A stretch of DNA of 64,000 bases from Saccharopolyspora gloriosae (GTDB lineage: Bacteria; Actinomycetota; Actinomycetes; Mycobacteriales; Pseudonocardiaceae): positions 310,001 through 374,000 of the forward strand of contig NZ_CP059557.1 of NCBI RefSeq assembly GCF_022828475.1, read 5' to 3'. Under the pieces are notes generated by a model that was not told where the DNA came from, searched no databases, and was given only the letters and a program-made list of their open reading frames with translations. This document shows, in pieces, positions 1 through 64,000 of this stretch. Every line of letters starts with the position of its first letter. Within the stretch, counting starts at the first letter, position 1. Both the position numbers and the translations under genes were made by a program.

Positions 1-57
1 GGCGTGCTCGACGAGCTCGCGGCCGGACGGGCGGTGGCGTCGTGCACACCGAGCTGA
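1..57 (+). CDS. 3' end of an upstream gene, probably CpaE/Ssd-like (partial)
   Basis: An open frame enters at base 1 and stops at TGA 55-57, overlapping the tadA start by 16 bases. Only 18 codons are visible, so the product cannot be read from sequence. By position, the gene just before this type of tadA in actinobacteria usually encodes a CpaE/Ssd-like septum-site or pilus-localisation ATPase. That identity rests on context alone. Confidence 0.45.
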
Positions 58-1211
58 TCGAGCGAGTGCGTCGACGCCTCGCGGGCAGCGGTGCGCCGGT
101 GAGCCCGGTCGCGGTCGCCGCGGCGGTCCGCGAGGAGTCCGGCGGGCTGGTCGCCGACACCGATCTGCTCACCGCGCTCCGCGCCCTGCAACAGGAATTC
201 CTCGGTGCCGGGGTGCTCGAACCGCTGCTGCGGGATCCGCGGGTCACCGATGTGCTGGTGACCGCGCCCGACCAGGTGTGGGTCGATCGAGGTGACGGGC
301 TGCGCGGCTGCTCGGTCACGTTCCCCGACGACGACGGCGTGCGCAGGCTCGCCCAGCGGCTCGCGGTGGCCACCGGCAGGCGGCTGGACGAGGCGCAACC
401 TTGGGTCGACGCGTGGCTGCCGGGAGCGGAGGCGGGTGAGGCGGTCCGCCTGCACGCGGTGCTGCCGCCGGTCGCCGCGGGCGGCACCTGCCTGTCCTTG
501 CGCGTGCTGCGACCGGCCTCGCACGACGTGGACGCGCTGCGCAGACTCGGCACGTTCGACGAGGGCCTCGCCGCCGTGCTGCGGGAGATCGTGCGCCACC
601 GGCTGGCGTTCCTGGTCACCGGCGGCACCGGCGCGGGCAAGACGACCTTGCTCGCCGCGCTGCTGGGCGAGGTTCCCCGGACCGAACGGATCATCTGCGT
701 CGAGGAGGCCGGGGAGCTGCGGCCCGGACATCCGCACGTCGTCCGGCTGCTGACCAGGCCGCCGAACGTCGAGGGAGCGGGTGAGATCCGGGTGCGCGAC
801 CTGGTGCGCCAAGCCCTGCGGATGCGACCGGACCGGCTGATCGTCGGAGAGGTGCGCGGCGCCGAGGTGTGCGAGCTGCTCGCCGCCTTGAACACCGGCC
901 ATGACGGGGGCGGCGGCACCGTGCACGCGAATTCGCCCGCGGAGGTACCGGCTCGGTTGGAGGCGCTGGCCGCGCTGGGCGGCCTTTCTCGGCAGGCGCT
1001 GCACAGCCAGCTGGCGGCGGCCGTGCAGGTAGTGCTGCACGTCCGGCGTTCCACCGGCCGCGGCAGGTACCTCGCTGCGATCGGCGTGCTGCGGCGCGAG
1101 GACGAGCTGGTGCGGGTCGTGCCCGCCTGGGACTGCGACACGGGTTGGGGCGACGGACGGCAGGACCTGGCGGCACTGCTGCGAGCCAGGGGAGGTGAGG
1201 TGCCGTGCTGA
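42..1211 (+). CDS. tadA: TadA/CpaF family pilus-assembly ATPase
   Basis: Cytoplasmic secretion ATPase that would power assembly of a Flp-type pilus. The 389 residues have an N-terminal helical domain and then a VirB11/GspE-type ATPase core. The Walker A motif GGTGAGKTT lies near residues 194-202. A Walker B/His-box region follows, with VGEVRGAEV and then a glycine-rich stretch ending in TVHANS, typical of type II/IV secretion ATPases. Length is usual for the actinobacterial form. The GTG start at 42 overlaps the preceding stop, and the end overlaps tadB by 7 bases, which implies translational coupling. It heads a run of six overlapping or closely spaced genes that forms one operon. Confidence 0.93.
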
Positions 1212-2044
1212 GCTCGTTGCTGTTGCCCGCGGCGGCCTTGCTGAGCTGGCCGGACCCGCGCGCCCGGACCCGGCTGGCGATGGTGCGGCCGGCCATTCCG
1301 CAGGGGAGTGCGCCCACGCTGTCGCGCGTGCGAGCGGTACCGATCGCCGTGCTGTGCGGGGTCCTGGTCGCCACGCTGCTCGCCGGTGTCGGTGGTCTGC
1401 TGGCGTCCGGAGGGGTGGCCGCGGTGGGGCTCTGGTGGTGGTGGGGACGCGGAGCCGACCGACGCCGCCTGGCCCGCTCGGCCGCGCTCGCCGCCGGACT
1501 GCGGCTGCTCGTGGCGGAGCTGCGGGCCGGGGCGCATCCGGCGGCGGCCGCGGAAGGAGCCGCGGCGGAAGCGGAACCCGCGGTGGCCGGGGTGTTCCGG
1601 GACTTGGCGGCGACGGCGCGGCTCGGCGGCGACGCGGCCGCCGTGCTCAGCACTGCCGCCGAAGCCGGTCCGGCCGAGCCGAATGGGGTGGGACATCCCG
1701 CCCGTTCGGATCCGCTGGCACGAGCCGGGCGGGCCTGGGCCTTGGCGGATCGGCACGGCGTCGCGCTGGCGGAACTGCTGGACTCGGTGCGTCGCGATCT
1801 TGAACACCGGGTGGCGTTCGCCCGGGACGTCGAGGCGAAGCTGGCGGGTCCGCGCTCGACGGCCGCGGTGCTGGCCGGTCTGCCGCTGCTCGGCCTGGTG
1901 CTCGGACAGGCGTCCGGGGCGGAGCCGCTGACGGTTCTGGCGAACGGGCTGCTCGGGCAGGTGTTGCTTGTCGTCGGGATCGCGTTGCTGTGCGCCGGCG
2001 TGGTGTGGACCGTCCGGCTGACCGAGTCGGTGGTGCGGACGTGA
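1205..2044 (+). CDS. tadB: TadB-like type II secretion F-domain membrane protein
   Basis: Probable inner-membrane platform protein of the Flp pilus machine. The 279 residues show two hydrophobic segments near residues 45-80, a cytoplasmic region of about 140 residues rich in Ala/Leu/Glu with the T2SSF pattern (LLVAELRAG, later [14 protein letters not shown]), and two C-terminal hydrophobic segments ([12 protein letters not shown] and [15 protein letters not shown]). It starts with GTG inside the end of tadA and ends in a GTGA overlap with the next gene. Flp operons normally carry two such platform genes, tadB and tadC, and both are present here. Confidence 0.85.
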
Positions 2045-2784
2045 GCGCGTACCCGTTCGCCGGAGCGACCGTGCTGCCGCTGGCTGTGGCGCTGTTCGGG
2101 GTGGGGCTGCTGGCGATTCCGCCCTGCCCGGCTCGGGCGCGATTGCCGCCGATCTCCAGCGGAACGGAACGGTTCGCCGCGCTGGGCGAGTGGTCCGGCG
2201 GGCGGTGGGCGACGGTTCCGGCGACGGCGGCCGGGGGCGTGTTCGGCGCACTGGTCGGCGGGCCGGTGGCGGCCCTCGCGGTAGCGGCCGGAGTGTTCTG
2301 GTGGCTGCGACCAGCGGCGCGGCGCGTCCGAGCGGAGCCGGTGGACCCGTTGGTGCTGGCGGCCGGATGGGATCTGCTCGCCGCCGGTATGCGGGCGGGC
2401 CTGCCACCGGTGGTGCTGGTGCGTGCGGTGGCGGCGGAGTTCACCGGTGCCGCGGGCGCGGCCTTGCGGGAAGTCGCCGGTCTGCTCGAACTCGGCGCGG
2501 ATCCGGCGGCCGCGTGGGAACCCGCGTTGCGGCATCCCGGCACCGCCGAGCTGGGTCGAGCGGCCCGGCGGACCGCCCGCACCGGCAGCGCGTTGGCCGA
2601 CGTCGCGACCGAACTCGCGGCCGAATCCAGGGCGGCGTTGGCGGATCGAGCGCAAGCGAGGGCGCAGCGGGCGGCGGTGTGGGTCGCCGCTCCGCTCGGA
2701 CTGTGCTTCTTGCCCGCATTCCTGTGCCTGGGAGTGCTCCCGGTGGTGGTGGGCATGGTGCAGCGGTTGCCGATGTCCTGGTGA
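2041..2784 (+). CDS. tadC: TadC-like type II secretion F-domain membrane protein
   Basis: Second platform protein of the pilus machine. I place the start at GTG 2041, in the GTGA overlap with tadB, because the frame upstream lies inside tadB. This gives about 247 residues. Hydrophobic stretches near the N-terminus ([17 protein letters not shown], then [23 protein letters not shown]) precede a T2SSF-like helical domain ([20 protein letters not shown]). The C-terminal segment ([21 protein letters not shown]) is the usual ending of the family. A 147-base spacer follows before the next start. Confidence 0.82.
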
Positions 2785-2931
2785 GTCCGAACCAGAAATC
2801 CACTGTGGACCGATTCGGTGGCGGGGAAATCGTTGCGGACTCGGACGTTCTCGTTCGATGCCGCCGCACACGCCGAAGAACTTCGGCAACGAGCGACCGG
2901 TCATCAGACCGGCGGAGGAGAGGAGATTGCC

Positions 2932-3204
2932 ATGGGTTTTCGACCGGCGAAGTCCACGGCGTGGACGATCAGCACCTGCGGTGGCGGACCACGGTGCCGA
3001 CTGACGCTCGGACATGAGATCGCTCGACGACGCTGGCGCGCGCTGTTCCGCGGCGACGGCGGGATGAGCACGGCCGAGTACGCGATCGGCACGGTGGCCG
3101 CGGCCGCGTTCGCCGGGTTGCTCTACACGGTGGTGACCGGAGATTCGGTGACCGCGGCGCTCACCTCGCTCGTCGAACGCGCGCTGCAGAGCGGTGTCGA
3201 GTGA
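2932..3204 (+). CDS. DUF4244 small pilin-like protein
   Basis: Small Flp-pilin-like membrane protein, probably the structural or a minor subunit of the pilus. I chose ATG 2932 because a purine-rich GGAGGAGAGGAG lies just upstream; an in-frame GTG farther upstream lacks such a site. The 90 residues hold a charged cytoplasmic N-terminus, then the DUF4244 core GMSTAEYAIGTVAAAAFAG near residues 48-66, where Glu in the T-A-E-Y context matches the invariant pilin Glu five residues into the mature protein. One transmembrane helix follows. It overlaps the next start by 4 bases. Confidence 0.82.
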   Translation: MGFRPAKSTAWTISTCGGGPRCRLTLGHEIARRRWRALFRGDGGMSTAEYAIGTVAAAAFAGLLYTVVTGDSVTAALTSLVERALQSGVE

Positions 3205-3587
3205 GCGCCCCGCCGATCGCACGCCGCGACGGTGGTGCGGTGACCGTCGAAGCGGCGCTGGGTATCGGTTCGGTGGTCGCGGTGTTCCTGCTCGCGTTGT
3301 CGGCGCTGAGCGTGCTGCTGAGCCAGTTGCGCTGCACCGACGCCGCGGTGGAAGCCGCCCGCCTGGCCGCCAGGGGCGACCGCGCCGGCGCCCGCGTCGC
3401 GGTGGATCGGCTGGCTCCGGCAGGAGCGACGCTGACGATCTCCACCGGGGACGGGCTGGCCACGGCGGAAGTCCTCGCCGCACCGGGCACGGGCCTGCTC
3501 CCGGAGCACTGGCGCCGCAGCCGTGCCTCGGCGGCATTGGAACCAGGGGAGCAGGGGACGTCAGGGCCGCCGGAGGCGCTGCCGTGA
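3201..3587 (+). CDS. TadE-like pilus protein
   Basis: Predicted pseudopilin or minor pilin. The 128 residues begin with a short basic leader followed by DGGAVTVEAALGIGSVVAVF, the TadE pattern (Gly, then a T-V-E-A-A segment beginning a single transmembrane helix). The rest is a small extracytoplasmic domain. It starts with GTG in a GTGA overlap with the DUF4244 gene and ends in the same kind of overlap with the next gene. TadE proteins are normally processed by a prepilin peptidase; no such gene is in the window. Confidence 0.8.
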   Translation: MSAPPIARRDGGAVTVEAALGIGSVVAVFLLALSALSVLLSQLRCTDAAVEAARLAARGDRAGARVAVDRLAPAGATLTISTGDGLATAEVLAAPGTGLLPEHWRRSRASAALEPGEQGTSGPPEALP

Positions 3588-4018
3588 GCAGCGGTGCGGC
3601 GGGCGCGGTTCGACACGCGCCCGCCGCCCACCGCCCGGACGAACGGGTCGAACAGGACGAACGGCGAGAAAGGAGGGAATACGGGGTCGCCACCGTGCTC
3701 GCGGCGGTCCTGATTCTCGGGATGGTCGCGATCACGGGTTTCGGTCTCGCACTCGGATCAGCCATGCTGGCGCGGCATCGGGCTGAAGGAGCCGCGGATC
3801 TGGCGGCGCTCGCAGCGGCCGCGCGTGCTCCACGAGGTGCGGAGCACGCCTGCGCGGCGGCGAGCGGGGTCGCGGCCGCGATGCGAGTGCGACTGCTCGA
3901 CTGCGCACTGGAGGGACCGGACGCCCGGATAGTGATCGAAATCCGCGTACCGACCGGGCTAGGTTCATTATCGCCGCAGGTCACAGGGCGTTCGCGGGCT
4001 GGTCCGGTGCCCCGTTGA
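3584..4018 (+). CDS. TadE/TadG-like protein of the helicase-secretion neighbourhood
   Basis: Last gene of the pilus operon. The start is GTG 3584, overlapping the previous stop. The 144 residues begin with a hydrophilic charged leader of about 35 residues, then GVATVLAAVLILGMVAITGF as a single membrane helix, followed by AEGAADLAALAAA and CAAASGVAAA. These are the hallmarks of the Rv3654c-type protein found between tad genes and a DEAD/DEAH helicase in actinobacteria (TadG-like, with a conserved D-L-A-A-L-A-A segment). The helicase is the next recognisable gene but one, on the opposite strand, so the conserved neighbourhood is preserved. Confidence 0.8.
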   Translation: MSSGAAGAVRHAPAAHRPDERVEQDERRERREYGVATVLAAVLILGMVAITGFGLALGSAMLARHRAEGAADLAALAAAARAPRGAEHACAAASGVAAAMRVRLLDCALEGPDARIVIEIRVPTGLGSLSPQVTGRSRAGPVPR

Positions 4019-4315
4019 CGAGGCGAGGGGCCGCGCTGAGCGGTCACGCCTCCCGGACCAACGACCGATGATCGTGAGCGAGCGGCTCGGAACCGACACT
4101 CCGACATATCAGCGCCCCTCCCGGCACCCGCACGCTCGTCGCCGCTGAGCGACCGGTCATCGACCAGGGGCTGTACGGGGGTGGGGGCGATGACGTTGAT
4201 TGATGGTGCGGATGCGAGCAGGAGACCCGACATCGTGGTCGGTCTCAGGTGAACGGTCGCAGGGCAGCGGCCGACCGGTGCGAAAGCATTCGTCACGGTC
4301 AAGTGAGGAGAGGTA
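4019..4315 (+). other. Intergenic stretch downstream of the tad operon
   Basis: About 300 bases without a convincing gene. A GC-rich imperfect hairpin lies near 4210-4232 (GAGACC...GGTCTC) and could terminate the tad operon. The last 12 bases hold the ribosome-binding site GAGGAGAGG of the primase-like gene. Confidence 0.5.
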
Positions 4316-5029
4316 ATGGACTGGTCAGCGAACAGGCGGCCCAGTGCTTCCGGAGGGAACGTCTCCGGAGGGGCCGGTGCTGCTGTGGAGGCCAGTGTCA
4401 CCGGCTGGGCGAGCGCCTTCCGGATCGAGCTCCGGGTGCAGGCCATCGAGCTGGCGTCCCGTGGCTGGTCGGTGCTGCCCGGTACGTACCCGGCCGGGTA
4501 CGAGGCGGGTGCTCCCGCCTGGTCCCGTTCCGAGGTCGAGCGTCCCAGCGGCGCGACTCACCCCGTTCCCGTTCACGCGGACTGGCAGGACCGGCTCGGT
4601 GCCGACGCGCGCCAGGTCGCGGACTGGTGGTCCGAGCAGCCGTACAGCCTGCTCGTCGCCACCGGTGAGCAGGTCGAGGCGCTGGAAACCGGCTCCGAAC
4701 TGGGCAGGCGCGCGGCACGCGCACTGCGCTCGTTGGGCGTTCCGGTCCCGATCGTGGCCACCCCGGACGGCCGCTGGTACTTCCTCGCCGCCGGTGGTTC
4801 GTCCGCCGCGGTGTGCCCCGAGCTTGTGGCGGCGGGAGTCGTCCGCAGGCACAGCGCCGGCAGCTGGCTGCCGGTGCCCCCGACCACTTTCCACCACGGT
4901 GTCGTGCACTGGCGGGTCAAGCCGGAGGTCTGCGGGTGGCGGTTGCCGTCCCCCGAGATCATCGGTGATGCCCTGCGCATCGGTGCGGACGCCGTCCAAG
5001 ACGTGGCGGAACTCGTCGTGGCGGGCTAG
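4316..5029 (+). CDS. Bifunctional DNA primase/polymerase-like (Prim-Pol fold) protein
   Basis: The 237-residue protein resembles actinobacterial proteins annotated as N-terminal bifunctional DNA primase/polymerase. After a Ser/Gly-rich leader of about 35 residues comes IELASRGWSVLPGTYPAG, then DWWSEQPYSLLVATGEQVEAL, then GVPVPIVATPDGRWYF, in the order seen in that family. In catalytic archaeo-eukaryotic primases the position after the A-T-G segment carries a metal-binding D-x-D. Here it reads V-E-A-L-E-T, so catalysis is doubtful and a regulatory or structural role is as likely. ATG 4316 has a strong GAGGAGAGG upstream. It stands alone, convergent with the helicase gene. Confidence 0.72.
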   Translation: MDWSANRRPSASGGNVSGGAGAAVEASVTGWASAFRIELRVQAIELASRGWSVLPGTYPAGYEAGAPAWSRSEVERPSGATHPVPVHADWQDRLGADARQVADWWSEQPYSLLVATGEQVEALETGSELGRRAARALRSLGVPVPIVATPDGRWYFLAAGGSSAAVCPELVAAGVVRRHSAGSWLPVPPTTFHHGVVHWRVKPEVCGWRLPSPEIIGDALRIGADAVQDVAELVVAG

Positions 5030-5141
5030 TCCCGCGACGGCCGCGAACCGAGTCGCTCAGGCACTGGACGCCCGACCCGTCCAGGGGCACCCCCGATAGG
5101 GGCCGGCGGCGGGAGCGAGTGGGACCGGCGAACCCCCTCGC

Positions 5142-7525
5142 TCACCCGATCCGCCGTCGGCCCTCAGCCCTGCCCGGTGACTCCCCGTGCGCGGTCGTGA
5201 GTACGTCGAGAACAGCCACCGCCCCCGCCTTGTCCAGTGGTTCGTTGCCGTTCCCGCACTTCGGCGATTGAACACAGGACGGGCAACCCGCCGGGCAGTC
5301 GCAGGAGACGATCGCCTCCCGCGTCGCGGCCAACCAGGGGAACAACGCGGCGAAGCCGCGGTCGGCGAAGCCGGCTCCCCAGGGTGACCGTCGTGCACGA
5401 ACACAGTGGCTTGTCCCGTGTGTTCGTGCAGGGCAGTGGAGACACCACCGATGTCCCACCGGTCACAGGTCGCGAACAGCGGCAGCAGGCCGATCGCCGC
5501 GTGCTCGGCGGCGTGCAGCGCGCCGGGGATGCGCGCCGGGTCCAGCCCGGCGCCCCCCGGCGCGTTGTCGGTCAACAGCTCATCGGAGATCGTGTACCAG
5601 ACCGCGCGGGTCATCAGCTTGCGCGCGGGCAGTTCCAGCGGAATCTGATCGAGGACCTGGCCGGACGGCAGGGTGCGCAGGTAGCCGACGACCTGCGAGG
5701 TGACCTCCACGTCCCCGAGGCAGACCGTCACGCCCGGTGCCGGATGCCGCTCCTGCACCGTGGTGAGCACCGAGATGTCCACCAGATCGCGCGGCGAGGT
5801 CGTCCAGTCCGGGTTCTCTCCGTGCACCAGCGCCAGTCCGCCGTCCAAGTCGAGTTCGTCGACCACGAACGACTGCCCCTGGTGCAGGTACACCGCTCCG
5901 GGATGCACCGTCGCGCAAGCCGACTCCGGGTCGACGGTGCCGAGCATCCGCCCGGAGTCGCCTTCGACCACGGCGATCTGTTGCCCGCCGGATCCGCGCA
6001 GCTCCACCTCTCGATGCGGACGTTCCCGCGAAGTCCAGTACCAGCCGTGCGGCCGCTTGCGCAGCACGCCCGCCTCGGTCAAGGCTTCGGTCGCGGCCAG
6101 CGCGGGCGCACCGCCGAAGATCTCGAAAGCCGCCTCGTCCAGCGGTAACTCCGCCGCGGCGCACGCCAGGTGCGGTTCGAGGACGTAGGGGTTGGCCGGA
6201 TCCAGCACCGTCGATTCCACCGGCCGGTCCAGCACGGCGGGCGGATGGTGCACGAGGTAGGTGTCCAGCGGGTCGTCGCGGGCGACGAAGATGACCAGCG
6301 CATCGTCGCCGTCCCGCCCGGCCCGCCCGGCCTGCTGCCAGAACGAGGCGAGCGTGCCGGGATAACCGGCGACGACCACCGCGTCCAGTCCCGCGATGTC
6401 CACGCCGAGCTCCAGCGCGTTCGTCGCGGCGACGGCGAGCAGTTCCCCGGTCAGCAGCGACCGTTCCAGCTTCCGCCGGTCCTCCGGGAGGTAGCCGCCG
6501 CGATAGGCGGCGACCTTGCCCACCAACTCGTCGTCCACTTCGGACAGTGCGCGTCTCGCGGCGAGCGCCGCCAGTTCGGTGCCGCGCCGGGACCGGATGA
6601 ACGCCAGCGTGCGGGCGCCCTCAACGACCAGCTCGGTCAGGATCCGGGCCGTTTCCGTGCCCGCCGACCGGCGCACCGGGGCATCGTTTTCGCCCGCGAT
6701 GTTCTCCAGCAGCGGCGGTTCCCACAGCACCACGGTCCGGGCGCCGCGCGGCGACCCGTCCTCGGTGACCGCCCGGCACGCGTCGCCGATCAACCGTTCC
6801 CCGAGCGAAGCCGGATCGGACACGGTCGCCGAGGCGAGCACGAACACCGGTTCCGCCCCGTAGTACCGGGCGATCCGCCGCAACCGCCGCAGCAGCAGCG
6901 CCACGTGCGAGCCGAACACCCCTCGGTAGGTGTGGCATTCGTCGACGACCACGTACGTCAGGTTCCGGAAGAACCGCGCCCAGCGGGAGTGCCGGGCGAG
7001 CACACCGTGGTGCAGCATGTCCGGGTTCGTGAACACCCAGCGTCCGTGGGCTCGCACCCAGTCCCGTTCGACGCGCGGAGTGTCACCGTCGTAGGCGGCG
7101 GCGCGAATTCCGTCCAGTCCGAGCTCAGTGATCGTCCGCAGCTGATCGGCCCCGAGCGCCTTCGTCGGCGACAGGTAGAGCGCGGTGGCCCGCTCGTCGG
7201 TGAGCAGCCGGGACAGCACCGGCAACTGGTAGATCATCGACTTGCCGGAGGCGGTCCCGGTGGCGACCACCAGGTGTTCACAGGCCCACGCCGCTTCGGC
7301 GCCTGCGGCTTGGTGCGTCCAGGGGCGATCGGCGCCGCGGGTGCGCAGCGCATCGACCAGCTGCTCCGGTGCCCAACCGGGCCAGTCCGCGTGCCGTGCC
7401 GGGCGGTCCGGCAGCTGTTCGACGTGCCGCAGCGGCGATTCGTCCGCCGGTACTCCGGCCAGTACCCGGTCCAGCAGCCGCTTCCCGCTGCTCGTCCTGC
7501 CCGCGTTCCGGTGTGCCGAGTTCAC
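5142..7525 (-). CDS. DEAD/DEAH-box helicase, MrfA/YprA type, with an internal frameshift
   Basis: Superfamily 2 DNA helicase of the MrfA family (DNA repair helicases with a C-terminal DUF1998 cysteine cluster). Motif I is ATGTASGKS, motif II DECH in VVVDECHTYRG, and the C-terminal helicase half has AGRAGRDGD. The start GTG 7525 (V-N-S-A-H) fits the family better than the longer frame. Near 5377-5380 the frame shifts. The upstream frame runs on as unrelated sequence to 5057. The frame ending at 5142 carries the expected family ending, GAGFADRGF and then the four cysteines of CDCPAGCPSCVQSPKCGNG. Restoring one G in the GGGG run rejoins them. It is therefore either a sequencing error or a recent pseudogene. 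Confidence 0.85.
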
Positions 7526-8054
7526 ACCGTCGAGCGTCGCACAACGCCGTTCTCGCACGGCACGCGCTCGGGGTACGCGGACGCCGCCCGATGATCTCGT
7601 TCGAGTGGACACGGCCGCGGTCGCTTCGTCGTGGGCTCGTCTCGGGGCCGTTCGGGTGTGAGGTGGCCACCGGATGCGTGGAGCCCCCGGTCCGGGCGGT
7701 CGGCGCCCACGTGCTGATCGCTCGCTCCGAACGGTTGAGGAAGCGACACGCCGAATCGATCCGGAACGCGACACGCGATACACGAGGTACCCCGTTCGGT
7801 CCACATAGAAGTGTGCCTGAACGGGTGATCAAGTCCAAACTGGATCGATTCGCAGATAACAAAAGAGCACTTCGATGAGAGGCGAGTATCACATCGTGAA
7901 GTAAGACACGTAAGGCCTGAATAGACTTCGCGGCCACGACATCGCTCGCGGACGGCCCCAGGTGGACCGCATGCGCGCGAGGCCGTACCGAGCGTCGGAG
8001 CGGACGCACCACCGCCTCTCCGGCGTGCCACCGAGCCACACCCGAGGAGGACGG
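7526..8054 (+). other. Divergent leader region between the helicase gene and hppA
   Basis: About 530 bases with no gene I can support. The part from 7790 to 7925 is clearly richer in A/T than its surroundings (runs such as AACAAAAGAG) and contains an imperfect hairpin near 7869-7903 (ACTTCGATG...CATCGTGAAGT). It probably holds the hppA promoter and a long 5' leader. I recognised no riboswitch class. Confidence 0.5.
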
Positions 8055-10436
8055 ATGTCCCTGCTGTCCCCGGTCCAGCCCGGCTGGGTCGCCCAGGGCA
8101 CTGCACCACCGAGCTCGACGCACCGGATGGACCTCGCTCAGAACACCTCCGGCGCACTCGAACTCAGCGGCTCCGACTACGCCATCGTCGGCGTGGTCAT
8201 GATCATCGCTTTGGCGGCGCTCGCCTTCGGCTACGTGCTGATCAAGGAGGTGCTGGCGGCCGGCCAGGGGTCGGCCAAGATGCAGCAGATCTCGCAGGCG
8301 GTGCAGGAAGGCGCCGCCGCGTACCTCAATCGGCAGTTCCGGACGCTGAGCGGCTTCGCCGCGATCGTGTTCCTGGTGCTGTTCGTACTACCAGCCAACA
8401 GCACCGGCGAACGCATCGGCCGATCGATCTTCTTCCTGTTCGGCGCGGCGTTCTCCGCCGCCATCGGATACCTCGGCATGTGGCTGTCCACTCGCGCGAA
8501 CGTGCGGGTCGCGGCGGCGTCCAACGATCCCGGCGAGGGCCGGGAGAAAGCGATGCGCGTCGCGTTCCGCACGGGCGGCGTCGTCGGCATGAGCACGGTC
8601 GGCCTCGGCCTGTTCGGTGCGGCGCTGGTCGTGCTGGTCTACGCCGGTGAGGCGCCCAGGGTGCTGGAAGGTTTCGGCTTCGGGGCCGCGCTGCTCGCGA
8701 TGTTCATGCGTGTCGGCGGCGGCATCTTCACCAAGGCCGCCGATGTGGGCGCCGACCTCGTCGGCAAGGTCGAGCAGGACATCCCCGAGGACGACCCGCG
8801 CAACGCGGCGACCATCGCCGACAACGTGGGCGACAACGTCGGGGACTGCGCGGGCATGGCCGCCGACCTGTTCGAGTCGTACGCGGTGACCTTGGTGGCC
8901 TCGCTGATCCTGGGCACCGCCGCGTTCGGGCTGAAAGGCCTGCTGTTCCCGCTGATCGTGCCCGCGATCGGGGTGGTCACCGCAGTGATCGGCGTGTACA
9001 TCACGAAGGCGAAGGCCACGGAGAGCGCGCTGACCGCGATCAACCGGTCGTTCTTCATCTCGGCGGGGATCTCGGCGGTGCTGTGCGCCGCGGCCGCGCT
9101 GCTGTACCTGCCGTCCTCGTTCTCCGCGCTGGCCGGGGCGTCCGAGGAGGTCCGCAGCAGTCCGGGCAACCCCGCGCTGATCGCGCTCGTCGCGGTGCTC
9201 ATCGGCATCCTGCTCGCCGCGGTGATCTTGAAGCTGACCGGCTACTACACCGCCACCGAACACCGTCCGGTGCAGGACGTCGGCAAGTCCTCCCAGACCG
9301 GTGCGGCCACGGTGATCCTCACCGGACTGTCGGTCGGTTTCGAGTCCGCCGTCTACACGGCGCTGGTGATCGGCGTGGCGGTGTTCGGCGCCTTCCTGCT
9401 CTCCAGCACCTTGACGGTGGCGCTGTTCGCGATCGCACTGGCCGGTTGCGGGTTGCTGACCACGGTCGGCGTGATCGTCGCGATGGACACCTTCGGTCCG
9501 GTCGCCGACAACGCGCAGGGCATCGCGGAGATGTCCGGTGAGTTCGAGGGCGACGGGGCGAAGATCCTGACCGAGCTGGACGCGGTGGGGAACACGACGA
9601 AGGCCATCACCAAGGGCATCGCCATCGCCACCGCCGTGCTGGCGGCGACCGCGCTGTTCGGCTCCTACCAGGACGCGATCACGCAGGCAGCCCGCGAGGT
9701 CGGTGCGGAGATCACGGCGGCTTCCTACCAGGTGTTCGCACCGAACATCCTGGTCGGCATCCTGATCGGGTCGGCAGTGGTGTTCCTGTTCTCCGGCTTG
9801 GCGATCAACGCCGTGTCCAGGGCCGCGGGCGCCGTGGTCTACGAGGTTCGGCGGCAGTTCAAGCAGAACCCGGGGATCATGGACGGTTCGACCCGCCCGG
9901 AGTACCACCGCGTCGTCGACATCTGCACTCGCGATTCGCTGCGCGAGCTGGCGACGCCGGGCCTGCTGGCGGTGCTGGCGCCGATCGCGGTGGGCTTCGG
10001 CCTCGGTGTCGGCCCGCTGGCCGGGTACCTGGCCGGTGCTATCGCCACGGGCACCTTGATGGCGGTCTTCCTGGCCAACTCCGGTGGTGCCTGGGACAAC
10101 TCGAAGAAGCTGGTCGAGGACGGGCATCACGGCGGCAAGGGGTCCGAGGCGCATGCGGCGACGGTCATCGGTGACACCGTCGGCGACCCGTTCAAGGACA
10201 CCGCCGGTCCGGCGATCAACCCGCTGCTGAAGGTGATGAACCTGGTGTCGGTGCTGATCGCGCCCGCGGTGGTCACGCTGACCGTCGGCGAGTCGGCCTC
10301 GCCGCCGGTGCGGATCACCATCGCGATCCTGGCGGCTGTGGTGATCGTGGGCGCCATCGTGGTGTCCAAGCGCCGCAGCACCGCCATCTCGGACACGCCC
10401 GCGGACGACGACAAGATCGTCAACGGCGCGACCTGA
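8055..10436 (+). CDS. hppA: K+-insensitive H+-translocating membrane pyrophosphatase
   Basis: Membrane pyrophosphatase that couples hydrolysis of pyrophosphate to proton export. ATG 8055 has GAGGAGG seven bases upstream and gives 793 residues, the usual length. About 16 hydrophobic segments are visible. The substrate-binding segments are intact: DVGADLVGKVE, then DDPRNAATIADNVGDNVGD, and the C-terminal second site with GDTVGDPFKDTAGPA. The motif GNTTKAITKG near residues 513-522 has Lys where K+-dependent enzymes have Ala, which is the mark of the K+-independent proton-pumping class. A soluble pyrophosphatase gene lies 15 kb downstream, so the cell has both routes for pyrophosphate removal. 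Confidence 0.95.
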   Translation: MSLLSPVQPGWVAQGTAPPSSTHRMDLAQNTSGALELSGSDYAIVGVVMIIALAALAFGYVLIKEVLAAGQGSAKMQQISQAVQEGAAAYLNRQFRTLSGFAAIVFLVLFVLPANSTGERIGRSIFFLFGAAFSAAIGYLGMWLSTRANVRVAAASNDPGEGREKAMRVAFRTGGVVGMSTVGLGLFGAALVVLVYAGEAPRVLEGFGFGAALLAMFMRVGGGIFTKAADVGADLVGKVEQDIPEDDPRNAATIADNVGDNVGDCAGMAADLFESYAVTLVASLILGTAAFGLKGLLFPLIVPAIGVVTAVIGVYITKAKATESALTAINRSFFISAGISAVLCAAAALLYLPSSFSALAGASEEVRSSPGNPALIALVAVLIGILLAAVILKLTGYYTATEHRPVQDVGKSSQTGAATVILTGLSVGFESAVYTALVIGVAVFGAFLLSSTLTVALFAIALAGCGLLTTVGVIVAMDTFGPVADNAQGIAEMSGEFEGDGAKILTELDAVGNTTKAITKGIAIATAVLAATALFGSYQDAITQAAREVGAEITAASYQVFAPNILVGILIGSAVVFLFSGLAINAVSRAAGAVVYEVRRQFKQNPGIMDGSTRPEYHRVVDICTRDSLRELATPGLLAVLAPIAVGFGLGVGPLAGYLAGAIATGTLMAVFLANSGGAWDNSKKLVEDGHHGGKGSEAHAATVIGDTVGDPFKDTAGPAINPLLKVMNLVSVLIAPAVVTLTVGESASPPVRITIAILAAVVIVGAIVVSKRRSTAISDTPADDDKIVNGAT

Positions 10437-10448
10437 GCACGACCCGCC

Positions 10449-10483
10449 AATGGGGCGTCCGGCGATTCGCCGGGCGCCCCATT
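10449..10483 (+). terminator. Terminator after hppA
   Basis: A stem of about 15 base pairs (AATGGGGCGTCCGGC with GCCGGGCGCCCCATT, one G-T pair) begins 13 bases after the hppA stop codon and is followed by TTTCGG. The shape and position fit an intrinsic terminator. Confidence 0.75.
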
Positions 10484-10647
10484 TCGGTCGTCCCGCCCGG
10501 TTTCCCGCAATCCGGGAAATTCCGTGGAATACGAATTCACCCCTGTTGCGCAGGACGGGCGAGAGCGGACAGGCCCCCGGTTCCGGACGGCGCCGCGCGG
10601 ATGCGGGAGAGTCGGGGAGCACGGTGAAACGACCTGAGGGAATGCGC

Positions 10648-11334
10648 ATGAATATCCGTTCGACGTCCGTCGCGGTGCTCGCCGCCGTCCCGCTGGCGCT
10701 GGCCGGCTGCTCCAACGCGGAGCCGCAGCAGCCCGCCCAGCAGCCCCCGCCACAGCAGGAGCAGCCGCAGCAGCAGGAGCAGCCTCAGCCGCAGGCTGGG
10801 CAGGCCGGTGCGGACGGGGTCGCCTGGACCGGCAAGCTGTGCGGCCTCGTCGGTGGTTTCTCCGCGTCGCAGCAGCAGGCGCCGCAGGTGGACAAGACCA
10901 ACACCGACACCTTCAAGACCACGTCGGTCGCGCAGATGACCGCCGCCCACGACGCCGCGAACAAGACGGTGACGGGACTGGAGCAGATCGGTCCCTCGCC
11001 GATCGCGGGAGCCGACCAGGTTGCGGGCACCTTCAAGGACGGGTTCACCCAGGTCCGGGACATCCTGACCACGGCGAAGGGCAAGGCCGAACAGGTCGAC
11101 ACCTCGAACGAGCAGACGTTCACCGGCGGCATGCTGGGGGTGCAGGAGGAGCTGAAGAAGGGCCAGCAGCTCGACTTCAGCGCCCAGTTCGCCGAGTTCT
11201 CCAAGAACCAGCAGCTCAACGATGCCGCCATGAAGGCTCCGGAGTGCCAGGAGCTGACGAAGGCGGCGGTCGAGCAGGAGCAGCAGCAACAACAGCAGCA
11301 GCCGCAACAGCCCCAGCAGCAGCCTCCGGGCTGA
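10648..11334 (+). CDS. Gln-rich secreted lipoprotein of unknown function
   Basis: Predicted membrane-anchored lipoprotein. ATG 10648 is preferred over ATG 10642 because GAGGG ends seven bases upstream. The 228 residues start with a short signal peptide ending in the lipobox LALAGC, so the lipid-modified Cys is near residue 20. A Gln/Pro-rich linker of about 40 residues follows, then a mostly helical domain (ASQQQAPQVDKTNTDTF, QMTAAHDAANKTVTGLEQIG, GFTQVRDILTTAKGKAEQ), then a poly-Gln/Pro tail. I do not recognise a named family. It is a stand-alone gene behind the hppA terminator. Confidence 0.75.
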   Translation: MNIRSTSVAVLAAVPLALAGCSNAEPQQPAQQPPPQQEQPQQQEQPQPQAGQAGADGVAWTGKLCGLVGGFSASQQQAPQVDKTNTDTFKTTSVAQMTAAHDAANKTVTGLEQIGPSPIAGADQVAGTFKDGFTQVRDILTTAKGKAEQVDTSNEQTFTGGMLGVQEELKKGQQLDFSAQFAEFSKNQQLNDAAMKAPECQELTKAAVEQEQQQQQQQPQQPQQQPPG

Positions 11335-11434
11335 CGGATTTCGGCCGCGGGTATCGCCCGGATGAGGTCGATCGATCGCTCGTCCGGGCGGAAACCCTGG
11401 TCAAGCTCGAACGGACGTTCTACGATCACGGATC

Positions 11435-12019
11435 GTGGACCAGCTGTCCTTCTATTCCGCCGAGGCTCGTCACCCCCGGGTGGCCGATCTCGCGGGATTG
11501 TTGTGCGGCCCGGGACAAGCTGTCGGATTCGGACGTGGCACCGCTGCCCGGCTGTCCGTGGTCGTCGGCGACGACTGGCGGGCGAGGTCGCTGGTGCGAG
11601 CCTGCGGCGACCGCGGAGTGGTCGCTGAGCTGGGTCGTTCGGAAGAAGGGCACCCGCTGGTCCGCACCGCGTTCCGCTCCGACCTGACCGGCCTCGCCGG
11701 GCAGTGGCTGCGCGGGGCGGTGAAGTCGGTGCCCGCCGGCTTCGCCCCGGACGGTGCGGCCCTCCGGCTCTGGGCGCTCACCGCGGGCCGGCCGGTGCCG
11801 GGCGGTTATCTGCTCGGACTGGACCCGCACGCCCCGGAGACCTACGAGCCGCTGGCGGCCGCGCTGGCCAAGGCCGGACTGCCCGCGCGGTGCATGGGGC
11901 CACGAGCGGGCGGACCGGCGTTGCGAGTCACCGGCAGGCGGCGGATCGAACGCCTCGCCGAACTCGTCGGTCCGACACCCGATGGTGCGATCGAACGAAC
12001 GTGGCCGCTGGTGTCCTGA
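11435..12019 (+). CDS. Conserved-context protein of unknown function upstream of topA
   Basis: I do not recognise a domain with confidence. The start is GTG (M-D-Q-L-S-F-Y). The 194 residues are soluble, with no signal peptide or membrane segment. Visible features are a segment RLSVVVGDDWRARSLVRAC, an internal half-repeat-like alternation of Arg-rich helices and short strands, and a C-terminal LRVTGRRRIERLAELVG that looks like a small DNA- or RNA-contacting helix. In mycobacteria a conserved hypothetical gene occupies the equivalent place before topA, and this is probably its counterpart. Codon use matches its neighbours, so it is very likely a real gene. Confidence 0.7.
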   Translation: MDQLSFYSAEARHPRVADLAGLLCGPGQAVGFGRGTAARLSVVVGDDWRARSLVRACGDRGVVAELGRSEEGHPLVRTAFRSDLTGLAGQWLRGAVKSVPAGFAPDGAALRLWALTAGRPVPGGYLLGLDPHAPETYEPLAAALAKAGLPARCMGPRAGGPALRVTGRRRIERLAELVGPTPDGAIERTWPLVS

Positions 12020-12209
12020 GGATCACGCCACAGGTCACGGCAGGTCACGCAACGGAACACGAGCGCTACCCGATACGTTCGTATGGGACGGAAGACGCGA
12101 GTGCGGACGTGTTGTGTGCCACGCTGTGCGTCCCTGGGTGCGGTATCCGGGATGGCATGCGGTGCACACTGGCGGATCGGACGCCTCCGCGAGAAGAGAG
12201 CAGGTAAGC

Positions 12210-15221
<3,012 letters not shown>

Positions 15222-15277
15222 GGCGGTGTCGGTGCGGCCTCGTACAGTGTGAGTCGACGAGGCCCGGAGGTGACGTG

Positions 15278-16519
15278 ATGACGCAGTCCCCTGACCCGGT
15301 CGAGGGCGCCGTTCCACCGGCCACCGGGGTGTGGGCGGACATCGTCGGCCAGCCCGTGGCCGTGCGCACGCTGTTCGCGGCGGCGCAGGCGGCGCACCTG
15401 CAGGTGCGTGGTGAGCCCGCTCCCGCCGGCGCCATGACGCACGCGTGGCTGTTCACCGGTCCGCCCGGTTCGGGGCGATCAGTGGCGGCCCGCGCGTTCG
15501 CCGCGGCGTTGCAGTGCACGGAGGCGAGCACCATGCCGGGCTGCGGCCGGTGCTCGGCCTGCCGCACCGTCATGTCGGGCACGCACGCCGATGTTCGGCT
15601 GGTCGTGCCGGAGGGTCTGACGATCTCGGTGCGCGAGATGCGCGCGCTGGTCCAGGCCGCGGCGCGGCGCCCCACCACCGGCCAGTGGCGGGTCGTGCTG
15701 ATCGAGGATTCGGACCGTCTCACCGAGGGTGCGGCGAACGCGTTGCTCAAGGCGGTGGAGGAACCACCGGACCGGACGGTCTTCCTGCTGTGCGCGCCTT
15801 CCGATCACCCGGAGGACGTGCCGGTGACGATCCGGTCGCGGTGCCGGGCGATGCAGTTGCGCACTCCGCTCGCCGCGTCGATCGCCGAGGTGCTGCGGGA
15901 ACGCGATGGCGTGGCCGACGAGATGGCGCAGTGGGCGGCGTCGGTGTGCGGCGGGCACATCGGCCGGGCGCGGCGGCTGGCGACGGACCCGGCGGCGCGC
16001 GAGCGGCGGGACAAGGTGCTGAGCATTCCGGCCGGCCTGCGCCGGTTCTCCGACGTGTTCACCGCGGCGAGCGGCCTGGTGAAGTCCTCCGAGTCGGAGG
16101 CGGTCGCGGCGAACGAGGGCCGGGAAGAGGCGGAGAAGGACGAGCTGCGCACCGCGATGGGTGCGGGCGGCACCGGCAAGGGCACCGCGTCGGCGACTCG
16201 TGGCGCCAACGCCGCCTTGAAGGAACTGGAGAAGCGGCAGAAGTCCCGCGCCACCCGGTCGCAGCGGGACGCGCTGGACCTCGCGCTGGTCGACTTGGCC
16301 GGGTTCTACCGGGATGTGCTGGTGTCCCGGTCGGGTTCGGGGGCGCCGTTGAACCACCCGGATTACGCCTCGGACGTGTCGAGGGCCGCTACGCAGTGGA
16401 CTTCGGAGTCGGCGTTGCGCCGGTTGGAGGCGGTGCTGGAATGCCGCACCGCGCTCACCCAGAACGTGAAGCCGATCATCGCCGTGGAGGCGATGGTCGC
16501 GACCCTGCACCACGGCTGA
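15278..16519 (+). CDS. holB: DNA polymerase III subunit delta'
   Basis: Clamp-loader subunit of the replicative polymerase. ATG 15278 has GGAGG seven bases upstream; the GTG at 15275 is also possible. The sequence opens with WADIVGQPVAVRTL, the usual delta' entry, then an ATPase core with GPPGSGRS. The Walker Lys is replaced by Arg, as expected for a non-hydrolysing delta'. A zinc module is visible (CTEA, then CGRCSACRTV). The segment SDRLTEGAANALLKAVEEPP and a sensor-1-like region DHPEDVPVTIRSRCR follow. Length is about 413 residues, slightly over the usual because of a Gly/Ala-rich linker. The topA-holB order is conserved in related actinobacteria. Confidence 0.92.
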   Translation: MTQSPDPVEGAVPPATGVWADIVGQPVAVRTLFAAAQAAHLQVRGEPAPAGAMTHAWLFTGPPGSGRSVAARAFAAALQCTEASTMPGCGRCSACRTVMSGTHADVRLVVPEGLTISVREMRALVQAAARRPTTGQWRVVLIEDSDRLTEGAANALLKAVEEPPDRTVFLLCAPSDHPEDVPVTIRSRCRAMQLRTPLAASIAEVLRERDGVADEMAQWAASVCGGHIGRARRLATDPAARERRDKVLSIPAGLRRFSDVFTAASGLVKSSESEAVAANEGREEAEKDELRTAMGAGGTGKGTASATRGANAALKELEKRQKSRATRSQRDALDLALVDLAGFYRDVLVSRSGSGAPLNHPDYASDVSRAATQWTSESALRRLEAVLECRTALTQNVKPIIAVEAMVATLHHG

Positions 16520-16571
16520 GCGACCCGCTGCGCGGAACTCTCCGGAGGCAACGGGCTCCTTGAAAGGGAAA

Positions 16572-16603
16572 GGCCCCGCGCTCTCCTCCCAGAGCGCGGG
16601 GCC
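16572..16603. terminator. Bidirectional terminator between holB and the convergent secreted-protein gene
   Basis: A perfect 13-base-pair stem (GGCCCCGCGCTCT with AGAGCGCGGGGCC, six-base loop) sits between two converging genes. It is preceded by an A-rich stretch on one side and could terminate both. Confidence 0.85.
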
Positions 16604-16622
16604 GTGGCGTGCGGCTCGCCTG

Positions 16623-17375
16623 TCAGGCGCCGTCGTTCGCAGGTTCGTTCTGCGACAGTCCGGCGAGGGGGGCGAGCGGGGTGTTGCTGAGCCCGTCGGC
16701 CAGCGGCTTGCCGACCGCGCCGCCCGCGTTGCTCAGGTCGAGCAGGCCGCCCTTGGGCGTGCCCGCGGTCGTCGGCTTGGTGGTGGGGACGTTCACGGCG
16801 GACGAGCTGCCGCCGTCCTGTCCGTCGGCGCCGTTCTGGCCGCCGGTGCCCGCCGCGCCGGGCTGGCCGTTCTCGGCGGAGACGTTGTTGTTGATCTGGT
16901 CCGGCGGGATCTGGTTGATGAGGTCGATCATCGCGGTGCCGGTGCTGTCGACGAAGTCGGCGAGGTCGCGCGTGGCGGGAGCCTGGGTGAGGCCGTCGAC
17001 CGGGGTGGTGGCCCCGGAACGAGCCTGCGAGGCGGGGATGACGCCGCCGAGCGGGATGGTGGCCCCCTCGGTGTTGACGGGGTGGGTGTGGGCCTGGGTC
17101 AGGTCGTGCAGCGTGTCGCCGATGAGGTTGCCCTCGCCGGTGCGGCCGGAGGTGTCGCCCGCCTGATCGGCCAGTGCCTGTGGCGCGCGCACCACGTCGC
17201 CGACGGTGCGCTGCAGTCCGTGCACGGTTCCGGCGCCGTGGAAGACGGTCTGCGCGAATCCGTTGTCCACGGGCAGCTCGGCCGGGAACTGCGGTGCTGC
17301 GTGGGCGGTACCGGCGAAACCGACGGCACCAGCGCCTGCCAGCACGGCGGCGGCCGTGGTGAGGCTGCGTTTCAT
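16623..17375 (-). CDS. Secreted protein of unknown function
   Basis: Exported protein of 250 residues. ATG 17375 has GAGGAG upstream. A classical signal peptide (basic M-K-R, a hydrophobic Ala/Val/Gly core, cleavage after GTAHA near residue 26) is followed by a region with the pattern GAGTVHGLQRTVGDVVRAPQ and DSTGTAMIDLINQIPPD. A Gly/Asn/Gln-rich linker (GTGGQNGADGQDGG) leads to a C-terminal GLLDLSNAGGAVGKPLADG. There is no membrane anchor or catalytic motif I recognise. It is a single gene, probably abundant on the cell surface or in the medium given its strong ribosome-binding site and terminator. Confidence 0.78.
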   Translation of the reverse strand: MKRSLTTAAAVLAGAGAVGFAGTAHAAPQFPAELPVDNGFAQTVFHGAGTVHGLQRTVGDVVRAPQALADQAGDTSGRTGEGNLIGDTLHDLTQAHTHPVNTEGATIPLGGVIPASQARSGATTPVDGLTQAPATRDLADFVDSTGTAMIDLINQIPPDQINNNVSAENGQPGAAGTGGQNGADGQDGGSSSAVNVPTTKPTTAGTPKGGLLDLSNAGGAVGKPLADGLSNTPLAPLAGLSQNEPANDGA

Positions 17376-17541
17376 CGCCTTGCTCCTCTCTGCACAGGCG
17401 CTCACCTGTGCGCCAGAGGTCGCAGCGTACGGAGCCGAAACCGGCCACTAATCAGCGATCACGACAGCCACGAAATATCGACTGACAGTGCACGGAATGG
17501 CCGGTGGACGACACGTTCGTGTGAGAAAAGCGATCTTGAAA

Positions 17542-18375
17542 TTACTGTCCGACGACGGAGGTGACGTCGACGGACTGGTTGAGGTGCTGCTGCCGCTTGG
17601 CTTGTTCTTCGCGCAACGATTCCACCGTGTCGGCGAATTCGGCGTACGCGTCGCTTTCGTCCTCGAACCGGCTGTATCGACCGGCCCGTAATTCGACCGA
17701 GTGGTATTCGCGTTCCAGCACATCGGCGGTCTGCTGCAGGCTCGCGGCACGTTCCCGGTACTTCGAGTAGCCGCCGAACGCGGCCGCGACCGCCACCAGC
17801 AGACCCATGCCCACCGCGGCCCAGCGCGCGCTGACCACGGCGGCCGAGGCCGCGGTGACGGTGGCGCTGATGATGGATCCGGCGATGACCACCGTTTGCA
17901 GGAGCTGGTCCTTCCAGCGGTGGCTGCCCGCTTCGGTGCGGTACCGCTCGATCACGTCCGGCAGGTCCGCCCGGTAGCGCTTGCGCATGCCGAGCAGATC
18001 GCCGGCGTTCCACTCGTCGAGCTGGTGCTCGCGATGCGCTCGCTCGAACTCGCGGAGCTCGGCGGCCACCGAGCGCACCGCGAAGTGGTGGCGATACGCG
18101 GTGCGCGCCGATACCGCGACCGACCCGACGGGGATGGCCACGGCCGCCGCCGATACGGCTATCGGCGGCGTGAGCAGCACGATCCCGGAGATCGAGAGCG
18201 CAGTGAGGGCCACGTTCCCCGGATAGGCCCAGATCAGCAGAAGTCGTTGCAGCATGCGCGCTCGGTAGAGCTGTTCGGACAGCTCGCTGATGCGGCGCTC
18301 CCAGTCCTGCGGCTGGGTTTCCCCGGCGATGACCCCGCCCCCAATGATGCCCGTGCCCGCGTCCCAACGCTCCAT
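17542..18375 (-). CDS. DUF4231/SLATT-like four-helix membrane protein
   Basis: Integral membrane protein of about 277 residues. ATG 18375 is used because GGAAGGA precedes it; a TTG at 18432 would add 19 residues. Two hydrophobic hairpins are visible, near residues 50-88 and near 145-185. Between and after them come charged helices with the pattern RKRYRADLPDVIERYR, SKYRERAASLQQTADVLE and REYHSVELRAGRYSRF, which is the DUF4231 (SLATT superfamily) pattern. SLATT proteins are membrane components often linked to nucleotide-signalling or defence systems; no SMODS, SLOG or effector partner is beside it here. Its function is unknown. Confidence 0.7.
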   Translation of the reverse strand: MERWDAGTGIIGGGVIAGETQPQDWERRISELSEQLYRARMLQRLLLIWAYPGNVALTALSISGIVLLTPPIAVSAAAVAIPVGSVAVSARTAYRHHFAVRSVAAELREFERAHREHQLDEWNAGDLLGMRKRYRADLPDVIERYRTEAGSHRWKDQLLQTVVIAGSIISATVTAASAAVVSARWAAVGMGLLVAVAAAFGGYSKYRERAASLQQTADVLEREYHSVELRAGRYSRFEDESDAYAEFADTVESLREEQAKRQQHLNQSVDVTSVVGQ

Positions 18376-19091
18376 CACATCGATCCTTCCGGCGTCACTG
18401 TGATCGAAGTAGTTCCCCAAGTACGACGACAATCGACCGGTCGGGTGATAGCTGATTGGGCTGATCGGCCTACACCCTGTTGCGCCGTGTGATCACCGCA
18501 GGTCGACCGCGAGGCATCTTCGTCGAAACCTGCCAGTGATAACAGTCGATGGCGCAAGTCCTCAGTCGCCGCGACTACTCGCCCCGGAATCGGGGTTCTC
18601 CACTGTGGCAGCGCGTCCGTTCGGACCAACCACGTGGGCCACGATCGGCCCTGCGATCCCTCTGCTATGGGGGTGCGGCCGCGTTGGCGATCGCGTGGGG
18701 AGCCGATCCGCAGTGGATCACTTCCGGGATTCTCATCGCTTTTCCGGGGGTGGCTTCGAGGGGGAGTGGGAATATGCGAGTCGGGAGTGTGAAAAACGGG
18801 GGATGAGCTGGTCTCTCGTTGGTTCGCAGGTGTCGGACGATTTCTTGTCCGGGTGGTGTTTCGGCAGTTCAGCAGTTGATCTGGTGCCGCTCCGGAATTC
18901 GTCGCCGATCTGTGCGCAGTGCGTAGGTGAGGTGGCTGAAAGCCCCTTCTTGATCGCTCCGGGACGAGCGTTGAGTGTCGGCCGGGTGTTCCGGAATAGG
19001 CGCGAGCGAACGTATTGGTGACGCCCGGCGGGTGCGGAGGTCGGCGGCGGGGTGGCTCGGCTACCTGACGACCCGGGTGTGAAACGAGAAA
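18376..19091 (+). other. Long noncoding or degenerate stretch
   Basis: More than 700 bases with no gene I can support on either strand. G+C is visibly lower around 18760-19020 than in the genes around it. A short open frame at 18549-18806 contains a hydrophobic stretch (GGAAALAIAWGADPQW, then SGILIAF) that could be the relic of a membrane protein, but there is no ribosome-binding site or codon bias to back it. Confidence 0.45.
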
Positions 19092-19122
19092 GACCGCAGG
19101 TCACCGAAGTGATCCTGCGGTC
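19092..19122. terminator. Hairpin beside the tRNA gene
   Basis: A perfect nine-base-pair stem (GACCGCAGG with CCTGCGGTC, 13-base loop) lies 10 bases beyond the 3' end of the tRNA gene and is the probable tRNA terminator on the minus strand. Confidence 0.6.
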
Positions 19123-19131
19123 CTCTCAACG

Positions 19132-19205
19132 AGCCGCCTAAGGGAATCGAACCCTTGACCTACGCATTACGAGTGCGTCGCTCTGGCCGACTGAGCTAAG
19201 GCGGC
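19132..19205 (-). tRNA. tRNA-Thr (anticodon CGU)
   Basis: The minus strand folds into a complete cloverleaf. The acceptor stem GCCGCCT pairs with AGGCGGC, the D arm is GCTC...GAGC, the anticodon stem ACGCA pairs with TGCGT around loop CTCGTAA (anticodon CGT), and the T arm AAGGG pairs with CCCTT around TTCGATT. The discriminator base is T, and no CCA is encoded. It reads ACG, a common Thr codon at this G+C. No integrase or attachment duplication is visible beside it. Confidence 0.97.
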
Positions 19206-19379
19206 GTTGCGGAAACGAGTGTAGCGGGTCGGCCGGAGCCGCCCGGCGGAGGGGTTCTTGATGCAGGTGGTGCCCGAGGCGTCACCGGTTGCGGCGAAGA
19301 TCAGCGTCACCCGGACGAGGGGCCGTCGTTGATATGTGCGGTGACGGCAGTCACTGCTTTGCCGATGGAGGGCATTCGG

Positions 19380-20918
19380 ATGCGATCAGTTCGGCCGTTG
19401 CGCCGTTTCACCGCTGTGACGACGGTGTCGCTGGCCGTCGCCGGGCTTGGGTTGCCCGCCGCGTTCGCGCAGCCCACGCCGGAGCCGATCCCCGTGGATC
19501 CGGAGCAGCCTCCCGGGTTGGTGGTGCCGCCGCAGCCGGGGCCGATCGCCGCCGAGGTGGGAACCGGGATCGGGATGGTGCGAGTGCTGCCGGGAACGGT
19601 GCCGGGGGAGAGCATCTTCGACGACCCGGCCTACGAGGACGCGTTGCGCAAGCAGTCGCTGATCGAGCTCGGCCTGGGGCTGGCGAAGTCGAAGGCCGAT
19701 TCCGAGTCGTACCTGGCGCACGAGCACGCGGTCGCGGAGGCGGCGCCGTTCGGTGCCGCCATCGGCGGGTATTCGCCGCAGCCGCCGGGGTTGCCGGCCA
19801 TTCAGACGGCGGTGCCGGATCATCCGGAGCCGACGGTGACGGGGGTGCGGCCGCCCGCTTCGCCCGCTGACGCGCTGCTGAAACTCGGTTTGCTGGAAGG
19901 CAGCGCGCATGCGCGCTGGGACGAGCGGCTCGGGCCGTGCGTGTCGCCGATCTCGGAGGCGAGCAGTTCGCTGGGGAGCCTGTCCGCGGTGAACGTGCTG
20001 CCCGCGTTGCCGGACACGCCGGAGCAGTTCGCCGAGTTGCCGCCCGCGGAGCAGGCGGCGGGGCTCGATCAAGGCGGCGCGGAGGACGCGCAGAGCAAGC
20101 TCGCCGGTGACCTGCCGGGGTCGCTCGCCCGGCTGGGCGGGCTGCTTTCGGGTGGTGCGCCGACGGAATCGGGCGCGGGATCGTTGCTGCACGTGCCGGA
20201 TGCGGTGCGCGCGCAGTCGCGCATCGAGCTGGTCGACGTGCCCGGGTCCGCGGGCAAGGCGGTGCGGGCCACGTCGGCGATGCAGCTGGCGAGCGTGCGG
20301 CTGCTGTCCGGCACTCCGCAGGAACTGCGGGTGGATGTGGTGAGCGAACCCAAGTTGACGGTCACCGCGACCGGCGACCCTGAAACGTCCACTGTGGACT
20401 ACGAGGCTCCGGTGTTGCGGGTGAGTCAGGGCGGCCGGGAGCTCGTGGTGATCGACGCGGCGAATCCGACGGCGGACCTGCCGATCGGCTTGCCGGGAGC
20501 GCCCGGGGAGCTGCCGATCGTGGGTCCCGCGCTGAACGACCGCGTGCTCGACATCGGCGTGCTGCGGCTGAGCATCGGCGAACTCACCCAGGAGGCGCAG
20601 GGCGCCGAACTGCGGGCGGGTGCACGGCTTTTCGACCTGAAGCTGCTGCCCGGTACCGCGCTCGGCATGCCGGACGCGGCGCTCGCCCACGTGACCTTCG
20701 GCGAGCAGACGGCTCGGGCGGGGGCGCCGGAAGGCGGCGTCGTGTGCGACGCGCCCGCGGAGCCCGCGCCGGTGCCGGCATCCGCGCAGGGTGCGGCCGC
20801 CCCGCCGCTGGCGAAGACCAGCGGGGCGTACTACACGATTCCGCTGTTCTGGACGGGAACGGGCTTGTTGCTGCTCGGCGCCGTGCTCGTCGCGGCGGCT
20901 CCGCGCCGCAGGCACTGA
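19380..20918 (+). CDS. Large exported protein with a C-terminal wall-sorting-like signal
   Basis: ATG 19380 follows GGAGGG by seven bases and gives 512 residues. An N-terminal signal peptide (M-R-S-V-R-P-L-R-R, then a hydrophobic core, cleavage after LPAAFA) is followed by a Pro/Glu-rich region and a long beta-rich ectodomain (SAMQLASVRLLSG, ELRVDVVSEPKLTVTATG, APVLRVSQGGRELVVIDA). The C-terminus is LAKTSG, then a hydrophobic helix (IPLFWTGTGLLLLGAVLVAA) and RRRH. This is the layout of a sortase signal, with LAKTSG resembling the LAxTG motif of class E sortases but with an extra Ser. No sortase gene is nearby. Function unknown. Confidence 0.78.
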   Translation: MRSVRPLRRFTAVTTVSLAVAGLGLPAAFAQPTPEPIPVDPEQPPGLVVPPQPGPIAAEVGTGIGMVRVLPGTVPGESIFDDPAYEDALRKQSLIELGLGLAKSKADSESYLAHEHAVAEAAPFGAAIGGYSPQPPGLPAIQTAVPDHPEPTVTGVRPPASPADALLKLGLLEGSAHARWDERLGPCVSPISEASSSLGSLSAVNVLPALPDTPEQFAELPPAEQAAGLDQGGAEDAQSKLAGDLPGSLARLGGLLSGGAPTESGAGSLLHVPDAVRAQSRIELVDVPGSAGKAVRATSAMQLASVRLLSGTPQELRVDVVSEPKLTVTATGDPETSTVDYEAPVLRVSQGGRELVVIDAANPTADLPIGLPGAPGELPIVGPALNDRVLDIGVLRLSIGELTQEAQGAELRAGARLFDLKLLPGTALGMPDAALAHVTFGEQTARAGAPEGGVVCDAPAEPAPVPASAQGAAAPPLAKTSGAYYTIPLFWTGTGLLLLGAVLVAAAPRRRH

Positions 20919-20929
20919 GCCGCCCCGCG

Positions 20930-20958
20930 CCGTCCCCCTGCCCCGAATTGGGGGACGG
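20930..20958 (+). terminator. Terminator after the wall-anchored protein gene
   Basis: A perfect nine-base-pair stem (CCGTCCCCC with GGGGGACGG, 11-base loop) starts 12 bases after the stop codon. Confidence 0.7.
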
Positions 20959-20988
20959 CCCACCCGATCCGGCAGGGCGGAGGGTGGA

Positions 20989-21035
20989 GTGAACGGACCG
21001 TTCGTCCAATCCGCTTGGACGAACGGTCCGTTCAC
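20989..21035. repeat. GTGAA-type intergenic hairpin, copy 1
   Basis: A perfect 21-base inverted repeat around the five-base loop TCCGC. It starts GTGAACGGACCG and ends CGGTCCGTTCAC. It lies between convergent genes but follows a separate terminator, so it is not needed to end the first gene. It belongs to a family seen at least nine times in the window. Confidence 0.85.
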
Positions 21036-21082
21036 TCGGCTCGGTGCGGTGCGGCTTCGCGGATCGTCGACTTCGGTCAGGG

Positions 21083-21129
21083 GTGAACGGTCCGTTTGCC
21101 CAATGCGCTTGGACGAATGGTCCGTTCAC
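21083..21129. repeat. GTGAA-type intergenic hairpin, copy 2
   Basis: Same layout and length as the copy 48 bases earlier (starts GTGAACGGTCCG, ends TGGTCCGTTCAC, with the shared loop-side sequence CGCTTGGACGAA) but with several stem changes, so the inverted repeat is imperfect. Confidence 0.78.
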
Positions 21130-21176
21130 TCTGATCAGTGCGGCTGCGCACTCCGATCGGTCGGCGGGCGTGCGGA

Positions 21177-22874
21177 TCAGCCGAGCATCCAGCTCAGCAC
21201 CGGGGTGGATTGCAGGTAGACCAGCGTGCACATGATCAGCAGGCTCCAGCCGAAGACTCGGCGGAACAGCTCGCCTTCGCGCCCGACCAGTCCGACCGCG
21301 GCGGTGCCGATCGCCAGGTTCTGCGGCGAGATCATCTTCGCCATCACGCCGCCGGAGGAGTTCGCCGCGCCCAGCAGCACCGGGTCCGCGCCGATCTGCT
21401 CGGCCGCGGTGGTCTGCAGGCCGCCGAACAGGGCGTTCGCGCCCGCGTCGGTGCCGGTGATGGTCACGCCGAACCAGCCGACGACGGGGGAGAGGAAGGC
21501 GAAGAACGCCCCGGTGCCCGCGAGCCAGACGCCGAGCGTGTGGATCTGCCCGGACAGGTTCATCACGTAGGACAGCGCGAACACGGCGAGGATCGCGAGG
21601 ATGGCCCAGCCGAACTGTCGCAGCGTCCGGCCGTAGACGAGCAGCGCGTCTTTCGGCCGCACCCGCAGGAACGGCAGGGCCAGCAGGCCCGACAGCAACA
21701 GCAGGGTTCCGGTGGCGGAGCCGATGGCGAACTCGTACTCGGTGTCGACGGGGGCGCCCTCGGCGGTCAGCACGGTGAGACCGGGCCAGTCGAAGCTCCA
21801 GGTCAGCGCTTTCAGCGGCGCCATGACGGAGTCGAACTGGGCGAGCGCGAAAACCAGCACGATGATCAGGTAGGGGGCGAAGGCGCGCACGGTCTCGGCG
21901 CGGGAACCCGTTGCGGTCAGGGAGTTTCCCCCGCCGGGATCGGAGGTCGTCGGGGCCGTCGCGACGGTGCCTCCGGCTTCCCGCGACCGCGCGGGTTCCG
22001 CCGCCGGAGTTCTCGCGGCGTCCCCGTCGTCGGGCAGCAGCGCGGCCGTGACCGGCTCGCCGGGCTGCCACACCCGCAGCAACAGCAGGATCGCACCGGC
22101 GGACACGACCGCCGCCACGATGTCCGCGAGCTGGTATGACAGGTAGTTCGAGGTGAGGAACTGCGCCACGGCGAAGGAGAGCCCGCCGACGAGCGCGGCC
22201 GGCCAGGCCTGCCGGATCCCGCGGCGTCCGTCGGCGACGATCAGCAGCACGAACGGGACGGCCACGGCGAGTACCGAGACCTGTCGTCCGGCGATCGCGC
22301 CGAATTCCGCGGCGGGCAGACCGGTGACCTCGCCGAGCACGGTGATCGGGTTGCCCATGCCGCCGAACGCGACGGGCGCGGTGTCGGCGACCAGCGCCAA
22401 CGCGGCGGCTCTGAGCGGGGAGACGCCGAGGGCGATGAGCATGACCGAGCAGATCGCCACCGGCCCGCCGCCGCCCGCGAGCGCTTCGAGCAGCGCGCCG
22501 AAGCAGAAGGCGATGACGATGGCCTGCACCCGGATGTCCTCGCCGAGCGTGCCGAACGCGCGTCGCAGCACCGCGAAATGTCCACTGTGCACGGTCAGGT
22601 TGTAGATCCAGATGGCGTTGAAGGTGAGCCAGAGGATGAGCAGCAGGCTCTGCGCCATGCCGAACAGTCCCGCGTCGAGCGCGAGCAGCGGCGGCATGCC
22701 GTAACCGGCGACGGCGACGAGCAGGGCGACGCCGAGGGTCGCCAGCCCGGCCCAGTGCGCTTTCCAGCGCAGTCCGCCGAGCAGGAACAGCAGCGTGACC
22801 AGGGGCAGCAGCGCGAGCAGCGCGGACAGCAGCAGTGAGCCGGTGGGATCGGGGCTCTGGTGGTAGGGCGGCAC
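21177..22874 (-). CDS. Lactate-permease-family (LctP) transporter
   Basis: Membrane carrier of the LctP family (proton symport of lactate, glycolate or related acids). I chose GTG 22874 because GGAGG lies five bases upstream; the frame extends to 22934 without a ribosome-binding site. About 565 residues and 12-14 hydrophobic segments are visible. Family marks are EALAGGGGPVAICSVML (usually E-G-x-A-G-F-G-x-P-V-A-I; the Phe is replaced here) and TGTDAGANALFGGLQ, then SSGGVMAKMISPQNLAIG near the C-terminus. A Ser/Thr/Gly-rich insertion of about 50 residues sits in a loop near residue 330. It is divergent from kduI, so its substrate may be a uronate-derived acid rather than lactate. Confidence 0.88.
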   Translation of the reverse strand: MPPYHQSPDPTGSLLLSALLALLPLVTLLFLLGGLRWKAHWAGLATLGVALLVAVAGYGMPPLLALDAGLFGMAQSLLLILWLTFNAIWIYNLTVHSGHFAVLRRAFGTLGEDIRVQAIVIAFCFGALLEALAGGGGPVAICSVMLIALGVSPLRAAALALVADTAPVAFGGMGNPITVLGEVTGLPAAEFGAIAGRQVSVLAVAVPFVLLIVADGRRGIRQAWPAALVGGLSFAVAQFLTSNYLSYQLADIVAAVVSAGAILLLLRVWQPGEPVTAALLPDDGDAARTPAAEPARSREAGGTVATAPTTSDPGGGNSLTATGSRAETVRAFAPYLIIVLVFALAQFDSVMAPLKALTWSFDWPGLTVLTAEGAPVDTEYEFAIGSATGTLLLLSGLLALPFLRVRPKDALLVYGRTLRQFGWAILAILAVFALSYVMNLSGQIHTLGVWLAGTGAFFAFLSPVVGWFGVTITGTDAGANALFGGLQTTAAEQIGADPVLLGAANSSGGVMAKMISPQNLAIGTAAVGLVGREGELFRRVFGWSLLIMCTLVYLQSTPVLSWMLG

Positions 22875-23043
22875 GGTGACCTCCACAGACCCGCCGAACG
22901 GCGGGTTGTTCCGAAAAGCAGAACGGGGTTCCATATTCGGTGACGGTCATGGTGACCCCGATCACCACCGGCTGGCTATCGGCCGCCTGGCCCAATTGGC
23001 GGCGAACGCCCGGCCCGCCCGGTCCTGAACGAGGAGGCTCCGC
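22875..23043. promoter_or_regulatory. Divergent control region of the uronate genes
   Basis: The 169 bases between the permease and kduI contain several dyads: CCCGCCG-AA-CGGCGGG at about 22889-22904, the 13-base palindrome GGTCATGGTGACC at 22945-22957 and CCAATTGG near 22992. One of these is the likely operator for the IclR-type regulator encoded at the end of the kdu operon. GAGGAGG precedes kduI. Which dyad is bound is not known. Confidence 0.45.
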
Positions 23044-23864
23044 ATGGAGAATCGGCACGCCACGCACCCGGAACAGGTGCCCGGATTCGACACCGGCGCG
23101 CTGCGCGCCCACTACCTGGTGCCCGATCTGTTCGCGCCCGGTGAGATCCGCACCGTGCACTCGCACCAGGATCGGGTGGTGCTCGGTGGCGCCAGTCCCG
23201 AGCCGGGTCAGGTGCTGGCGCTGCCCGCCGAACCCGCGCTGCGCGCCGAATTCTTCTGCGAGCGCCGCGAACTGGGTGTGATCGCGCTCGGCGGGCCGGG
23301 CACCGTCACCGCCGACGGCGTCGAGCATCGGCTGGAGCACCGCGACTGCGTCTACATTGGACTCGGAACCCGCGAGGTGGCGTTCCAGGGCGACGGAACC
23401 CGGTTCTACCTGGTCTCCGCCCCGCGCACGCCGCGCATCCGACGCGCGTCGCGCGGCATGCCGACACCGAGCCCGCGCGGCTCGGCGCGCAGGCCACGGC
23501 GAACGTGCGGGAACTGCGCAAGTACGTGCACCCGGCGGGAATCACCTCGGATCAGCTGGTCATGGGCGTCACCGAACTCGCCGAGGGCAGCGTCTGGAAC
23601 ACCATGCCCGCGCACACCCATGACCGGCGCACCGAGTGCTACCTGTACTTCGACCTGCCCGCCGAACATCGCGTCCTGCACCTGCTGGGCGAGCCGGGCG
23701 AGACCCGGCACCTGGTGGTGAGCGACGAACAGGCGGTGATCTCCCCGAGCTGGTCCGTCCACAGTGGAGCGGGAACGCATCGGTACGGTTTCGTATGGGC
23801 GATGGCGGGCGAAAACCAGTCCTTCGACGACATGGACCACGTCGCCGTCGCGGACCTGCGGTAG
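23044..23864 (+). CDS. kduI: 5-keto-4-deoxyuronate isomerase, with an internal frameshift
   Basis: Interconverts 5-keto-4-deoxyuronate and 3-deoxy-D-glycero-2,5-hexodiulosonate in pectin or uronate breakdown. The first frame (ATG 23044, GAGGAGG upstream) gives the N-terminal cupin half, with RFYLVSAP near its end. The second frame carries VRELRKYVHPAGITSDQL and the metal site MPAHTHDRRTE, plus a later His in HSGAGTHRYGF. Together they make a normal-length KduI of about 273 residues. The break is near 23421-23427, where the expected P-A-H-A-A-H-P reading needs one more G. KduD and the regulator downstream are intact, which argues for a sequencing slip or a very recent mutation. Confidence 0.87.
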
Positions 23865-23874
23865 AGGAGTGGGC

Positions 23875-24633
23875 GTGAGCGCTGAACTGTTCTCGTTGCG
23901 CGGCCGGACCGCGCTGGTCACGGGTGCGCGCACCGGCATCGGCCGGGGCGTGGCGCTCGGGCTGGCCGAAGCCGGAGCGGATCTGGTGCTGCTGGGGCGA
24001 ACCGGCGATCTCGGCGAGGTCACCGAGCGGGTGCGGGCGCACGGGGCGGCCGCCGAGGCCATCGGCGTTGATCTCAGCGACCCGGCGGCCGCCGAGGAGC
24101 GGCTGCGCGCCGTGTTCGCCGAGCGGCGGATCGACGTGCTGGTCAACAACGCCGGGATCATCCACCGGGAGCCCGCCGCCGAAGTGTCCTATGCGGACTG
24201 GCGACGGGTGCTGGACGTGGACCTGGACGCGGTGTTCCTGCTCAGCAGACTGGCCGGCGAGCGGATGCTGGAACGCGGCCACGGCAAGATCATCAACATC
24301 GCCTCGCTGCTGTCGTTCCAGGGAGGTGTGCGAGTGCCCGCCTACGCCGCCGCCAAACACGCCGTCACCGGACTCACCAAGGCCCTCGCCAACGAGTGGG
24401 CGCCGCACGGAGTGCAGGTCAACGCCATCGCGCCCGGCTACATCCGGACCGACCAGACCGCCGTGCTGCAGGCCGACGAGGAACGCGAGGCCGAGCTCCG
24501 CGGGCGCATCCCGGCAGGGCGTTGGGGAGACCCGGCGGACCTGGCCGGGGCCGCGGTGTTCCTCGCGTCGAACGCGTCGAACTACGTCAACGGGCACGTC
24601 CTCGTCGTCGATGGTGGTTGGATGGCCCGGTGA
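23875..24633 (+). CDS. kduD: 2-dehydro-3-deoxy-D-gluconate 5-dehydrogenase
   Basis: Short-chain dehydrogenase that reduces the KduI product to 2-keto-3-deoxygluconate. GTG 23875 has GAGGAG upstream and lies about 10 bases after the kduI stop. The 252 residues carry the cofactor motif TGARTGIGRG near residue 15, NNAG in VLVNNAGII, the catalytic Ser region IINIASLLSF, and Tyr-x3-Lys in YAAAKHAVTG. The C-terminal NYVNGHVLVVDGGW is typical of the family. The order kduI-kduD with 4-base overlap into the regulator makes one operon. Confidence 0.88.
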   Translation: MSAELFSLRGRTALVTGARTGIGRGVALGLAEAGADLVLLGRTGDLGEVTERVRAHGAAAEAIGVDLSDPAAAEERLRAVFAERRIDVLVNNAGIIHREPAAEVSYADWRRVLDVDLDAVFLLSRLAGERMLERGHGKIINIASLLSFQGGVRVPAYAAAKHAVTGLTKALANEWAPHGVQVNAIAPGYIRTDQTAVLQADEEREAELRGRIPAGRWGDPADLAGAAVFLASNASNYVNGHVLVVDGGWMAR

Positions 24634-25388
24634 CCAGCACCTCCGAAGGGCCGGGCGCGGTCCGCAAGGCGTTGCGCGTGCTGGAGGCGCTCGCCGACCA
24701 CGGCCGCGTCACCGAACTCGCCGCCGCCACCGGCCTGCCCAAGTCGACCGTGCACCGGCTGCTGCAAGTGCTGGTGGAGACCGGTTTCGCGCACAGCGAC
24801 GACACCGGGTACCGCACCGGTGACCGGGTGCTCGCACTGGCGGGCAAAGTGCTCTACCGCTTCGACCCGGCCGCTCAAGCCGACCCGGCACTGGTGCGGC
24901 TGCGCGACGACACCGGCTGCACCGTGCACTTCGCGATGCGCTTCGGCGGGGAGCTGCTGTACGTGCACAAGGTCGAACCGGACAAGCCGTACCGGATGGG
25001 GTCGCGGATCGGCATGCACCTGCCGTGGCACACCAGCGCCATCGGCAAGGCGGTGCTCGCCGAACTGCCCGCGGACGCCGTCCGGGAACTGATCGGCGCC
25101 GGTGAGCTGCCCGCGCGCACCGCGAACTCGCTCACCACGCAGCGGGAACTGCACGCGCAGCTGGAGGAGGTGCGGGCCGTCGGGTACGCGCTCGACGACG
25201 GGGAGAACGAGCTCGGTGTGCGCTGCACCGGCGCCGGTGTGCGGGACCACTCGGGTGCCCTCATCGGCGGGGTCAGCGTCTCCACGCTCGCGCTGGAGCA
25301 CGACATGGCCCGGTTGCGGGAGTTCGGAACCCGGGTGCAGGCCGCCGCCGCGGAGGTATCGACCGCTCTGGGGCATCAGAGCCGCTGA
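24630..25388 (+). CDS. IclR-family transcriptional regulator (KdgR-like by context)
   Basis: Predicted DNA-binding regulator of the uronate genes. GTG 24630 overlaps the kduD stop (GTGA). The 252 residues hold an N-terminal winged helix (AVRKALRVLEALADHGR, then LAAATGLPKSTVHRLLQVL near residues 25-45) and the IclR effector domain (MGSRIGMHLPWHTSAIGKAV, AVGYALDDGENELGVRC). Members of this family regulating uronate use normally sense 2-keto-3-deoxygluconate. It is co-transcribed with the pathway, so autoregulation is likely. Confidence 0.88.
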   Translation: MTSTSEGPGAVRKALRVLEALADHGRVTELAAATGLPKSTVHRLLQVLVETGFAHSDDTGYRTGDRVLALAGKVLYRFDPAAQADPALVRLRDDTGCTVHFAMRFGGELLYVHKVEPDKPYRMGSRIGMHLPWHTSAIGKAVLAELPADAVRELIGAGELPARTANSLTTQRELHAQLEEVRAVGYALDDGENELGVRCTGAGVRDHSGALIGGVSVSTLALEHDMARLREFGTRVQAAAAEVSTALGHQSR

Positions 25389-25400
25389 TCCGAGCACGAC

Positions 25401-25431
25401 GAAGGCCCTCCCCGCTCCGGGAAGGGCCTTC
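25401..25431 (+). terminator. Terminator after the kdu operon
   Basis: A strong hairpin (GAAGGCCCT...AGGGCCTTC, with C/G-rich extension) begins 13 bases after the regulator's stop codon. Confidence 0.75.
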
Positions 25432-25465
25432 GGTGTGCACCTTGCAGATTGGTCTTTTACTCGTT

Positions 25466-25625
25466 GTCTTGTCAGCGGCGAAGCCGATGAGCAGTGACCA
25501 GCCCGAGCAAAAAGACCACCGGCGGGTTCTCAGCGGCCTCTCGCGGGGACGGCGATTTCGCCGCGTATGAGACATACGTCAGAAATCGATCCCGCAGCGA
25601 GAAGGTCGCTGAGGTTCCGCTACCC
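25466..25625 (+). repeat. Long stem-loop intergenic element, copy A
   Basis: One of three related elements. It opens GTCTTGTCAGCGGCGAAGCC, runs through GACCACCGGCGGGTTCTCAG, and closes GATCCCGCAGCGAGA...CTGAGGTTCCGCTACCC. The flanks are nearly identical to the copies at 41474 and 45378, while the middle differs. In this copy the stem CTCAGCGG...CGCTGAG is imperfect. It lies between the convergent iclR and ppa genes. Confidence 0.85.
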
Positions 25626-25661
25626 GGACACCTGCGCAGGCCGTTCGGAGAAGAGAACGAC

Positions 25662-26150
25662 TCAGTGGCCCTGTTCCTTCGCGCGCTCGTAGGAGCGCTT
25701 GATCTCTGCTTCTGCCTCGGTGCGGCCGACCCAGGTGGCGCCTTCGACGCTCTTGCCGGGCTCCAGGTCCTTGTACACCTCGAAGAAGTGCTGGATCTCC
25801 AGGCGGTAGAACTCCGCCAGGTGGTGGATGTCGCGCAGGTGCTCCTGGCGCGGGTCGTCCGAAGGAACGCAGATGACCTTGTCGTCCCCGCCCTTCTCGT
25901 CCCGCATCCGGAACATGCCGACCGCGCGCGCGGTGATCAGGCATCCGGGGAAGGTGGGTTCCTGCACCAGCACCAAGGCGTCCAGCGGGTCGCCGTCCTC
26001 GCCGAGGGTGTCCTCGACGAAGCCGTAGTCGGCGGGGTACTGGGTGGCGGTGAACAACGTCCGGTCCAGCCGGATCCGGCCGGATTTGTGGTCCACCTCG
26101 TACTTGTTCCGGTTCCCCTTGGGGATCTCGATGGTGACGTCGAAGTCCAC
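25662..26150 (-). CDS. ppa: Inorganic pyrophosphatase
   Basis: Family I soluble pyrophosphatase, hydrolysing cytoplasmic pyrophosphate. GTG 26150 ([10 protein letters not shown]) has GAGGAA upstream and gives 162 residues, the normal actinobacterial length; the open frame to 26285 is not needed. The active-site signature is [11 protein letters not shown], with the usual YEVDHKSG and [10 protein letters not shown] before it and the KRSYERAKE ending. The gene is divergent from the giant carboxypeptidase gene, an order kept in mycobacteria (ppa beside a dacB-like gene). Confidence 0.95.
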
Positions 26151-26447
26151 GCGGTTCCTCACTCGTTCTCGCCAGCTTGCTCGTCGAGCCTGTGCCCGAC
26201 CGCCCGGCCGCCGTTGCCAGGCCGGTCCCGCATCCCGGTCCCGTACATCGTCAGTGTCCTGAACTGCGATGATTTCCTCAGTCACCGCACGGCGTCACCC
26301 GAGGTCGAGCCGCAGGCTCACACGTCGGAGTGGCCGCCCGTGATGCGGCACGACCACGTCTAGTGTGGACCACGGCCGCGCGCCGAGCCCCACCGCAGTG
26401 CGGCAGCTCGCATCTGGCAATCTTGCGAACCGTCGAGGAGGAAGCCC

Positions 26448-29400
26448 GTGCCCGAACCCCACAGCCTCAGGGGTGAGGTGTCCGAGCCCGACGCCACCGA
26501 GCAGTCCGCCAGTGCGACGGCCGCTTCAACGGCGGGTTCGCAGGGCGATGACCAGGGGCGCGATGCGGACGCCGAGCACCCCGAGCGGGATGGCGCGCGT
26601 GCGGAGGCCCAGCCCTGGCCGACGGAGCTCGAAGCCGCGGAGTCGGCCGGTGACGATCCCGGTTTTCCGGTGGAGGACCAGGAAAAGCCCGCGGCGTCGG
26701 ACTCCGAGAGTGCTGCGGACTCTTCGGCCGGGGAGGAGCGGAACGAGTCGGCCTCTTCCGGCGATGAACAGCCGGTGAACACTGATGCGGGCGAGGTCAC
26801 CTCGGCGGACGGGACCGGTGCAGCGCAGGCCGCGTCCACGAGGGGGTCGCTCACCGGGACGGTCCGGATCGATCAGGACGAGAAGTCCGCGAGCGGTGCG
26901 CCGGATGATTCCGCGGAGCAGGATTCAGGACCGGCCGAGTCCGGGACGACTGGTTCCGGGGTCGATGATTCGAGCGCCGGGGATTCCGCTTCCGGCGAAT
27001 CCGGCGCTGACGATGCGCGGGCCGATGAGCCGACGTCCGATTCCGATGCCGGTGGTTCCGGCGCAGGGGATTCGGGAACCGGCGATTCCGCCGCCGACGA
27101 GACCGGATCTAGCGGTTCCGCGAGCGGCGACGTCCAGGGTTCGGATCAGTCCCGGGCGGACGACGCCTCCACGGGCGACGACGAGCGGACCGGTCAGCGC
27201 GGCTCGGTCACCGGCACCGTGTCCGGGAAGCTGTCCGAACCGGAAGCGGCGGGCGAGCAGTCGACGAGCACGGCCGGGCCGGAGCAGGCGAGCGAAGACA
27301 CGGCGGCGGACGCCGGGCCGAGCGCGGGATCGACGGTCCGCGGCTCCCTTGAGAACACGGCTACCGGAGACGGGGCTACCGGAGACGGGGCTACCGGAGA
27401 CGGGGCGAGCGGGGACGGGGCGAGCGAGGGCACCTCGGGGAGCGCCGGTGCGGCCGCGCCCACGGTTCGGGCGGTGGGTTTCGTCGGATCGGTCGAACCC
27501 GCCGGGCGGGAGGCCGCCGCGCACGACTTCTCCGGTTGGCGAGCCGCGGGGTCCCAGGTCACGGGAATGATCTCGGGTGTGGAGCCTGCGGCCTCGGCGG
27601 TGCCGGACACCGGTGGAAAGGGCACCGGAGCAGCGTCGGAGACCGGCTCGGCCGACTCGGATTCCGCGGACGAATCCGAGGTTTCCGAATCCGGTTCTTC
27701 CACTTCCGAGCAGTCCGGCTCCGAGTCCGCTGGTTCGGAGTCCGCGGCGGCCGAAGAGTCCGAATCCGATTCCGCTGAATCGACGACTGCGGACTCGGTG
27801 ACCGGCCGCGTTGAGACCGTGGGTACGGACTCCGAGACCACGGAGTCGAAGGCCGGGGAGTCGAAGGCCGTCGAGTCGAAGGCCGTCGAGTCGAAGGCCG
27901 TCGAGTCGAAGGCCGGGGACGCCGGGACTTCGGATGCCGGAGTGCCGGATTCGACGTCCTCCGCCGCCGAGCAGGTCGGCTCCGAGCCCGCCGCCTCCGA
28001 GAAGCCCGCCTCCGAGCGGACCGCCGATACCGATACCGAGCAGGCGGGTTCGCCGACGCCGGGTGATCAGCCCGCCGAGGCGGATGCCGAACCGTCGGCG
28101 ACCGAAGCGAGTGGGTCCGGCGCGGACGCGGAGCCCGAAGGCACCGTCGATGGTGCCGCGGCGCCCGACGACGGGGCGCGGGAGAACGCCGCGACCACCA
28201 CCGGCCAGGACGAGTCCGGCCAGGCACACGACGGCGAGAGCCCGATCGAGCAGGGCGACCAGGACGAATCGCCTCGTTCGGGCGCGATCGAGTGGGCCGA
28301 GCAGGGCGACCAGGGCGAATCGCCTCGTCAGGACGCGGCCGACCAGGACGACCAGGACGAGCCGTCTCGTTCGGACGCGATCGAGTGGGCCGAGCAGGGC
28401 GAATCGTCTCGTCAGGGTGCGGTCGAGGAGGGCGACCAGGACGAGTCGTCTCGTTCGGGCGCGATCGAGTGGGCCGAGCAGGGCGAATCGTCTCGTCAGG
28501 GTGCGGCCGAGCAGGGCGACCAGGACGAATCGTCTCGTCAGGACGCGGACGAACAGGGCGACCAGGACGAGTCGTCTCGTCCGGATGCGGCCGAGCAGAG
28601 TGGCTCGGCCACCACGCCCGAGGCGGTCGAGAAGGAGCCGGAACAAGACTCGGCACGGCCTGAAACCTCCGACCGGGCAGGCTCGGTCGGAGCGGGCGCG
28701 TGGCCCGAGACCGCGTCGGCCGCCGAGGACACCGCGGCGGACGAGACCGCCACCCCCGAACCGGTCGAGGACGCCGAGACGACGGGGCCGCAACAACCGG
28801 TCCGGGACGCGGATCCGGCGGAGCCCGCGTCCGGTGTCTCCGCTGAGGCGGACACCTCGGCGGCACCACAGGTCGAACCGGTCGAAGACGTCGAGGTCAC
28901 CGGCCCGCAGCGAGCGGTGTCCGCGGACGCGGCCCCGAGCACCGATGCCGATTCGCGGAGCGAACCGGCGGATGAGTCCGAGAGCGTCGCCGAGCGGTCC
29001 GGGCCTCCCACGGAACGGCTCGACCGCCGAGCGCTCGCGGACTACGCGGCGGCCGCCGACCGCCGCGCGGAGAGCGACCGGCAGGAGACGACACCTACCT
29101 CCGACCGGGACGAGACCGGCGGAGCAGCCGCCGAACGCCCCACCGCCGAAACCGGCGGCCCGGCCACCGCCGCAACAGCCCCTGACGCGGCGACCGCCGA
29201 TGCGGTGAGCACCGACGAGTCGCCCGCCGACGAGGCGACCGCCGATGCGGTGGACACGGGGGATACCGAAACCACGAGCGGCGCGTCCGCCGATGTTCGG
29301 ACGGCTCGGGACTCGACCGCCGAGGCGGACCGGGACGCGACCGCCGATGTCGACGGCGGCCGGGACACGGTTGCCGATACCGGGACCAGCCGGGACGCCG

Positions 29401-31889
29401 AGGCCGACCGCGACGCGACCGCGGACGTGGAAACGACCGGCCGCTTCAGCGCCATCGACGACACGACGGCCCGCGTCGACCGGCGGCACGTCGACCAGCG
29501 CCTGGATGACCAGCGCCTGGATGACCAGCGCCTGGATGACCAACGGCCGGAATCCGATCGCGAGGACGCCCAGCGGCCGGACGAGACTCAGGCCGCCGCG
29601 AGCGGCACCGCCGCAAAGCCCGAGCGCGACGAGTGGCCCACCGCCGAGCAGGCGCGCATCGAGGCGGAACCCGAGGACACCGACGCCGCCGAAGCGGACT
29701 CCGCGTTCTCCGCGGATGCCGGAGCGGCACCGCCCTCATCCACCGACCCCCGGCCGCGCACCGAGCCGCCGCCCTCGGTGGAGGACTCCGCGTTCACCGC
29801 GGACTCGGGCACCCCGATCGGTCCGTCGCCCGTCGAGCAGACCCAGCAGTTCCGGCGGATCGAGGACACCCAGCGGTTCAACCTCGCCGATCTCGAAAAG
29901 GAGACCCGGCGCCGCGAGCAGGCGGACCAGCCGAAAGGTTCCCAGCCCGCCTACGAATCGCCGCAGGCGTTCCGCGAGGGAGACGGCCCCGCCGACCCGC
30001 GCACCGACGGCAAGCGCCCCGCCGAGCACGACGGCGCCCCCGGCGGTGGCCAGACCCAGCGGCCGCAGTCGTTCGACCAGGGGCCGCCGACCACCCGGAT
30101 CCCGATCGTCCCGCCCGCGCCGCCGCAGCCCGCGCGGCCGCCGGTGCCGGGTCCCTCGGACGCGGAGCGGACCCAGCAGTTCCGCCGCCCCGACTTCAGC
30201 GGCCCGCCGCCCGGCGCCCGGCAAGGGCAGTCCCAAGCCCAGCCCGCGCCGCCCCGGCCGACCCCGGCGCCTCCCCGGCAGCCGCAGCAGAGTCCGCAGC
30301 AGCAGAACCAGGCGCAGCAGAGTCCGGCGCAGCAGAACGAGCAGCAGAGCCAGGCGCGGTCGGCCCAGCCGCAGGATTTCGCCGCGCCCGCCGGTGCCTT
30401 CCAGCAGCCGCCGCTCCAGGACGCGCACCGGGCGACGCCGCAGCGCATCGAGCCCCAGGACGAACCCGAGCACGTCGAGCACGACGAACCGCAGCAGGTG
30501 GCCGAGCCGCGCCGCAAGCGGGCGACGGTCCTGCTGGCGGTGCTGACCGTGGTCGTGCTCGGCGCAGGACTCGCGGTGGGAGTGCCCGCGCTGATCACCG
30601 GGCTCAGCGCCGCCCGACTCGCCGACGCGCCCGCGCCGGTGCGGCTCTCCCCGTCGATCCGCCCGGTCGGCGCGAACGCCCCCGAACCCGGCAAGGCCGG
30701 GCTGGAGGCGGCGGTGCGCGGTCCGCTGTCGAACCCCGTGCTGGCGCCGGTCACCGGCGCCGTCGTGGACGTGCAGTCCGGGCGCAGCCTGTGGGAACGC
30801 GAGCAGAACCGGCCGATGATGCCCGCCTCCACCGGAAAGCTGCTCACGATGAGCGCGGCGATGCTGGCGCTCGACCACGACGCCCGGTTCACCACCAAGG
30901 TCGTGCGCGGCTCGGAACCCGGCAGCGTGGTGCTCGTCGGCGGCGGCGACCCGACCCTCTCCACGCTGCCCGCCGGGGAGGACTCGGTGTACCCGGGAGC
31001 GGCGCGCTTCGACGACCTGGCGGCGCAGGTGCGTGCCGCGACGGGCGGCCAAGTGACCTCGATCAAGGTCGACACCAGCCGGTACAAGGGCGATTCGAGC
31101 GCGCCCGGCTGGCTGCCCCAGGACATCCCGGACGGGATCATGGCGCCGATGGAGTCGGTGATGGCCGACGGCGGCCGCACGGACGACCCCACCGACGACT
31201 ACGGCGCACGCACCACCTCGCCGGCGGCGAAAGCGGGTGAAGAACTCGCCACCCGGCTCGGCCTGTCGGCCTCCGCGGTGTCGGAGGGAACGGCGCCGCA
31301 GAACGCGCAGGCCGTCGGTTCCGTCGAGTCGCCGACCATGCGCAAGCTGATGGAGACCACGCTGATCCACTCGGACAACGTGCTCGCCGAGGCGCTGGCC
31401 CGCGAGGTCGCCGTCAAGACCGGCAACGAGCCGTCCTTCGCCGGATCGGTGAAAGCGGTGCGCGAAGTGCTCCAGCGCAACGGCGTGGACCTCACCGGCG
31501 TGCAGATGTCCGACGGCAGCGGCCTGTCCACCGAGGACCGCATCCCGGCGAAGGTGCTGGCGGACCTGATGGCCACGGCCACCGCGCCGGAGCGCGACGG
31601 CGGGCTCTCCCAGCAGAGCTCGAAGTTGCGCGCGCTGCTGACCGGGCTGCCCGTCGCGGGCGGTTCGGGCAGCCTCGCCGACCGCTACGGCGACGGCGAC
31701 GGCCGCGGCTGGGTCCGGGCGAAGACGGGCACGCTGGACGGGGCGAACAGCCTCTCCGGCACGATCCTCACGCAGGACGGCAGGCTGCTCGTGTTCGCGC
31801 TGATGTCCAACAGCACCGCCGCCGCCGGCTCGGTGCGGCCCGCCCTCGACGAGGTCGCGGGCGCGATCCAGCAGTGCGGTTGCGGCTGA
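26448..31889 (+). CDS. dacB: D-alanyl-D-alanine carboxypeptidase/PBP4-type with a giant disordered cytoplasmic region
   Basis: GTG 26448 follows GAGGAGG. The 1813 residues fall in three parts. Residues 1 to about 1355 are Asp/Glu/Ser/Ala/Gly/Thr-rich, with no predicted fold and several short tandem repeats. A basic K-R then leads to a membrane helix near 1359-1382. The rest is a peptidase S13 domain outside the membrane. Its motifs are intact: SxxK in PASTGK (Ser about 1461), SxN in HSDN (about 1642) and KTG in RAKTGTL (about 1759). S13 enzymes trim peptidoglycan stem peptides. The homologous mycobacterial protein is near 460 residues, so the N-terminal part is an extreme extension. It could interact with cytoplasmic partners or be a length-variable spacer. 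Confidence 0.9.
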   Translation: MPEPHSLRGEVSEPDATEQSASATAASTAGSQGDDQGRDADAEHPERDGARAEAQPWPTELEAAESAGDDPGFPVEDQEKPAASDSESAADSSAGEERNESASSGDEQPVNTDAGEVTSADGTGAAQAASTRGSLTGTVRIDQDEKSASGAPDDSAEQDSGPAESGTTGSGVDDSSAGDSASGESGADDARADEPTSDSDAGGSGAGDSGTGDSAADETGSSGSASGDVQGSDQSRADDASTGDDERTGQRGSVTGTVSGKLSEPEAAGEQSTSTAGPEQASEDTAADAGPSAGSTVRGSLENTATGDGATGDGATGDGASGDGASEGTSGSAGAAAPTVRAVGFVGSVEPAGREAAAHDFSGWRAAGSQVTGMISGVEPAASAVPDTGGKGTGAASETGSADSDSADESEVSESGSSTSEQSGSESAGSESAAAEESESDSAESTTADSVTGRVETVGTDSETTESKAGESKAVESKAVESKAVESKAGDAGTSDAGVPDSTSSAAEQVGSEPAASEKPASERTADTDTEQAGSPTPGDQPAEADAEPSATEASGSGADAEPEGTVDGAAAPDDGARENAATTTGQDESGQAHDGESPIEQGDQDESPRSGAIEWAEQGDQGESPRQDAADQDDQDEPSRSDAIEWAEQGESSRQGAVEEGDQDESSRSGAIEWAEQGESSRQGAAEQGDQDESSRQDADEQGDQDESSRPDAAEQSGSATTPEAVEKEPEQDSARPETSDRAGSVGAGAWPETASAAEDTAADETATPEPVEDAETTGPQQPVRDADPAEPASGVSAEADTSAAPQVEPVEDVEVTGPQRAVSADAAPSTDADSRSEPADESESVAERSGPPTERLDRRALADYAAAADRRAESDRQETTPTSDRDETGGAAAERPTAETGGPATAATAPDAATADAVSTDESPADEATADAVDTGDTETTSGASADVRTARDSTAEADRDATADVDGGRDTVADTGTSRDAEADRDATADVETTGRFSAIDDTTARVDRRHVDQRLDDQRLDDQRLDDQRPESDREDAQRPDETQAAASGTAAKPERDEWPTAEQARIEAEPEDTDAAEADSAFSADAGAAPPSSTDPRPRTEPPPSVEDSAFTADSGTPIGPSPVEQTQQFRRIEDTQRFNLADLEKETRRREQADQPKGSQPAYESPQAFREGDGPADPRTDGKRPAEHDGAPGGGQTQRPQSFDQGPPTTRIPIVPPAPPQPARPPVPGPSDAERTQQFRRPDFSGPPPGARQGQSQAQPAPPRPTPAPPRQPQQSPQQQNQAQQSPAQQNEQQSQARSAQPQDFAAPAGAFQQPPLQDAHRATPQRIEPQDEPEHVEHDEPQQVAEPRRKRATVLLAVLTVVVLGAGLAVGVPALITGLSAARLADAPAPVRLSPSIRPVGANAPEPGKAGLEAAVRGPLSNPVLAPVTGAVVDVQSGRSLWEREQNRPMMPASTGKLLTMSAAMLALDHDARFTTKVVRGSEPGSVVLVGGGDPTLSTLPAGEDSVYPGAARFDDLAAQVRAATGGQVTSIKVDTSRYKGDSSAPGWLPQDIPDGIMAPMESVMADGGRTDDPTDDYGARTTSPAAKAGEELATRLGLSASAVSEGTAPQNAQAVGSVESPTMRKLMETTLIHSDNVLAEALAREVAVKTGNEPSFAGSVKAVREVLQRNGVDLTGVQMSDGSGLSTEDRIPAKVLADLMATATAPERDGGLSQQSSKLRALLTGLPVAGGSGSLADRYGDGDGRGWVRAKTGTLDGANSLSGTILTQDGRLLVFALMSNSTAAAGSVRPALDEVAGAIQQCGCG
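27360..27419 (+). repeat. 15-base tandem repeat in dacB (T-G-D-G-A unit)
   Basis: Four in-frame units of 15 bases; three are identical (GCTACCGGAGACGGG) and the fourth has changes that keep the frame. Confidence 0.85.
27843..27917 (+). repeat. 15-base tandem repeat in dacB (E-S-K-A-V unit)
   Basis: Five in-frame 15-base units beginning GAGTCGAAGGCC, encoding E-S-K-A-G or E-S-K-A-V. Near identity at synonymous positions points to recent expansion. Confidence 0.88.
28247..28605 (+). repeat. Degenerate acidic repeat array in dacB
   Basis: About 360 bases of alternating units encoding E-Q-G-D-Q-D-E-S-S-R-Q and A-I-E-W-A-E-Q-G. Whole blocks such as GCGATCGAGTGGGCCGAG recur, always in frame. Confidence 0.85.
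29499..29543 (+). repeat. 15-base tandem repeat in dacB (R-L-D-D-Q unit)
   Basis: Three in-frame copies of CGCCTGGATGACCAG, the last differing at its final base. Confidence 0.85.
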
Positions 31890-31947
31890 TCGGACGCGGC
31901 GGCGCAGCGGTGTCGCAGCCCAGCTCACCCGGAGTACGGTCGGTTTT

Positions 31948-33054
31948 GTGACTTCGCGATCCGCCACGCTGCCGCCCCGACCGCACAGCCGGGACGGAGC
32001 GCAGCGGACGCTCGACTGGGACCTGGCCGCGTCCACCGCCGGCCGGTTGATGCACACCGGACCTCAGGTCCCCCGTTCGGAGGCTGCGCACGCGGTGCGC
32101 GAACTCCGCCGGGCCAGCGTCGCCGCCGAGAGCCACGTGCGGGAGCTGACCGGACTCGGCCTGGACCTGCCGGTGCTCGAAGGCGATGTGGTGGACCGCA
32201 CCGAGTGGGTGCGTGCGGCCGCGCGCGGGTTGTCCGAGCTCACCGGCATCGCGATGAGCTCCCGCGCCACCGGAACCGATCTGCTCGGCGGGCTCGGAGT
32301 TCGCGGCGCCGGAGTGCAGGCCGGGCTGGTGCTGTCGTACCTGGGCACCAAGGTCCTCGGGCAGTACGACCCGTTCCTGCCCAGCGACCAGGGCACCCGG
32401 CCGGGGCGGCTGCTGCTGGTGGCGCCGAACATCGTGGCGGCCCGCCAGGCGCTGGACGTGCCCGCGGACGACTTCACCATGTGGGTGTGCCTGCACGAGT
32501 CGACGCACCGCTTGCAGTTCAACGCGGTGCCGTGGCTGCGGGACCACTTCGCGGACAGCCTTGGCGAGCTGCTGTCCGATCTCGACTCCTCGCCCGGTGA
32601 GCTGCTGGGCAGGCTGCCCGCCGTGGTGCGTGGGGTGCGAGACGGGCCGGACGCCCAGTCCAGCCCGGGCATGCTCGGGCTCGTGGAGCTGCTGCAAGGT
32701 CCCCGGCAGCGCGCCGCGCTGGATCGGATCCTGGCGTTGTCGACGTTGCTGGAAGGGCACGCCGACCACGTGATGGACGCCGTGGGGCCGGAGGTGGTGC
32801 CCAGCGTGGCCACCATCCGCCGCCGGTTCACCGAGCGCCGCCAAGGCGGCGGCCTGCTGGACCGGCTGCTGCGCAGCGTGCTCGGCGTGGACGCGAAGAT
32901 GCGCCAGTACGCGCAGGGCGCGGCGTTCACCCGCCACGTCGTGCGAGAGGTCGGCATGGACGGCTTCAACGCGGTGTGGACCTCACCGGACCACCTGCCC
33001 ACCCGCGCCGAAACCACCGACCCCGCCGCCTGGCTCCGCCGCATCCACGGCTGA
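31948..33054 (+). CDS. Zinc-dependent metalloprotease of the DUF2342 (zincin-like) family
   Basis: Predicted soluble metallopeptidase, sometimes annotated as coenzyme F420 biosynthesis-associated. GTG 31948 gives 368 residues. The zinc-binding HExxH is HESTH near residue 183, and the downstream EGHADHVMD near residue 269 supplies the expected third ligand region. Other family marks are the N-terminal WDLAAS and RTEWVRAA, and the C-terminal MRQYAQGAAF. No signal peptide is visible. In mycobacteria it lies, as here, between the dacB-like gene and tilS. Substrate unknown. Confidence 0.87.
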   Translation: MTSRSATLPPRPHSRDGAQRTLDWDLAASTAGRLMHTGPQVPRSEAAHAVRELRRASVAAESHVRELTGLGLDLPVLEGDVVDRTEWVRAAARGLSELTGIAMSSRATGTDLLGGLGVRGAGVQAGLVLSYLGTKVLGQYDPFLPSDQGTRPGRLLLVAPNIVAARQALDVPADDFTMWVCLHESTHRLQFNAVPWLRDHFADSLGELLSDLDSSPGELLGRLPAVVRGVRDGPDAQSSPGMLGLVELLQGPRQRAALDRILALSTLLEGHADHVMDAVGPEVVPSVATIRRRFTERRQGGGLLDRLLRSVLGVDAKMRQYAQGAAFTRHVVREVGMDGFNAVWTSPDHLPTRAETTDPAAWLRRIHG

Positions 33055-33085
33055 TCCCCGCTCGACCCGTCGCACCCCGAACCAG

Positions 33086-33190
33086 GTCAATGCCACCTTC
33101 GACCGGCCCCCTTGGTCGAATGGGCGATTCACCCGGTGCCTCTGGTGCGGTCAACCTTCGACCGGTCCATCGGTCTGCGGGGCCATTCAC
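33086..33190. repeat. GTGAA-type intergenic hairpins, copies 3 and 4 (degenerate)
   Basis: Two imperfect inverted repeats, roughly 33086-33132 and 33149-33190. Each holds CCTTCGACC and ends GATTCAC or CCATTCAC. They lie between the metalloprotease gene and tilS, which read in the same direction. Confidence 0.6.
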
Positions 33191-33258
33191 TCCTGGGGCT
33201 GCGAGCGGCGGATCGTGGGGTCTCCGGGGTGTGTCGGGGTGGGGCACACAATGGGGCG

Positions 33259-34281
33259 GTGACCTCTGGTTCCGGTCTATCCGCCCGCTCCGCCGGGACG
33301 GCGATGCTCGAAGTGCGGGCCGCGGTTCGCGGTTTCCTCGACGCCACCCCCGGTGCGCGGCAGGGGCCGCTCGCGGTCGCCTGCTCGGGCGGTGCCGACT
33401 CCCTCGCGCTCGCCGCCGCCACCGCCCACGTGGCGCGCAAACAGGACCTGCGGGTGTGCGCGCGCGTCGTTGACCACGGACTCCAGGACGACTCCGGCGC
33501 GGTCGCGGCTCGCGCCGCCGAACAGCTCGGCGAGCTCGGATTCGCGGACGTCGAGGTGCTGCCGGTGCGGGTGAGCGGCCCCGGCGGCCCGGAAGCGGCG
33601 GCCCGCCGAGCCCGGTACGCCGCACTCGACGAGGCCCGGCCCGCCGGGGCGGCGGTGCTGCTCGGGCACACCCTCGACGACCAGGCCGAGACGGTGCTGC
33701 TGGGCCTCGGTCGCGGCTCCGGAGCCCGCTCCATCGCGGGCATGCGCCCGTGGGATCAGCCGTGGGCGCGGCCGCTGCTGGGCGTCTCGCGGGAGACCAC
33801 GGTGCGTGCCTGCGCCGAGTTCGGACTGCGACCGTGGCAGGACCCGCACAACGGCGAGAGCCGGTTCACCCGTGTGCGGTTGCGCACAGAGGTCCTCCCG
33901 CTGCTGGAGCACGTTCTGCAAGGCGGAGTCGCGGGCGCGCTGGCCCGAACCGCCCGCCAGTTGCGGGAGGACGCCGACGCCCTCGACGCGGTCGCCGGAA
34001 CGGTCCGCTCGCAGGTGGAGCGGGGTGCGGACCTGGACGCCGCGGCCTTGGCGACGCATCCGCCCGCGATCCGGCGACGGGTGCTGCGCGGGTGGTTGCT
34101 GACGAGCGGGATCACCGAGATCTCCGACGCGCACCTGCGCGCGGCCGACGCGCTGGCCGGTGCGTGGCGCGGTCAAGGACCGCATGCGCTGCCGGGCAAC
34201 TTTGTGCTGCGCCGGGCGCATGGCAGGCTTCAGGTGGAACGTGGTGGACGGGGAACCGCCGGGCCGGTGAGCGGCGGGTGA
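33259..34281 (+). CDS. tilS: tRNA(Ile)-lysidine synthase
   Basis: ATP-dependent enzyme that converts C34 of the tRNA-Ile CAU anticodon to lysidine. I use GTG 33259; ATG 33304 is a possible alternative and the frame back to 33112 crosses a repeat. The PP-loop motif is [10 protein letters not shown] near residue 43. It is followed by [21 protein letters not shown] and [15 protein letters not shown], all typical of TilS. The C-terminal part is short, as in other actinobacterial forms. The hpt start is about 35 bases downstream, an order widely conserved (tilS-hpt-ftsH). Confidence 0.92.
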
Positions 34282-34315
34282 ACGTGCGCCCAACAGCGAG
34301 AGGGGAAGCCGGTCC

Positions 34316-34873
34316 GTGTACGACGGCGACATCGCTTCAGTGCTCATCACCGAGCAGCAGATCCAGGGCAAGACGGCCGAATTGGCCGAGCAGGTCGCCG
34401 AGGACTTCCAGGACGCCAAAGGCGGCGATCTGCTGCTGGTGGGCGTGCTCAAGGGCGCGGTCATGTTCATGACCGACCTCGCGCGGGCACTGCCGCGTCC
34501 GGCTCAGCTCGAATTCATGGCGGTGAGCTCGTACGGCTCGTCGACCTCGTCCTCCGGCGTGGTGCGGATCCTCAAGGATCTGGACCGGGACATCGCGGGC
34601 AAGCACGTGCTGATCGTCGAGGACATCATCGACTCCGGCCTGACGCTGTCCTGGCTGCTGAAGAACCTGGCTTCGCGCAATCCCGCCTCGCTGGAGGTGT
34701 GCACGCTGCTGCGCAAGCCGGACGCGGTCCAGGTCGACGTGCCCGTCCGGTACGTCGGGTTCGACATCCCGAACGAGTTCGTCGTCGGCTACGGGCTCGA
34801 CTTCGCGGAGCGCTACCGTGATCTGCCCTACATCGGGACCCTCGATCCGAAGGTCTACACCTCCGGGCGGTGA
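34316..34873 (+). CDS. hpt: Hypoxanthine phosphoribosyltransferase
   Basis: Purine-salvage enzyme forming IMP or GMP from hypoxanthine or guanine with PRPP. GTG 34316 follows GAGAGGGGAAG. The 185 residues show the flexible-loop region [12 protein letters not shown], the PRPP motif [14 protein letters not shown] near residue 97, and the C-terminal [18 protein letters not shown]. Length is typical. A small hairpin (ACCCGC...GCGGGT) just after the stop may reduce read-through into ftsH. Confidence 0.95.
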
Positions 34874-35089
34874 GGACCCGCCCTGCTGGGAGCGGGTGTG
34901 GCAAAGATCCGGTTTCGCCCGGGGGTAGTCTTGTCGACCTGCACAACGCTCGGCGTGGTGGCGCGCTCGCGGCGGCCGGTACGCTGGTTCGAGGGGGTTG
35001 ACGGCGGCGACGGTTCGTGCGCCGTTCACCGGTGCCGTTGCCCGAAGTGAAGTCAGGGAGGGTCGAGGCCGACCGCCGGCCGCAAGTGA

Positions 35090-37648
35090 ATGGACCTCAA
35101 GCGCCTGCTCCGTAACCCGCTGCTTTGGATCCTGGCGGTGTTAGCGCTGATAATGAGCCTCAGCGTGCTCTTCGATGAGACCAAGGCTTATCAGCAGGTC
35201 TCGACCTCCGAAGCTCTCCGGCAGATTTCCGAGGGCAAGGTAGCCGAGGCGACCATCCAGGACAAAGAGCAACGAGTCCTGCTGACCCTGAAACAGGGTC
35301 AGAGCTTCGCCAACAGCAATCAGCTGATGGCGCAATACCCTGCCGGGGCCACCGACGCGGTGGTCAACGAGATCCGGCAGGCGAACACCGACAAGTGGAA
35401 CACCGAGGTCACCCAGGACTCTTTCTGGACGCAGATGTTGATCTATCTGCTGCCGATCGGCCTGCTGGTGCTGCTGCTCATGTGGATGATGAACAACGTC
35501 CAGGGCGGCGGAAACCGGGTGATGAACTTCGGCAAGTCCAAGGCGAAGCAGCTCACCAAGGACATGCCGAAGACGTTGTTCAACGACGTCGCCGGTGCCG
35601 ATGAGGCCGTCGAGGAACTGCACGAGATCAAGGATTTCCTGCAGAGTCCCGGGCGCTACCAGGCGCTGGGCGCGAAGATCCCGAAGGGCGTGCTGCTCTA
35701 CGGCCCGCCCGGTACCGGTAAGACGCTGCTGGCCCGCGCGGTCGCGGGCGAGGCCGGGGTCCCGTTCTACTCGATCTCCGGTTCGGACTTCGTGGAGATG
35801 TTCGTCGGTGTCGGCGCTTCCCGCGTTCGCGACCTGTTCGAGCAGGCCAAGCAGAACGCGCCGTGCATCATCTTCGTCGACGAGATCGACGCGGTCGGCC
35901 GCCAGCGCGGCGCCGGCCTCGGTGGTGGGCACGACGAGCGCGAGCAGACGCTGAACCAGCTGCTGGTGGAGATGGACGGGTTCGACTCGCGCGGCGGCAT
36001 CATCCTGATCGCCGCGACGAACCGGCCGGACATCCTGGACCCGGCGCTGCTGCGTCCGGGCCGCTTCGACCGGCAGATCCCCGTTTCGGCGCCGGACCTG
36101 CGCGGCCGCAAGGCGATCCTGGGCGTGCACTCGAAGGGCAAGCCGTTGGCGCAGGACGCCGACATGGACGGCTTGGCCAAGCGGACCGTCGGGTTCTCCG
36201 GTGCGGACTTGGAGAACGTGGTCAACGAGGCCGCGCTGCTCACGGCCCGCGAGAACGGCCAGCTGATCACGGGTGCGGCTCTGGAGGAGTCGGTGGACCG
36301 CGTGATCGGCGGCCCGCGCCGGAAGAGCAAGATCATTTCGGAGCGGGACAAGAAGATCACCGCGTATCACGAGGGCGGGCACGCGCTGGCCGCCTGGGCG
36401 ATGCCGGACGTCGATCCCGTCTACAAGCTCACGATCCTGCCGCGCGGCCGCACCGGCGGACACGCACTGGTCGTCCCCGAGGACGACAAGGACATGATGA
36501 CCCGCTCGGAGATGATCGGGCGCCTGGTGTTCGCGCTCGGCGGGCGCTCCGCGGAGGAGCTCGTGTTCCACGAGCCCACCACCGGTGCCTCCAGCGACAT
36601 CGAGCAGGCCACCAAGATCGCCCGCGCGATGGTCACCGAGTACGGCATGACCGCCCGCCTCGGCGCCGTCAAGTACGGCAAGGAGGAGGGCGACCCGTTC
36701 CTGGGCCGCTCCGCCGGGCAGCAGGCGAGCTACTCGCACGAGGTCGCGCACGAGATCGACGAAGAGGTGCGCAAGCTCATCGAGGCCGCGCACACCGAGG
36801 CGTGGGAGGTGCTCAACACCTACCGCGACGTGCTCGACGACCTGGTGATGGAGGTCCTGGAGAAGGAGACGCTGGTCCGCAAGGACCTGGAGCGGATCTT
36901 CTCCAGGGTCGAGAAGCGGCCCCGGATCACGGCGTTCAACGACTTCGGCGGGCGCACCCCGTCGGAGAAGCCGCCGATCAAGACTCCGGGTGAGCTGGCC
37001 ATCGAACGCGGCGAGCCGTGGCCCCCGCCCGCGCCCGAGCCGCCGGCTCCGCAGGCTCCGGCTCCCGGCCCGAACGGTTCGGTGCCCGCGGGCGCTGTTC
37101 CGGCAGGCCAGTACAACCAGGGCCAGCAGCCACAGGGCGGTCAGGGCACGGTGCAGTTCCCGCATCCGCAGGGACAGCAGCAGGCCCCGCAGGGTCAGTA
37201 CCCGCAGCAGGGGCAGTACCCGCAGGGTCAGTACCCGCAGGGACAGCAGCCGCAGTACGGCCAGGGCCAGCAGCACGGCCAGCCGCAGGCGGTGCCGCCG
37301 AACTACGGTGCCCCGCCCGGCTGGACGCCGGCGACGGCGCCGGGCGGTGCCGGCCAGCAGCCGTACCAGCAGTGGGTCCCGTCCTGGGAGCGCTCGCAGC
37401 AGCAACCGGCGGCGGAGCAGAACCCCGCGGCCGGTGCGCAGCAGGCCCCGCAGACGGGCGCCACGGCTGTGAACCCGCAGTCGGCTCAGGACGCGGGCAA
37501 CGTCGAGCAGCAGGACAGCGCTCAGCAGCCCACCGCCCAGCAGCCCAACGGCCAGCAGCCCGATGCTCAGCAGCCGGGGGCGCAGCAGTCCCAGCAGACT
37601 CCGGAATCGGAGCAGCGGGGAGAGGACAAGGGAGAAGGCGGCCGCTGA
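35090..37648 (+). CDS. ftsH: ATP-dependent zinc metalloprotease FtsH
   Basis: Membrane-bound AAA+ protease for quality control of membrane and short-lived proteins. ATG 35090 gives 852 residues. Two membrane helices (near residues 7-25 and 115-135) flank the extracytoplasmic domain. The AAA module has GPPGTGKT near residue 205, VDEIDAVG near 263 and the second-region-of-homology Arg residues. The zinc site HEGGH is at about residue 427. The last 190 residues are a Gln/Pro/Gly-rich tail, much longer than in E. coli but usual for this group. No clear ribosome-binding site precedes the ATG; the nearest GGGAGGG is about 30 bases away. Confidence 0.96.
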
Positions 37649-37680
37649 CCGCCTCGCTCCGAGAGCGACAAGACCGGACA

Positions 37681-37713
37681 GGGGCACCGTCGCACGCCGA
37701 CGGTGCCCCTTTT
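37681..37713 (+). terminator. Intrinsic terminator after ftsH
   Basis: A perfect 12-base-pair stem (GGGGCACCGTCG with CGACGGTGCCCC, five-base loop) followed by TTTT. It separates ftsH from the folate operon. Confidence 0.92.
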
Positions 37714-37745
37714 CGGTGCGGTGTGAGCCGGTGAAGGAGCAACAC

Positions 37746-38378
37746 GTGATCAGCAATCTCGGTGCCGGACGGGACGACTCCCGGCCGGGCGGTACCGGTT
37801 CCGATCGACCGGCTTTCGACCAGGAACGGGCTTCGGCCGCGATCCGGGAACTGTTGCTCGCGGCAGGGGAGGACCCGGACCGGGAAGGTCTGCGGGACAC
37901 GCCTGACCGGGTGGCCCGTGCCTACGAGGAACTGTTCGCCGGGCTCTACACCGACCCCGACGAGGTGCTCGACCGCACCTTCGACGAGGCGCACGAAGAG
38001 CTCGTGCTGGTCCGCGACATCCCGATGTACTCCCAGTGCGAGCACCACTTGCTGCCGTTCCACGGGGTCGCGCACATCGGCTACATCCCGAACGAGAAGG
38101 GCCGGGTCACCGGCCTGTCGAAGCTGGCGCGGCTGGTGGACCTGTACGCGAAGCGCCCCCAGGTGCAGGAGCGGCTGACCTCGCAGGTCGCCGACGCGTT
38201 GGCGCGGAAGCTGGAGCCGCGCGGCGTGATCGTCGTCGTGGACGCCGAGCACCTGTGCATGGGAATGCGCGGGGTGCGCAAGGCGGGTTCGACGACGACG
38301 ACCTCCGCGGTGCGCGGTATCTTCCGCAGCTCCGCCTCTTCTCGCGCCGAGGCGTTGTCGTTGATCAGAGGTTCGTGA
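37746..38378 (+). CDS. folE: GTP cyclohydrolase I
   Basis: First enzyme of folate synthesis, converting GTP to dihydroneopterin triphosphate. GTG 37746 has AAGGAG seven bases upstream. The 210 residues include a variable N-terminal leader of about 25 residues and the zinc site CEHHLLPF (Cys about 98), with the third ligand in [23 protein letters not shown] is also conserved. It is the first gene of folE-P-B-K; its stop overlaps the folP start in ATGA form, indicating coupled translation. Confidence 0.96.
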
Positions 38379-39223
38379 TGAGCGTGTTGCTTCCCCGGCC
38401 CGGCCGGTGCGCGGTGATGGGCGTGCTGAACGTGACGCCCGATTCGTTCTCCGACGGCGGCCGCTACCTGGACCGCAAGGCCGCGGTGGCGCACGGCGTC
38501 GACATGTTCGAAGCCGGCGCCGACATTATCGATGTGGGCGGTGAGTCGACGCGGCCCGGTTCGGATCGGGTGGCGGCGGGCACCGAGATCGAGCGGGTGC
38601 TGCCGGTGGTGGCGGAGCTGGTCGACGCCGGTGTCCCGGTGAGCGTGGACACCACGCGCGCCGAGGTCGCCGCGGCCACCGCCGAAGCGGGCGCCTCGGT
38701 GATCAACGACGTGTCCGGCGGGCTGGCCGATCCGGACATGGCGCGGGTCGCCGCGGACACCGGGGTGCCGTGGGTGCTGATGCATTGGCGCGGTCACAGC
38801 CGGGACATGAATTCGCTGGCCGAGTACGGCGACGTGGTCGCCGAGGTGCGTTCGGAGCTGCTGGCCCAGGTCGACCTGGCCTTGCGGGCGGGTGTCCGGG
38901 AGGACGCGATCGTGCTCGATCCGGGGCTGGGCTTCGCGAAGACCGGGGAGCACGACTGGGCCTTGCTGCACCGGCTGAGCGAGTTCGTCGGCTTGGGCTT
39001 TCCGGTGCTGGTGGGCGCCTCGCGGAAGCGGTTCCTCGGCAAGTTGCTGGCCGAGGACGACGGCACTCCGCGCGCCCCGGCGGGCCGCGAGACGGCCACG
39101 GCGGTGGTCTCGGCGCTGGCCGCGGATCGCGGCGCGTGGGCGGTGCGGGTGCACGATGTGCGGAGTTCGCTGGACGCCGTCGCGGTGACCGCGGCGTGGA
39201 ACGCCGGAGGGACCGTTGGCTGA
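38378..39223 (+). CDS. folP: Dihydropteroate synthase
   Basis: Joins p-aminobenzoate to the pterin pyrophosphate; the target of sulfonamides. The start overlaps the folE stop. The 281 residues show [42 protein letters not shown] and the sulfone-loop-adjacent VGASRKRF. This is a complete, standard FolP1. It overlaps folB by 8 bases. Confidence 0.96.
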
Positions 39224-39593
39224 CCGGATCACGTTGACCGGGTTGCGGGTGCGCGGCAACCACGGGGTTTTCGAGCACGAGAAGCGCGACGGCCAGGAGT
39301 TCCTGGTCGACATCACGGTGTGGGTGGACCTCGCCGGTGCGGCGGCCGACGACGACTTGGCGCAGACGTTGCACTACGGCGAGCTGGCGCAGCGCGCGGC
39401 GGACATCGTGGCCGGGCCGTCGCGGGACCTGATCGAGACGGTGGCCGCGGAGATCGCCGACGGCATCATGGACGACCGCCGAGCGCACGCCGCGGAGGTC
39501 ACGATCCACAAGCCGTCCGCGCCCATCCCGCTGACCTTCGCCGACGTGGCGGTCACGATCCGCCGCTCGCGGCGCGCGGCCCGGAACGGTTGA
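39216..39593 (+). CDS. folB: Dihydroneopterin aldolase
   Basis: Cleaves dihydroneopterin to hydroxymethyl-dihydropterin and glycolaldehyde. It uses a TTG start at 39216, inside the end of folP. The 125 residues hold [20 protein letters not shown], with the conserved GxHGV region, then LHYGELAQ and the catalytic-Lys-bearing [10 protein letters not shown]. Length is normal for the tetrahydrobiopterin-fold subunit. Confidence 0.95.
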
Positions 39594-39597
39594 GGCG

Positions 39598-40101
39598 ATG
39601 AGCAGGGCGGTGCTGTCCCTCGGTTCGAACCTGGGGGACCGGTTGGCGCACTTGCAGTCGGCCGTGGACGGGTTCGCCGAGTCGGTGGTGGCGGTATCGC
39701 CGGTCTACGAGACCGCGCCGTGGGGCGTCACCGACCAGCCGGACTTCCTCAACGCGGTGATCGTCGTGGCGGCCGCGGACGTGGACGAATGGGGTTGGCT
39801 GCGGCGCGGCCAGGAACTGGAGCGCGCGGCGGAACGACTGCGGGAACGCCGCTGGGGTCCCCGCACCCTGGATGTGGACGTGGTCACCGTGGACGGTGTG
39901 CGCGGCGCGGACCCGGAGCTGCTGCTGCCGCATCCCGGTACGCCCGATCGGGCCACGGTGCTGATCCCGTGGTCGGTGGTGGAGCCGGACGCGGTGCTGC
40001 CGGGCCACGGCCCGATCGCCGAGCTGATCAGCGCGCTGCCCGCCGCGGACCTCAACTCCGTGCAGCGCCGCGACGACCTCCCCTTGCACCTCCCGAGCTG
40101 A
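39598..40101 (+). CDS. folK: 2-amino-4-hydroxy-6-hydroxymethyldihydropteridine pyrophosphokinase
   Basis: Activates the pterin for FolP using ATP. ATG 39598 lies four bases after the folB stop. The 167 residues begin LSLGSNLGDR, continue YETAPWGVTDQPDFLNAV, and have the magnesium-binding RWGPRTLDVDVV and LPHPGTPDRATVLIPW. It closes the folate operon. Confidence 0.95.
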   Translation: MSRAVLSLGSNLGDRLAHLQSAVDGFAESVVAVSPVYETAPWGVTDQPDFLNAVIVVAAADVDEWGWLRRGQELERAAERLRERRWGPRTLDVDVVTVDGVRGADPELLLPHPGTPDRATVLIPWSVVEPDAVLPGHGPIAELISALPAADLNSVQRRDDLPLHLPS

Positions 40102-40289
40102 ACGTCCCCTTCGCCCGGTGGGATCGGTCAAAGGGGCCATTGACGCCAGAGGCGGTCTCGGGTGAAGGAGGCATGGCTCCGGAGGTGATCTCGGGTGAAT
40201 GTCTCCTTCGCCCGGTGGGATCGCCAAAGGGGCCACTGGCTTCGGGTGAATGTCTTTCTCGCCCGGTGGGGTTGGGCGAAGGGGTCATG
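40099..40289. repeat. GTGAA-type hairpin array, copies 5 to 7
   Basis: Three related units (about 40099-40143, 40195-40240, 40246-40289), each carrying TCGCCCGGTGGG with complementary CCTT/AAGG arms and a GTGAATG or TGAACG entry. A spacer with GGCATGGCTCCGGA recurs twice. They fill the space between folK and the convergent MerR gene. Confidence 0.72.
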
Positions 40290-40327
40290 GCTCCGGAAGC
40301 GGTCGGGTCCGGGTGGTGCGTGCGGAA

Positions 40328-40361
40328 CGGCCCGCTCGACCGATGCCGGTCGAACGGGCCG
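40328..40361. terminator. Hairpin terminator between folK and the MerR gene
   Basis: A 15-base-pair stem (CGGCCCG-C-TCGACCG with CGGTCGA-A-CGGGCCG) lies between convergent genes and is followed by CTCGTTCT on the plus strand. Confidence 0.7.
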
Positions 40362-40445
40362 CTCGTTCTGGTGTGCCCGGCCAGGGTGGATACCCCCAAG
40401 GATCCACCCCGCCCGAGGCGGTCGGTGCCGTGCGCCCTACCTCGA

Positions 40446-41393
40446 TCAGGGCAGGGTGGCGCGCACGGCGTCGGCGAGCCAGTGCGCCTGCCGCTCGGTG
40501 GTGGGGTGCGGCGGCCAGTCGTTGATGATCGCCAGCAGCTCCCAGTACCGGGACAGTCGCTCGTCGTAGGGCGCCCCGAAGCTGTCCGCGAGCTCGGCGC
40601 GCGCGGCCGGGCCGTCGGTCGAGCCGTTCTGACGTGCCCAGAGCTCGGCGGCGTGCTCGGCCAGTTCCCGGCCGCGCTCAGAGTCCGGGGTGTGCCCGGC
40701 CTCCTTGGCCTGCTCGATGTCCTCGAACAGCGTCCACCAGCGCGCGGCCTCCTCCTTCGTCCGCACCGGCGTGGCATCCTCGCCGCCGGCCTGCGCGGCC
40801 TGCTGCTCCCAGAGCCGCCGCACGGTGGTGCGGAAGTCGGAGTCCCCGACGAGCTCGGCGAGTTCGATCCACGCCTCCACCTGCTCGGTGCTCGGGTCGT
40901 CCGGGAGTTCCGGTTTCGCCGAGCGCATCCACGCCGCGAACTGCTGGTCCACGTCGAGGCCGCCGATGGTCTCGTCCCAGAACTCGTCGATGAGCCGGTT
41001 GCGCTCCGCGTCGGACATCGTCGCCAGCTTGTGCATGAGTTTCACCTCTTCGGTCGATCGGTCCAGGTGTACGACCGCTCGCAGCACCGCGCGGCGGGTC
41101 CGCAGCAACCGCATCTGGTCCTCCAAGAGGGCCAGTTGCGCCTCGGCGAGCCGCCGCACCGAGGTCTCCTCGGCCAGGACGCGGCGCACCTCGTCGAGCC
41201 CGGCCCCGAGCTCGCGCAGGGTGCGCACCAGTTCCAGCCTGGCTATGGCGGTCACGTCGTAAAGCCGATAGCCGGAGTGCGTGCGGTCGGTGGGCGGCAC
41301 GACTCCGCTGTCGGAGTAGAACCGGATGGTCTTCACGCTCAGCCCGGTGCGCCGGGAGAGCTCTCCGATCGTGTAGCGCTGCGCGTCGTCCAC
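40446..41393 (-). CDS. MerR-family transcriptional regulator
   Basis: Predicted DNA-binding regulator of 315 residues. I chose GTG 41393 (V-D-D-A-Q-R-Y-T-I-G-E-L), since a MerR-type promoter just upstream would leave the earlier GTG at 41420 untranscribed. The N-terminal winged helix (YTIGELSRRTGLSVKTIRFY, then GYRLYDVTAIARLELVRTL) is followed by the dimerisation coiled coil and a roughly 200-residue C-terminal helical domain containing WWTLFEDIEQAKEAGHTPDS. The C-terminal domain lacks the cysteines of metal sensors, so it probably binds an organic ligand. It faces away from DUF3180. Confidence 0.88.
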   Translation of the reverse strand: MDDAQRYTIGELSRRTGLSVKTIRFYSDSGVVPPTDRTHSGYRLYDVTAIARLELVRTLRELGAGLDEVRRVLAEETSVRRLAEAQLALLEDQMRLLRTRRAVLRAVVHLDRSTEEVKLMHKLATMSDAERNRLIDEFWDETIGGLDVDQQFAAWMRSAKPELPDDPSTEQVEAWIELAELVGDSDFRTTVRRLWEQQAAQAGGEDATPVRTKEEAARWWTLFEDIEQAKEAGHTPDSERGRELAEHAAELWARQNGSTDGPAARAELADSFGAPYDERLSRYWELLAIINDWPPHPTTERQAHWLADAVRATLP

Positions 41394-41400
41394 GAGATGA

Positions 41401-41431
41401 ACCCTCGACCTTCCAGCCACTGGAGACTCAA
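41401..41431 (-). promoter_or_regulatory. Predicted MerR-type operator-promoter
   Basis: On the minus strand a -35-like TTGAGT (41431-41426) and a -10-like GAGGGT (41406-41401) are separated by 19 bases. The spacer contains the dyad CCAG-TGG-CTGG. An overlong 19-base spacer with a dyad inside is the hallmark of MerR-controlled promoters. Transcription would start within a few bases of GTG 41393, so the mRNA may be leaderless. The -10 match is weak. Confidence 0.55.
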
Positions 41432-41473
41432 GTCCCTTTTCGAAATCGCTTCGGAGTGGTCTGCGTAGGGGGC

Positions 41474-41630
41474 GGGTAGCGGAACCTCAGCGGCTTCCTC
41501 GCTGCGGGATCTTTTTCCCGAGTGGCTCCAACGAGGGAAAAGCCGTCCGCGCGAGGAAGCCGCTGAGAATCCGCCGGTGGTCGTTCTGCTCTAGCTGGTC
41601 GCTGCTCATCGGCTTCGCCGCTGACAAGAC
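41474..41630 (-). repeat. Long stem-loop intergenic element, copy B
   Basis: Minus-strand copy of the element also seen at 25466 and 45378. Its stem is perfect: CTCAGCGGCTTCCTCGC pairs with GCGAGGAAGCCGCTGAG. The interior carries TTTTCCCTCGTTGGAGCC and GGGAAAAAGATCCCGC. It lies between the divergent MerR and DUF3180 genes, so it cannot be simply a terminator. Confidence 0.88.
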
Positions 41631-41730
41631 ACTGATCGGCCGATCGACCCGCGTCGATCGGCCGGTGCCTTGCGGGATGGTCCGCGTGGAGTGCGATGCT
41701 GGAATGGTGGCACCTCGGCAGCAGGAACGG

Positions 41731-42195
41731 ATGACGTTCACGCAGGCGCGGCAGTTGATGTTGGCCGCCTTGATCGCGGCGGTGCTGGCGTACGTCGGTT
41801 CGCGCCTGGCCTACGGCGGGTTGCCCAGGCTGCCCGCGTTGGCGGGGGCGACGTTGCTGGTGATCGCGGTGGTCGACGTGCTGCTGGCGGTGGCTCTGCG
41901 GCCGCGCATCCGGCGCAAGCCGGGCACCGAGCCGGTCGACGCGCTGCCCGCGGCGCGCGCGGTCGCGTTGGCGAAGGCGTCCTCGATGGCCGGGTCGATC
42001 ATGGGCGGGGTGTGGATCGGGCTGCTCGGTCACCTGCTGCCGCTCCAGGACACGATGCAGGCCGCCCGCGACGACATGACGGCCGCGGTGATCGGCTTGA
42101 TCAGCGCGTTGGCGCTGGTGGCCGCCGGACTGTGGCTGGAGCACTGCCTGCGCAACCCGGACGACCCCGAAGAGCCCTACGACGACGAGGACTGA
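41731..42195 (+). CDS. DUF3180 membrane protein
   Basis: Small integral membrane protein of about 154 residues. I prefer ATG 41731 (M-T-F-T-Q-A-R-Q), with AGGAA upstream; ATG 41704 would add nine residues. Four hydrophobic segments are visible, with LAYVGSRLAYGGLPRLPALA, LRPRIRRKPG and ALAKASSMAGSIMGGVWIG, the conserved core of DUF3180. The acidic ending DPEEPYDDED is also typical. In mycobacteria the equivalent gene directly follows folK; here a repeat array, a MerR gene and element B have come between. Function unknown. Confidence 0.85.
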   Translation: MTFTQARQLMLAALIAAVLAYVGSRLAYGGLPRLPALAGATLLVIAVVDVLLAVALRPRIRRKPGTEPVDALPAARAVALAKASSMAGSIMGGVWIGLLGHLLPLQDTMQAARDDMTAAVIGLISALALVAAGLWLEHCLRNPDDPEEPYDDED

Positions 42196-42420
42196 TCCCT
42201 CGCCGTTCTTTCGCGGTAGCAAGGACCGGCAACGATGAGCCGGAACCTGCCGCACAACCGCCGAGTCCGGCGATCGAGCTGGGCGAACTCCGAGATTTCT
42301 CTTGCGCGCCAACGATTTCATGGCCCGTTCGGGGCATTCGGGCTGGTCCGGTTCGCCGAACCGCAGTTCGCTCCGTTCCCTGCGGGTCTCGATCGGATAA
42401 AGGCCGGGTACCGTGGGGCC

Positions 42421-43517
42421 ATGTCCGCCCCTGGCCGTTCCGCAGCCGCTGACCAGCGTCCGTCGGTGTTATGGGTCGGCGCCTTGGTCTTAGCCGCCGC
42501 CGCGACCGCGATCCTGGTGCTGAGCAACGACTCGCGGGTGCTCAAGCTGGGACTGGTGGCCGCGCTGTGGGCCGCGCTGCTGGGCGCGTTCGGCGTCGCG
42601 AAGCTGCGCGCCAAGGCGGCCGACGCCGCCGAACGGGAAGCGGAACGCCAGCGCGTCTACGAGATCGAACTGGAACGGGAGATCGCCGCCCGCCGCGAGT
42701 TCGAGGCGACCGCGGAGGCAGAAGCACGCCGCACCGCGGCCGCGGAGTCCGACGCCGAGATCCAGGCGCTGAAAGCGGAATTGCGCGCCCTGCGGGAGAA
42801 CTTGGAGAAGATGCTCGGCGGTGACGTGCTGTTCGAGCGCGTCGCGCTGCGAGCGGAGTCCACTCGGGTGCGTTCCCTGCCGGAACGCCCCGCCGCGACG
42901 GGCGAGCAGCCGCGGTTCATGTCCGGTGACACCGGCGCGCACCCGCGGATCATCCAGCAGACCGATGGATCCGGCAGGCAGCTGCCCGCCGGCTATCAGG
43001 GCCAGGTGGAGCCTCCGGCGCCGAACGAGCAGGTGCTGCCCCGGACTCCCGTCGAGCAGCCCCCGCCGCGCCCGTCGAAACCGCGCAAGTCCCGGCCGCA
43101 GCAGGGCAGGCCCGCGCCGCGGCAGGCAGCCGACACGCGCAAGCAGCGCCCGGCGCAGACCGGGAACCAGGGCGCGTGGCCGGAGTCCACTTCGGACCGG
43201 CTGCGCCCGGTCCAGCCCGAGCAGGCAGCGGCGCAGGCCGTTCCGGACACCGCCCACGCCCGTCCGGCAAGCCCTCCGCAACAGCCTCCCCCGAGCAGTC
43301 CCCGGCAGCCCAGCCGTACGCGGCCGCGCACACCGCTCAGCAGGCCGCTCCGGCGCCGCCCGAGCCCGACGCCGGCGACGCCGAGCGCCGCACGCCGACC
43401 CGGCAGGTCGAGGCGGGCGCGCACACCGAGGGCACCTCCGTCGTCGACCTGCTCGCGGCCTACGGCGACTCCGACGCGCAGCCGGAACCGAAGCGCCGCC
43501 GCCGTCGCCGCGCCTGA
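42421..43517 (+). CDS. DUF6779-like membrane and coiled-coil protein, with a probable frameshift
   Basis: ATG 42421 opens a protein with two membrane helices (LWVGALVLAAAATAILVL and LKLGLVAALWAALLGAF), a long Glu/Arg/Ala coiled coil (EREAERQRVYEIELEREI) and a Pro/Gln-rich linker. Near 43288-43292 the open frame leaves the expected path: it runs on as Arg/Pro-rich sequence to 43590, while the +1 frame reads AAHTAQQAAPAPPEPDAGD, then TSVVDLLAAYGDSD and a poly-Arg end at 43517. The V-x-D-L-L-A-A-x-G ending with a basic tail is what related actinobacterial proteins show. One missing C in the CCCCC run would explain this. Function unknown; the gene sits between DUF3180 and the PrsW gene. Confidence 0.75.
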
Positions 43518-43652
43518 CTCGGCTGCACCGCACCGATTCCGCAGGCAGGAACGGGTGGAGACGCCGATCCCGCGACCGGTCCAGCGGTGAACATCGGGTA
43601 ATGCCGCCCCAGGCGGTGTAGGACGAAGACCCCGCGTTCTAGGGTTTCGGGC

Positions 43653-45188
43653 GTGTCCACACCTGATCTCTCCGGTCCTGTGCCCGACATCTCCGGTGCG
43701 CGCAGGTTGCAGACCCGCAAGCATTCCGCGGTCGGCTGGCCGGTCGCCGGGTTGTTGCTGCTCGGTGTCATCGGCCTGGTCATGGTGGGTGTCGCGACCT
43801 CCAGGGTGGGCGTGCTGCCCGCGCTGGTGGGCGCGTTGGCGGCGTTGATCCCGGTCGGCGTGGTGTTCGCCGCGATCGTGTGGATCGACCGCTGGGAACC
43901 GGAGCCGCCGATGCTGATGCTCGGCGCTTTCCTGTGGGGCGCGGGCGGAGCGACCGGCTGCTCGCTGCTGCTCAACGACTCCGTGATCGGCCTGGGCGAG
44001 CTGCTGTTCGGGCCGAGCGACCACGTCTTCTTCGAGCGGGCGCTGATGGCTCCGCTGGTGGAGGAGGCCGCGAAGGCGCTGTTCGTGGTGTCGCTGTGGT
44101 TCTGGCGGCGTTCGGAGTTCAACGGCCTCGTCGACGGCATCGTCTACGCGGGCCTGACGGCGGCAGGTTTCGCGTTCACCGAGAACATCCTGTACTTCGG
44201 CAAGGCCTTCTCCGAAGGGGGCTGGGGCAGCGCCACCGGTGGTGTGGTCGCGGTGTTCATCCTGCGCGGGATCTTGGCCCCGTTCTCGCATCCGCTGTTC
44301 AGCTCGATGGTGGGCATCGGGATCGGGCTGGCCTCACGGACCACGGACACCACGAAGCGCGTGCTGTGGCCCGCTGCCGGGTTCCTGCTCGCGGTGGTGC
44401 TGCACGCCGCGTGGAACGCGTCGACGCTGCTGGGCGGCACGGGCTTCCTCAACGTGTACTTCCTGATCATGCTGCCGATCTTCGCGGGCACCGGTTGGCT
44501 GGTGACGTGGCAGCGCAAGCGGGAGCAGCGCATCGTGGCCGATCAGCTTCCGGTGCTGCAGCGGGCCGGGCTGATCCCGCGCAGCGAGGTGGAGATGCTG
44601 GCCTCGCTGGCGGGCCGCCAGGGCTGGCTGCGCAAGGTGCGCAGGAGCGCGGGCGCGGAGGCCGCGAAGGCCGTGCGGGACTACCAGATCGCCGTGACGG
44701 AGCTGGCGTTCCTGCAGCACCGGGCCGCGGAAGGGCGCACGACGAGCGCGGTGCGGCGGGCTCGCCGGGAGCAGCTGATCGAGGAGCTGAAGGCTGCGCG
44801 GCGCTCGGCCGTGGGCTCGCAGGAGGCGTTCCAGACCGCGCGGGTGAAGATCCACGAACTGACGCAGAGCGTTCGCCGTCCCGGTTCCCGGCCGCAGCAG
44901 CCGGTGCCGCAGCAGGGGGCTCAGCCGCAGGGTGAGCGTCCGCAGTCCGGCGGCGCCCGGCAGGAGGCGTCCCGACCCGACCTCACTCCGCAGACCGACC
45001 CGCGGCGCGCACCCCAACAGTCCCAGCCCAGGCAGTCGCCGCAGCAGCCGTCCCGCCCGGCGCCGCCCCCCGGGCCTCCGCAGCAACCCCAGAGCAACCC
45101 CCAGCAGCAAAACCCGCCGGCACCCCGCAGAGCACCTCAACAGCCCCCGAACCGCCCGAACCCACCAGGCCAACCGCCTCGGCAGTGA
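43653..45188 (+). CDS. PrsW-family intramembrane metalloprotease with a disordered tail
   Basis: Membrane protein of 511 residues from GTG 43653. Eight or so hydrophobic segments are visible. The PrsW/CPBP-like motifs are present: EEAAK near residue 137, FTENILYF about 35 residues later, HPLFSS, and HAAWNAS. Members of this family are thought to cleave membrane-embedded anti-sigma factors or other proteins; no such partner is adjacent. After the membrane part comes a basic helical region (AVRRARREQLIEELKAARRS), then about 110 Pro/Gln-rich residues. It is the last gene before a repeat-rich gap. Confidence 0.85.
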   Translation: MSTPDLSGPVPDISGARRLQTRKHSAVGWPVAGLLLLGVIGLVMVGVATSRVGVLPALVGALAALIPVGVVFAAIVWIDRWEPEPPMLMLGAFLWGAGGATGCSLLLNDSVIGLGELLFGPSDHVFFERALMAPLVEEAAKALFVVSLWFWRRSEFNGLVDGIVYAGLTAAGFAFTENILYFGKAFSEGGWGSATGGVVAVFILRGILAPFSHPLFSSMVGIGIGLASRTTDTTKRVLWPAAGFLLAVVLHAAWNASTLLGGTGFLNVYFLIMLPIFAGTGWLVTWQRKREQRIVADQLPVLQRAGLIPRSEVEMLASLAGRQGWLRKVRRSAGAEAAKAVRDYQIAVTELAFLQHRAAEGRTTSAVRRARREQLIEELKAARRSAVGSQEAFQTARVKIHELTQSVRRPGSRPQQPVPQQGAQPQGERPQSGGARQEASRPDLTPQTDPRRAPQQSQPRQSPQQPSRPAPPPGPPQQPQSNPQQQNPPAPRRAPQQPPNRPNPPGQPPRQ

Positions 45189-45220
45189 ACAACCCACGCC
45201 GAAAGCTCCTCAACGACGAA

Positions 45221-45361
45221 GCCGTGCTTTCGGCGGCGAAGCCCGCGAAGGGCGGGCGAAGCCACGCCTGCCTTGCGGCCGTAGGCCGTGCTTTGCGGCG
45301 TAGCCGTGCTTTCGGCGGCGGAGTCCGCGAAGGGCGGGCGAAGCCACGCCTGCCTTGCGGC
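45221..45361 (+). repeat. 59-base direct repeat, two units
   Basis: Units at 45221-45279 and 45303-45361 differ at two of 59 positions. Each begins GCCGTGCTTTCGGCGGCG and ends CCACGCCTGCCTTGCGGC. The 23-base spacer contains a partial unit (GGCCGTGCTTTGCGGCG), and a further partial unit (GAAGCCGTGCC) follows. The array runs straight into the long stem-loop element. Confidence 0.92.
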
Positions 45362-45377
45362 GAAGCCGTGCCTGTAT

Positions 45378-45521
45378 GCGCGTCAGCGCATAGCCCACGT
45401 AAGCAGGGCGACCACCCGCGGGTTCTCAGTTGGTCTCTCGCGAGGACAGTTTTTTCCCTCGTGGCGGAGCCACTTGGGAAAAAGATCCCGCAGCGAGAGA
45501 CCAACTGAGGTTCCGCCACCC
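45378..45521 (+). repeat. Long stem-loop intergenic element, copy C
   Basis: Third copy. Its stem is perfect but has a different sequence: CTCAGTTGGTCTCTCGC pairs with GCGAGAGACCAACTGAG. The flanks (GACCACCCGCGGGTT and CTGAGGTTCCGCCACCC) and the interior TTTTTTCCCTCG...GGGAAAAAGATCCCGC match copy B. It lies between the PrsW gene and the DUF2520 gene, which read in the same direction. Confidence 0.9.
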
Positions 45522-45615
45522 GACCACCCACGCAAAACGAGCCCCAGACAGAGCAGCTACTCTCGCGCTGCTGTCCGGTACCCGAAATCGGGACTGGAAC
45601 GGTTGGGAGGACGAC

Positions 45616-46503
45616 GTGGCGATGGGACCTCGCCTGCGGGTCGGAGTGGTGTCCGCGGGACGTGTCGGTGCCGTGCTCGGGGCGGCGCTGGCGCGCGCCG
45701 GGCACGAGGTCGTGGCCGTGTCCGCGGTGTCGGACGCCTCGCTGCGCCGAGCGGAGGAGCTGCTGCCCGCCGTGCCGGTGCGCCCGCCCGACGAAGTCGC
45801 CGACGCGGCCGATCTGGTCGTTCTCGCCGTCCCCGATGACGTGCTGCCGGGCCTGCTGCGCGGCTTGGTCGCGACGAATTCGCTGCGTTCCGGCCAGATC
45901 CTGCTGCACACCTGCGGAGCCCACGGCGCGGCCGTGCTGGAGCCCGCCGCGGAGCTGGGCGTGCTGACGCTGGCGCTGCACCCGGCGATGACCTTCACCG
46001 GCCGGGCCGAGGACGTGGAGCGGCTCGCCACGGCGTGCGTGGCGGTGACGGCACCGGAGGACGAGGCGGCCTGGAGCGTCGGTGCGGCGCTCGCGCTGGA
46101 ACTCGGCGGCGAGCCCGTCCGGGTTCCGGAGCACGCCCGGCGGCTGTACCACACCGCCCTCTCGCACGGCTCGAATCACCTGATCACCCTGGTCAACGAG
46201 TCCGCGGCCCTGTTGCGGGAGGCGGGGATCGAGATCCCGGACCGGGTGCTGGCCCCGATCCTGTCGGCTTCCTTGGACAACGCGCTGCGGTTCGGCGACC
46301 GGGGCTTGACCGGCCCGGTGTCCCGCGGCGACGTCGGCACGGTCCGCGCGCACCTGGGTTCGTTGCGCGAGACGGCGCCGGAGATGGTGGCCGGGTACGT
46401 GGCGATGGCGCGGCGGACCGCGGACCGCGCCGAGCGGGCGGGCCTGCTCGATTCCCGGACGGCTTCCGAAGTACACGAGGCGCTCGACGAGGAGCAGCGA
46501 TGA
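45616..46503 (+). CDS. Rossmann-fold and DUF2520 protein, candidate ketopantoate reductase
   Basis: GTG 45616 has GGGAGG five bases upstream and gives 295 residues. The N-terminal Rossmann domain shows LRVGVVSAGRVGAVLGAAL, with G-x-x-x-G-x-V-G, and DLVVLAVPDDVL. The C-terminal helical DUF2520 domain has LALHPAMTFTGR, RRLYHTALSHGSNHLITLVN and GLTGPVSRGDVGTV. The architecture is that of 6-phosphogluconate-dehydrogenase-like reductases. It overlaps panC by 4 bases (ATGA) in a panC-panD-coaX operon, so a role as NADPH-dependent ketopantoate reductase is plausible but not proven; the usual PanE family is different. Confidence 0.82.
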   Translation: MAMGPRLRVGVVSAGRVGAVLGAALARAGHEVVAVSAVSDASLRRAEELLPAVPVRPPDEVADAADLVVLAVPDDVLPGLLRGLVATNSLRSGQILLHTCGAHGAAVLEPAAELGVLTLALHPAMTFTGRAEDVERLATACVAVTAPEDEAAWSVGAALALELGGEPVRVPEHARRLYHTALSHGSNHLITLVNESAALLREAGIEIPDRVLAPILSASLDNALRFGDRGLTGPVSRGDVGTVRAHLGSLRETAPEMVAGYVAMARRTADRAERAGLLDSRTASEVHEALDEEQR

Positions 46504-47390
46504 GCACAGCCGACGACGTGGGCGCGGGTCCGGGCTACACCGCGCGGGAGCTCACGGTGCACCGCCGCCCGGCGGAGCTGGCGAAGGTGACGCGCGCGCT
46601 GCGCGCCACCGGCCGCCCGATCACCCTGGTGCCGACGATGGGCGCGCTGCACGAAGGGCACCTGGAACTGATCCGCGCGGCCCGCAAGGTGCCGGCCACG
46701 GTCACCGTCGTGTCGATCTTCGTGAATCCGCTGCAGTTCGGCCCCGGCGAGGACCTCGACCGCTACCCGCGTTCGTTCGAGTCCGACGTGGACCTGTGCC
46801 GGGAGGAGGGCGTGGAGCTGGTGCTCGCGCCGGAACCCGTGGACATGTACGCGCCGGACCACCAGATCGGCCTCGCCGCGGGTTCGCTGGGGGAGGAACT
46901 GGAAGGCGCGAGCAGGCCGGGGCACTTCGACGGGATGCTCACCGTGGTCGCGAAGCTGATCGGCATCGTGCGCCCGGATCTGGCGCTGTTCGGCGAGAAG
47001 GACTACCAGCAGCTCGTGCTGATCCGCCGGATGGCGCGGGACTTGAACTTCGACACCCGCATCCAGGGCGTGCCGATCGTGCGGCAGCACGACGGGCTGG
47101 CGTTGTCGTCGCGCAACGTCTACCTGTCCGATGCGCAGCGGCAGGCGGCGCTGGGGTTGTCCGCGGCGATGGCGGCCGGGGCGCACGCGGGTCCGGCAGG
47201 TCCGGAGGCGGTGCTGGCCGCGGCGCGCTCGGTGCTGGAAGCCGAGCCGTTGGTGCAGGTCGACTACTTGGAGCTGCGGGACATCGACCTCGGCCCGGTG
47301 CCGGAATCGGGGGAGGCGCGGCTGCTGGTGGCGGCGAAGGTCGGCGACACCCGGCTTCTCGACAACGCGCTCGTGCAGCTGTCGGCGTGA
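46500..47390 (+). CDS. panC: Pantoate-beta-alanine ligase
   Basis: Makes pantothenate from pantoate, beta-alanine and ATP. ATG 46500 overlaps the DUF2520 stop. The 296 residues show the HIGH-like PTMGALHEGHL, FVNPLQFGPGEDLDRYPR, FGEKDYQQLVLIRRM and ALSSRNVYLS. Length is close to the mycobacterial enzyme. panD begins 78 bases downstream behind GGGGGAGG. Confidence 0.96.
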   Translation: MSTADDVGAGPGYTARELTVHRRPAELAKVTRALRATGRPITLVPTMGALHEGHLELIRAARKVPATVTVVSIFVNPLQFGPGEDLDRYPRSFESDVDLCREEGVELVLAPEPVDMYAPDHQIGLAAGSLGEELEGASRPGHFDGMLTVVAKLIGIVRPDLALFGEKDYQQLVLIRRMARDLNFDTRIQGVPIVRQHDGLALSSRNVYLSDAQRQAALGLSAAMAAGAHAGPAGPEAVLAAARSVLEAEPLVQVDYLELRDIDLGPVPESGEARLLVAAKVGDTRLLDNALVQLSA

Positions 47391-47468
47391 GCCCGCGCGC
47401 GTCGGGCGCGCACCAGACCACAGGCTTCGAATTCCGGCCGCCTCGGGCGGTGGGGGAGGTAGTCCGCG

Positions 47469-47948
47469 ATGTTCCGCACCATGCTCAAGTCCAAGATCCA
47501 CCGGGCCACGGTCACCCAGGCCGACCTGCACTACGTCGGCTCGGTGACGATCGACGCCGAGCTGATGGACGCGGCCGACCTGCTGGAGGGCGAGCAGGTC
47601 ACGATCGTCGACGTCACCAACGGCGCCCGGCTGGAGACCTACGTGATCACCGGCGAGCGCGGGTCCGGGGTGATCGGCATCAACGGTGCCGCCGCGCACC
47701 TGGTGCAGCCGGGAGACTTGGTCATCCTCATCGCCTACGGCGTGATGGACGAGGCGGAAGCCCGTTCCCACCAGCCGAAGGTGATCTTCGTGGACGCCGG
47801 TAACACCGTGCTGGAACGCGGCGTCGACCCGGCCGCAGCCCCCGAGGGTTCCGGCTTGACCAGCGGTTCCGCCCCGGCCGGGCAGGCCGAGTCCGAGACC
47901 GACGACGCGGCGAAGCTGGACGCGCTGCTGGCCGCGCCCGAGGCTTGA
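47469..47948 (+). CDS. panD: Aspartate 1-decarboxylase
   Basis: Pyruvoyl enzyme making beta-alanine from aspartate. ATG 47469. The self-cleavage site is Gly24-Ser25 in HYVGSVTID, and the conserved [16 protein letters not shown] and DLVILIAYG follow. The 159 residues include a C-terminal extension of about 25 residues beyond the usual end. Confidence 0.95.
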
Positions 47949-47977
47949 TCGTGCGCCCCGAACTTGGGAGGTAGCCG

Positions 47978-48790
47978 GTGCTGCTCGCGCTGGACGTCGG
48001 CAACACGAACATCACCCTCGGCCTGTACGACACGGAATCCCAGCAGAGCGGATCGGCAAAGTTCGGGTCCGCCGGCGGCCTGGTCCGTGATTGGCGGATG
48101 CGGACCGAACCGCGGATGACGGCCGACGAGATGGCGCTGACGGTGCGCGGTCTGGTCGGCGACCACGCCGAGCGGATCACCGGCATCTCCGCGTTGTCCA
48201 CCGTGCCGTCCTTGCTGCGCGAGCTGCGCGTCATGCTCGGCCGCTATTGGGACGGCGTTCCGCGCATCGTGGTGGAGCCGGGAGTGCGCACCGGTGTGCC
48301 GCTGCTGGTCGACAACCCCAAAGAGGTCGGTGCGGATCGGGTCATCAATGCGCTGGCGGCGCATCACCTGCATGCGACGAACTGCGTGGTGGTCGATTTC
48401 GGCACTTCCACGAACGTCGACGTCATCTCGGCCAAAGGCGAGTTCCTCGGCGGGGCGTTCGCGCCGGGAGTGGAGATCTCACTGGACGCGCTGGCCTCCA
48501 GGGCCGCTCAGTTGCGCAAAGTGGAGCTGACCAGGCCCCGTTCGGTGATCGGCAAGAACACGGTCGAATGCCTGCAATCGGGCATCCTGTACGGCTTCGC
48601 GGGCCAAGTGGACGGATTGGTGCGGCGGATCGTCACCGAACTGGAATCCACGCACGGTGGAACGGCGGCGGTGCTGGCCACGGGTGGTCTGGCGCCGCTG
48701 GTGGTCGCCGAATCGGAGACGATCACCCATCACGTGCCGGATCTGACGTTGCTCGGGCTGCGCTTGGTCTACGACCGCAACTTCCGCTGA
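47978..48790 (+). CDS. coaX: Type III pantothenate kinase
   Basis: Phosphorylates pantothenate in the first committed step of CoA synthesis. GTG 47978 has GGGAGG upstream. The 270 residues begin LLALDVGNTNITLGLYD (phosphate-binding loop), then GADRVINALAAHH, CVVVDFGTSTNVD, GAFAPGVEIS and the C-terminal VLATGGLAPLV. Needs a monovalent cation in characterised members. It completes panC-panD-coaX. Confidence 0.95.
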   Translation: MLLALDVGNTNITLGLYDTESQQSGSAKFGSAGGLVRDWRMRTEPRMTADEMALTVRGLVGDHAERITGISALSTVPSLLRELRVMLGRYWDGVPRIVVEPGVRTGVPLLVDNPKEVGADRVINALAAHHLHATNCVVVDFGTSTNVDVISAKGEFLGGAFAPGVEISLDALASRAAQLRKVELTRPRSVIGKNTVECLQSGILYGFAGQVDGLVRRIVTELESTHGGTAAVLATGGLAPLVVAESETITHHVPDLTLLGLRLVYDRNFR

Positions 48791-49576
48791 CCCCGCTTGC
48801 GCTCCTCTTCCCGGGGCGGCGACTCGCCGGAGAACCGCCCGACCGGTTCTTTTTCGCGCGCGTCGGTACGTCGGAAGCGCGGCGGTGGGAAAGCGGAATC
48901 CCGATGCGGGATGTCGTTAACAGCTCACCACTACTCGCCGCCGTGCCGGGTCGATACTTCTTGTCGGCTTGCCGGGAGAGCGGTATGCGGTGGTCGAAGA
49001 GTCGACGGCGACCGAGGTCCTGGGCGGTGAGTGCGCACTTTCTGCTTGCCGATGAGTGCGGAATGTTGTGTACCCGGAGTGCGGGAATGTCCCGTCGGCA
49101 CCGTAGATGTGGTGCACCGGAGTACGTAACGAGCTGCACGATCCGCTTCCGTCGAGCGTCCGGAATGACCCGATCCGGGGAGACCCCTAGGTTTTTCCTC
49201 GGCGGGGTGAGTGCGTTTGTGGAGAGCCTGCGCTAACCTGACCGTGACAATGTTCGGTGAAGGCTTCGATGACGGCTATTGTTGGGCACTGTCTAACTCT
49301 GTCGAACTCCATCAGGCCGGTAGCGGGACGGCTCGAACAGTGGCCGCCCCGAGCGCCGGCCGACGAACCCGGCAGAAGGCCGAAGGGCTCACTGCAAGGT
49401 CGACCGGAGTGCCCGGTGGAGCGTTCGGATTGAGCGGATCTGCCGGGAAGTTCAGTAAGGGCAGTCGGTGTGGCCCGGGGCGAGAGTCGGACCCGGGAAG
49501 CTCTCGGCAGGGCGTCTCGGCAGAGTCGCGCCGTCATCGGTGTTTATTGCGGAAAACTCCGGGGAGGACTGCCATC
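48791..49576 (+). other. Long intergenic region before lsr2
   Basis: Nearly 800 bases with no supported gene. In mycobacteria lysS occupies the place between coaX and lsr2; no lysyl-tRNA synthetase motif is readable here on either strand. The part from 48900 to 49330 is less G+C-rich than the genes. The lsr2 promoter and ribosome-binding site (GGGGAGGA at 49561) lie at its right end. Confidence 0.5.
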
Positions 49577-49930
49577 ATGGCGCAGAAGGTCACGGTCACG
49601 CTTGTCGACGATCTCGACGGCGGCCAGGCTGATGAAACGGTCGAGTTCGCGTTGGACGGTGTCTCGTACCAGATCGACCTTTCCAACGACAATGCGAGCG
49701 AGCTGCGCGACGCGCTGTCCGGCTACGTCTCCAGCGCTCGCCGCGCTGGAGGCCGCAAGAAGCCTGGTCCGCGCCCCGCCGCAGCCGGTCGCGCCGCGGG
49801 CGGCTCCACCAGTGCGGATCGGGAGCAGAACCAGGCCATCCGGGAATGGGCGCGCAAGCGCGGCCTGAAGGTCTCGGACCGGGGCCGGATCCCCGCGGAC
49901 ATCGTGGACCAGTACCACAAGGCGAACTGA
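49577..49930 (+). CDS. lsr2: Lsr2 nucleoid-associated, H-NS-like silencer
   Basis: Small DNA-bridging protein that coats A/T-rich and foreign DNA. ATG 49577 follows GGGGAGGA. The 117 residues begin [16 protein letters not shown] (N-terminal dimerisation domain), have a basic linker ([10 protein letters not shown]), and end with the DNA-binding domain [20 protein letters not shown], whose R-G-R inserts in the minor groove, then [13 protein letters not shown]. Length and layout are standard. It is monocistronic with its own terminator. Confidence 0.97.
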
Positions 49931-49949
49931 AGCCGTACTGGCGCGATCA

Positions 49950-49977
49950 GGGGGCACCGGGGATTCCCGGTGCCCCC
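49950..49977 (+). terminator. Terminator after lsr2
   Basis: A perfect 12-base-pair stem (GGGGGCACCGGG with CCCGGTGCCCCC, loop GATT) begins 20 bases after the lsr2 stop codon. Confidence 0.9.
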
Positions 49978-50683
49978 TGCGTCTTATCCGGGGCCGGTCG
50001 AGTCGCGGATCTTCGCGCGGAACACGTCAATGGATCGTGTTCACCGTTGGGGCGGAGTCGTCGATCTACGCGCGGTCACTGAACGGGACATCCGGATCCC
50101 TGTCATCGAGGCCGTGTTCCGCGGCATCCGATCGACTGCGCCGGATGCCGCATCACGAATCTTCCTTCCAGCCGCACCTGATCCGATGTTCGTCCGCACC
50201 AGGAATGCTGATGGCCCTGCCGCGTGCGTCCGCTGTTCGCAGATCGGGATTGTCACCTTCGGTGTTCAGGCGGCCCGCGTTTGTCGGTGGCCGGTTTTGT
50301 GGCTCGCTCGTTTGCCGGTGCGCGCGTGTTCCGCGCACGTTCTACACCGGAGGTCGTTTTCCGTGAACATCAGCCCGCCGTCCGGCCGGCGCGGTGGTGA
50401 AATCGCCGCGGTGAGTGTTACGTGAGCGCGTTTCATGAGTCAGGTCCCGTTCGGCGTTAACCGCCGGGATTTCATCCTTCGCGAGACCGGATGCGCCGCA
50501 AGATTGCCGTCGCCGCTACTCCGATCGCCGGTACGGGCCAGGGAAATCCCTCAGTGATCCGTTTCGGAATCGATGCCGACCAACTGGAAATCGTGTTCTC
50601 GGTCCCGGCCGGCAGCGAGTGATGAGGGGAACCCGCACCGGCTTCCGTGAACCGGTCCGCCGGGCCGGACCCGTCCGTTAGCC
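49978..50683 (+). other. Long intergenic region between lsr2 and the iron transporter
   Basis: About 700 bases with no convincing gene. An open frame at 49970-50425 lacks codon bias and a ribosome-binding site. I looked for a siderophore-binding lipoprotein, which would be expected here, and found no lipobox. Confidence 0.5.
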
Positions 50684-50702
50684 TTAGGGCGGCCTAACCT
50701 AA
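50684..50702 (+). promoter_or_regulatory. Predicted IdeR/DtxR iron box
   Basis: TTAGGGCGGCCTAACCTAA matches 15 of 19 positions of the iron-box consensus TTAGGTTAGGCTAACCTAA, with a perfect CTAACCTAA right half. It lies 42 bases before the first permease gene. Iron-loaded IdeR would be expected to repress the operon. Confidence 0.8.
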
Positions 50703-50744
50703 CTTGGGGCCAGGTGGCGGACCGGACGAGCGGAGAGTGGGACC

Positions 50745-51824
50745 TTGAGCCGCAGCGGAACCGTCGGGAGCCCGCCCGGCACCGAGCGCGCGGACGCGCC
50801 GGAGTCGTCGGCGCCCCGGCTCGGAGCTCGCCGCAGACGGAGGCTGCTGGGCCTGGCAGTGCTGCTCGGCGTGCTCGTGGTCAGTTGCCTGCTCAGCATC
50901 GCGATCGGGGCGAAGTCCATTCCGCTCGGCGACGTGTGGACCTCGCTGGTCGCCCCGGCGGGCTCCGAGAACTCGCTGATCGTCTGGGACCTGCGGTTAC
51001 CGCGCACCGTCGTCGGAGTGCTCGTCGGCGCCGCGCTGGGTCTCGCGGGCGCCTTGATGCAGGGCCACACCCGCAACCCCATCGCCGACCCCGGCATCCT
51101 CGGCATCACCCAGGGCGCGGCCCTGGCGGTGGTGCTGGCCGTGTACTCCTTCGGCATCAGCAGCCTCTACGGCTACATCTGGTTCGGCTTCGTCGGCGCG
51201 CTGCTGGGGGCGCTGGCGGTGTTCGCGATCGGCTCGATGGGCGGTGCGGGCGCGACACCGGTGACGCTGGCGCTGGCGGGCATGGCGATCAGCGCGCTGC
51301 TGCAGGCCTTGACCTCGGCGCTGGTGCTCAGCGATCAGGAGAGCCTGGACACCTACCGGTTCTGGAAGGTCGGTTCGATCGCCGTCACCGATCCCGGCGT
51401 GATCTGGCAGGTGCTGCCGTTCCTGGTGGCCGGGGTGGTGCTGGGGCTGGCGAACTCGTCCGGGCTCAACGCGCTGGCGCTGGGCGAGGACGTCGCCCGC
51501 GGCCTCGGGCACCGCGTCCAGTGGACGCGGCGGCTCGGCGTGCTGGCGATCGCGGTGCTGGTGGGCGCGTCCGCCGCGGTGTGCGGGCCGATCAGCTTCG
51601 TCGGCCTGGTGGTGCCGCACATCGCCCGGTACTTCACCGGCGCCGATCACCGCTGGCTGCTGCCGTTCTCGGCGCTGCTGGGGTCGTCGCTGGTACTGCT
51701 GGCCGACATCGTGGGGCGGATGGTGGCGCGGCCGGCTGAAGTCCAGGTCGGGGTGATGCTGGCGATGGTCGGCGCCCCGTTCTTCATCGCGTTGGTGCGG
51801 CGCAGGAAGCTGGTGCGGCTGTGA
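50745..51824 (+). CDS. FecCD-family iron-siderophore ABC permease, first subunit
   Basis: Inner-membrane permease of a ferric-siderophore importer. The likely start is TTG 50745, behind GAGAG. The 359 residues include a hydrophilic, Arg-rich leader of about 30 residues and roughly ten membrane helices. FecCD marks are LRLPRTVVGVLVGAALGLAG, QGHTRNPIADPGILGITQGA and GPISFVGLVVPHIARYF. It overlaps the second permease by 4 bases. The iron box upstream fits iron-repressed expression. Confidence 0.92.
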   Translation: MSRSGTVGSPPGTERADAPESSAPRLGARRRRRLLGLAVLLGVLVVSCLLSIAIGAKSIPLGDVWTSLVAPAGSENSLIVWDLRLPRTVVGVLVGAALGLAGALMQGHTRNPIADPGILGITQGAALAVVLAVYSFGISSLYGYIWFGFVGALLGALAVFAIGSMGGAGATPVTLALAGMAISALLQALTSALVLSDQESLDTYRFWKVGSIAVTDPGVIWQVLPFLVAGVVLGLANSSGLNALALGEDVARGLGHRVQWTRRLGVLAIAVLVGASAAVCGPISFVGLVVPHIARYFTGADHRWLLPFSALLGSSLVLLADIVGRMVARPAEVQVGVMLAMVGAPFFIALVRRRKLVRL

Positions 51825-52909
51825 CTCAGGTTCTCGACGCCCCCGAGCGGGTGCCCGGCCGGTCGCCGCTGCGGCTCGGTCGCGTCTCCGGAGTGTTCCG
51901 GTTGCGTCCACTGCTGGTGTTGTTCGGCGGGCTGGTGGTGCTGCTCGGCGGCGTGCTGCTGGACATCGGCCTCGGCGAGTACCAGCTGAGTCCGGGACAG
52001 GTGTTGGTCACCTTGTTCGGCGGCGGTGACTACGCGGACCAGTACGTGGTGTTCGGCCTGCGCATGCCGCGCGCGTTGACGGCGGTGCTGGTGGGAGCGG
52101 CGCTGGGATTGGCGGGCGCGATCACGCAGGCCGTGGCTCGCAACCCGCTGGCCAGCCCGGACATGCTCGGCATCACCTCGGGTGCGGGCGCGGCGGCCGT
52201 CACGGTGATCGTGTTCGGCGGTTCAGCGGGCGCGCTGGGCGGGCTCGCGGAGGCGGTCGGCCTGCCGGTGGTCGCGCTGCTCGGCGGTCTGCTCGCCGGG
52301 TTCGCGATCTACGGGCTGGCGTATCGGGGCGGCGTCGACTCGTACCGGATCGTGCTGGTCGGCGTGGGGATCACCGCGCTGGCAGGCAACGCGATCTACT
52401 GGCTGCTCACGGTGGGCGACGTCAACGACGCCGGGCGGGCGATGGTGTGGCTGACGGGCAGCCTCAACGCCCGCGGCTGGGACCACGTGGTGCCGACGGC
52501 GATCGCGCTGGCCGTGCTGCTGCCGTTGACCTTGGTGGGGGCGCACGCACTGGGCGCGCTGCAGTTCGACGACGACACGGTGCGCGGCCTCGGGGTGCGG
52601 GTGAACCTGGCGCGCGGCGTGCTGCTGCTGGCGGCCGTGGTGCTGGCCTCGATCGCGACGGCGGCGGCGGGGCCGGTGCAGTTCGTCGCCCTCGCCGCGC
52701 CGCAGATCGCGCTGCGACTGTCCCGGTCCTCGCGGCCGCCGCTGGTGACCTCGCTGGTGCTCGGGGGCTCCTTGGTGGTGGTGGCCGACCTGCTGTCCCG
52801 GACGGCGTTCGGGGCGGCGGAGATGCCGGTGGGCATCGTCACCGCGATCTTGGGCGCCCCCTATCTGATTTATCTGCTCGTCCGTCGGTACCGGGAGGAC
52901 CGCGCATGA
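51821..52909 (+). CDS. FecCD-family iron-siderophore ABC permease, second subunit
   Basis: Partner of the preceding permease; the two would form the heterodimeric channel. GTG 51821 overlaps its stop. The 362 residues show LRMPRALTAVLVGAALGLAG, ARNPLASPDMLGITSGAG and GPVQFVALAAPQIALRL, which are the same three marks in diverged form. It ends in an ATGA overlap with the ATPase gene. Confidence 0.92.
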   Translation: MTQVLDAPERVPGRSPLRLGRVSGVFRLRPLLVLFGGLVVLLGGVLLDIGLGEYQLSPGQVLVTLFGGGDYADQYVVFGLRMPRALTAVLVGAALGLAGAITQAVARNPLASPDMLGITSGAGAAAVTVIVFGGSAGALGGLAEAVGLPVVALLGGLLAGFAIYGLAYRGGVDSYRIVLVGVGITALAGNAIYWLLTVGDVNDAGRAMVWLTGSLNARGWDHVVPTAIALAVLLPLTLVGAHALGALQFDDDTVRGLGVRVNLARGVLLLAAVVLASIATAAAGPVQFVALAAPQIALRLSRSSRPPLVTSLVLGGSLVVVADLLSRTAFGAAEMPVGIVTAILGAPYLIYLLVRRYREDRA

Positions 52910-53766
52910 CCTCACCCGTGTCCACACCCAGCCAGGCGGTGGGCTCCGAGTCCGCCCCGCCGCGGCGACGGCTCCAGGGGCAGGAGCTGCGGCTCGCCTA
53001 CGGCGATCGGGTCGTCGTCGACGGCCTGGACATCGATGTGCTCGACGGCACCATCACCGCCGTCATCGGCCCGAACGGCTGCGGCAAGTCCACGGTGCTG
53101 CGCGCGCTGGCGAGGCTGTTGCCGCCGAAGGCCGGGCAGGTGCTGCTGGACGGCAAGCAGATCCACAAGATGCCCACGAAGGAGGTCGCCCGCGTGCTGG
53201 GCCTGCTGCCGCAGACGCCGCAGGCCCCGGAGGGCCTCACGGTCGCCGACCTGGTCGCGCGCGGCAGGCATCCGCATCAGTCCTGGTACCGGCAGTGGTC
53301 CTCGGACGACGAGCAGGCCGTGGCGGAGTCACTGGCGTTGACCGGCATCGGCGACCTGGCCGAGCGGGCGGTGGACGAGCTCTCCGGCGGCCAGCGCCAG
53401 CGCGCCTGGTTGTCGATGGCGTTGGCGCAGGGCACGGACCTGCTGCTGCTGGACGAGCCGACGACGTACCTGGACCTGGCGCACCAGGTGGAGGTGCTGG
53501 ACCTGATCGGCAGGCTGCACGACGAGAGCGGCCGGACCGTGGTGATGGTGCTGCACGACCTGAACCTGGCCGCCCGTTACGCGGACCGGCTGGTGGCGAT
53601 GCGCGATGGCGTGATCGTCGAGGAGGGCACGCCGAGCGACGTGCTCACCGAGGAATTGCTGGCGGACGTTTTCGGGTTGAACGCTCGGGTGATCCCTGAT
53701 CCAGTGGCGGGTACTCCGATGGTGGTACCTATTGGTAGCAGAGCGAAGTCCAGCGTGCGAGATTAG
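52906..53766 (+). CDS. FecE/FepC-type iron-siderophore ABC ATPase
   Basis: Energises the siderophore importer. ATG 52906 gives 286 residues. Motifs in order: Walker A GPNGCGKST, Q-loop LLPQTPQAPEG, signature LSGGQRQRAW, Walker B LLLLDEPTTYLD and H-loop VLHDLNLAARYAD. The three overlapping genes lack a substrate-binding lipoprotein; it must be encoded elsewhere or shared. Confidence 0.94.
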   Translation: MTSPVSTPSQAVGSESAPPRRRLQGQELRLAYGDRVVVDGLDIDVLDGTITAVIGPNGCGKSTVLRALARLLPPKAGQVLLDGKQIHKMPTKEVARVLGLLPQTPQAPEGLTVADLVARGRHPHQSWYRQWSSDDEQAVAESLALTGIGDLAERAVDELSGGQRQRAWLSMALAQGTDLLLLDEPTTYLDLAHQVEVLDLIGRLHDESGRTVVMVLHDLNLAARYADRLVAMRDGVIVEEGTPSDVLTEELLADVFGLNARVIPDPVAGTPMVVPIGSRAKSSVRD

Positions 53767-53816
53767 ATCAACCGAGGACACCCGAACGGGTGCTCTGGTC
53801 CTGCCGGATCGGGTCT

Positions 53817-53835
53817 TGTTCGCGCTGAGCGGACA
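53817..53835 (+). promoter_or_regulatory. Possible ClgR-like operator upstream of clpC
   Basis: TGTTCGCGCTGAGCGGACA forms a dyad (GTTCGC, five bases, GCGGAC; one mismatch) about 220 bases before clpC. It resembles sites bound by ClgR, which activates clp genes in actinobacteria. The match to published consensus is partial. Confidence 0.35.
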
Positions 53836-54053
53836 TCGCCCCGCATTCGTGTCAGAGCGGAATGTCGCAGGTCGGCAGCTCGTTGGACGGTAGGCAAGAC
53901 GGCGAACGGGTGCAGCGGCCTGCCAGCGGGTCCGGACTCCGCCGGGGTGCGGCTACTACAGTGGACCCCAGAGTGCTGAACCCATCGCGGGCATCGGCGA
54001 GCAGGAGCCGTGTCCCGGTACAACACCGCCGGCGCAGCAGTCAGGGAGTGCGA

Positions 54054-56612
54054 ATGTTCGAGAGGTTCACCGACCGCGCGAGGCGGGTGGTCGTCCTGGC
54101 CCAAGAAGAGGCCCGGATGCTCAACCACAACTACATCGGCACCGAGCACATCCTCTTGGGCTTGATCCACGAGGGTGAGGGTGTCGCCGCTAAGGCGCTG
54201 GAGTCGCTGGGGATCGCGCTGGAAGGCGTGCGGCAGCAGGTCGAGGAGATCATCGGCCAAGGCCAGCAGGCCCCGAGCGGTCACATCCCGTTCACCCCAC
54301 GGGCCAAGAAGGTGCTGGAGCTGTCGCTGCGGGAGGCGTTGCAGCTCGGCCACAACTACATCGGCACCGAGCACATCCTGCTCGGGCTGATCCGCGAGGG
54401 CGAGGGCGTCGCCGCGCAGGTGCTCGTCAAGCTCGGCGCGGACCTGAACCGGGTGCGCCAGCAGGTGCTGCAGCTGCTCTCCGGCTACCAGGGCAAGGAG
54501 CCCGCCGAGGCCGGCGGTCGTGGTGAGGGCACTCCGTCTTCGTCGCTGGTGCTGGACCAGTTCGGCCGGAACCTGACGCAGAGCGCGCGCGAGTCGAAGC
54601 TGGACCCGGTCATCGGCCGGGACAAGGAGATCGAGCGCATCATGCAGGTGCTCTCGCGGCGCACCAAGAACAACCCGGTGCTCATCGGCGAGGCGGGCGT
54701 CGGCAAGACGGCCGTCGTCGAGGGCCTGGCGCAGCAGGTCGTCAAGGGCGAGGTGCCCGAGACGCTGAAGGACAAGCAGCTCTACACGCTGGACCTGGGC
54801 TCGCTGGTCGCCGGTTCCCGGTACCGCGGTGACTTCGAGGAGCGCCTGAAGAAGGTGCTCAAGGAGATCAAGACCCGCGGCGACATCATCCTGTTCATCG
54901 ACGAGATTCACACCCTCGTCGGAGCGGGAGCGGCAGAAGGCGCCATAGACGCCGCGAGCATCCTCAAGCCGATGCTGGCCCGTGGTGAGCTGCAGACCAT
55001 CGGTGCCACCACGCTCGAGGAGTACCGCAAGTACGTCGAGAAGGACCCGGCGCTGGAGCGCCGCTTCCAGCCGATCCAGGTCGGCGAGCCCTCGCTGGAA
55101 CACACCATCGAGATCCTCAAGGGCCTGCGCGACCGGTACGAGGCGCACCACCGGGTGTCCATCACCGACGGTGCGCTGGTCGCGGCCTCGACGCTGGCGG
55201 ACCGGTACATCAACGACCGGTACCTGCCGGACAAGGCGATCGACCTGATCGACGAGGCCGGTGCCCGGATGCGCATCCGCCGGATGACCGCTCCGCCGGA
55301 CCTGCGCGAGTTCGACGAGAAGATCGCCGACGTGCGCCGGGACAAGGAGTCGGCCATCGACGGCCAGGACTTCGAGCGCGCCGCGCGCCTGCGCGACGAG
55401 GAGAAGACGCTCCTCGGGCAGAAGGAGGAGCGCGAGACCCAGTGGAAGGCCGGTGACCTGGACGTCGTCGCGGAGGTCGACGACGAGCAGATCGCCGAGG
55501 TGCTGGCCAACTGGACCGGCATCCCCGTCTTCAAGCTCACCGAGGAGGAGACGACCCGTCTGCTCCGCATGGAGGACGAGCTGCACAAGCGGATCATCGG
55601 CCAGGACGACGCGGTCAAGGCCGTGTCGCAGGCGATCCGCCGTACGCGCGCCGGCCTGAAGGACCCGAAGCGCCCGTCGGGCTCGTTCATCTTCGCCGGC
55701 CCGTCCGGTGTGGGTAAGACGGAGCTGTCGAAGGCGCTGGCGGAGTTCCTGTTCGGCGACGACGACGCGCTCGTGCAGATCGACATGGGTGAGTTCCACG
55801 ACCGCTACACCGCTTCGCGGCTGTTCGGTGCCCCTCCGGGCTACGTCGGCTACGAAGAGGGCGGTCAGCTCACCGAGAAGGTCCGCCGCAAGCCGTTCTC
55901 CGTGGTCCTGTTCGACGAGATCGAGAAGGCCCACCAGGAGATCTACAACACGCTGCTGCAGGTGTTGGAGGACGGCCGCCTGACCGACGGTCAGGGTCGC
56001 ACGGTGGACTTCAAGAACACGGTGCTGATCTTCACCTCGAACCTCGGGACGGGGGACATCTCCAAGGCAGTGGGCCTCGGCTTCTCCGCGGGTAATTCGG
56101 CAGAGTCGAACTACGAGCGGATGAAGTCCAAGGTCAATGAGGAGATGAAGAAGCACTTCCGTCCGGAGTTCCTGAACCGGATCGACGATGTCATCGTCTT
56201 CCACCAGCTGACCGAGAACGAGATCATCCAGATGGTCGACCTGCTCGGTGGTCGTGTGGAGAAGGCGCTGCGGGGCAAGGACATGTCCCTGGAGATCACG
56301 ACGAAGGCGAAGAAGCTGCTGGCCAAGCGCGGCTTCGACCCGGTGCTGGGTGCTCGGCCGCTGCGCCGCACCATCCAGCGCGACATCGAGGACCGGCTGT
56401 CCGAGAAGATCCTGTTCGGCGAGATCGAGGCCGGCCAGATCGTGATCGTGGACGTCGAGAACTGGGACGGCGAAGGCAAGGACGACGAGGCGACGTTCAC
56501 CTTCCGCGGTGAGCCGCGTCCGTCGACGGTGCCGGATTCGCCGCCGGTGGACCTGGCGTCCTCGGGCGGTTCCTCCGAGGAGTCCTCGCAGGACAACAGC
56601 TCCGACGAGTGA
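54054..56612 (+). CDS. clpC: ATP-dependent Clp protease ATP-binding subunit ClpC
   Basis: HSP100 unfoldase that feeds substrates to ClpP. ATG 54054 gives 852 residues. The N-domain shows two repeats (each with [16 protein letters not shown] or [16 protein letters not shown]). AAA-1 has GEAGVGKTA and [24 protein letters not shown]-like middle segment ([13 protein letters not shown]) follows. AAA-2 has [16 protein letters not shown] and the polar ending. The tail is Ser/Glu/Asp-rich. It is usually essential in this group. A strong terminator follows. Confidence 0.97.
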
Positions 56613-56632
56613 TCCCGGATCTCTGATCCGAC

Positions 56633-56664
56633 CGCGGCCCCCGCACTTCGGTGCGGGGGCCGCG
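56633..56664. terminator. Terminator after clpC
   Basis: A perfect 14-base-pair stem (CGCGGCCCCCGCAC with GTGCGGGGGCCGCG) closed by a TTCG tetraloop, 20 bases after the clpC stop. It could also serve the convergent DedA gene. Confidence 0.9.
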
Positions 56665-56859
56665 TCGCGTTCGGGCTACGACATCGGCTGGTTAAGAGCC
56701 ACCGAGGCTCCGGGGCCAGCAATGCGTGCGTTGAGGTGCGGCGGGTGTGGCGTGTCCATGCGGGCTTCGAAGGATCCCCACGGTGGGCAGCTCGGCATCG
56801 ACGATTCGGCTTGGCGCCGGTTCTCGCCGAGCTTGCGGACGGTCGGAGCTGATCTCGGG

Positions 56860-57588
56860 TCAGCGAACGCGGGGGAGTTGCCGGGTCGGGGCTTCGTAGT
56901 CGTCGACTCGGGGGAATTCTTCGGTGATGTCGTCGGCCAGGTCCTGCTCGCGGCGGTTGCGCTGGACGCGGGTGATGACGAAGTAGCCGATCGCCACCAC
57001 GACGGCGCCCACCACGACCTTGGACACGATGCCCGCGTACTGCTCGACGAGGTACCAGTTCTCGCCGAGCAGGTATCCGGCCACCACAAAAAGCGTGTTC
57101 CAGATCAGGCTGCCCAAGCCGGTGAACAGGACGAACGTCGGTAGTGGCATCTTCTCCACGCCCGCGGGCAGTGAGATGAAGCTGCGGAACAGCGGGATCA
57201 TCCGGCCGAGGAACACGGCTTTCACCCCGTGCTTGGCGAACCAGGCCTCGGTGCGGTCCACGTCGGCGACCTTGACCAGCGGCAGCTTCCCCGCGATCCG
57301 GTGCATCCGCTCCCGGCCGAGGGACGCCCCCAGCCAGTAGAGCACCAGCGCGCCGACGATCGATCCGATCGTCGTCCACAGCACCGCCGAGACGATGTTC
57401 ATGTCGCCCTGGCTGGCGGTGAACCCGGCCAGCGGCAGGATCAGCTCGCTGGGGATGGGTGGGAACACGTTCTCCAGGGCGATGATCAATCCGGCGCCGG
57501 GGCCGCCGAGGGTCTCCATCACGCTGACGACCCAACCGGTGAATCCGGTCGGCTCGGCGGCGGCAGCGGCCAGTGCGGTCGAGGGCAT
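56860..57588 (-). CDS. DedA-family membrane protein
   Basis: ATG 57588 (M-P-S-T-A-L-A) has GGAG upstream and gives 242 residues; the much longer open frame to 59610 is a shadow of the regulator on the other strand. Family marks are ALENVFPPIPSELILPLAG near residue 35, then LGRMIPLFRSFISLPAG with the functional Arg residues, and a C-terminal GYFVITRVQRNRREQD. DedA proteins act in lipid flipping or proton-dependent membrane homeostasis; some recycle undecaprenyl phosphate or phosphatidylethanolamine. The leader holds an eight-base-pair hairpin (GGCGCCTC-GGAG-GAGGCGCC, 57633-57652). Confidence 0.92.
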   Translation of the reverse strand: MPSTALAAAAAEPTGFTGWVVSVMETLGGPGAGLIIALENVFPPIPSELILPLAGFTASQGDMNIVSAVLWTTIGSIVGALVLYWLGASLGRERMHRIAGKLPLVKVADVDRTEAWFAKHGVKAVFLGRMIPLFRSFISLPAGVEKMPLPTFVLFTGLGSLIWNTLFVVAGYLLGENWYLVEQYAGIVSKVVVGAVVVAIGYFVITRVQRNRREQDLADDITEEFPRVDDYEAPTRQLPRVR

Positions 57589-57816
57589 CGAGGCTCCGAA
57601 CGATCGATCGTCAAAGGGGCTCGGCAAAGCTGGGCGCCTCGGAGGAGGCGCCGACACACGGCTGCACATCGGGCGGCCACGCCGAACGGCCAGGTCGCGG
57701 AACCGCTGTGCGCTCGATGCCTGACATCGAGCACAACCGAGCGGAATGTCCGTTATTCCATGATTCCAGGACACCCTAGATGTTCGCCGTGTGATCCTCG
57801 TCGCCCGCCCGGGTCT
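57589..57816 (-). other. DedA leader and left part of the divergent gap
   Basis: About 230 bases with two hairpins, at 57633-57652 and 57714-57732 (CTCGATG-CCTGA-CATCGAG). No gene is visible. Confidence 0.5.
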
Positions 57817-58034
57817 TGTGGATAAGTCGACATCCTGTGGATGGGGGCTGTGGACAACTCTGGGGATAGCTCTGTTCCCGGGCCACAGGGCCTTGTTGCG
57901 CTGCGACGGAGGGGGCTGTCCACACCTGACCGGATGCCTGTTGAACGGCCAATTTTGTGTCCTGACCAGGCCGATCGAGACTGCGGCGAAGGCTGGGGAC
58001 GCGAGTGGCAAGACAGAGGTGGAAGTTGTCCACA
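57817..58034. promoter_or_regulatory. Cluster of DnaA-box-like sequences
   Basis: Exact TTGTCCACA at 58026-58034 (plus) and 57849-57857 (minus). Exact TTATCCACA at 57817-57825 (minus). CTGTCCACA at 57916-57924 (plus), one mismatch. A weaker site at 57836-57844 (minus), two mismatches. Five sites in 218 bases in a G+C-rich genome is far above chance. No dnaA or dnaN gene is in the window, so this is unlikely to be the main origin. Confidence 0.65.
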
Positions 58035-58098
58035 GGGTGAGGACGCTTCCGGCCGCGCAAGCCTCAGGCGCACAGCGAAACTCTGCGAAGCTGGGCAG

Positions 58099-61000
58099 GT
58101 GCGAGTGGCGATGTTGGGGCCGTTCCGGCTTTGTGCGGCCGACGGCCGCACGGTCGAGGTCGGCGGCCCGCGCGTCCGCACCCTGCTCGCCCGGCTCGCG
58201 CTGGACGCGGGGCACGCCGTGCCCGCCGAAACCCTGATCGACGACCTGTGGGGAGCGCACCAGCCCGGCGGTGCGCTCAACGCGCTGCAATCCCTCGTCT
58301 CCCGAGCCAGGCGGGTCACCGAAATCGCGCAGTCCGGGAGCGCCGGGTACTCGCTGGTGCTCGGCCGCGACGAGGTCGACGTGCACCGCTTCGATCGCCT
58401 GGTGGCCGCGGGCCGGGAGCGGTCGCGCGCCGACGACCTCGCGGCGGCCGCCACGACGCTGCGCGAAGCACTCGCGCTGTGGCGAGGTGCCGCGCTGGTC
58501 GACTTCACCGACTCGCCGTTCGCACCGCCGCACATCGCGCGACTCGACGAGACCCGGCTGGCCGCACTGGAAGATCGCATCGACGCGGACCTGCGACTCG
58601 GCGGGCACGAGGAGCTGATCGCCGAACTGGACGGCCTCTGCGCCCGCCACCCGCTGCGCGAACGACTCACCGCGCTGCGACTGCGCGCCCTGCACGCCGC
58701 AGGCCGCCGGGCCGATGCGCTCGCCGCGTACGAAGAGCACCGCGCCGGACTCGCCGAGCAACTGGGCGTCGACCCGGCCCCCGAGCTGAGCGCACTGCAC
58801 ACGACGCTGCTGCGCGGCGACCCGAGACCCGCCCCCGTGACGAACCCGTCCCGCTCCGCGTCGCAGCACACCGGGCTGCCCGCGCGGCTGAGCAGTTTCG
58901 TCGGCCGCGAAAGTGAAATCGCGCAGGTCGCCGACGTCCTCGCCCGCTCCCGCCTGGTGACCCTGTTCGGTCCCGGCGGCGCGGGCAAGACCCGCCTCGC
59001 CACCGAGAGCGCCGCCGCCATCACCGACCGCCGGGTGTGGTTCGTCGAGCTCGCCCCGGTGCGCGACGGCAGCGACCTCGCCGCGGCCGCGCTCGCCGCG
59101 CTCGGCATCCGCGAAACCCGGGTGCTGGAGGCACCGCACACCCACGGCACCGCGCGCCTCGCCGACGTGCTGGGCGGCGAACCGGCCGTGCTCGTCCTGG
59201 ACAACTGCGAGCACCTGATCGACGCCGCCGCCGGATTCGTGCACGAGCTGCTCGGTAGGTGCCCCGAACTGCGAGTGCTGGCGACCAGCAGGGAACCGCT
59301 CGCGCTCACCGGTGAGCAACTGCTTCCGGTCGGCCCGCTGGCGCTGCCCGGCGAGGACACCGACCCCGCCGAATCCGCCGCCGTCCGGTTGTTCACCGAC
59401 CGGGCGCGCTCCGCCAGCCCCGGTTTCGCACTCACCGAACGCACCGCGGCCCACGTGGTCGAGGTGTGCCGCAGGCTGGACGGCATCCCGCTCGCCATCG
59501 AACTCGCCGCCGCCAGGCTGCGATCGATGAGCCTGCCGCAGATCGCCGACCGCCTCGACGACCGATTCCGGCTGCTCACCGGCGGAAATCGCACGTCGAT
59601 GCCGCGGCACCGCACGCTGCGGGCCGTCGTGGAGTGGAGCTGGGACCTGCTGACCGGACCGGAACGGCTGCTCGCCGGGCGGATGGCGGTGTTCACCGGC
59701 GCGGTTCGCGCCGAATCGATCACCGCGGTCTGCGGTGACGCGCAGCTGCCCGCCGAGGACGTGTTCTACGTGCTCTCGTCGCTGGTGGAGAAATCACTGG
59801 TGGCGGTCGTCGAATCCGAGCAGGGCACGCGCTACCGGATGCTGGAGACGGTGCGCGCCTACTGCAGGCAGCGCTCCGAGACCGAGCCGGAACGAGTGCG
59901 TGCCGCGCACCTCGCGCACTTCCTCGCGTTCGCCGAGGAAGCCGAACCGGGGCTCTACGGGCGCCACCAGATCGACTGGATGGATCGGCTCGACGCCGAC
60001 CACGACAACTTGCTGGCCGCGCTGCACTGGTCGATCGAATCAGGCGATGCCGACAGCGGTCTGCGGCTCGGCGCGGCACTGGCCTGGTACTGGTCGATGT
60101 CCTCGCTCGATCGTGACGTCGAAGCGAGGTTCGCGGCCGTCGCGGCACTGCCCGGACCCGCATCGCCGCAGGCCAGGTCGGTCGTTGAATTGGGCAGCGC
60201 GGTCGCCGGTGCGGGGATCGCTGGTTCGAGCGGGTCCGCGCCGCCGCAGCGGCCGCCCGCGACACCGACGCGCTGAGCCGGTACCGGCACGCGGGGGTCA
60301 TGGAAGCCGGGGCGTGGCTCATCACCGGCGAATTCGACGAAGTGCAGCGCGTCATCGACCGAGCCGCCGAGCATCCGGACCCGTGGGTGCGGGCTTCGGC
60401 GCTGTTCGGCCGGGCGTTCAGCGCCGAGTACGACGGCGACCCGGGCACCGCCGAGCAGCACATGCGCACCGCGGCCGACGCTTTCCGCGAGCTCGGCGAC
60501 CGGTGGGGCCTGGCGCAGACCGTCAGCAGCCTCGCAGGGTTCCGCTCGCTGCGCGGGGACCACGCGGGAGCGGTCGACGTGCTGACGGAATCGCTGGAGT
60601 CGTTCCGGCAACTGCGTTCCGAAGCGGACCTCGTGCCGACCCTGCTGCGCATCGGCGCCGAACGGTTGCGCGCGGGCGATCTCGACGGCGGGCACGCCGA
60701 CCTGGAACAGGCCCGGTCGATCGCGGACCGCACCCGGCCCTGGTTCACGATCTGGGCGCTGAACGGTCTGGCCGAGCACGCGCGGCTGTCGGGCCGACTC
60801 GACGCGGCCGAGAATTTCCTCGACGACGCGGACCGCATACCGGTGGACGAGCACGAGAACTCGGTGATCCAGCCCGTACTGCTGCTGCAACGCGCGCGGG
60901 TGCTGCTCGACCGGGGCCGGACCGCCGATGTTCCGGTGCTGCTGGCGAAAGCGCTGGAAGGCGGCTTCGGTATCCGGGACGTGCCCACCGCCGCCGTCGT

Positions 61001-61241
61001 CGCGGAGTGCGCGGCGCGCTGGCGCCTCCGAACCGACGACCCGCGCGGCGCGGCCCGGTTGCACGGCCTCGCCGTCGCGCTGCGCGGAGTCCTCGACGAA
61101 GGCGACCCGGACGTCCGCCGGGTGCGGGCCGCACTGCGGAAATCGGATGACCACGCGGCAGCGTTCGACACCGGAGCCGCGCAGGACCGCTCGGCGGCGT
61201 TCGCCGAACTCCGCAGCACCCTCAACTCCAGCAGCGCCTGA
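58099..61241 (+). CDS. BTAD/NB-ARC/TPR regulator of the AfsR-SARP class, with an internal frameshift
   Basis: Large signal-transduction regulator. GTG 58099 (V-R-V-A-M-L-G-P-F) opens an OmpR-type winged helix (VRTLLARLALDAGHAVPAE, then LIDDLWG), followed by a bacterial transcriptional activation domain to about residue 245. An NB-ARC ATPase follows, with GPGGAGKTRLA near 291 and LVLDNCEHL about 80 residues on, and then a tetratricopeptide-like region. The frame stops at 60276, but from 60213-60216 a second frame continues with DRWFERVRAAAAAARDTDA, then WLITGEFDEVQRVIDRA, to 61241. One missing G in the GGGG run accounts for it. The intact protein would be about 1047 residues. Target genes are unknown; the DrrAB-type exporter is convergent. 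Confidence 0.85.
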
Positions 61242-61242
61242 G

Positions 61243-61288
61243 ACGAATGCCGCCTTCGCCTCACCTCGCCGGCCGAAGGCGACGTGCA
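61243..61288. repeat. GTGAA-type intergenic hairpin, copy 8 (degenerate)
   Basis: CGCCTTCG at 61251-61258 pairs with CGAAGGCG at 61274-61281, with an ACGAATGC entry and GTGCAC exit that are decayed forms of the family ends. It lies just after the regulator's stop. Confidence 0.6.
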
Positions 61289-61298
61289 CTGGCGGCGG

Positions 61299-61349
61299 CA
61301 GGTGAATGCCTCATCTGACCGATGCTCGGGCAAAGAAGGCATTCACCTG
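61299..61349. repeat. GTGAA-type intergenic hairpin, copy 9
   Basis: A perfect 13-base-pair outer stem (CAGGTGAATGCCT with AGGCATTCACCTG) encloses 25 bases including TGACCGATGC. It lies between the convergent regulator and exporter genes. Confidence 0.82.
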
Positions 61350-61392
61350 GACTGGTCCGGCGCAGTTCGGCACGAGTCGGGACGCGGAGAGC

Positions 61393-62217
61393 TCAGACCC
61401 GTCGGCGGTAGGCCCACATGGCGAGGGGGAAGAAGACGGCGGTCAGCACCACCATCCAGATCACCGTTGCCGTCAGCGGGCCGGCGACCGGGCCGCCGAT
61501 CATCAGGCCGCGTGCGGTGTCCGCGAGCTGCGTGACCGGGTTGATCTGCACCCACGCCTGCAACCAGCCTGGCATCGTCTCGGTCGGCACGAACACGTTG
61601 CTGCCCATCGTCAGCGGGAACATGAACGACATCGCCACGCCGGGAAGCGCCTGCTGGCTGCGGATCAGCATCCCGAGGAACACCGTGATCCAGCACATCG
61701 ACAGCGCGAAGGCCAGCGCGATCAGGAACGCGGCGAACGCCTGCACCGGCCCGGTCTCGACGCGGAATCCCATCAGCGTCGCGACCAGCAGCAGCACCGC
61801 CACGGACACGATGTAGCGCACGATGTCGCCGAACACGGCGCCGATCAGCGGTGCCGACCGGGCGATCGGCAGGCTGCGGAAGCGGTCGAACACGCCCTTG
61901 TTGATGTCGGTGTTGAGCTGCATCCCGGTACCGAGGCTGCCGAAGATCATGTTCATGGCCATCACGCCCGGCAACGTCTGCTGCAGGTAGGCGCCGGTGT
62001 CCTGGGCGATCGCGCCGCCGAACAGGTACACGAACATCACCAGGAACAGGATCGGCTGCAACGTGACGTCGAGCAGCGCCTCCGGTGACTTGCGGATCTT
62101 GAGCACGCTGCGCCCGGCCAGCGTCAGGCCGTGCCGCACGGTGCGCAGCGGCCCGATGCGCTCGTGCTGCGACGGGGCCACTTCGGCCTCCGCGGAGCGT
62201 TCGATGGTGCTGGTCAT
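61393..62217 (-). CDS. DrrB-type ABC-2 exporter permease
   Basis: Six-helix permease of a daunorubicin-resistance-type ABC exporter. ATG 62217 overlaps the ATPase stop (ATGA). The 274 residues have a hydrophilic N-terminus, then ALLDVTLQPILFLVMFVYLF, LPGVMAMNMIFGSLGTGMQL, DINKGVFDRFRSLPIARSA and LPGVAMSFMFPLTMGSNVFV, which are standard for the family, and GWLQAWVQINPVTQLADTARG near the end. The substrate cannot be told from sequence. Confidence 0.9.
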   Translation of the reverse strand: MTSTIERSAEAEVAPSQHERIGPLRTVRHGLTLAGRSVLKIRKSPEALLDVTLQPILFLVMFVYLFGGAIAQDTGAYLQQTLPGVMAMNMIFGSLGTGMQLNTDINKGVFDRFRSLPIARSAPLIGAVFGDIVRYIVSVAVLLLVATLMGFRVETGPVQAFAAFLIALAFALSMCWITVFLGMLIRSQQALPGVAMSFMFPLTMGSNVFVPTETMPGWLQAWVQINPVTQLADTARGLMIGGPVAGPLTATVIWMVVLTAVFFPLAMWAYRRRV

Positions 62218-63170
62218 GCTGCGGTCCCCTCTTCCGCGGCGGACTTCCCGGTGAGCGCGAGGAACACCTCGTCCAGGCTGGGCAGCCGCAAAGCCAGTTC
62301 GTCGGCGGTGATCCCGGCGTCGTCGAGCCTGCGCACCAGGGTCGACAGCAGCACCGGGTCGTCCACCGGCGCGGTGAGCAAGCCGCCCTCGTCGTGCGTG
62401 GCGGGCTGGGCGCCGGTGAGCTCGGCGACGATGCGCCGCACCTCCGGCACGTCCTCCGCGCCGCTGGGGCGCACCTGCAGGGTCTGCTTGCCGGTGCGGC
62501 GTTTGAGCTCGTCGGCCCGGCCTTCGGCGACGACGCGGCCGTGATCGATGACGCTGATCTTGTCCGCGAGCTGGTCGGCCTCCTCCAGGTACTGGGTGGT
62601 CAGCAGCACCGTGACGCCCTCGTCGGTGAGCGCGTTGACCATGTCCCACACCTGGTTGCGGCTGCGCGGGTCCAAACCGGTCGTCGGCTCGTCCAGGTAC
62701 AGCACCTCCGGCCTGCCGACGAGGCTCGCCGCGAGGTCCAGCCGCCTGCGCATGCCGCCGGAGTACGTTTTGATCGCCCGGCCACCTGCGTCGGTGAGGC
62801 CGAACCTTTCCAGCAGCACCGCCGCCCGCGCCCGCGCGTCCCGCCGGGACAGCTCCAGCAACTTGCCGATGAGCACCAGGTTCTCCACACCGGTGAGCTC
62901 CTCGTCCACCGAGGCGTACTGCCCGGTGAGTCCGATTCGGCTGCGCACCGCCACCGACTCGCGGTGCAGATCGCGACCGGCGATCGTGGCACGCCCCTCG
63001 TCGGGCCGCAGCAGCGTGGCCAGGATGCGCACCGCGGTCGTCTTGCCCGCGCCGTTCGGCCCGAGCACCCCGAGGATCGAGCCGGTGGGTGCGGCCAAGT
63101 CGATACCGCCCAGCGCGGTCGTCGCGCCGAAGCGTTTCACCAGGCCTTCCGCCTGGATCGCGTAGGACAT
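62214..63170 (-). CDS. DrrA-type ABC exporter ATPase
   Basis: ATPase partner of the DrrB-type permease. ATG 63170 has AAGGAG upstream and gives 318 residues. Walker A is GPNGAGKTT, the Q-loop region GLTGQYASVDEELTG, signature TYSGGMRRRLD, Walker B VLYLDEPTTGLD and H-loop VLLTTQYLEEADQLAD. The C-terminal DrrA extension ends LRLPSLDEVFLALTGK, with the conserved L-D-E-V-F. Such pairs export drugs or lipids. Confidence 0.93.
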   Translation of the reverse strand: MSYAIQAEGLVKRFGATTALGGIDLAAPTGSILGVLGPNGAGKTTAVRILATLLRPDEGRATIAGRDLHRESVAVRSRIGLTGQYASVDEELTGVENLVLIGKLLELSRRDARARAAVLLERFGLTDAGGRAIKTYSGGMRRRLDLAASLVGRPEVLYLDEPTTGLDPRSRNQVWDMVNALTDEGVTVLLTTQYLEEADQLADKISVIDHGRVVAEGRADELKRRTGKQTLQVRPSGAEDVPEVRRIVAELTGAQPATHDEGGLLTAPVDDPVLLSTLVRRLDDAGITADELALRLPSLDEVFLALTGKSAAEEGTAA

Positions 63171-63276
63171 GCCAACTCCTTGATTCGCTATGCTTCCCAC
63201 CATCGGGGGTATCGCTGACAAGTAGCGCACAGCGCACTGACAGCCTGCGTGAGCCGCACGACACCGGGGGTGCTGG

Positions 63277-64000
63277 ATGGACACGGCCGTGGCCGAGCCC
63301 GAATCCGAATCCCCGCTTCCTCGGCGCAAGAGCGGCTTCGTCACCGCGCTGCTCGTGCTGGCCATGCTCGGAACGGCAGGATGGGCCGCGCCCGCGTTGT
63401 TGGGTTTCGACACGGCGAACCGCTACACGATCGCGTTGGCCGCGACCCTGCAGTACGCCGTGCCCGTCGGGTCGGTGCTGACCGTGCTGGGCCTGGTGCT
63501 GCGGCGGTGGCTGACCACGCTCATCGTCGGCCTGCTGACGGTGGTGCTGGCGATTCTGGTCCTCCCCAGGGCGATCCCGGACTCGCCGACTCCGGTGCAA
63601 GGTTCGCCGCTGCGGGTGCTGTCGGTCAATTTGTTTTTCGGGCGGGCGGAGCCGGAACATGTCGTGGACCTGGTGCGCGACGGGCGGATCGACGTGCTGA
63701 GCCTCCAGGAACTCACCCCGGAGGCCGTCGCCGAACTGGACCGGGCGGGTCTCGCGGAGCTGCTGCCGCACCGGGTGCTGCACAGCGGCCCGCAAGCGGA
63801 CGGGACCGGGATCGCCTCGCGGTACCCGCTGCGAGAACTCCCGCTGGTGCCGCCGACGTCACTGGCCCAGCCGTCCGCGCTGATCGACCTGCCGGGGCGG
63901 CGGGACGTGGAGTTCGTCGCGGTGCACCCGATCTACCCGGTGGGCGCGGACACGGCGGGCGACTGGCTCCGCGAGCTCACCGCGCTGCCGCGGCCGCCGG
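63277..64000 (+). CDS. Membrane endonuclease/exonuclease/phosphatase-family protein (partial)
   Basis: Starts at ATG 63277 and runs off the window. The first 241 residues show three hydrophobic segments (FVTALLVLAMLGTAGWAAPA, YAVPVGSVLTVLGLVL, TTLIVGLLTVVLAILVLP), then the start of an EEP domain: LRVLSVNLFFGRA with the catalytic Asn, DVLSLQELTPE with the metal-binding Glu, and GTGIASRYPL. Membrane-anchored EEP proteins of this layout are common in actinobacteria; the substrate (nucleic acid, phosphoinositide or other phosphodiester) is not known. Divergent from the DrrAB-type pair. Confidence 0.85.
   Translation, partial: MDTAVAEPESESPLPRRKSGFVTALLVLAMLGTAGWAAPALLGFDTANRYTIALAATLQYAVPVGSVLTVLGLVLRRWLTTLIVGLLTVVLAILVLPRAIPDSPTPVQGSPLRVLSVNLFFGRAEPEHVVDLVRDGRIDVLSLQELTPEAVAELDRAGLAELLPHRVLHSGPQADGTGIASRYPLRELPLVPPTSLAQPSALIDLPGRRDVEFVAVHPIYPVGADTAGDWLRELTALPRPP

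Follow-up and report, generated by a model that had tools for sequence, protein, structure and literature searches.

The three stem-loop copies A, B and C in the window, i.e., the whole analysed stretch of 64,000 nt from Saccharopolyspora gloriosae, are members of a multi-copy family of small non-coding elements occurring both in S. gloriosae and in bacteria related to it. The family is apparently mobile. A, B and C probably represent a MITE-like, non-autonomous mobile element whose structured core is conserved. IS5-type transposases would move one of its two types (type 1) in trans, and the core would have to fold as the plus strand.

All three copies are located where the first-pass annotation had placed them, and their comparison supports its statement that flanks and interior are common to A, B and C. 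Respective features are provided in Table 1. The core of about 115 nt comprises a 17-bp stem (P1), a conserved internal loop (GAGGACAGC / GATCCC) and two variable inner helices (P2, P3), with a small hairpin 5' of it. Within P1, the middle seven pairs, referred to as the heptamer, are variable if both sides change. The annotation had also claimed that the arms differ yet remain paired. This holds for B and C, where the two arms of each copy are exactly complementary and the middle heptamer of B differs from that of C, while the arms of A are inexact (left arm one base short, one G·T pair). When folded as RNA, the cores of A, B and C reach -65.1, -65.6 and -67.2 kcal/mol (z of -6.0, -7.0 and -8.9, respectively), and 0/200 shuffles were as good. 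Based on their 5' part, we distinguish type 1 (A and B) from type 2 (C), which carries an array of small hairpins upstream; a similar array is found upstream of other type 2 copies, too. The stop codon of a facing minus-strand gene (25662-26162) follows 31 nt beyond the core of copy A.

Table 1. Features of the three element copies in the window (window coordinates).
Feature	Position	Strand	Basis
Copy A, small 5' hairpin with GAA loop (TCAGCGGC-GAA-GCCGATGA)	25472..25490	+	sequence reading; common to type 1 copies
Copy A, main hairpin P1-P3	25529..25613; left arm 25529-25544, right arm 25597-25613	+	sequence, copy comparison, folding
Copy A, core	25516..25630	+	profile match, gene calls
Copy B, small 5' hairpin with GAA loop	41606..41624	-	sequence reading; common to type 1 copies
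Copy B, main hairpin P1-P3, exact 17-nt arms	41486..41567; arms 41567-41551, 41502-41486	-	sequence, copy comparison, folding
Copy B, core; divergent gene context	41470..41580	-	profile match, gene calls
Small-hairpin array (GCGGCGAAGCCG-like), from stop codon of ORF 43680-45188 up to copy C	45189..45375	+	sequence reading, gene end
Copy C, type 2 small 5' hairpin (ATGCGC-GTCA-GCGCAT)	45376..45391	+	sequence reading; type 2 copies
Copy C, main hairpin P1-P3, exact 17-nt arms	45425..45509; arms 45425-45441, 45493-45509	+	sequence, copy comparison, folding
Copy C, core; tandem gene context	45412..45526	+	profile match, gene calls

The strict pattern GATCCCGCAGCGAG-N(4-9)-CTGAGGTTCCG identifies at least 176 copies in the S. 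gloriosae genome (6.88 Mb, one contig; 91 forward, 85 reverse), while the reversed-pattern control has no match there. We therefore rejected chance repeats as an explanation. A DNA search of the same genome provided 439 first-look candidates, 40 of which were scored. Within the contiguous 204 kb around the window, 17 copies are found by profile, which would extrapolate to about 570 copies per genome. For a one-base-longer pattern, the named matches are from several Saccharopolyspora, Halopolyspora algeriensis and Actinopolyspora biskrensis. We also ran the covariance-model search that the annotation had proposed. The model (R1), built from 64 copies, has matches in 6/6 genomes of the genus (at least 150 in each of three; 141, 48 and 43 in the rest). 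In the bacterial family, its core was detected in 68/249 genomes, i.e., in 14/46 genera, under stricter filters that lose weak matches; when 17 of the positive genomes were searched again at E 0.01, 1-4 copies each were found. The annotation had named the absence of further copies, or further copies with unpaired arms and no preserved flanks, as speaking against its element. What we observe is the opposite, i.e., many more copies with paired arms and kept flanks.

Its statement that no named family matches is correct for Rfam. At gathering cut-off, the window contains one tRNA only, and seven element loci searched with E up to 5 gave three chance-level matches, all below cut-off. No family of Rfam 15 fits the element, be it in the window or at these seven loci. 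Within the open-access literature, no paper was found that describes this element family.

Next, we studied whether the fold is conserved beyond the window. We used an alignment (A3) of 40 cores, most from other genera, and a four-helix structure that was stated by us. Of 1432 cells, 93.5% are paired, where shuffles reach 78.1% and slid registers 34-50%; most of the 40 cores had been found by the pair-aware R1, a model that favours pairing. Two-sided changes are found in 224 cells vs. 71 in shuffles, where 0/500 shuffles were as high. P1 (17 bp) is 99.3% paired with both-side changes at 11/17 pairs, and P3 is 92.8% paired. P2 reaches 82.4%, with two of its seven pairs unpaired in half of the sequences, and an outer helix P0 is 90.8% paired with two-sided change in one pair only. 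That is, relative to shuffles and slid registers, the core shows the conserved fold with covariation by which functional structured RNAs are recognised. A host function of the element, be it as RNA or as module, is a candidate only.

In DNA, C(GNA)G loops are very stable. A simple finder located the small hairpin 5' of the core in 89/110 copies of other genera, 69 of which have a GNA loop (GGA 34, GAA 17, GCA 12, GTA 6). PMC4686876 mentions a stabilising mini-hairpin DNA.

Flank comparison shows that orthologous element loci exist. In the pair counts by locus, 7 of 54 loci gave no count and were left out. At one locus of another genus (locus X), the element is found at the same place and orientation in five species, and it is the sole copy found in three of the five genomes. 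Mean identity is 91% on the facing-gene side and 90% in the interior vs. 72-75% in the arms. Despite this arm divergence, four of the five stems stay fully paired (one with 17 Watson-Crick pairs, three with 16 plus one G·U), while the fifth (L313) has 13 Watson-Crick pairs, one G·U and three mismatches. At two pairs, C-G and G-C are flipped on both sides. Since one copy is left in such genomes, exchange between copies cannot act there now; earlier exchange with since-lost copies may have contributed. Arms that evolve faster than the interior while pairing is retained would also result from quasi-palindrome correction, i.e., replication errors that copy one hairpin arm onto the other, with no selection on the fold. 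We consider this improbable, because pairing in P2 and P3, the conserved internal loop, the recurrence of discrete heptamers and the strand bias of wobble pairs (see below) are left unexplained.

The annotation had read the differing arms as compensatory change that keeps the structure rather than the sequence. Pairing is indeed kept as arms change, and at locus X the coupled change is seen in place, but the difference between B and C within the S. gloriosae genome fits an exchange of modules better. Here, heptamers behave as discrete, exchangeable modules. Among the 110 parsed copies of this genome (8/118 were left out as unparsed, as were 12/161 copies from elsewhere), 82 carry perfect heptamers of only 12 kinds. 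For 65 copy pairs, identity is 95% or more when the heptamers are disregarded. Of these, 20 have the same heptamer, 44 differ at 3-5 of the 7 sites and a single pair differs at one site. Stepwise compensatory mutation is therefore not favoured for heptamer differences within this genome. Nearest neighbours carry the same heptamer in 34/110 cases, compared to 12.3 in 1000 shuffles (maximum 26). We also compared the eight aligned sites shared with a relative, G003 (A, C, 78k, 107k, 145k, 156k, 199k, 202k). The heptamers differ at 8/8 sites, namely by one base at C and 156k and by 3-7 bases at 78k, 107k, 145k, 199k and 202k, while that of A is imperfect. The heptamer pattern is accounted for if dispersed copies exchange tracts that include both arms, but the persistence of several heptamers does not follow from this.

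To identify the strand on which the fold is kept, we counted wobble pairs in copies of other genera. The copies stem from matches of a sequence-only model (R2), built such that wobbles are not favoured, in 30 genomes; 80 places were picked by hand among the best-scoring R2 matches listed. For 104/110 copies (2 were not parsed, 4 have unequal arms), the plus-strand stem cells comprise 1560 Watson-Crick, 169 G·T, 15 A·C and 25 other combinations, where most wobbles fall on stem positions 6-11 and many of them go back to common descent. Stems are fully paired in 74/104 copies. Per copy, 88 lean to G·T, 5 to A·C and 11 tie. Since a plus-strand G·T is an A·C on the minus strand, the plus strand would be the one kept foldable outside of the S. 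gloriosae genome, as RNA or as single-stranded DNA, both of which fit. Two genomes are against the trend (G056 with 10 G·T to 7 A·C, G019 with 0 to 1). Within the S. gloriosae genome, no clear strand bias is observed (24 G·T to 18 A·C). The six outermost inner pairs lean slightly to the opposite side, both in this genome (21 to 30) and at the other loci examined (27 to 32).

With regard to mobility, the annotation had suggested a search for target-site duplications (TSDs) and empty sites. Comparing the S. gloriosae genome with G003 (90.8% identity) and G004 (87.4%) over about 204 kb reveals shared as well as empty sites, the latter on both sides. Filled and empty orthologous sites are thus observed and TSDs are found for part of the copies, but no exact empty-site junction is present among these three genomes, which are not close strains. 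TIRs are recognisable in 6/52 type-1-like copies of the S. gloriosae genome at a loose cut and in none of the window copies. The best two TIR-bearing type 1 copies show the duplications TGA..TGA and TTA..TTA. The TIR pattern has 62 matches in this genome and 12, 10, 33, 1 and 11 in five relatives, with 0 in controls. Besides the four pairs that enclose an IS (see below), 25 TIR pairs are 80-250 bp apart; by hand count, 12 of them have equal outer 3-mers and 11/15 agree if TNA is found at both ends, where the presence of a core was checked only for the type-1-like copies mentioned above.

TNA duplications are usual for IS5-family elements. In the S. gloriosae genome, four TIR pairs, each at a different site, flank identical copies of a 908-bp IS, and each copy is between TTA and TTA within CTTAG. 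The one at L240:821-1728 encodes an intact 280-aa DUF4096/DDE transposase. This IS5-type IS has its TIR (GGAGTCCTTGCAGAATG vs. GGGGTCCTTGCAGAATG) and the TNA target class in common with part of the type 1 copies, i.e., the likeness to the element is in the ends, not in the interior. At E 1e-30, the 908-bp IS has no match in 4/6 genus genomes, and G003 contains divergent pieces only.

Type 2 accounts for 65/121 copies examined and comes with the upstream hairpin array and without the type 1 TIR. Three type 2 copies (910460, 896564, 1243608) have type-1-like 3' ends, which is a sign of exchange between the types. In other genera, the element ends differ. Here, CTAG is found in 25/110 left and 22/110 right flanks (both in 8) where about 0.015 per flank is expected, with TAG stop codons contributing to the count. 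The left sites include 16 at 50-59 nt from the core, the right ones 20 at 20-39 nt. Among seven inspected copies that carry CTAG in both flanks, three have 10-12/22 matching end bases and four have 3-5.

The proposal of a REP/MITE-like mobile element is thus supported as to likeness. The element is short, non-coding and dispersed in many copies as a MITE should be, with 1/118 full copies in the S. gloriosae genome inside a called ORF. Copy number, size and empty sites agree with MITE membership as well, while TIRs and TSDs do so only in part. Against a plain MITE, the core is better conserved than the TIRs, which would not be expected. Bacterial MITEs such as ERIC, RUP and Correia/NEMIS are, according to passages of PMC2229807, likewise short, non-coding, intergenic and dispersed and form long stem-loops. 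The same passages tie RUP to an IS by shared TIRs, as is the case for type 1 here, and describe ERIC as close to genes and acting in mRNA in an orientation-dependent manner. In contrast to ERIC, RUP and Correia/NEMIS, the inner core is here better conserved than the ends, the stem heptamers fall into discrete types that involve both sides, TNA/CTAG replaces TA as the target and the hosts are GC-rich actinomycetes.

High-copy intergenic hairpins at gene ends with several co-existing stem types per genome are also known from REP/BIME/REPIN systems moved by RAYT (TnpA-REP) transposases, and a signal on one strand would suit single-strand transposition. Nevertheless, we consider a REP/RAYT system highly improbable. 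The main hairpin is far larger than a REP, and the core of about 115 nt has a conserved internal loop. Furthermore, the Y1_Tnp domain (PF01797) is found 0 times in the S. gloriosae genome, such that a RAYT partner is rejected there, and in 6/30 other positive genomes vs. 5/14 control genomes.

Next, we evaluated the placement relative to genes, using a simple gene caller and 116 copies of the S. gloriosae genome with both neighbours called (121 minus 3 partial copies, one edge and one inside-ORF case). Here, 87 copies face an opposite-strand stop codon, 22 are co-directional and 7, including B, are divergent. The contexts of A, B and C differ as annotated (B divergent, C tandem), but the contexts are not evenly mixed among the copies, given the 87/116 that face a stop. 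Core end and facing stop codon are usually separated by 20-35 nt, with a median of 25 or 28 nt in this genome. For gaps of 60-160 nt, a terminator-like hairpin is often seen by eye between core and stop. Similar results are observed for other genera, where 77/105 copies face a stop (5 edge cases of 110 left out) with medians of 29 and 31 nt, and for low-copy genomes (23/28). That is, most copies are positioned where a terminator would be, such that the annotation's view of the element as more than a terminator is a candidate reading only.

The element might be useful to the host, i.e., a structured RNA or a portable module for gene ends that acts as terminator or as stabiliser of 3' ends. Mobile ends would spread it incidentally, and its hairpin would end or protect the transcript. 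Core sequence and fold are kept over 14 genera and at single orthologous loci, the distance to the facing stop is fixed (18-53 nt in 42/42 tandem cases of other genera), and by eye copies directly follow either a stop codon or a terminator-like hairpin. On the other hand, the foldable strand is the plus strand, as judged from the 169 to 15 wobble ratio, and thus antisense to the facing gene rather than part of its mRNA. Furthermore, in element-free relatives 4/8 hairpins at empty sites are at or below -36 kcal/mol vs. 26/105 in the background (3/8 places are, by extrapolation, not at a stop codon), i.e., they are not distinct from background. This neither supports nor discounts the element as a replacement of a lost terminator. 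Taken together, we rate a gene-end role as rather unlikely. Short targets at stop codons along with selection against hits in genes could be the source of the placement, while the orientation preference is explained by neither.

For the MITE-like element with its structured core, which we prefer, we propose the following scenario. Type 1 copies would be moved in trans by IS5-type transposases. Their short targets (TNA, CTTAG, CTAG) are presumably often met at stop codons, which would place the element behind genes. Dispersed copies may then overwrite one another, which would reshuffle the stem heptamers in modular fashion. Conservation of the core would reflect a need to fold as the plus strand, be it in RNA or, during movement, in single-stranded DNA. 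More tentatively, and in our view on the unlikely side, the element could be an old, family-wide structured replicator with a one-strand fold that has changed its carriers (TNA-type TIRs here, CTAG-flanked ends elsewhere, hairpin arrays for type 2). The seven-pair stem segment might then serve as a two-sided, discrete and swapped address, with a small set of stem types per genome.

The covariance model describes a family absent from Rfam 15 and is useful for annotating these genomes. With many copies per genome and orthologous loci at which both arms have changed together, the family documents with unusual clarity how a fold is kept in nature while its sequence changes. It thereby becomes possible to test whether the fold of small mobile elements is maintained in RNA or in single-stranded DNA, and also by what route antibiotic-producing actinomycetes obtain portable hairpins at the ends of their genes.

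Three S. gloriosae copies of the MITE-like element have in common an extra 3' flank of ~60-80 nt that begins GGAAGTAATCACTAAA, and a unit bigger than the element therefore seems to have been copied at these loci.

Additional sequence is also found within the stem, i.e., ~50 nt at two distinct places across three copies in other family genomes. It lies between the P3 strands at L325 (G149) and adjoins the right arm at L317 (G108) and L331 (G087). Upstream of copy C (type 2), tandem small hairpins with GAA-like loops form an array; comparable arrays precede other type 2 copies, and these arrays occupy the whole stretch between stop codon and element.

Two of the four genomic copies of the 908-bp IS5-type element are in or adjoin elements (L253, L444): one interrupts a type 2 copy in its 5' hairpin region, the other follows an element-like 3' end.

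Finally, a pattern search for the terminal repeat (TIR) found six close pairs, three each in S. gloriosae and its relative G003. Since their spacing is only ~83-108 bp, the core cannot fit between them. They may be mini-MITEs that lack the core and belong to the same IS group as the 908-bp element.

Coordinates of the features by genome
Feature	Genome	Position
Copies with common extra 3' flank	S. gloriosae	466481, 667018, 1357711
Hairpin array	S. gloriosae	window 45189-45375
IS copy, L253	S. gloriosae	near 1737642
IS copy, L444	S. gloriosae	near 4833597
Close TIR pairs	S. gloriosae	2854886-2854989, 3015092-3015186, 5486859-5486954
Close TIR pairs	G003	C1:3850587-3850669, 5207816-5207911, 5928816-5928923
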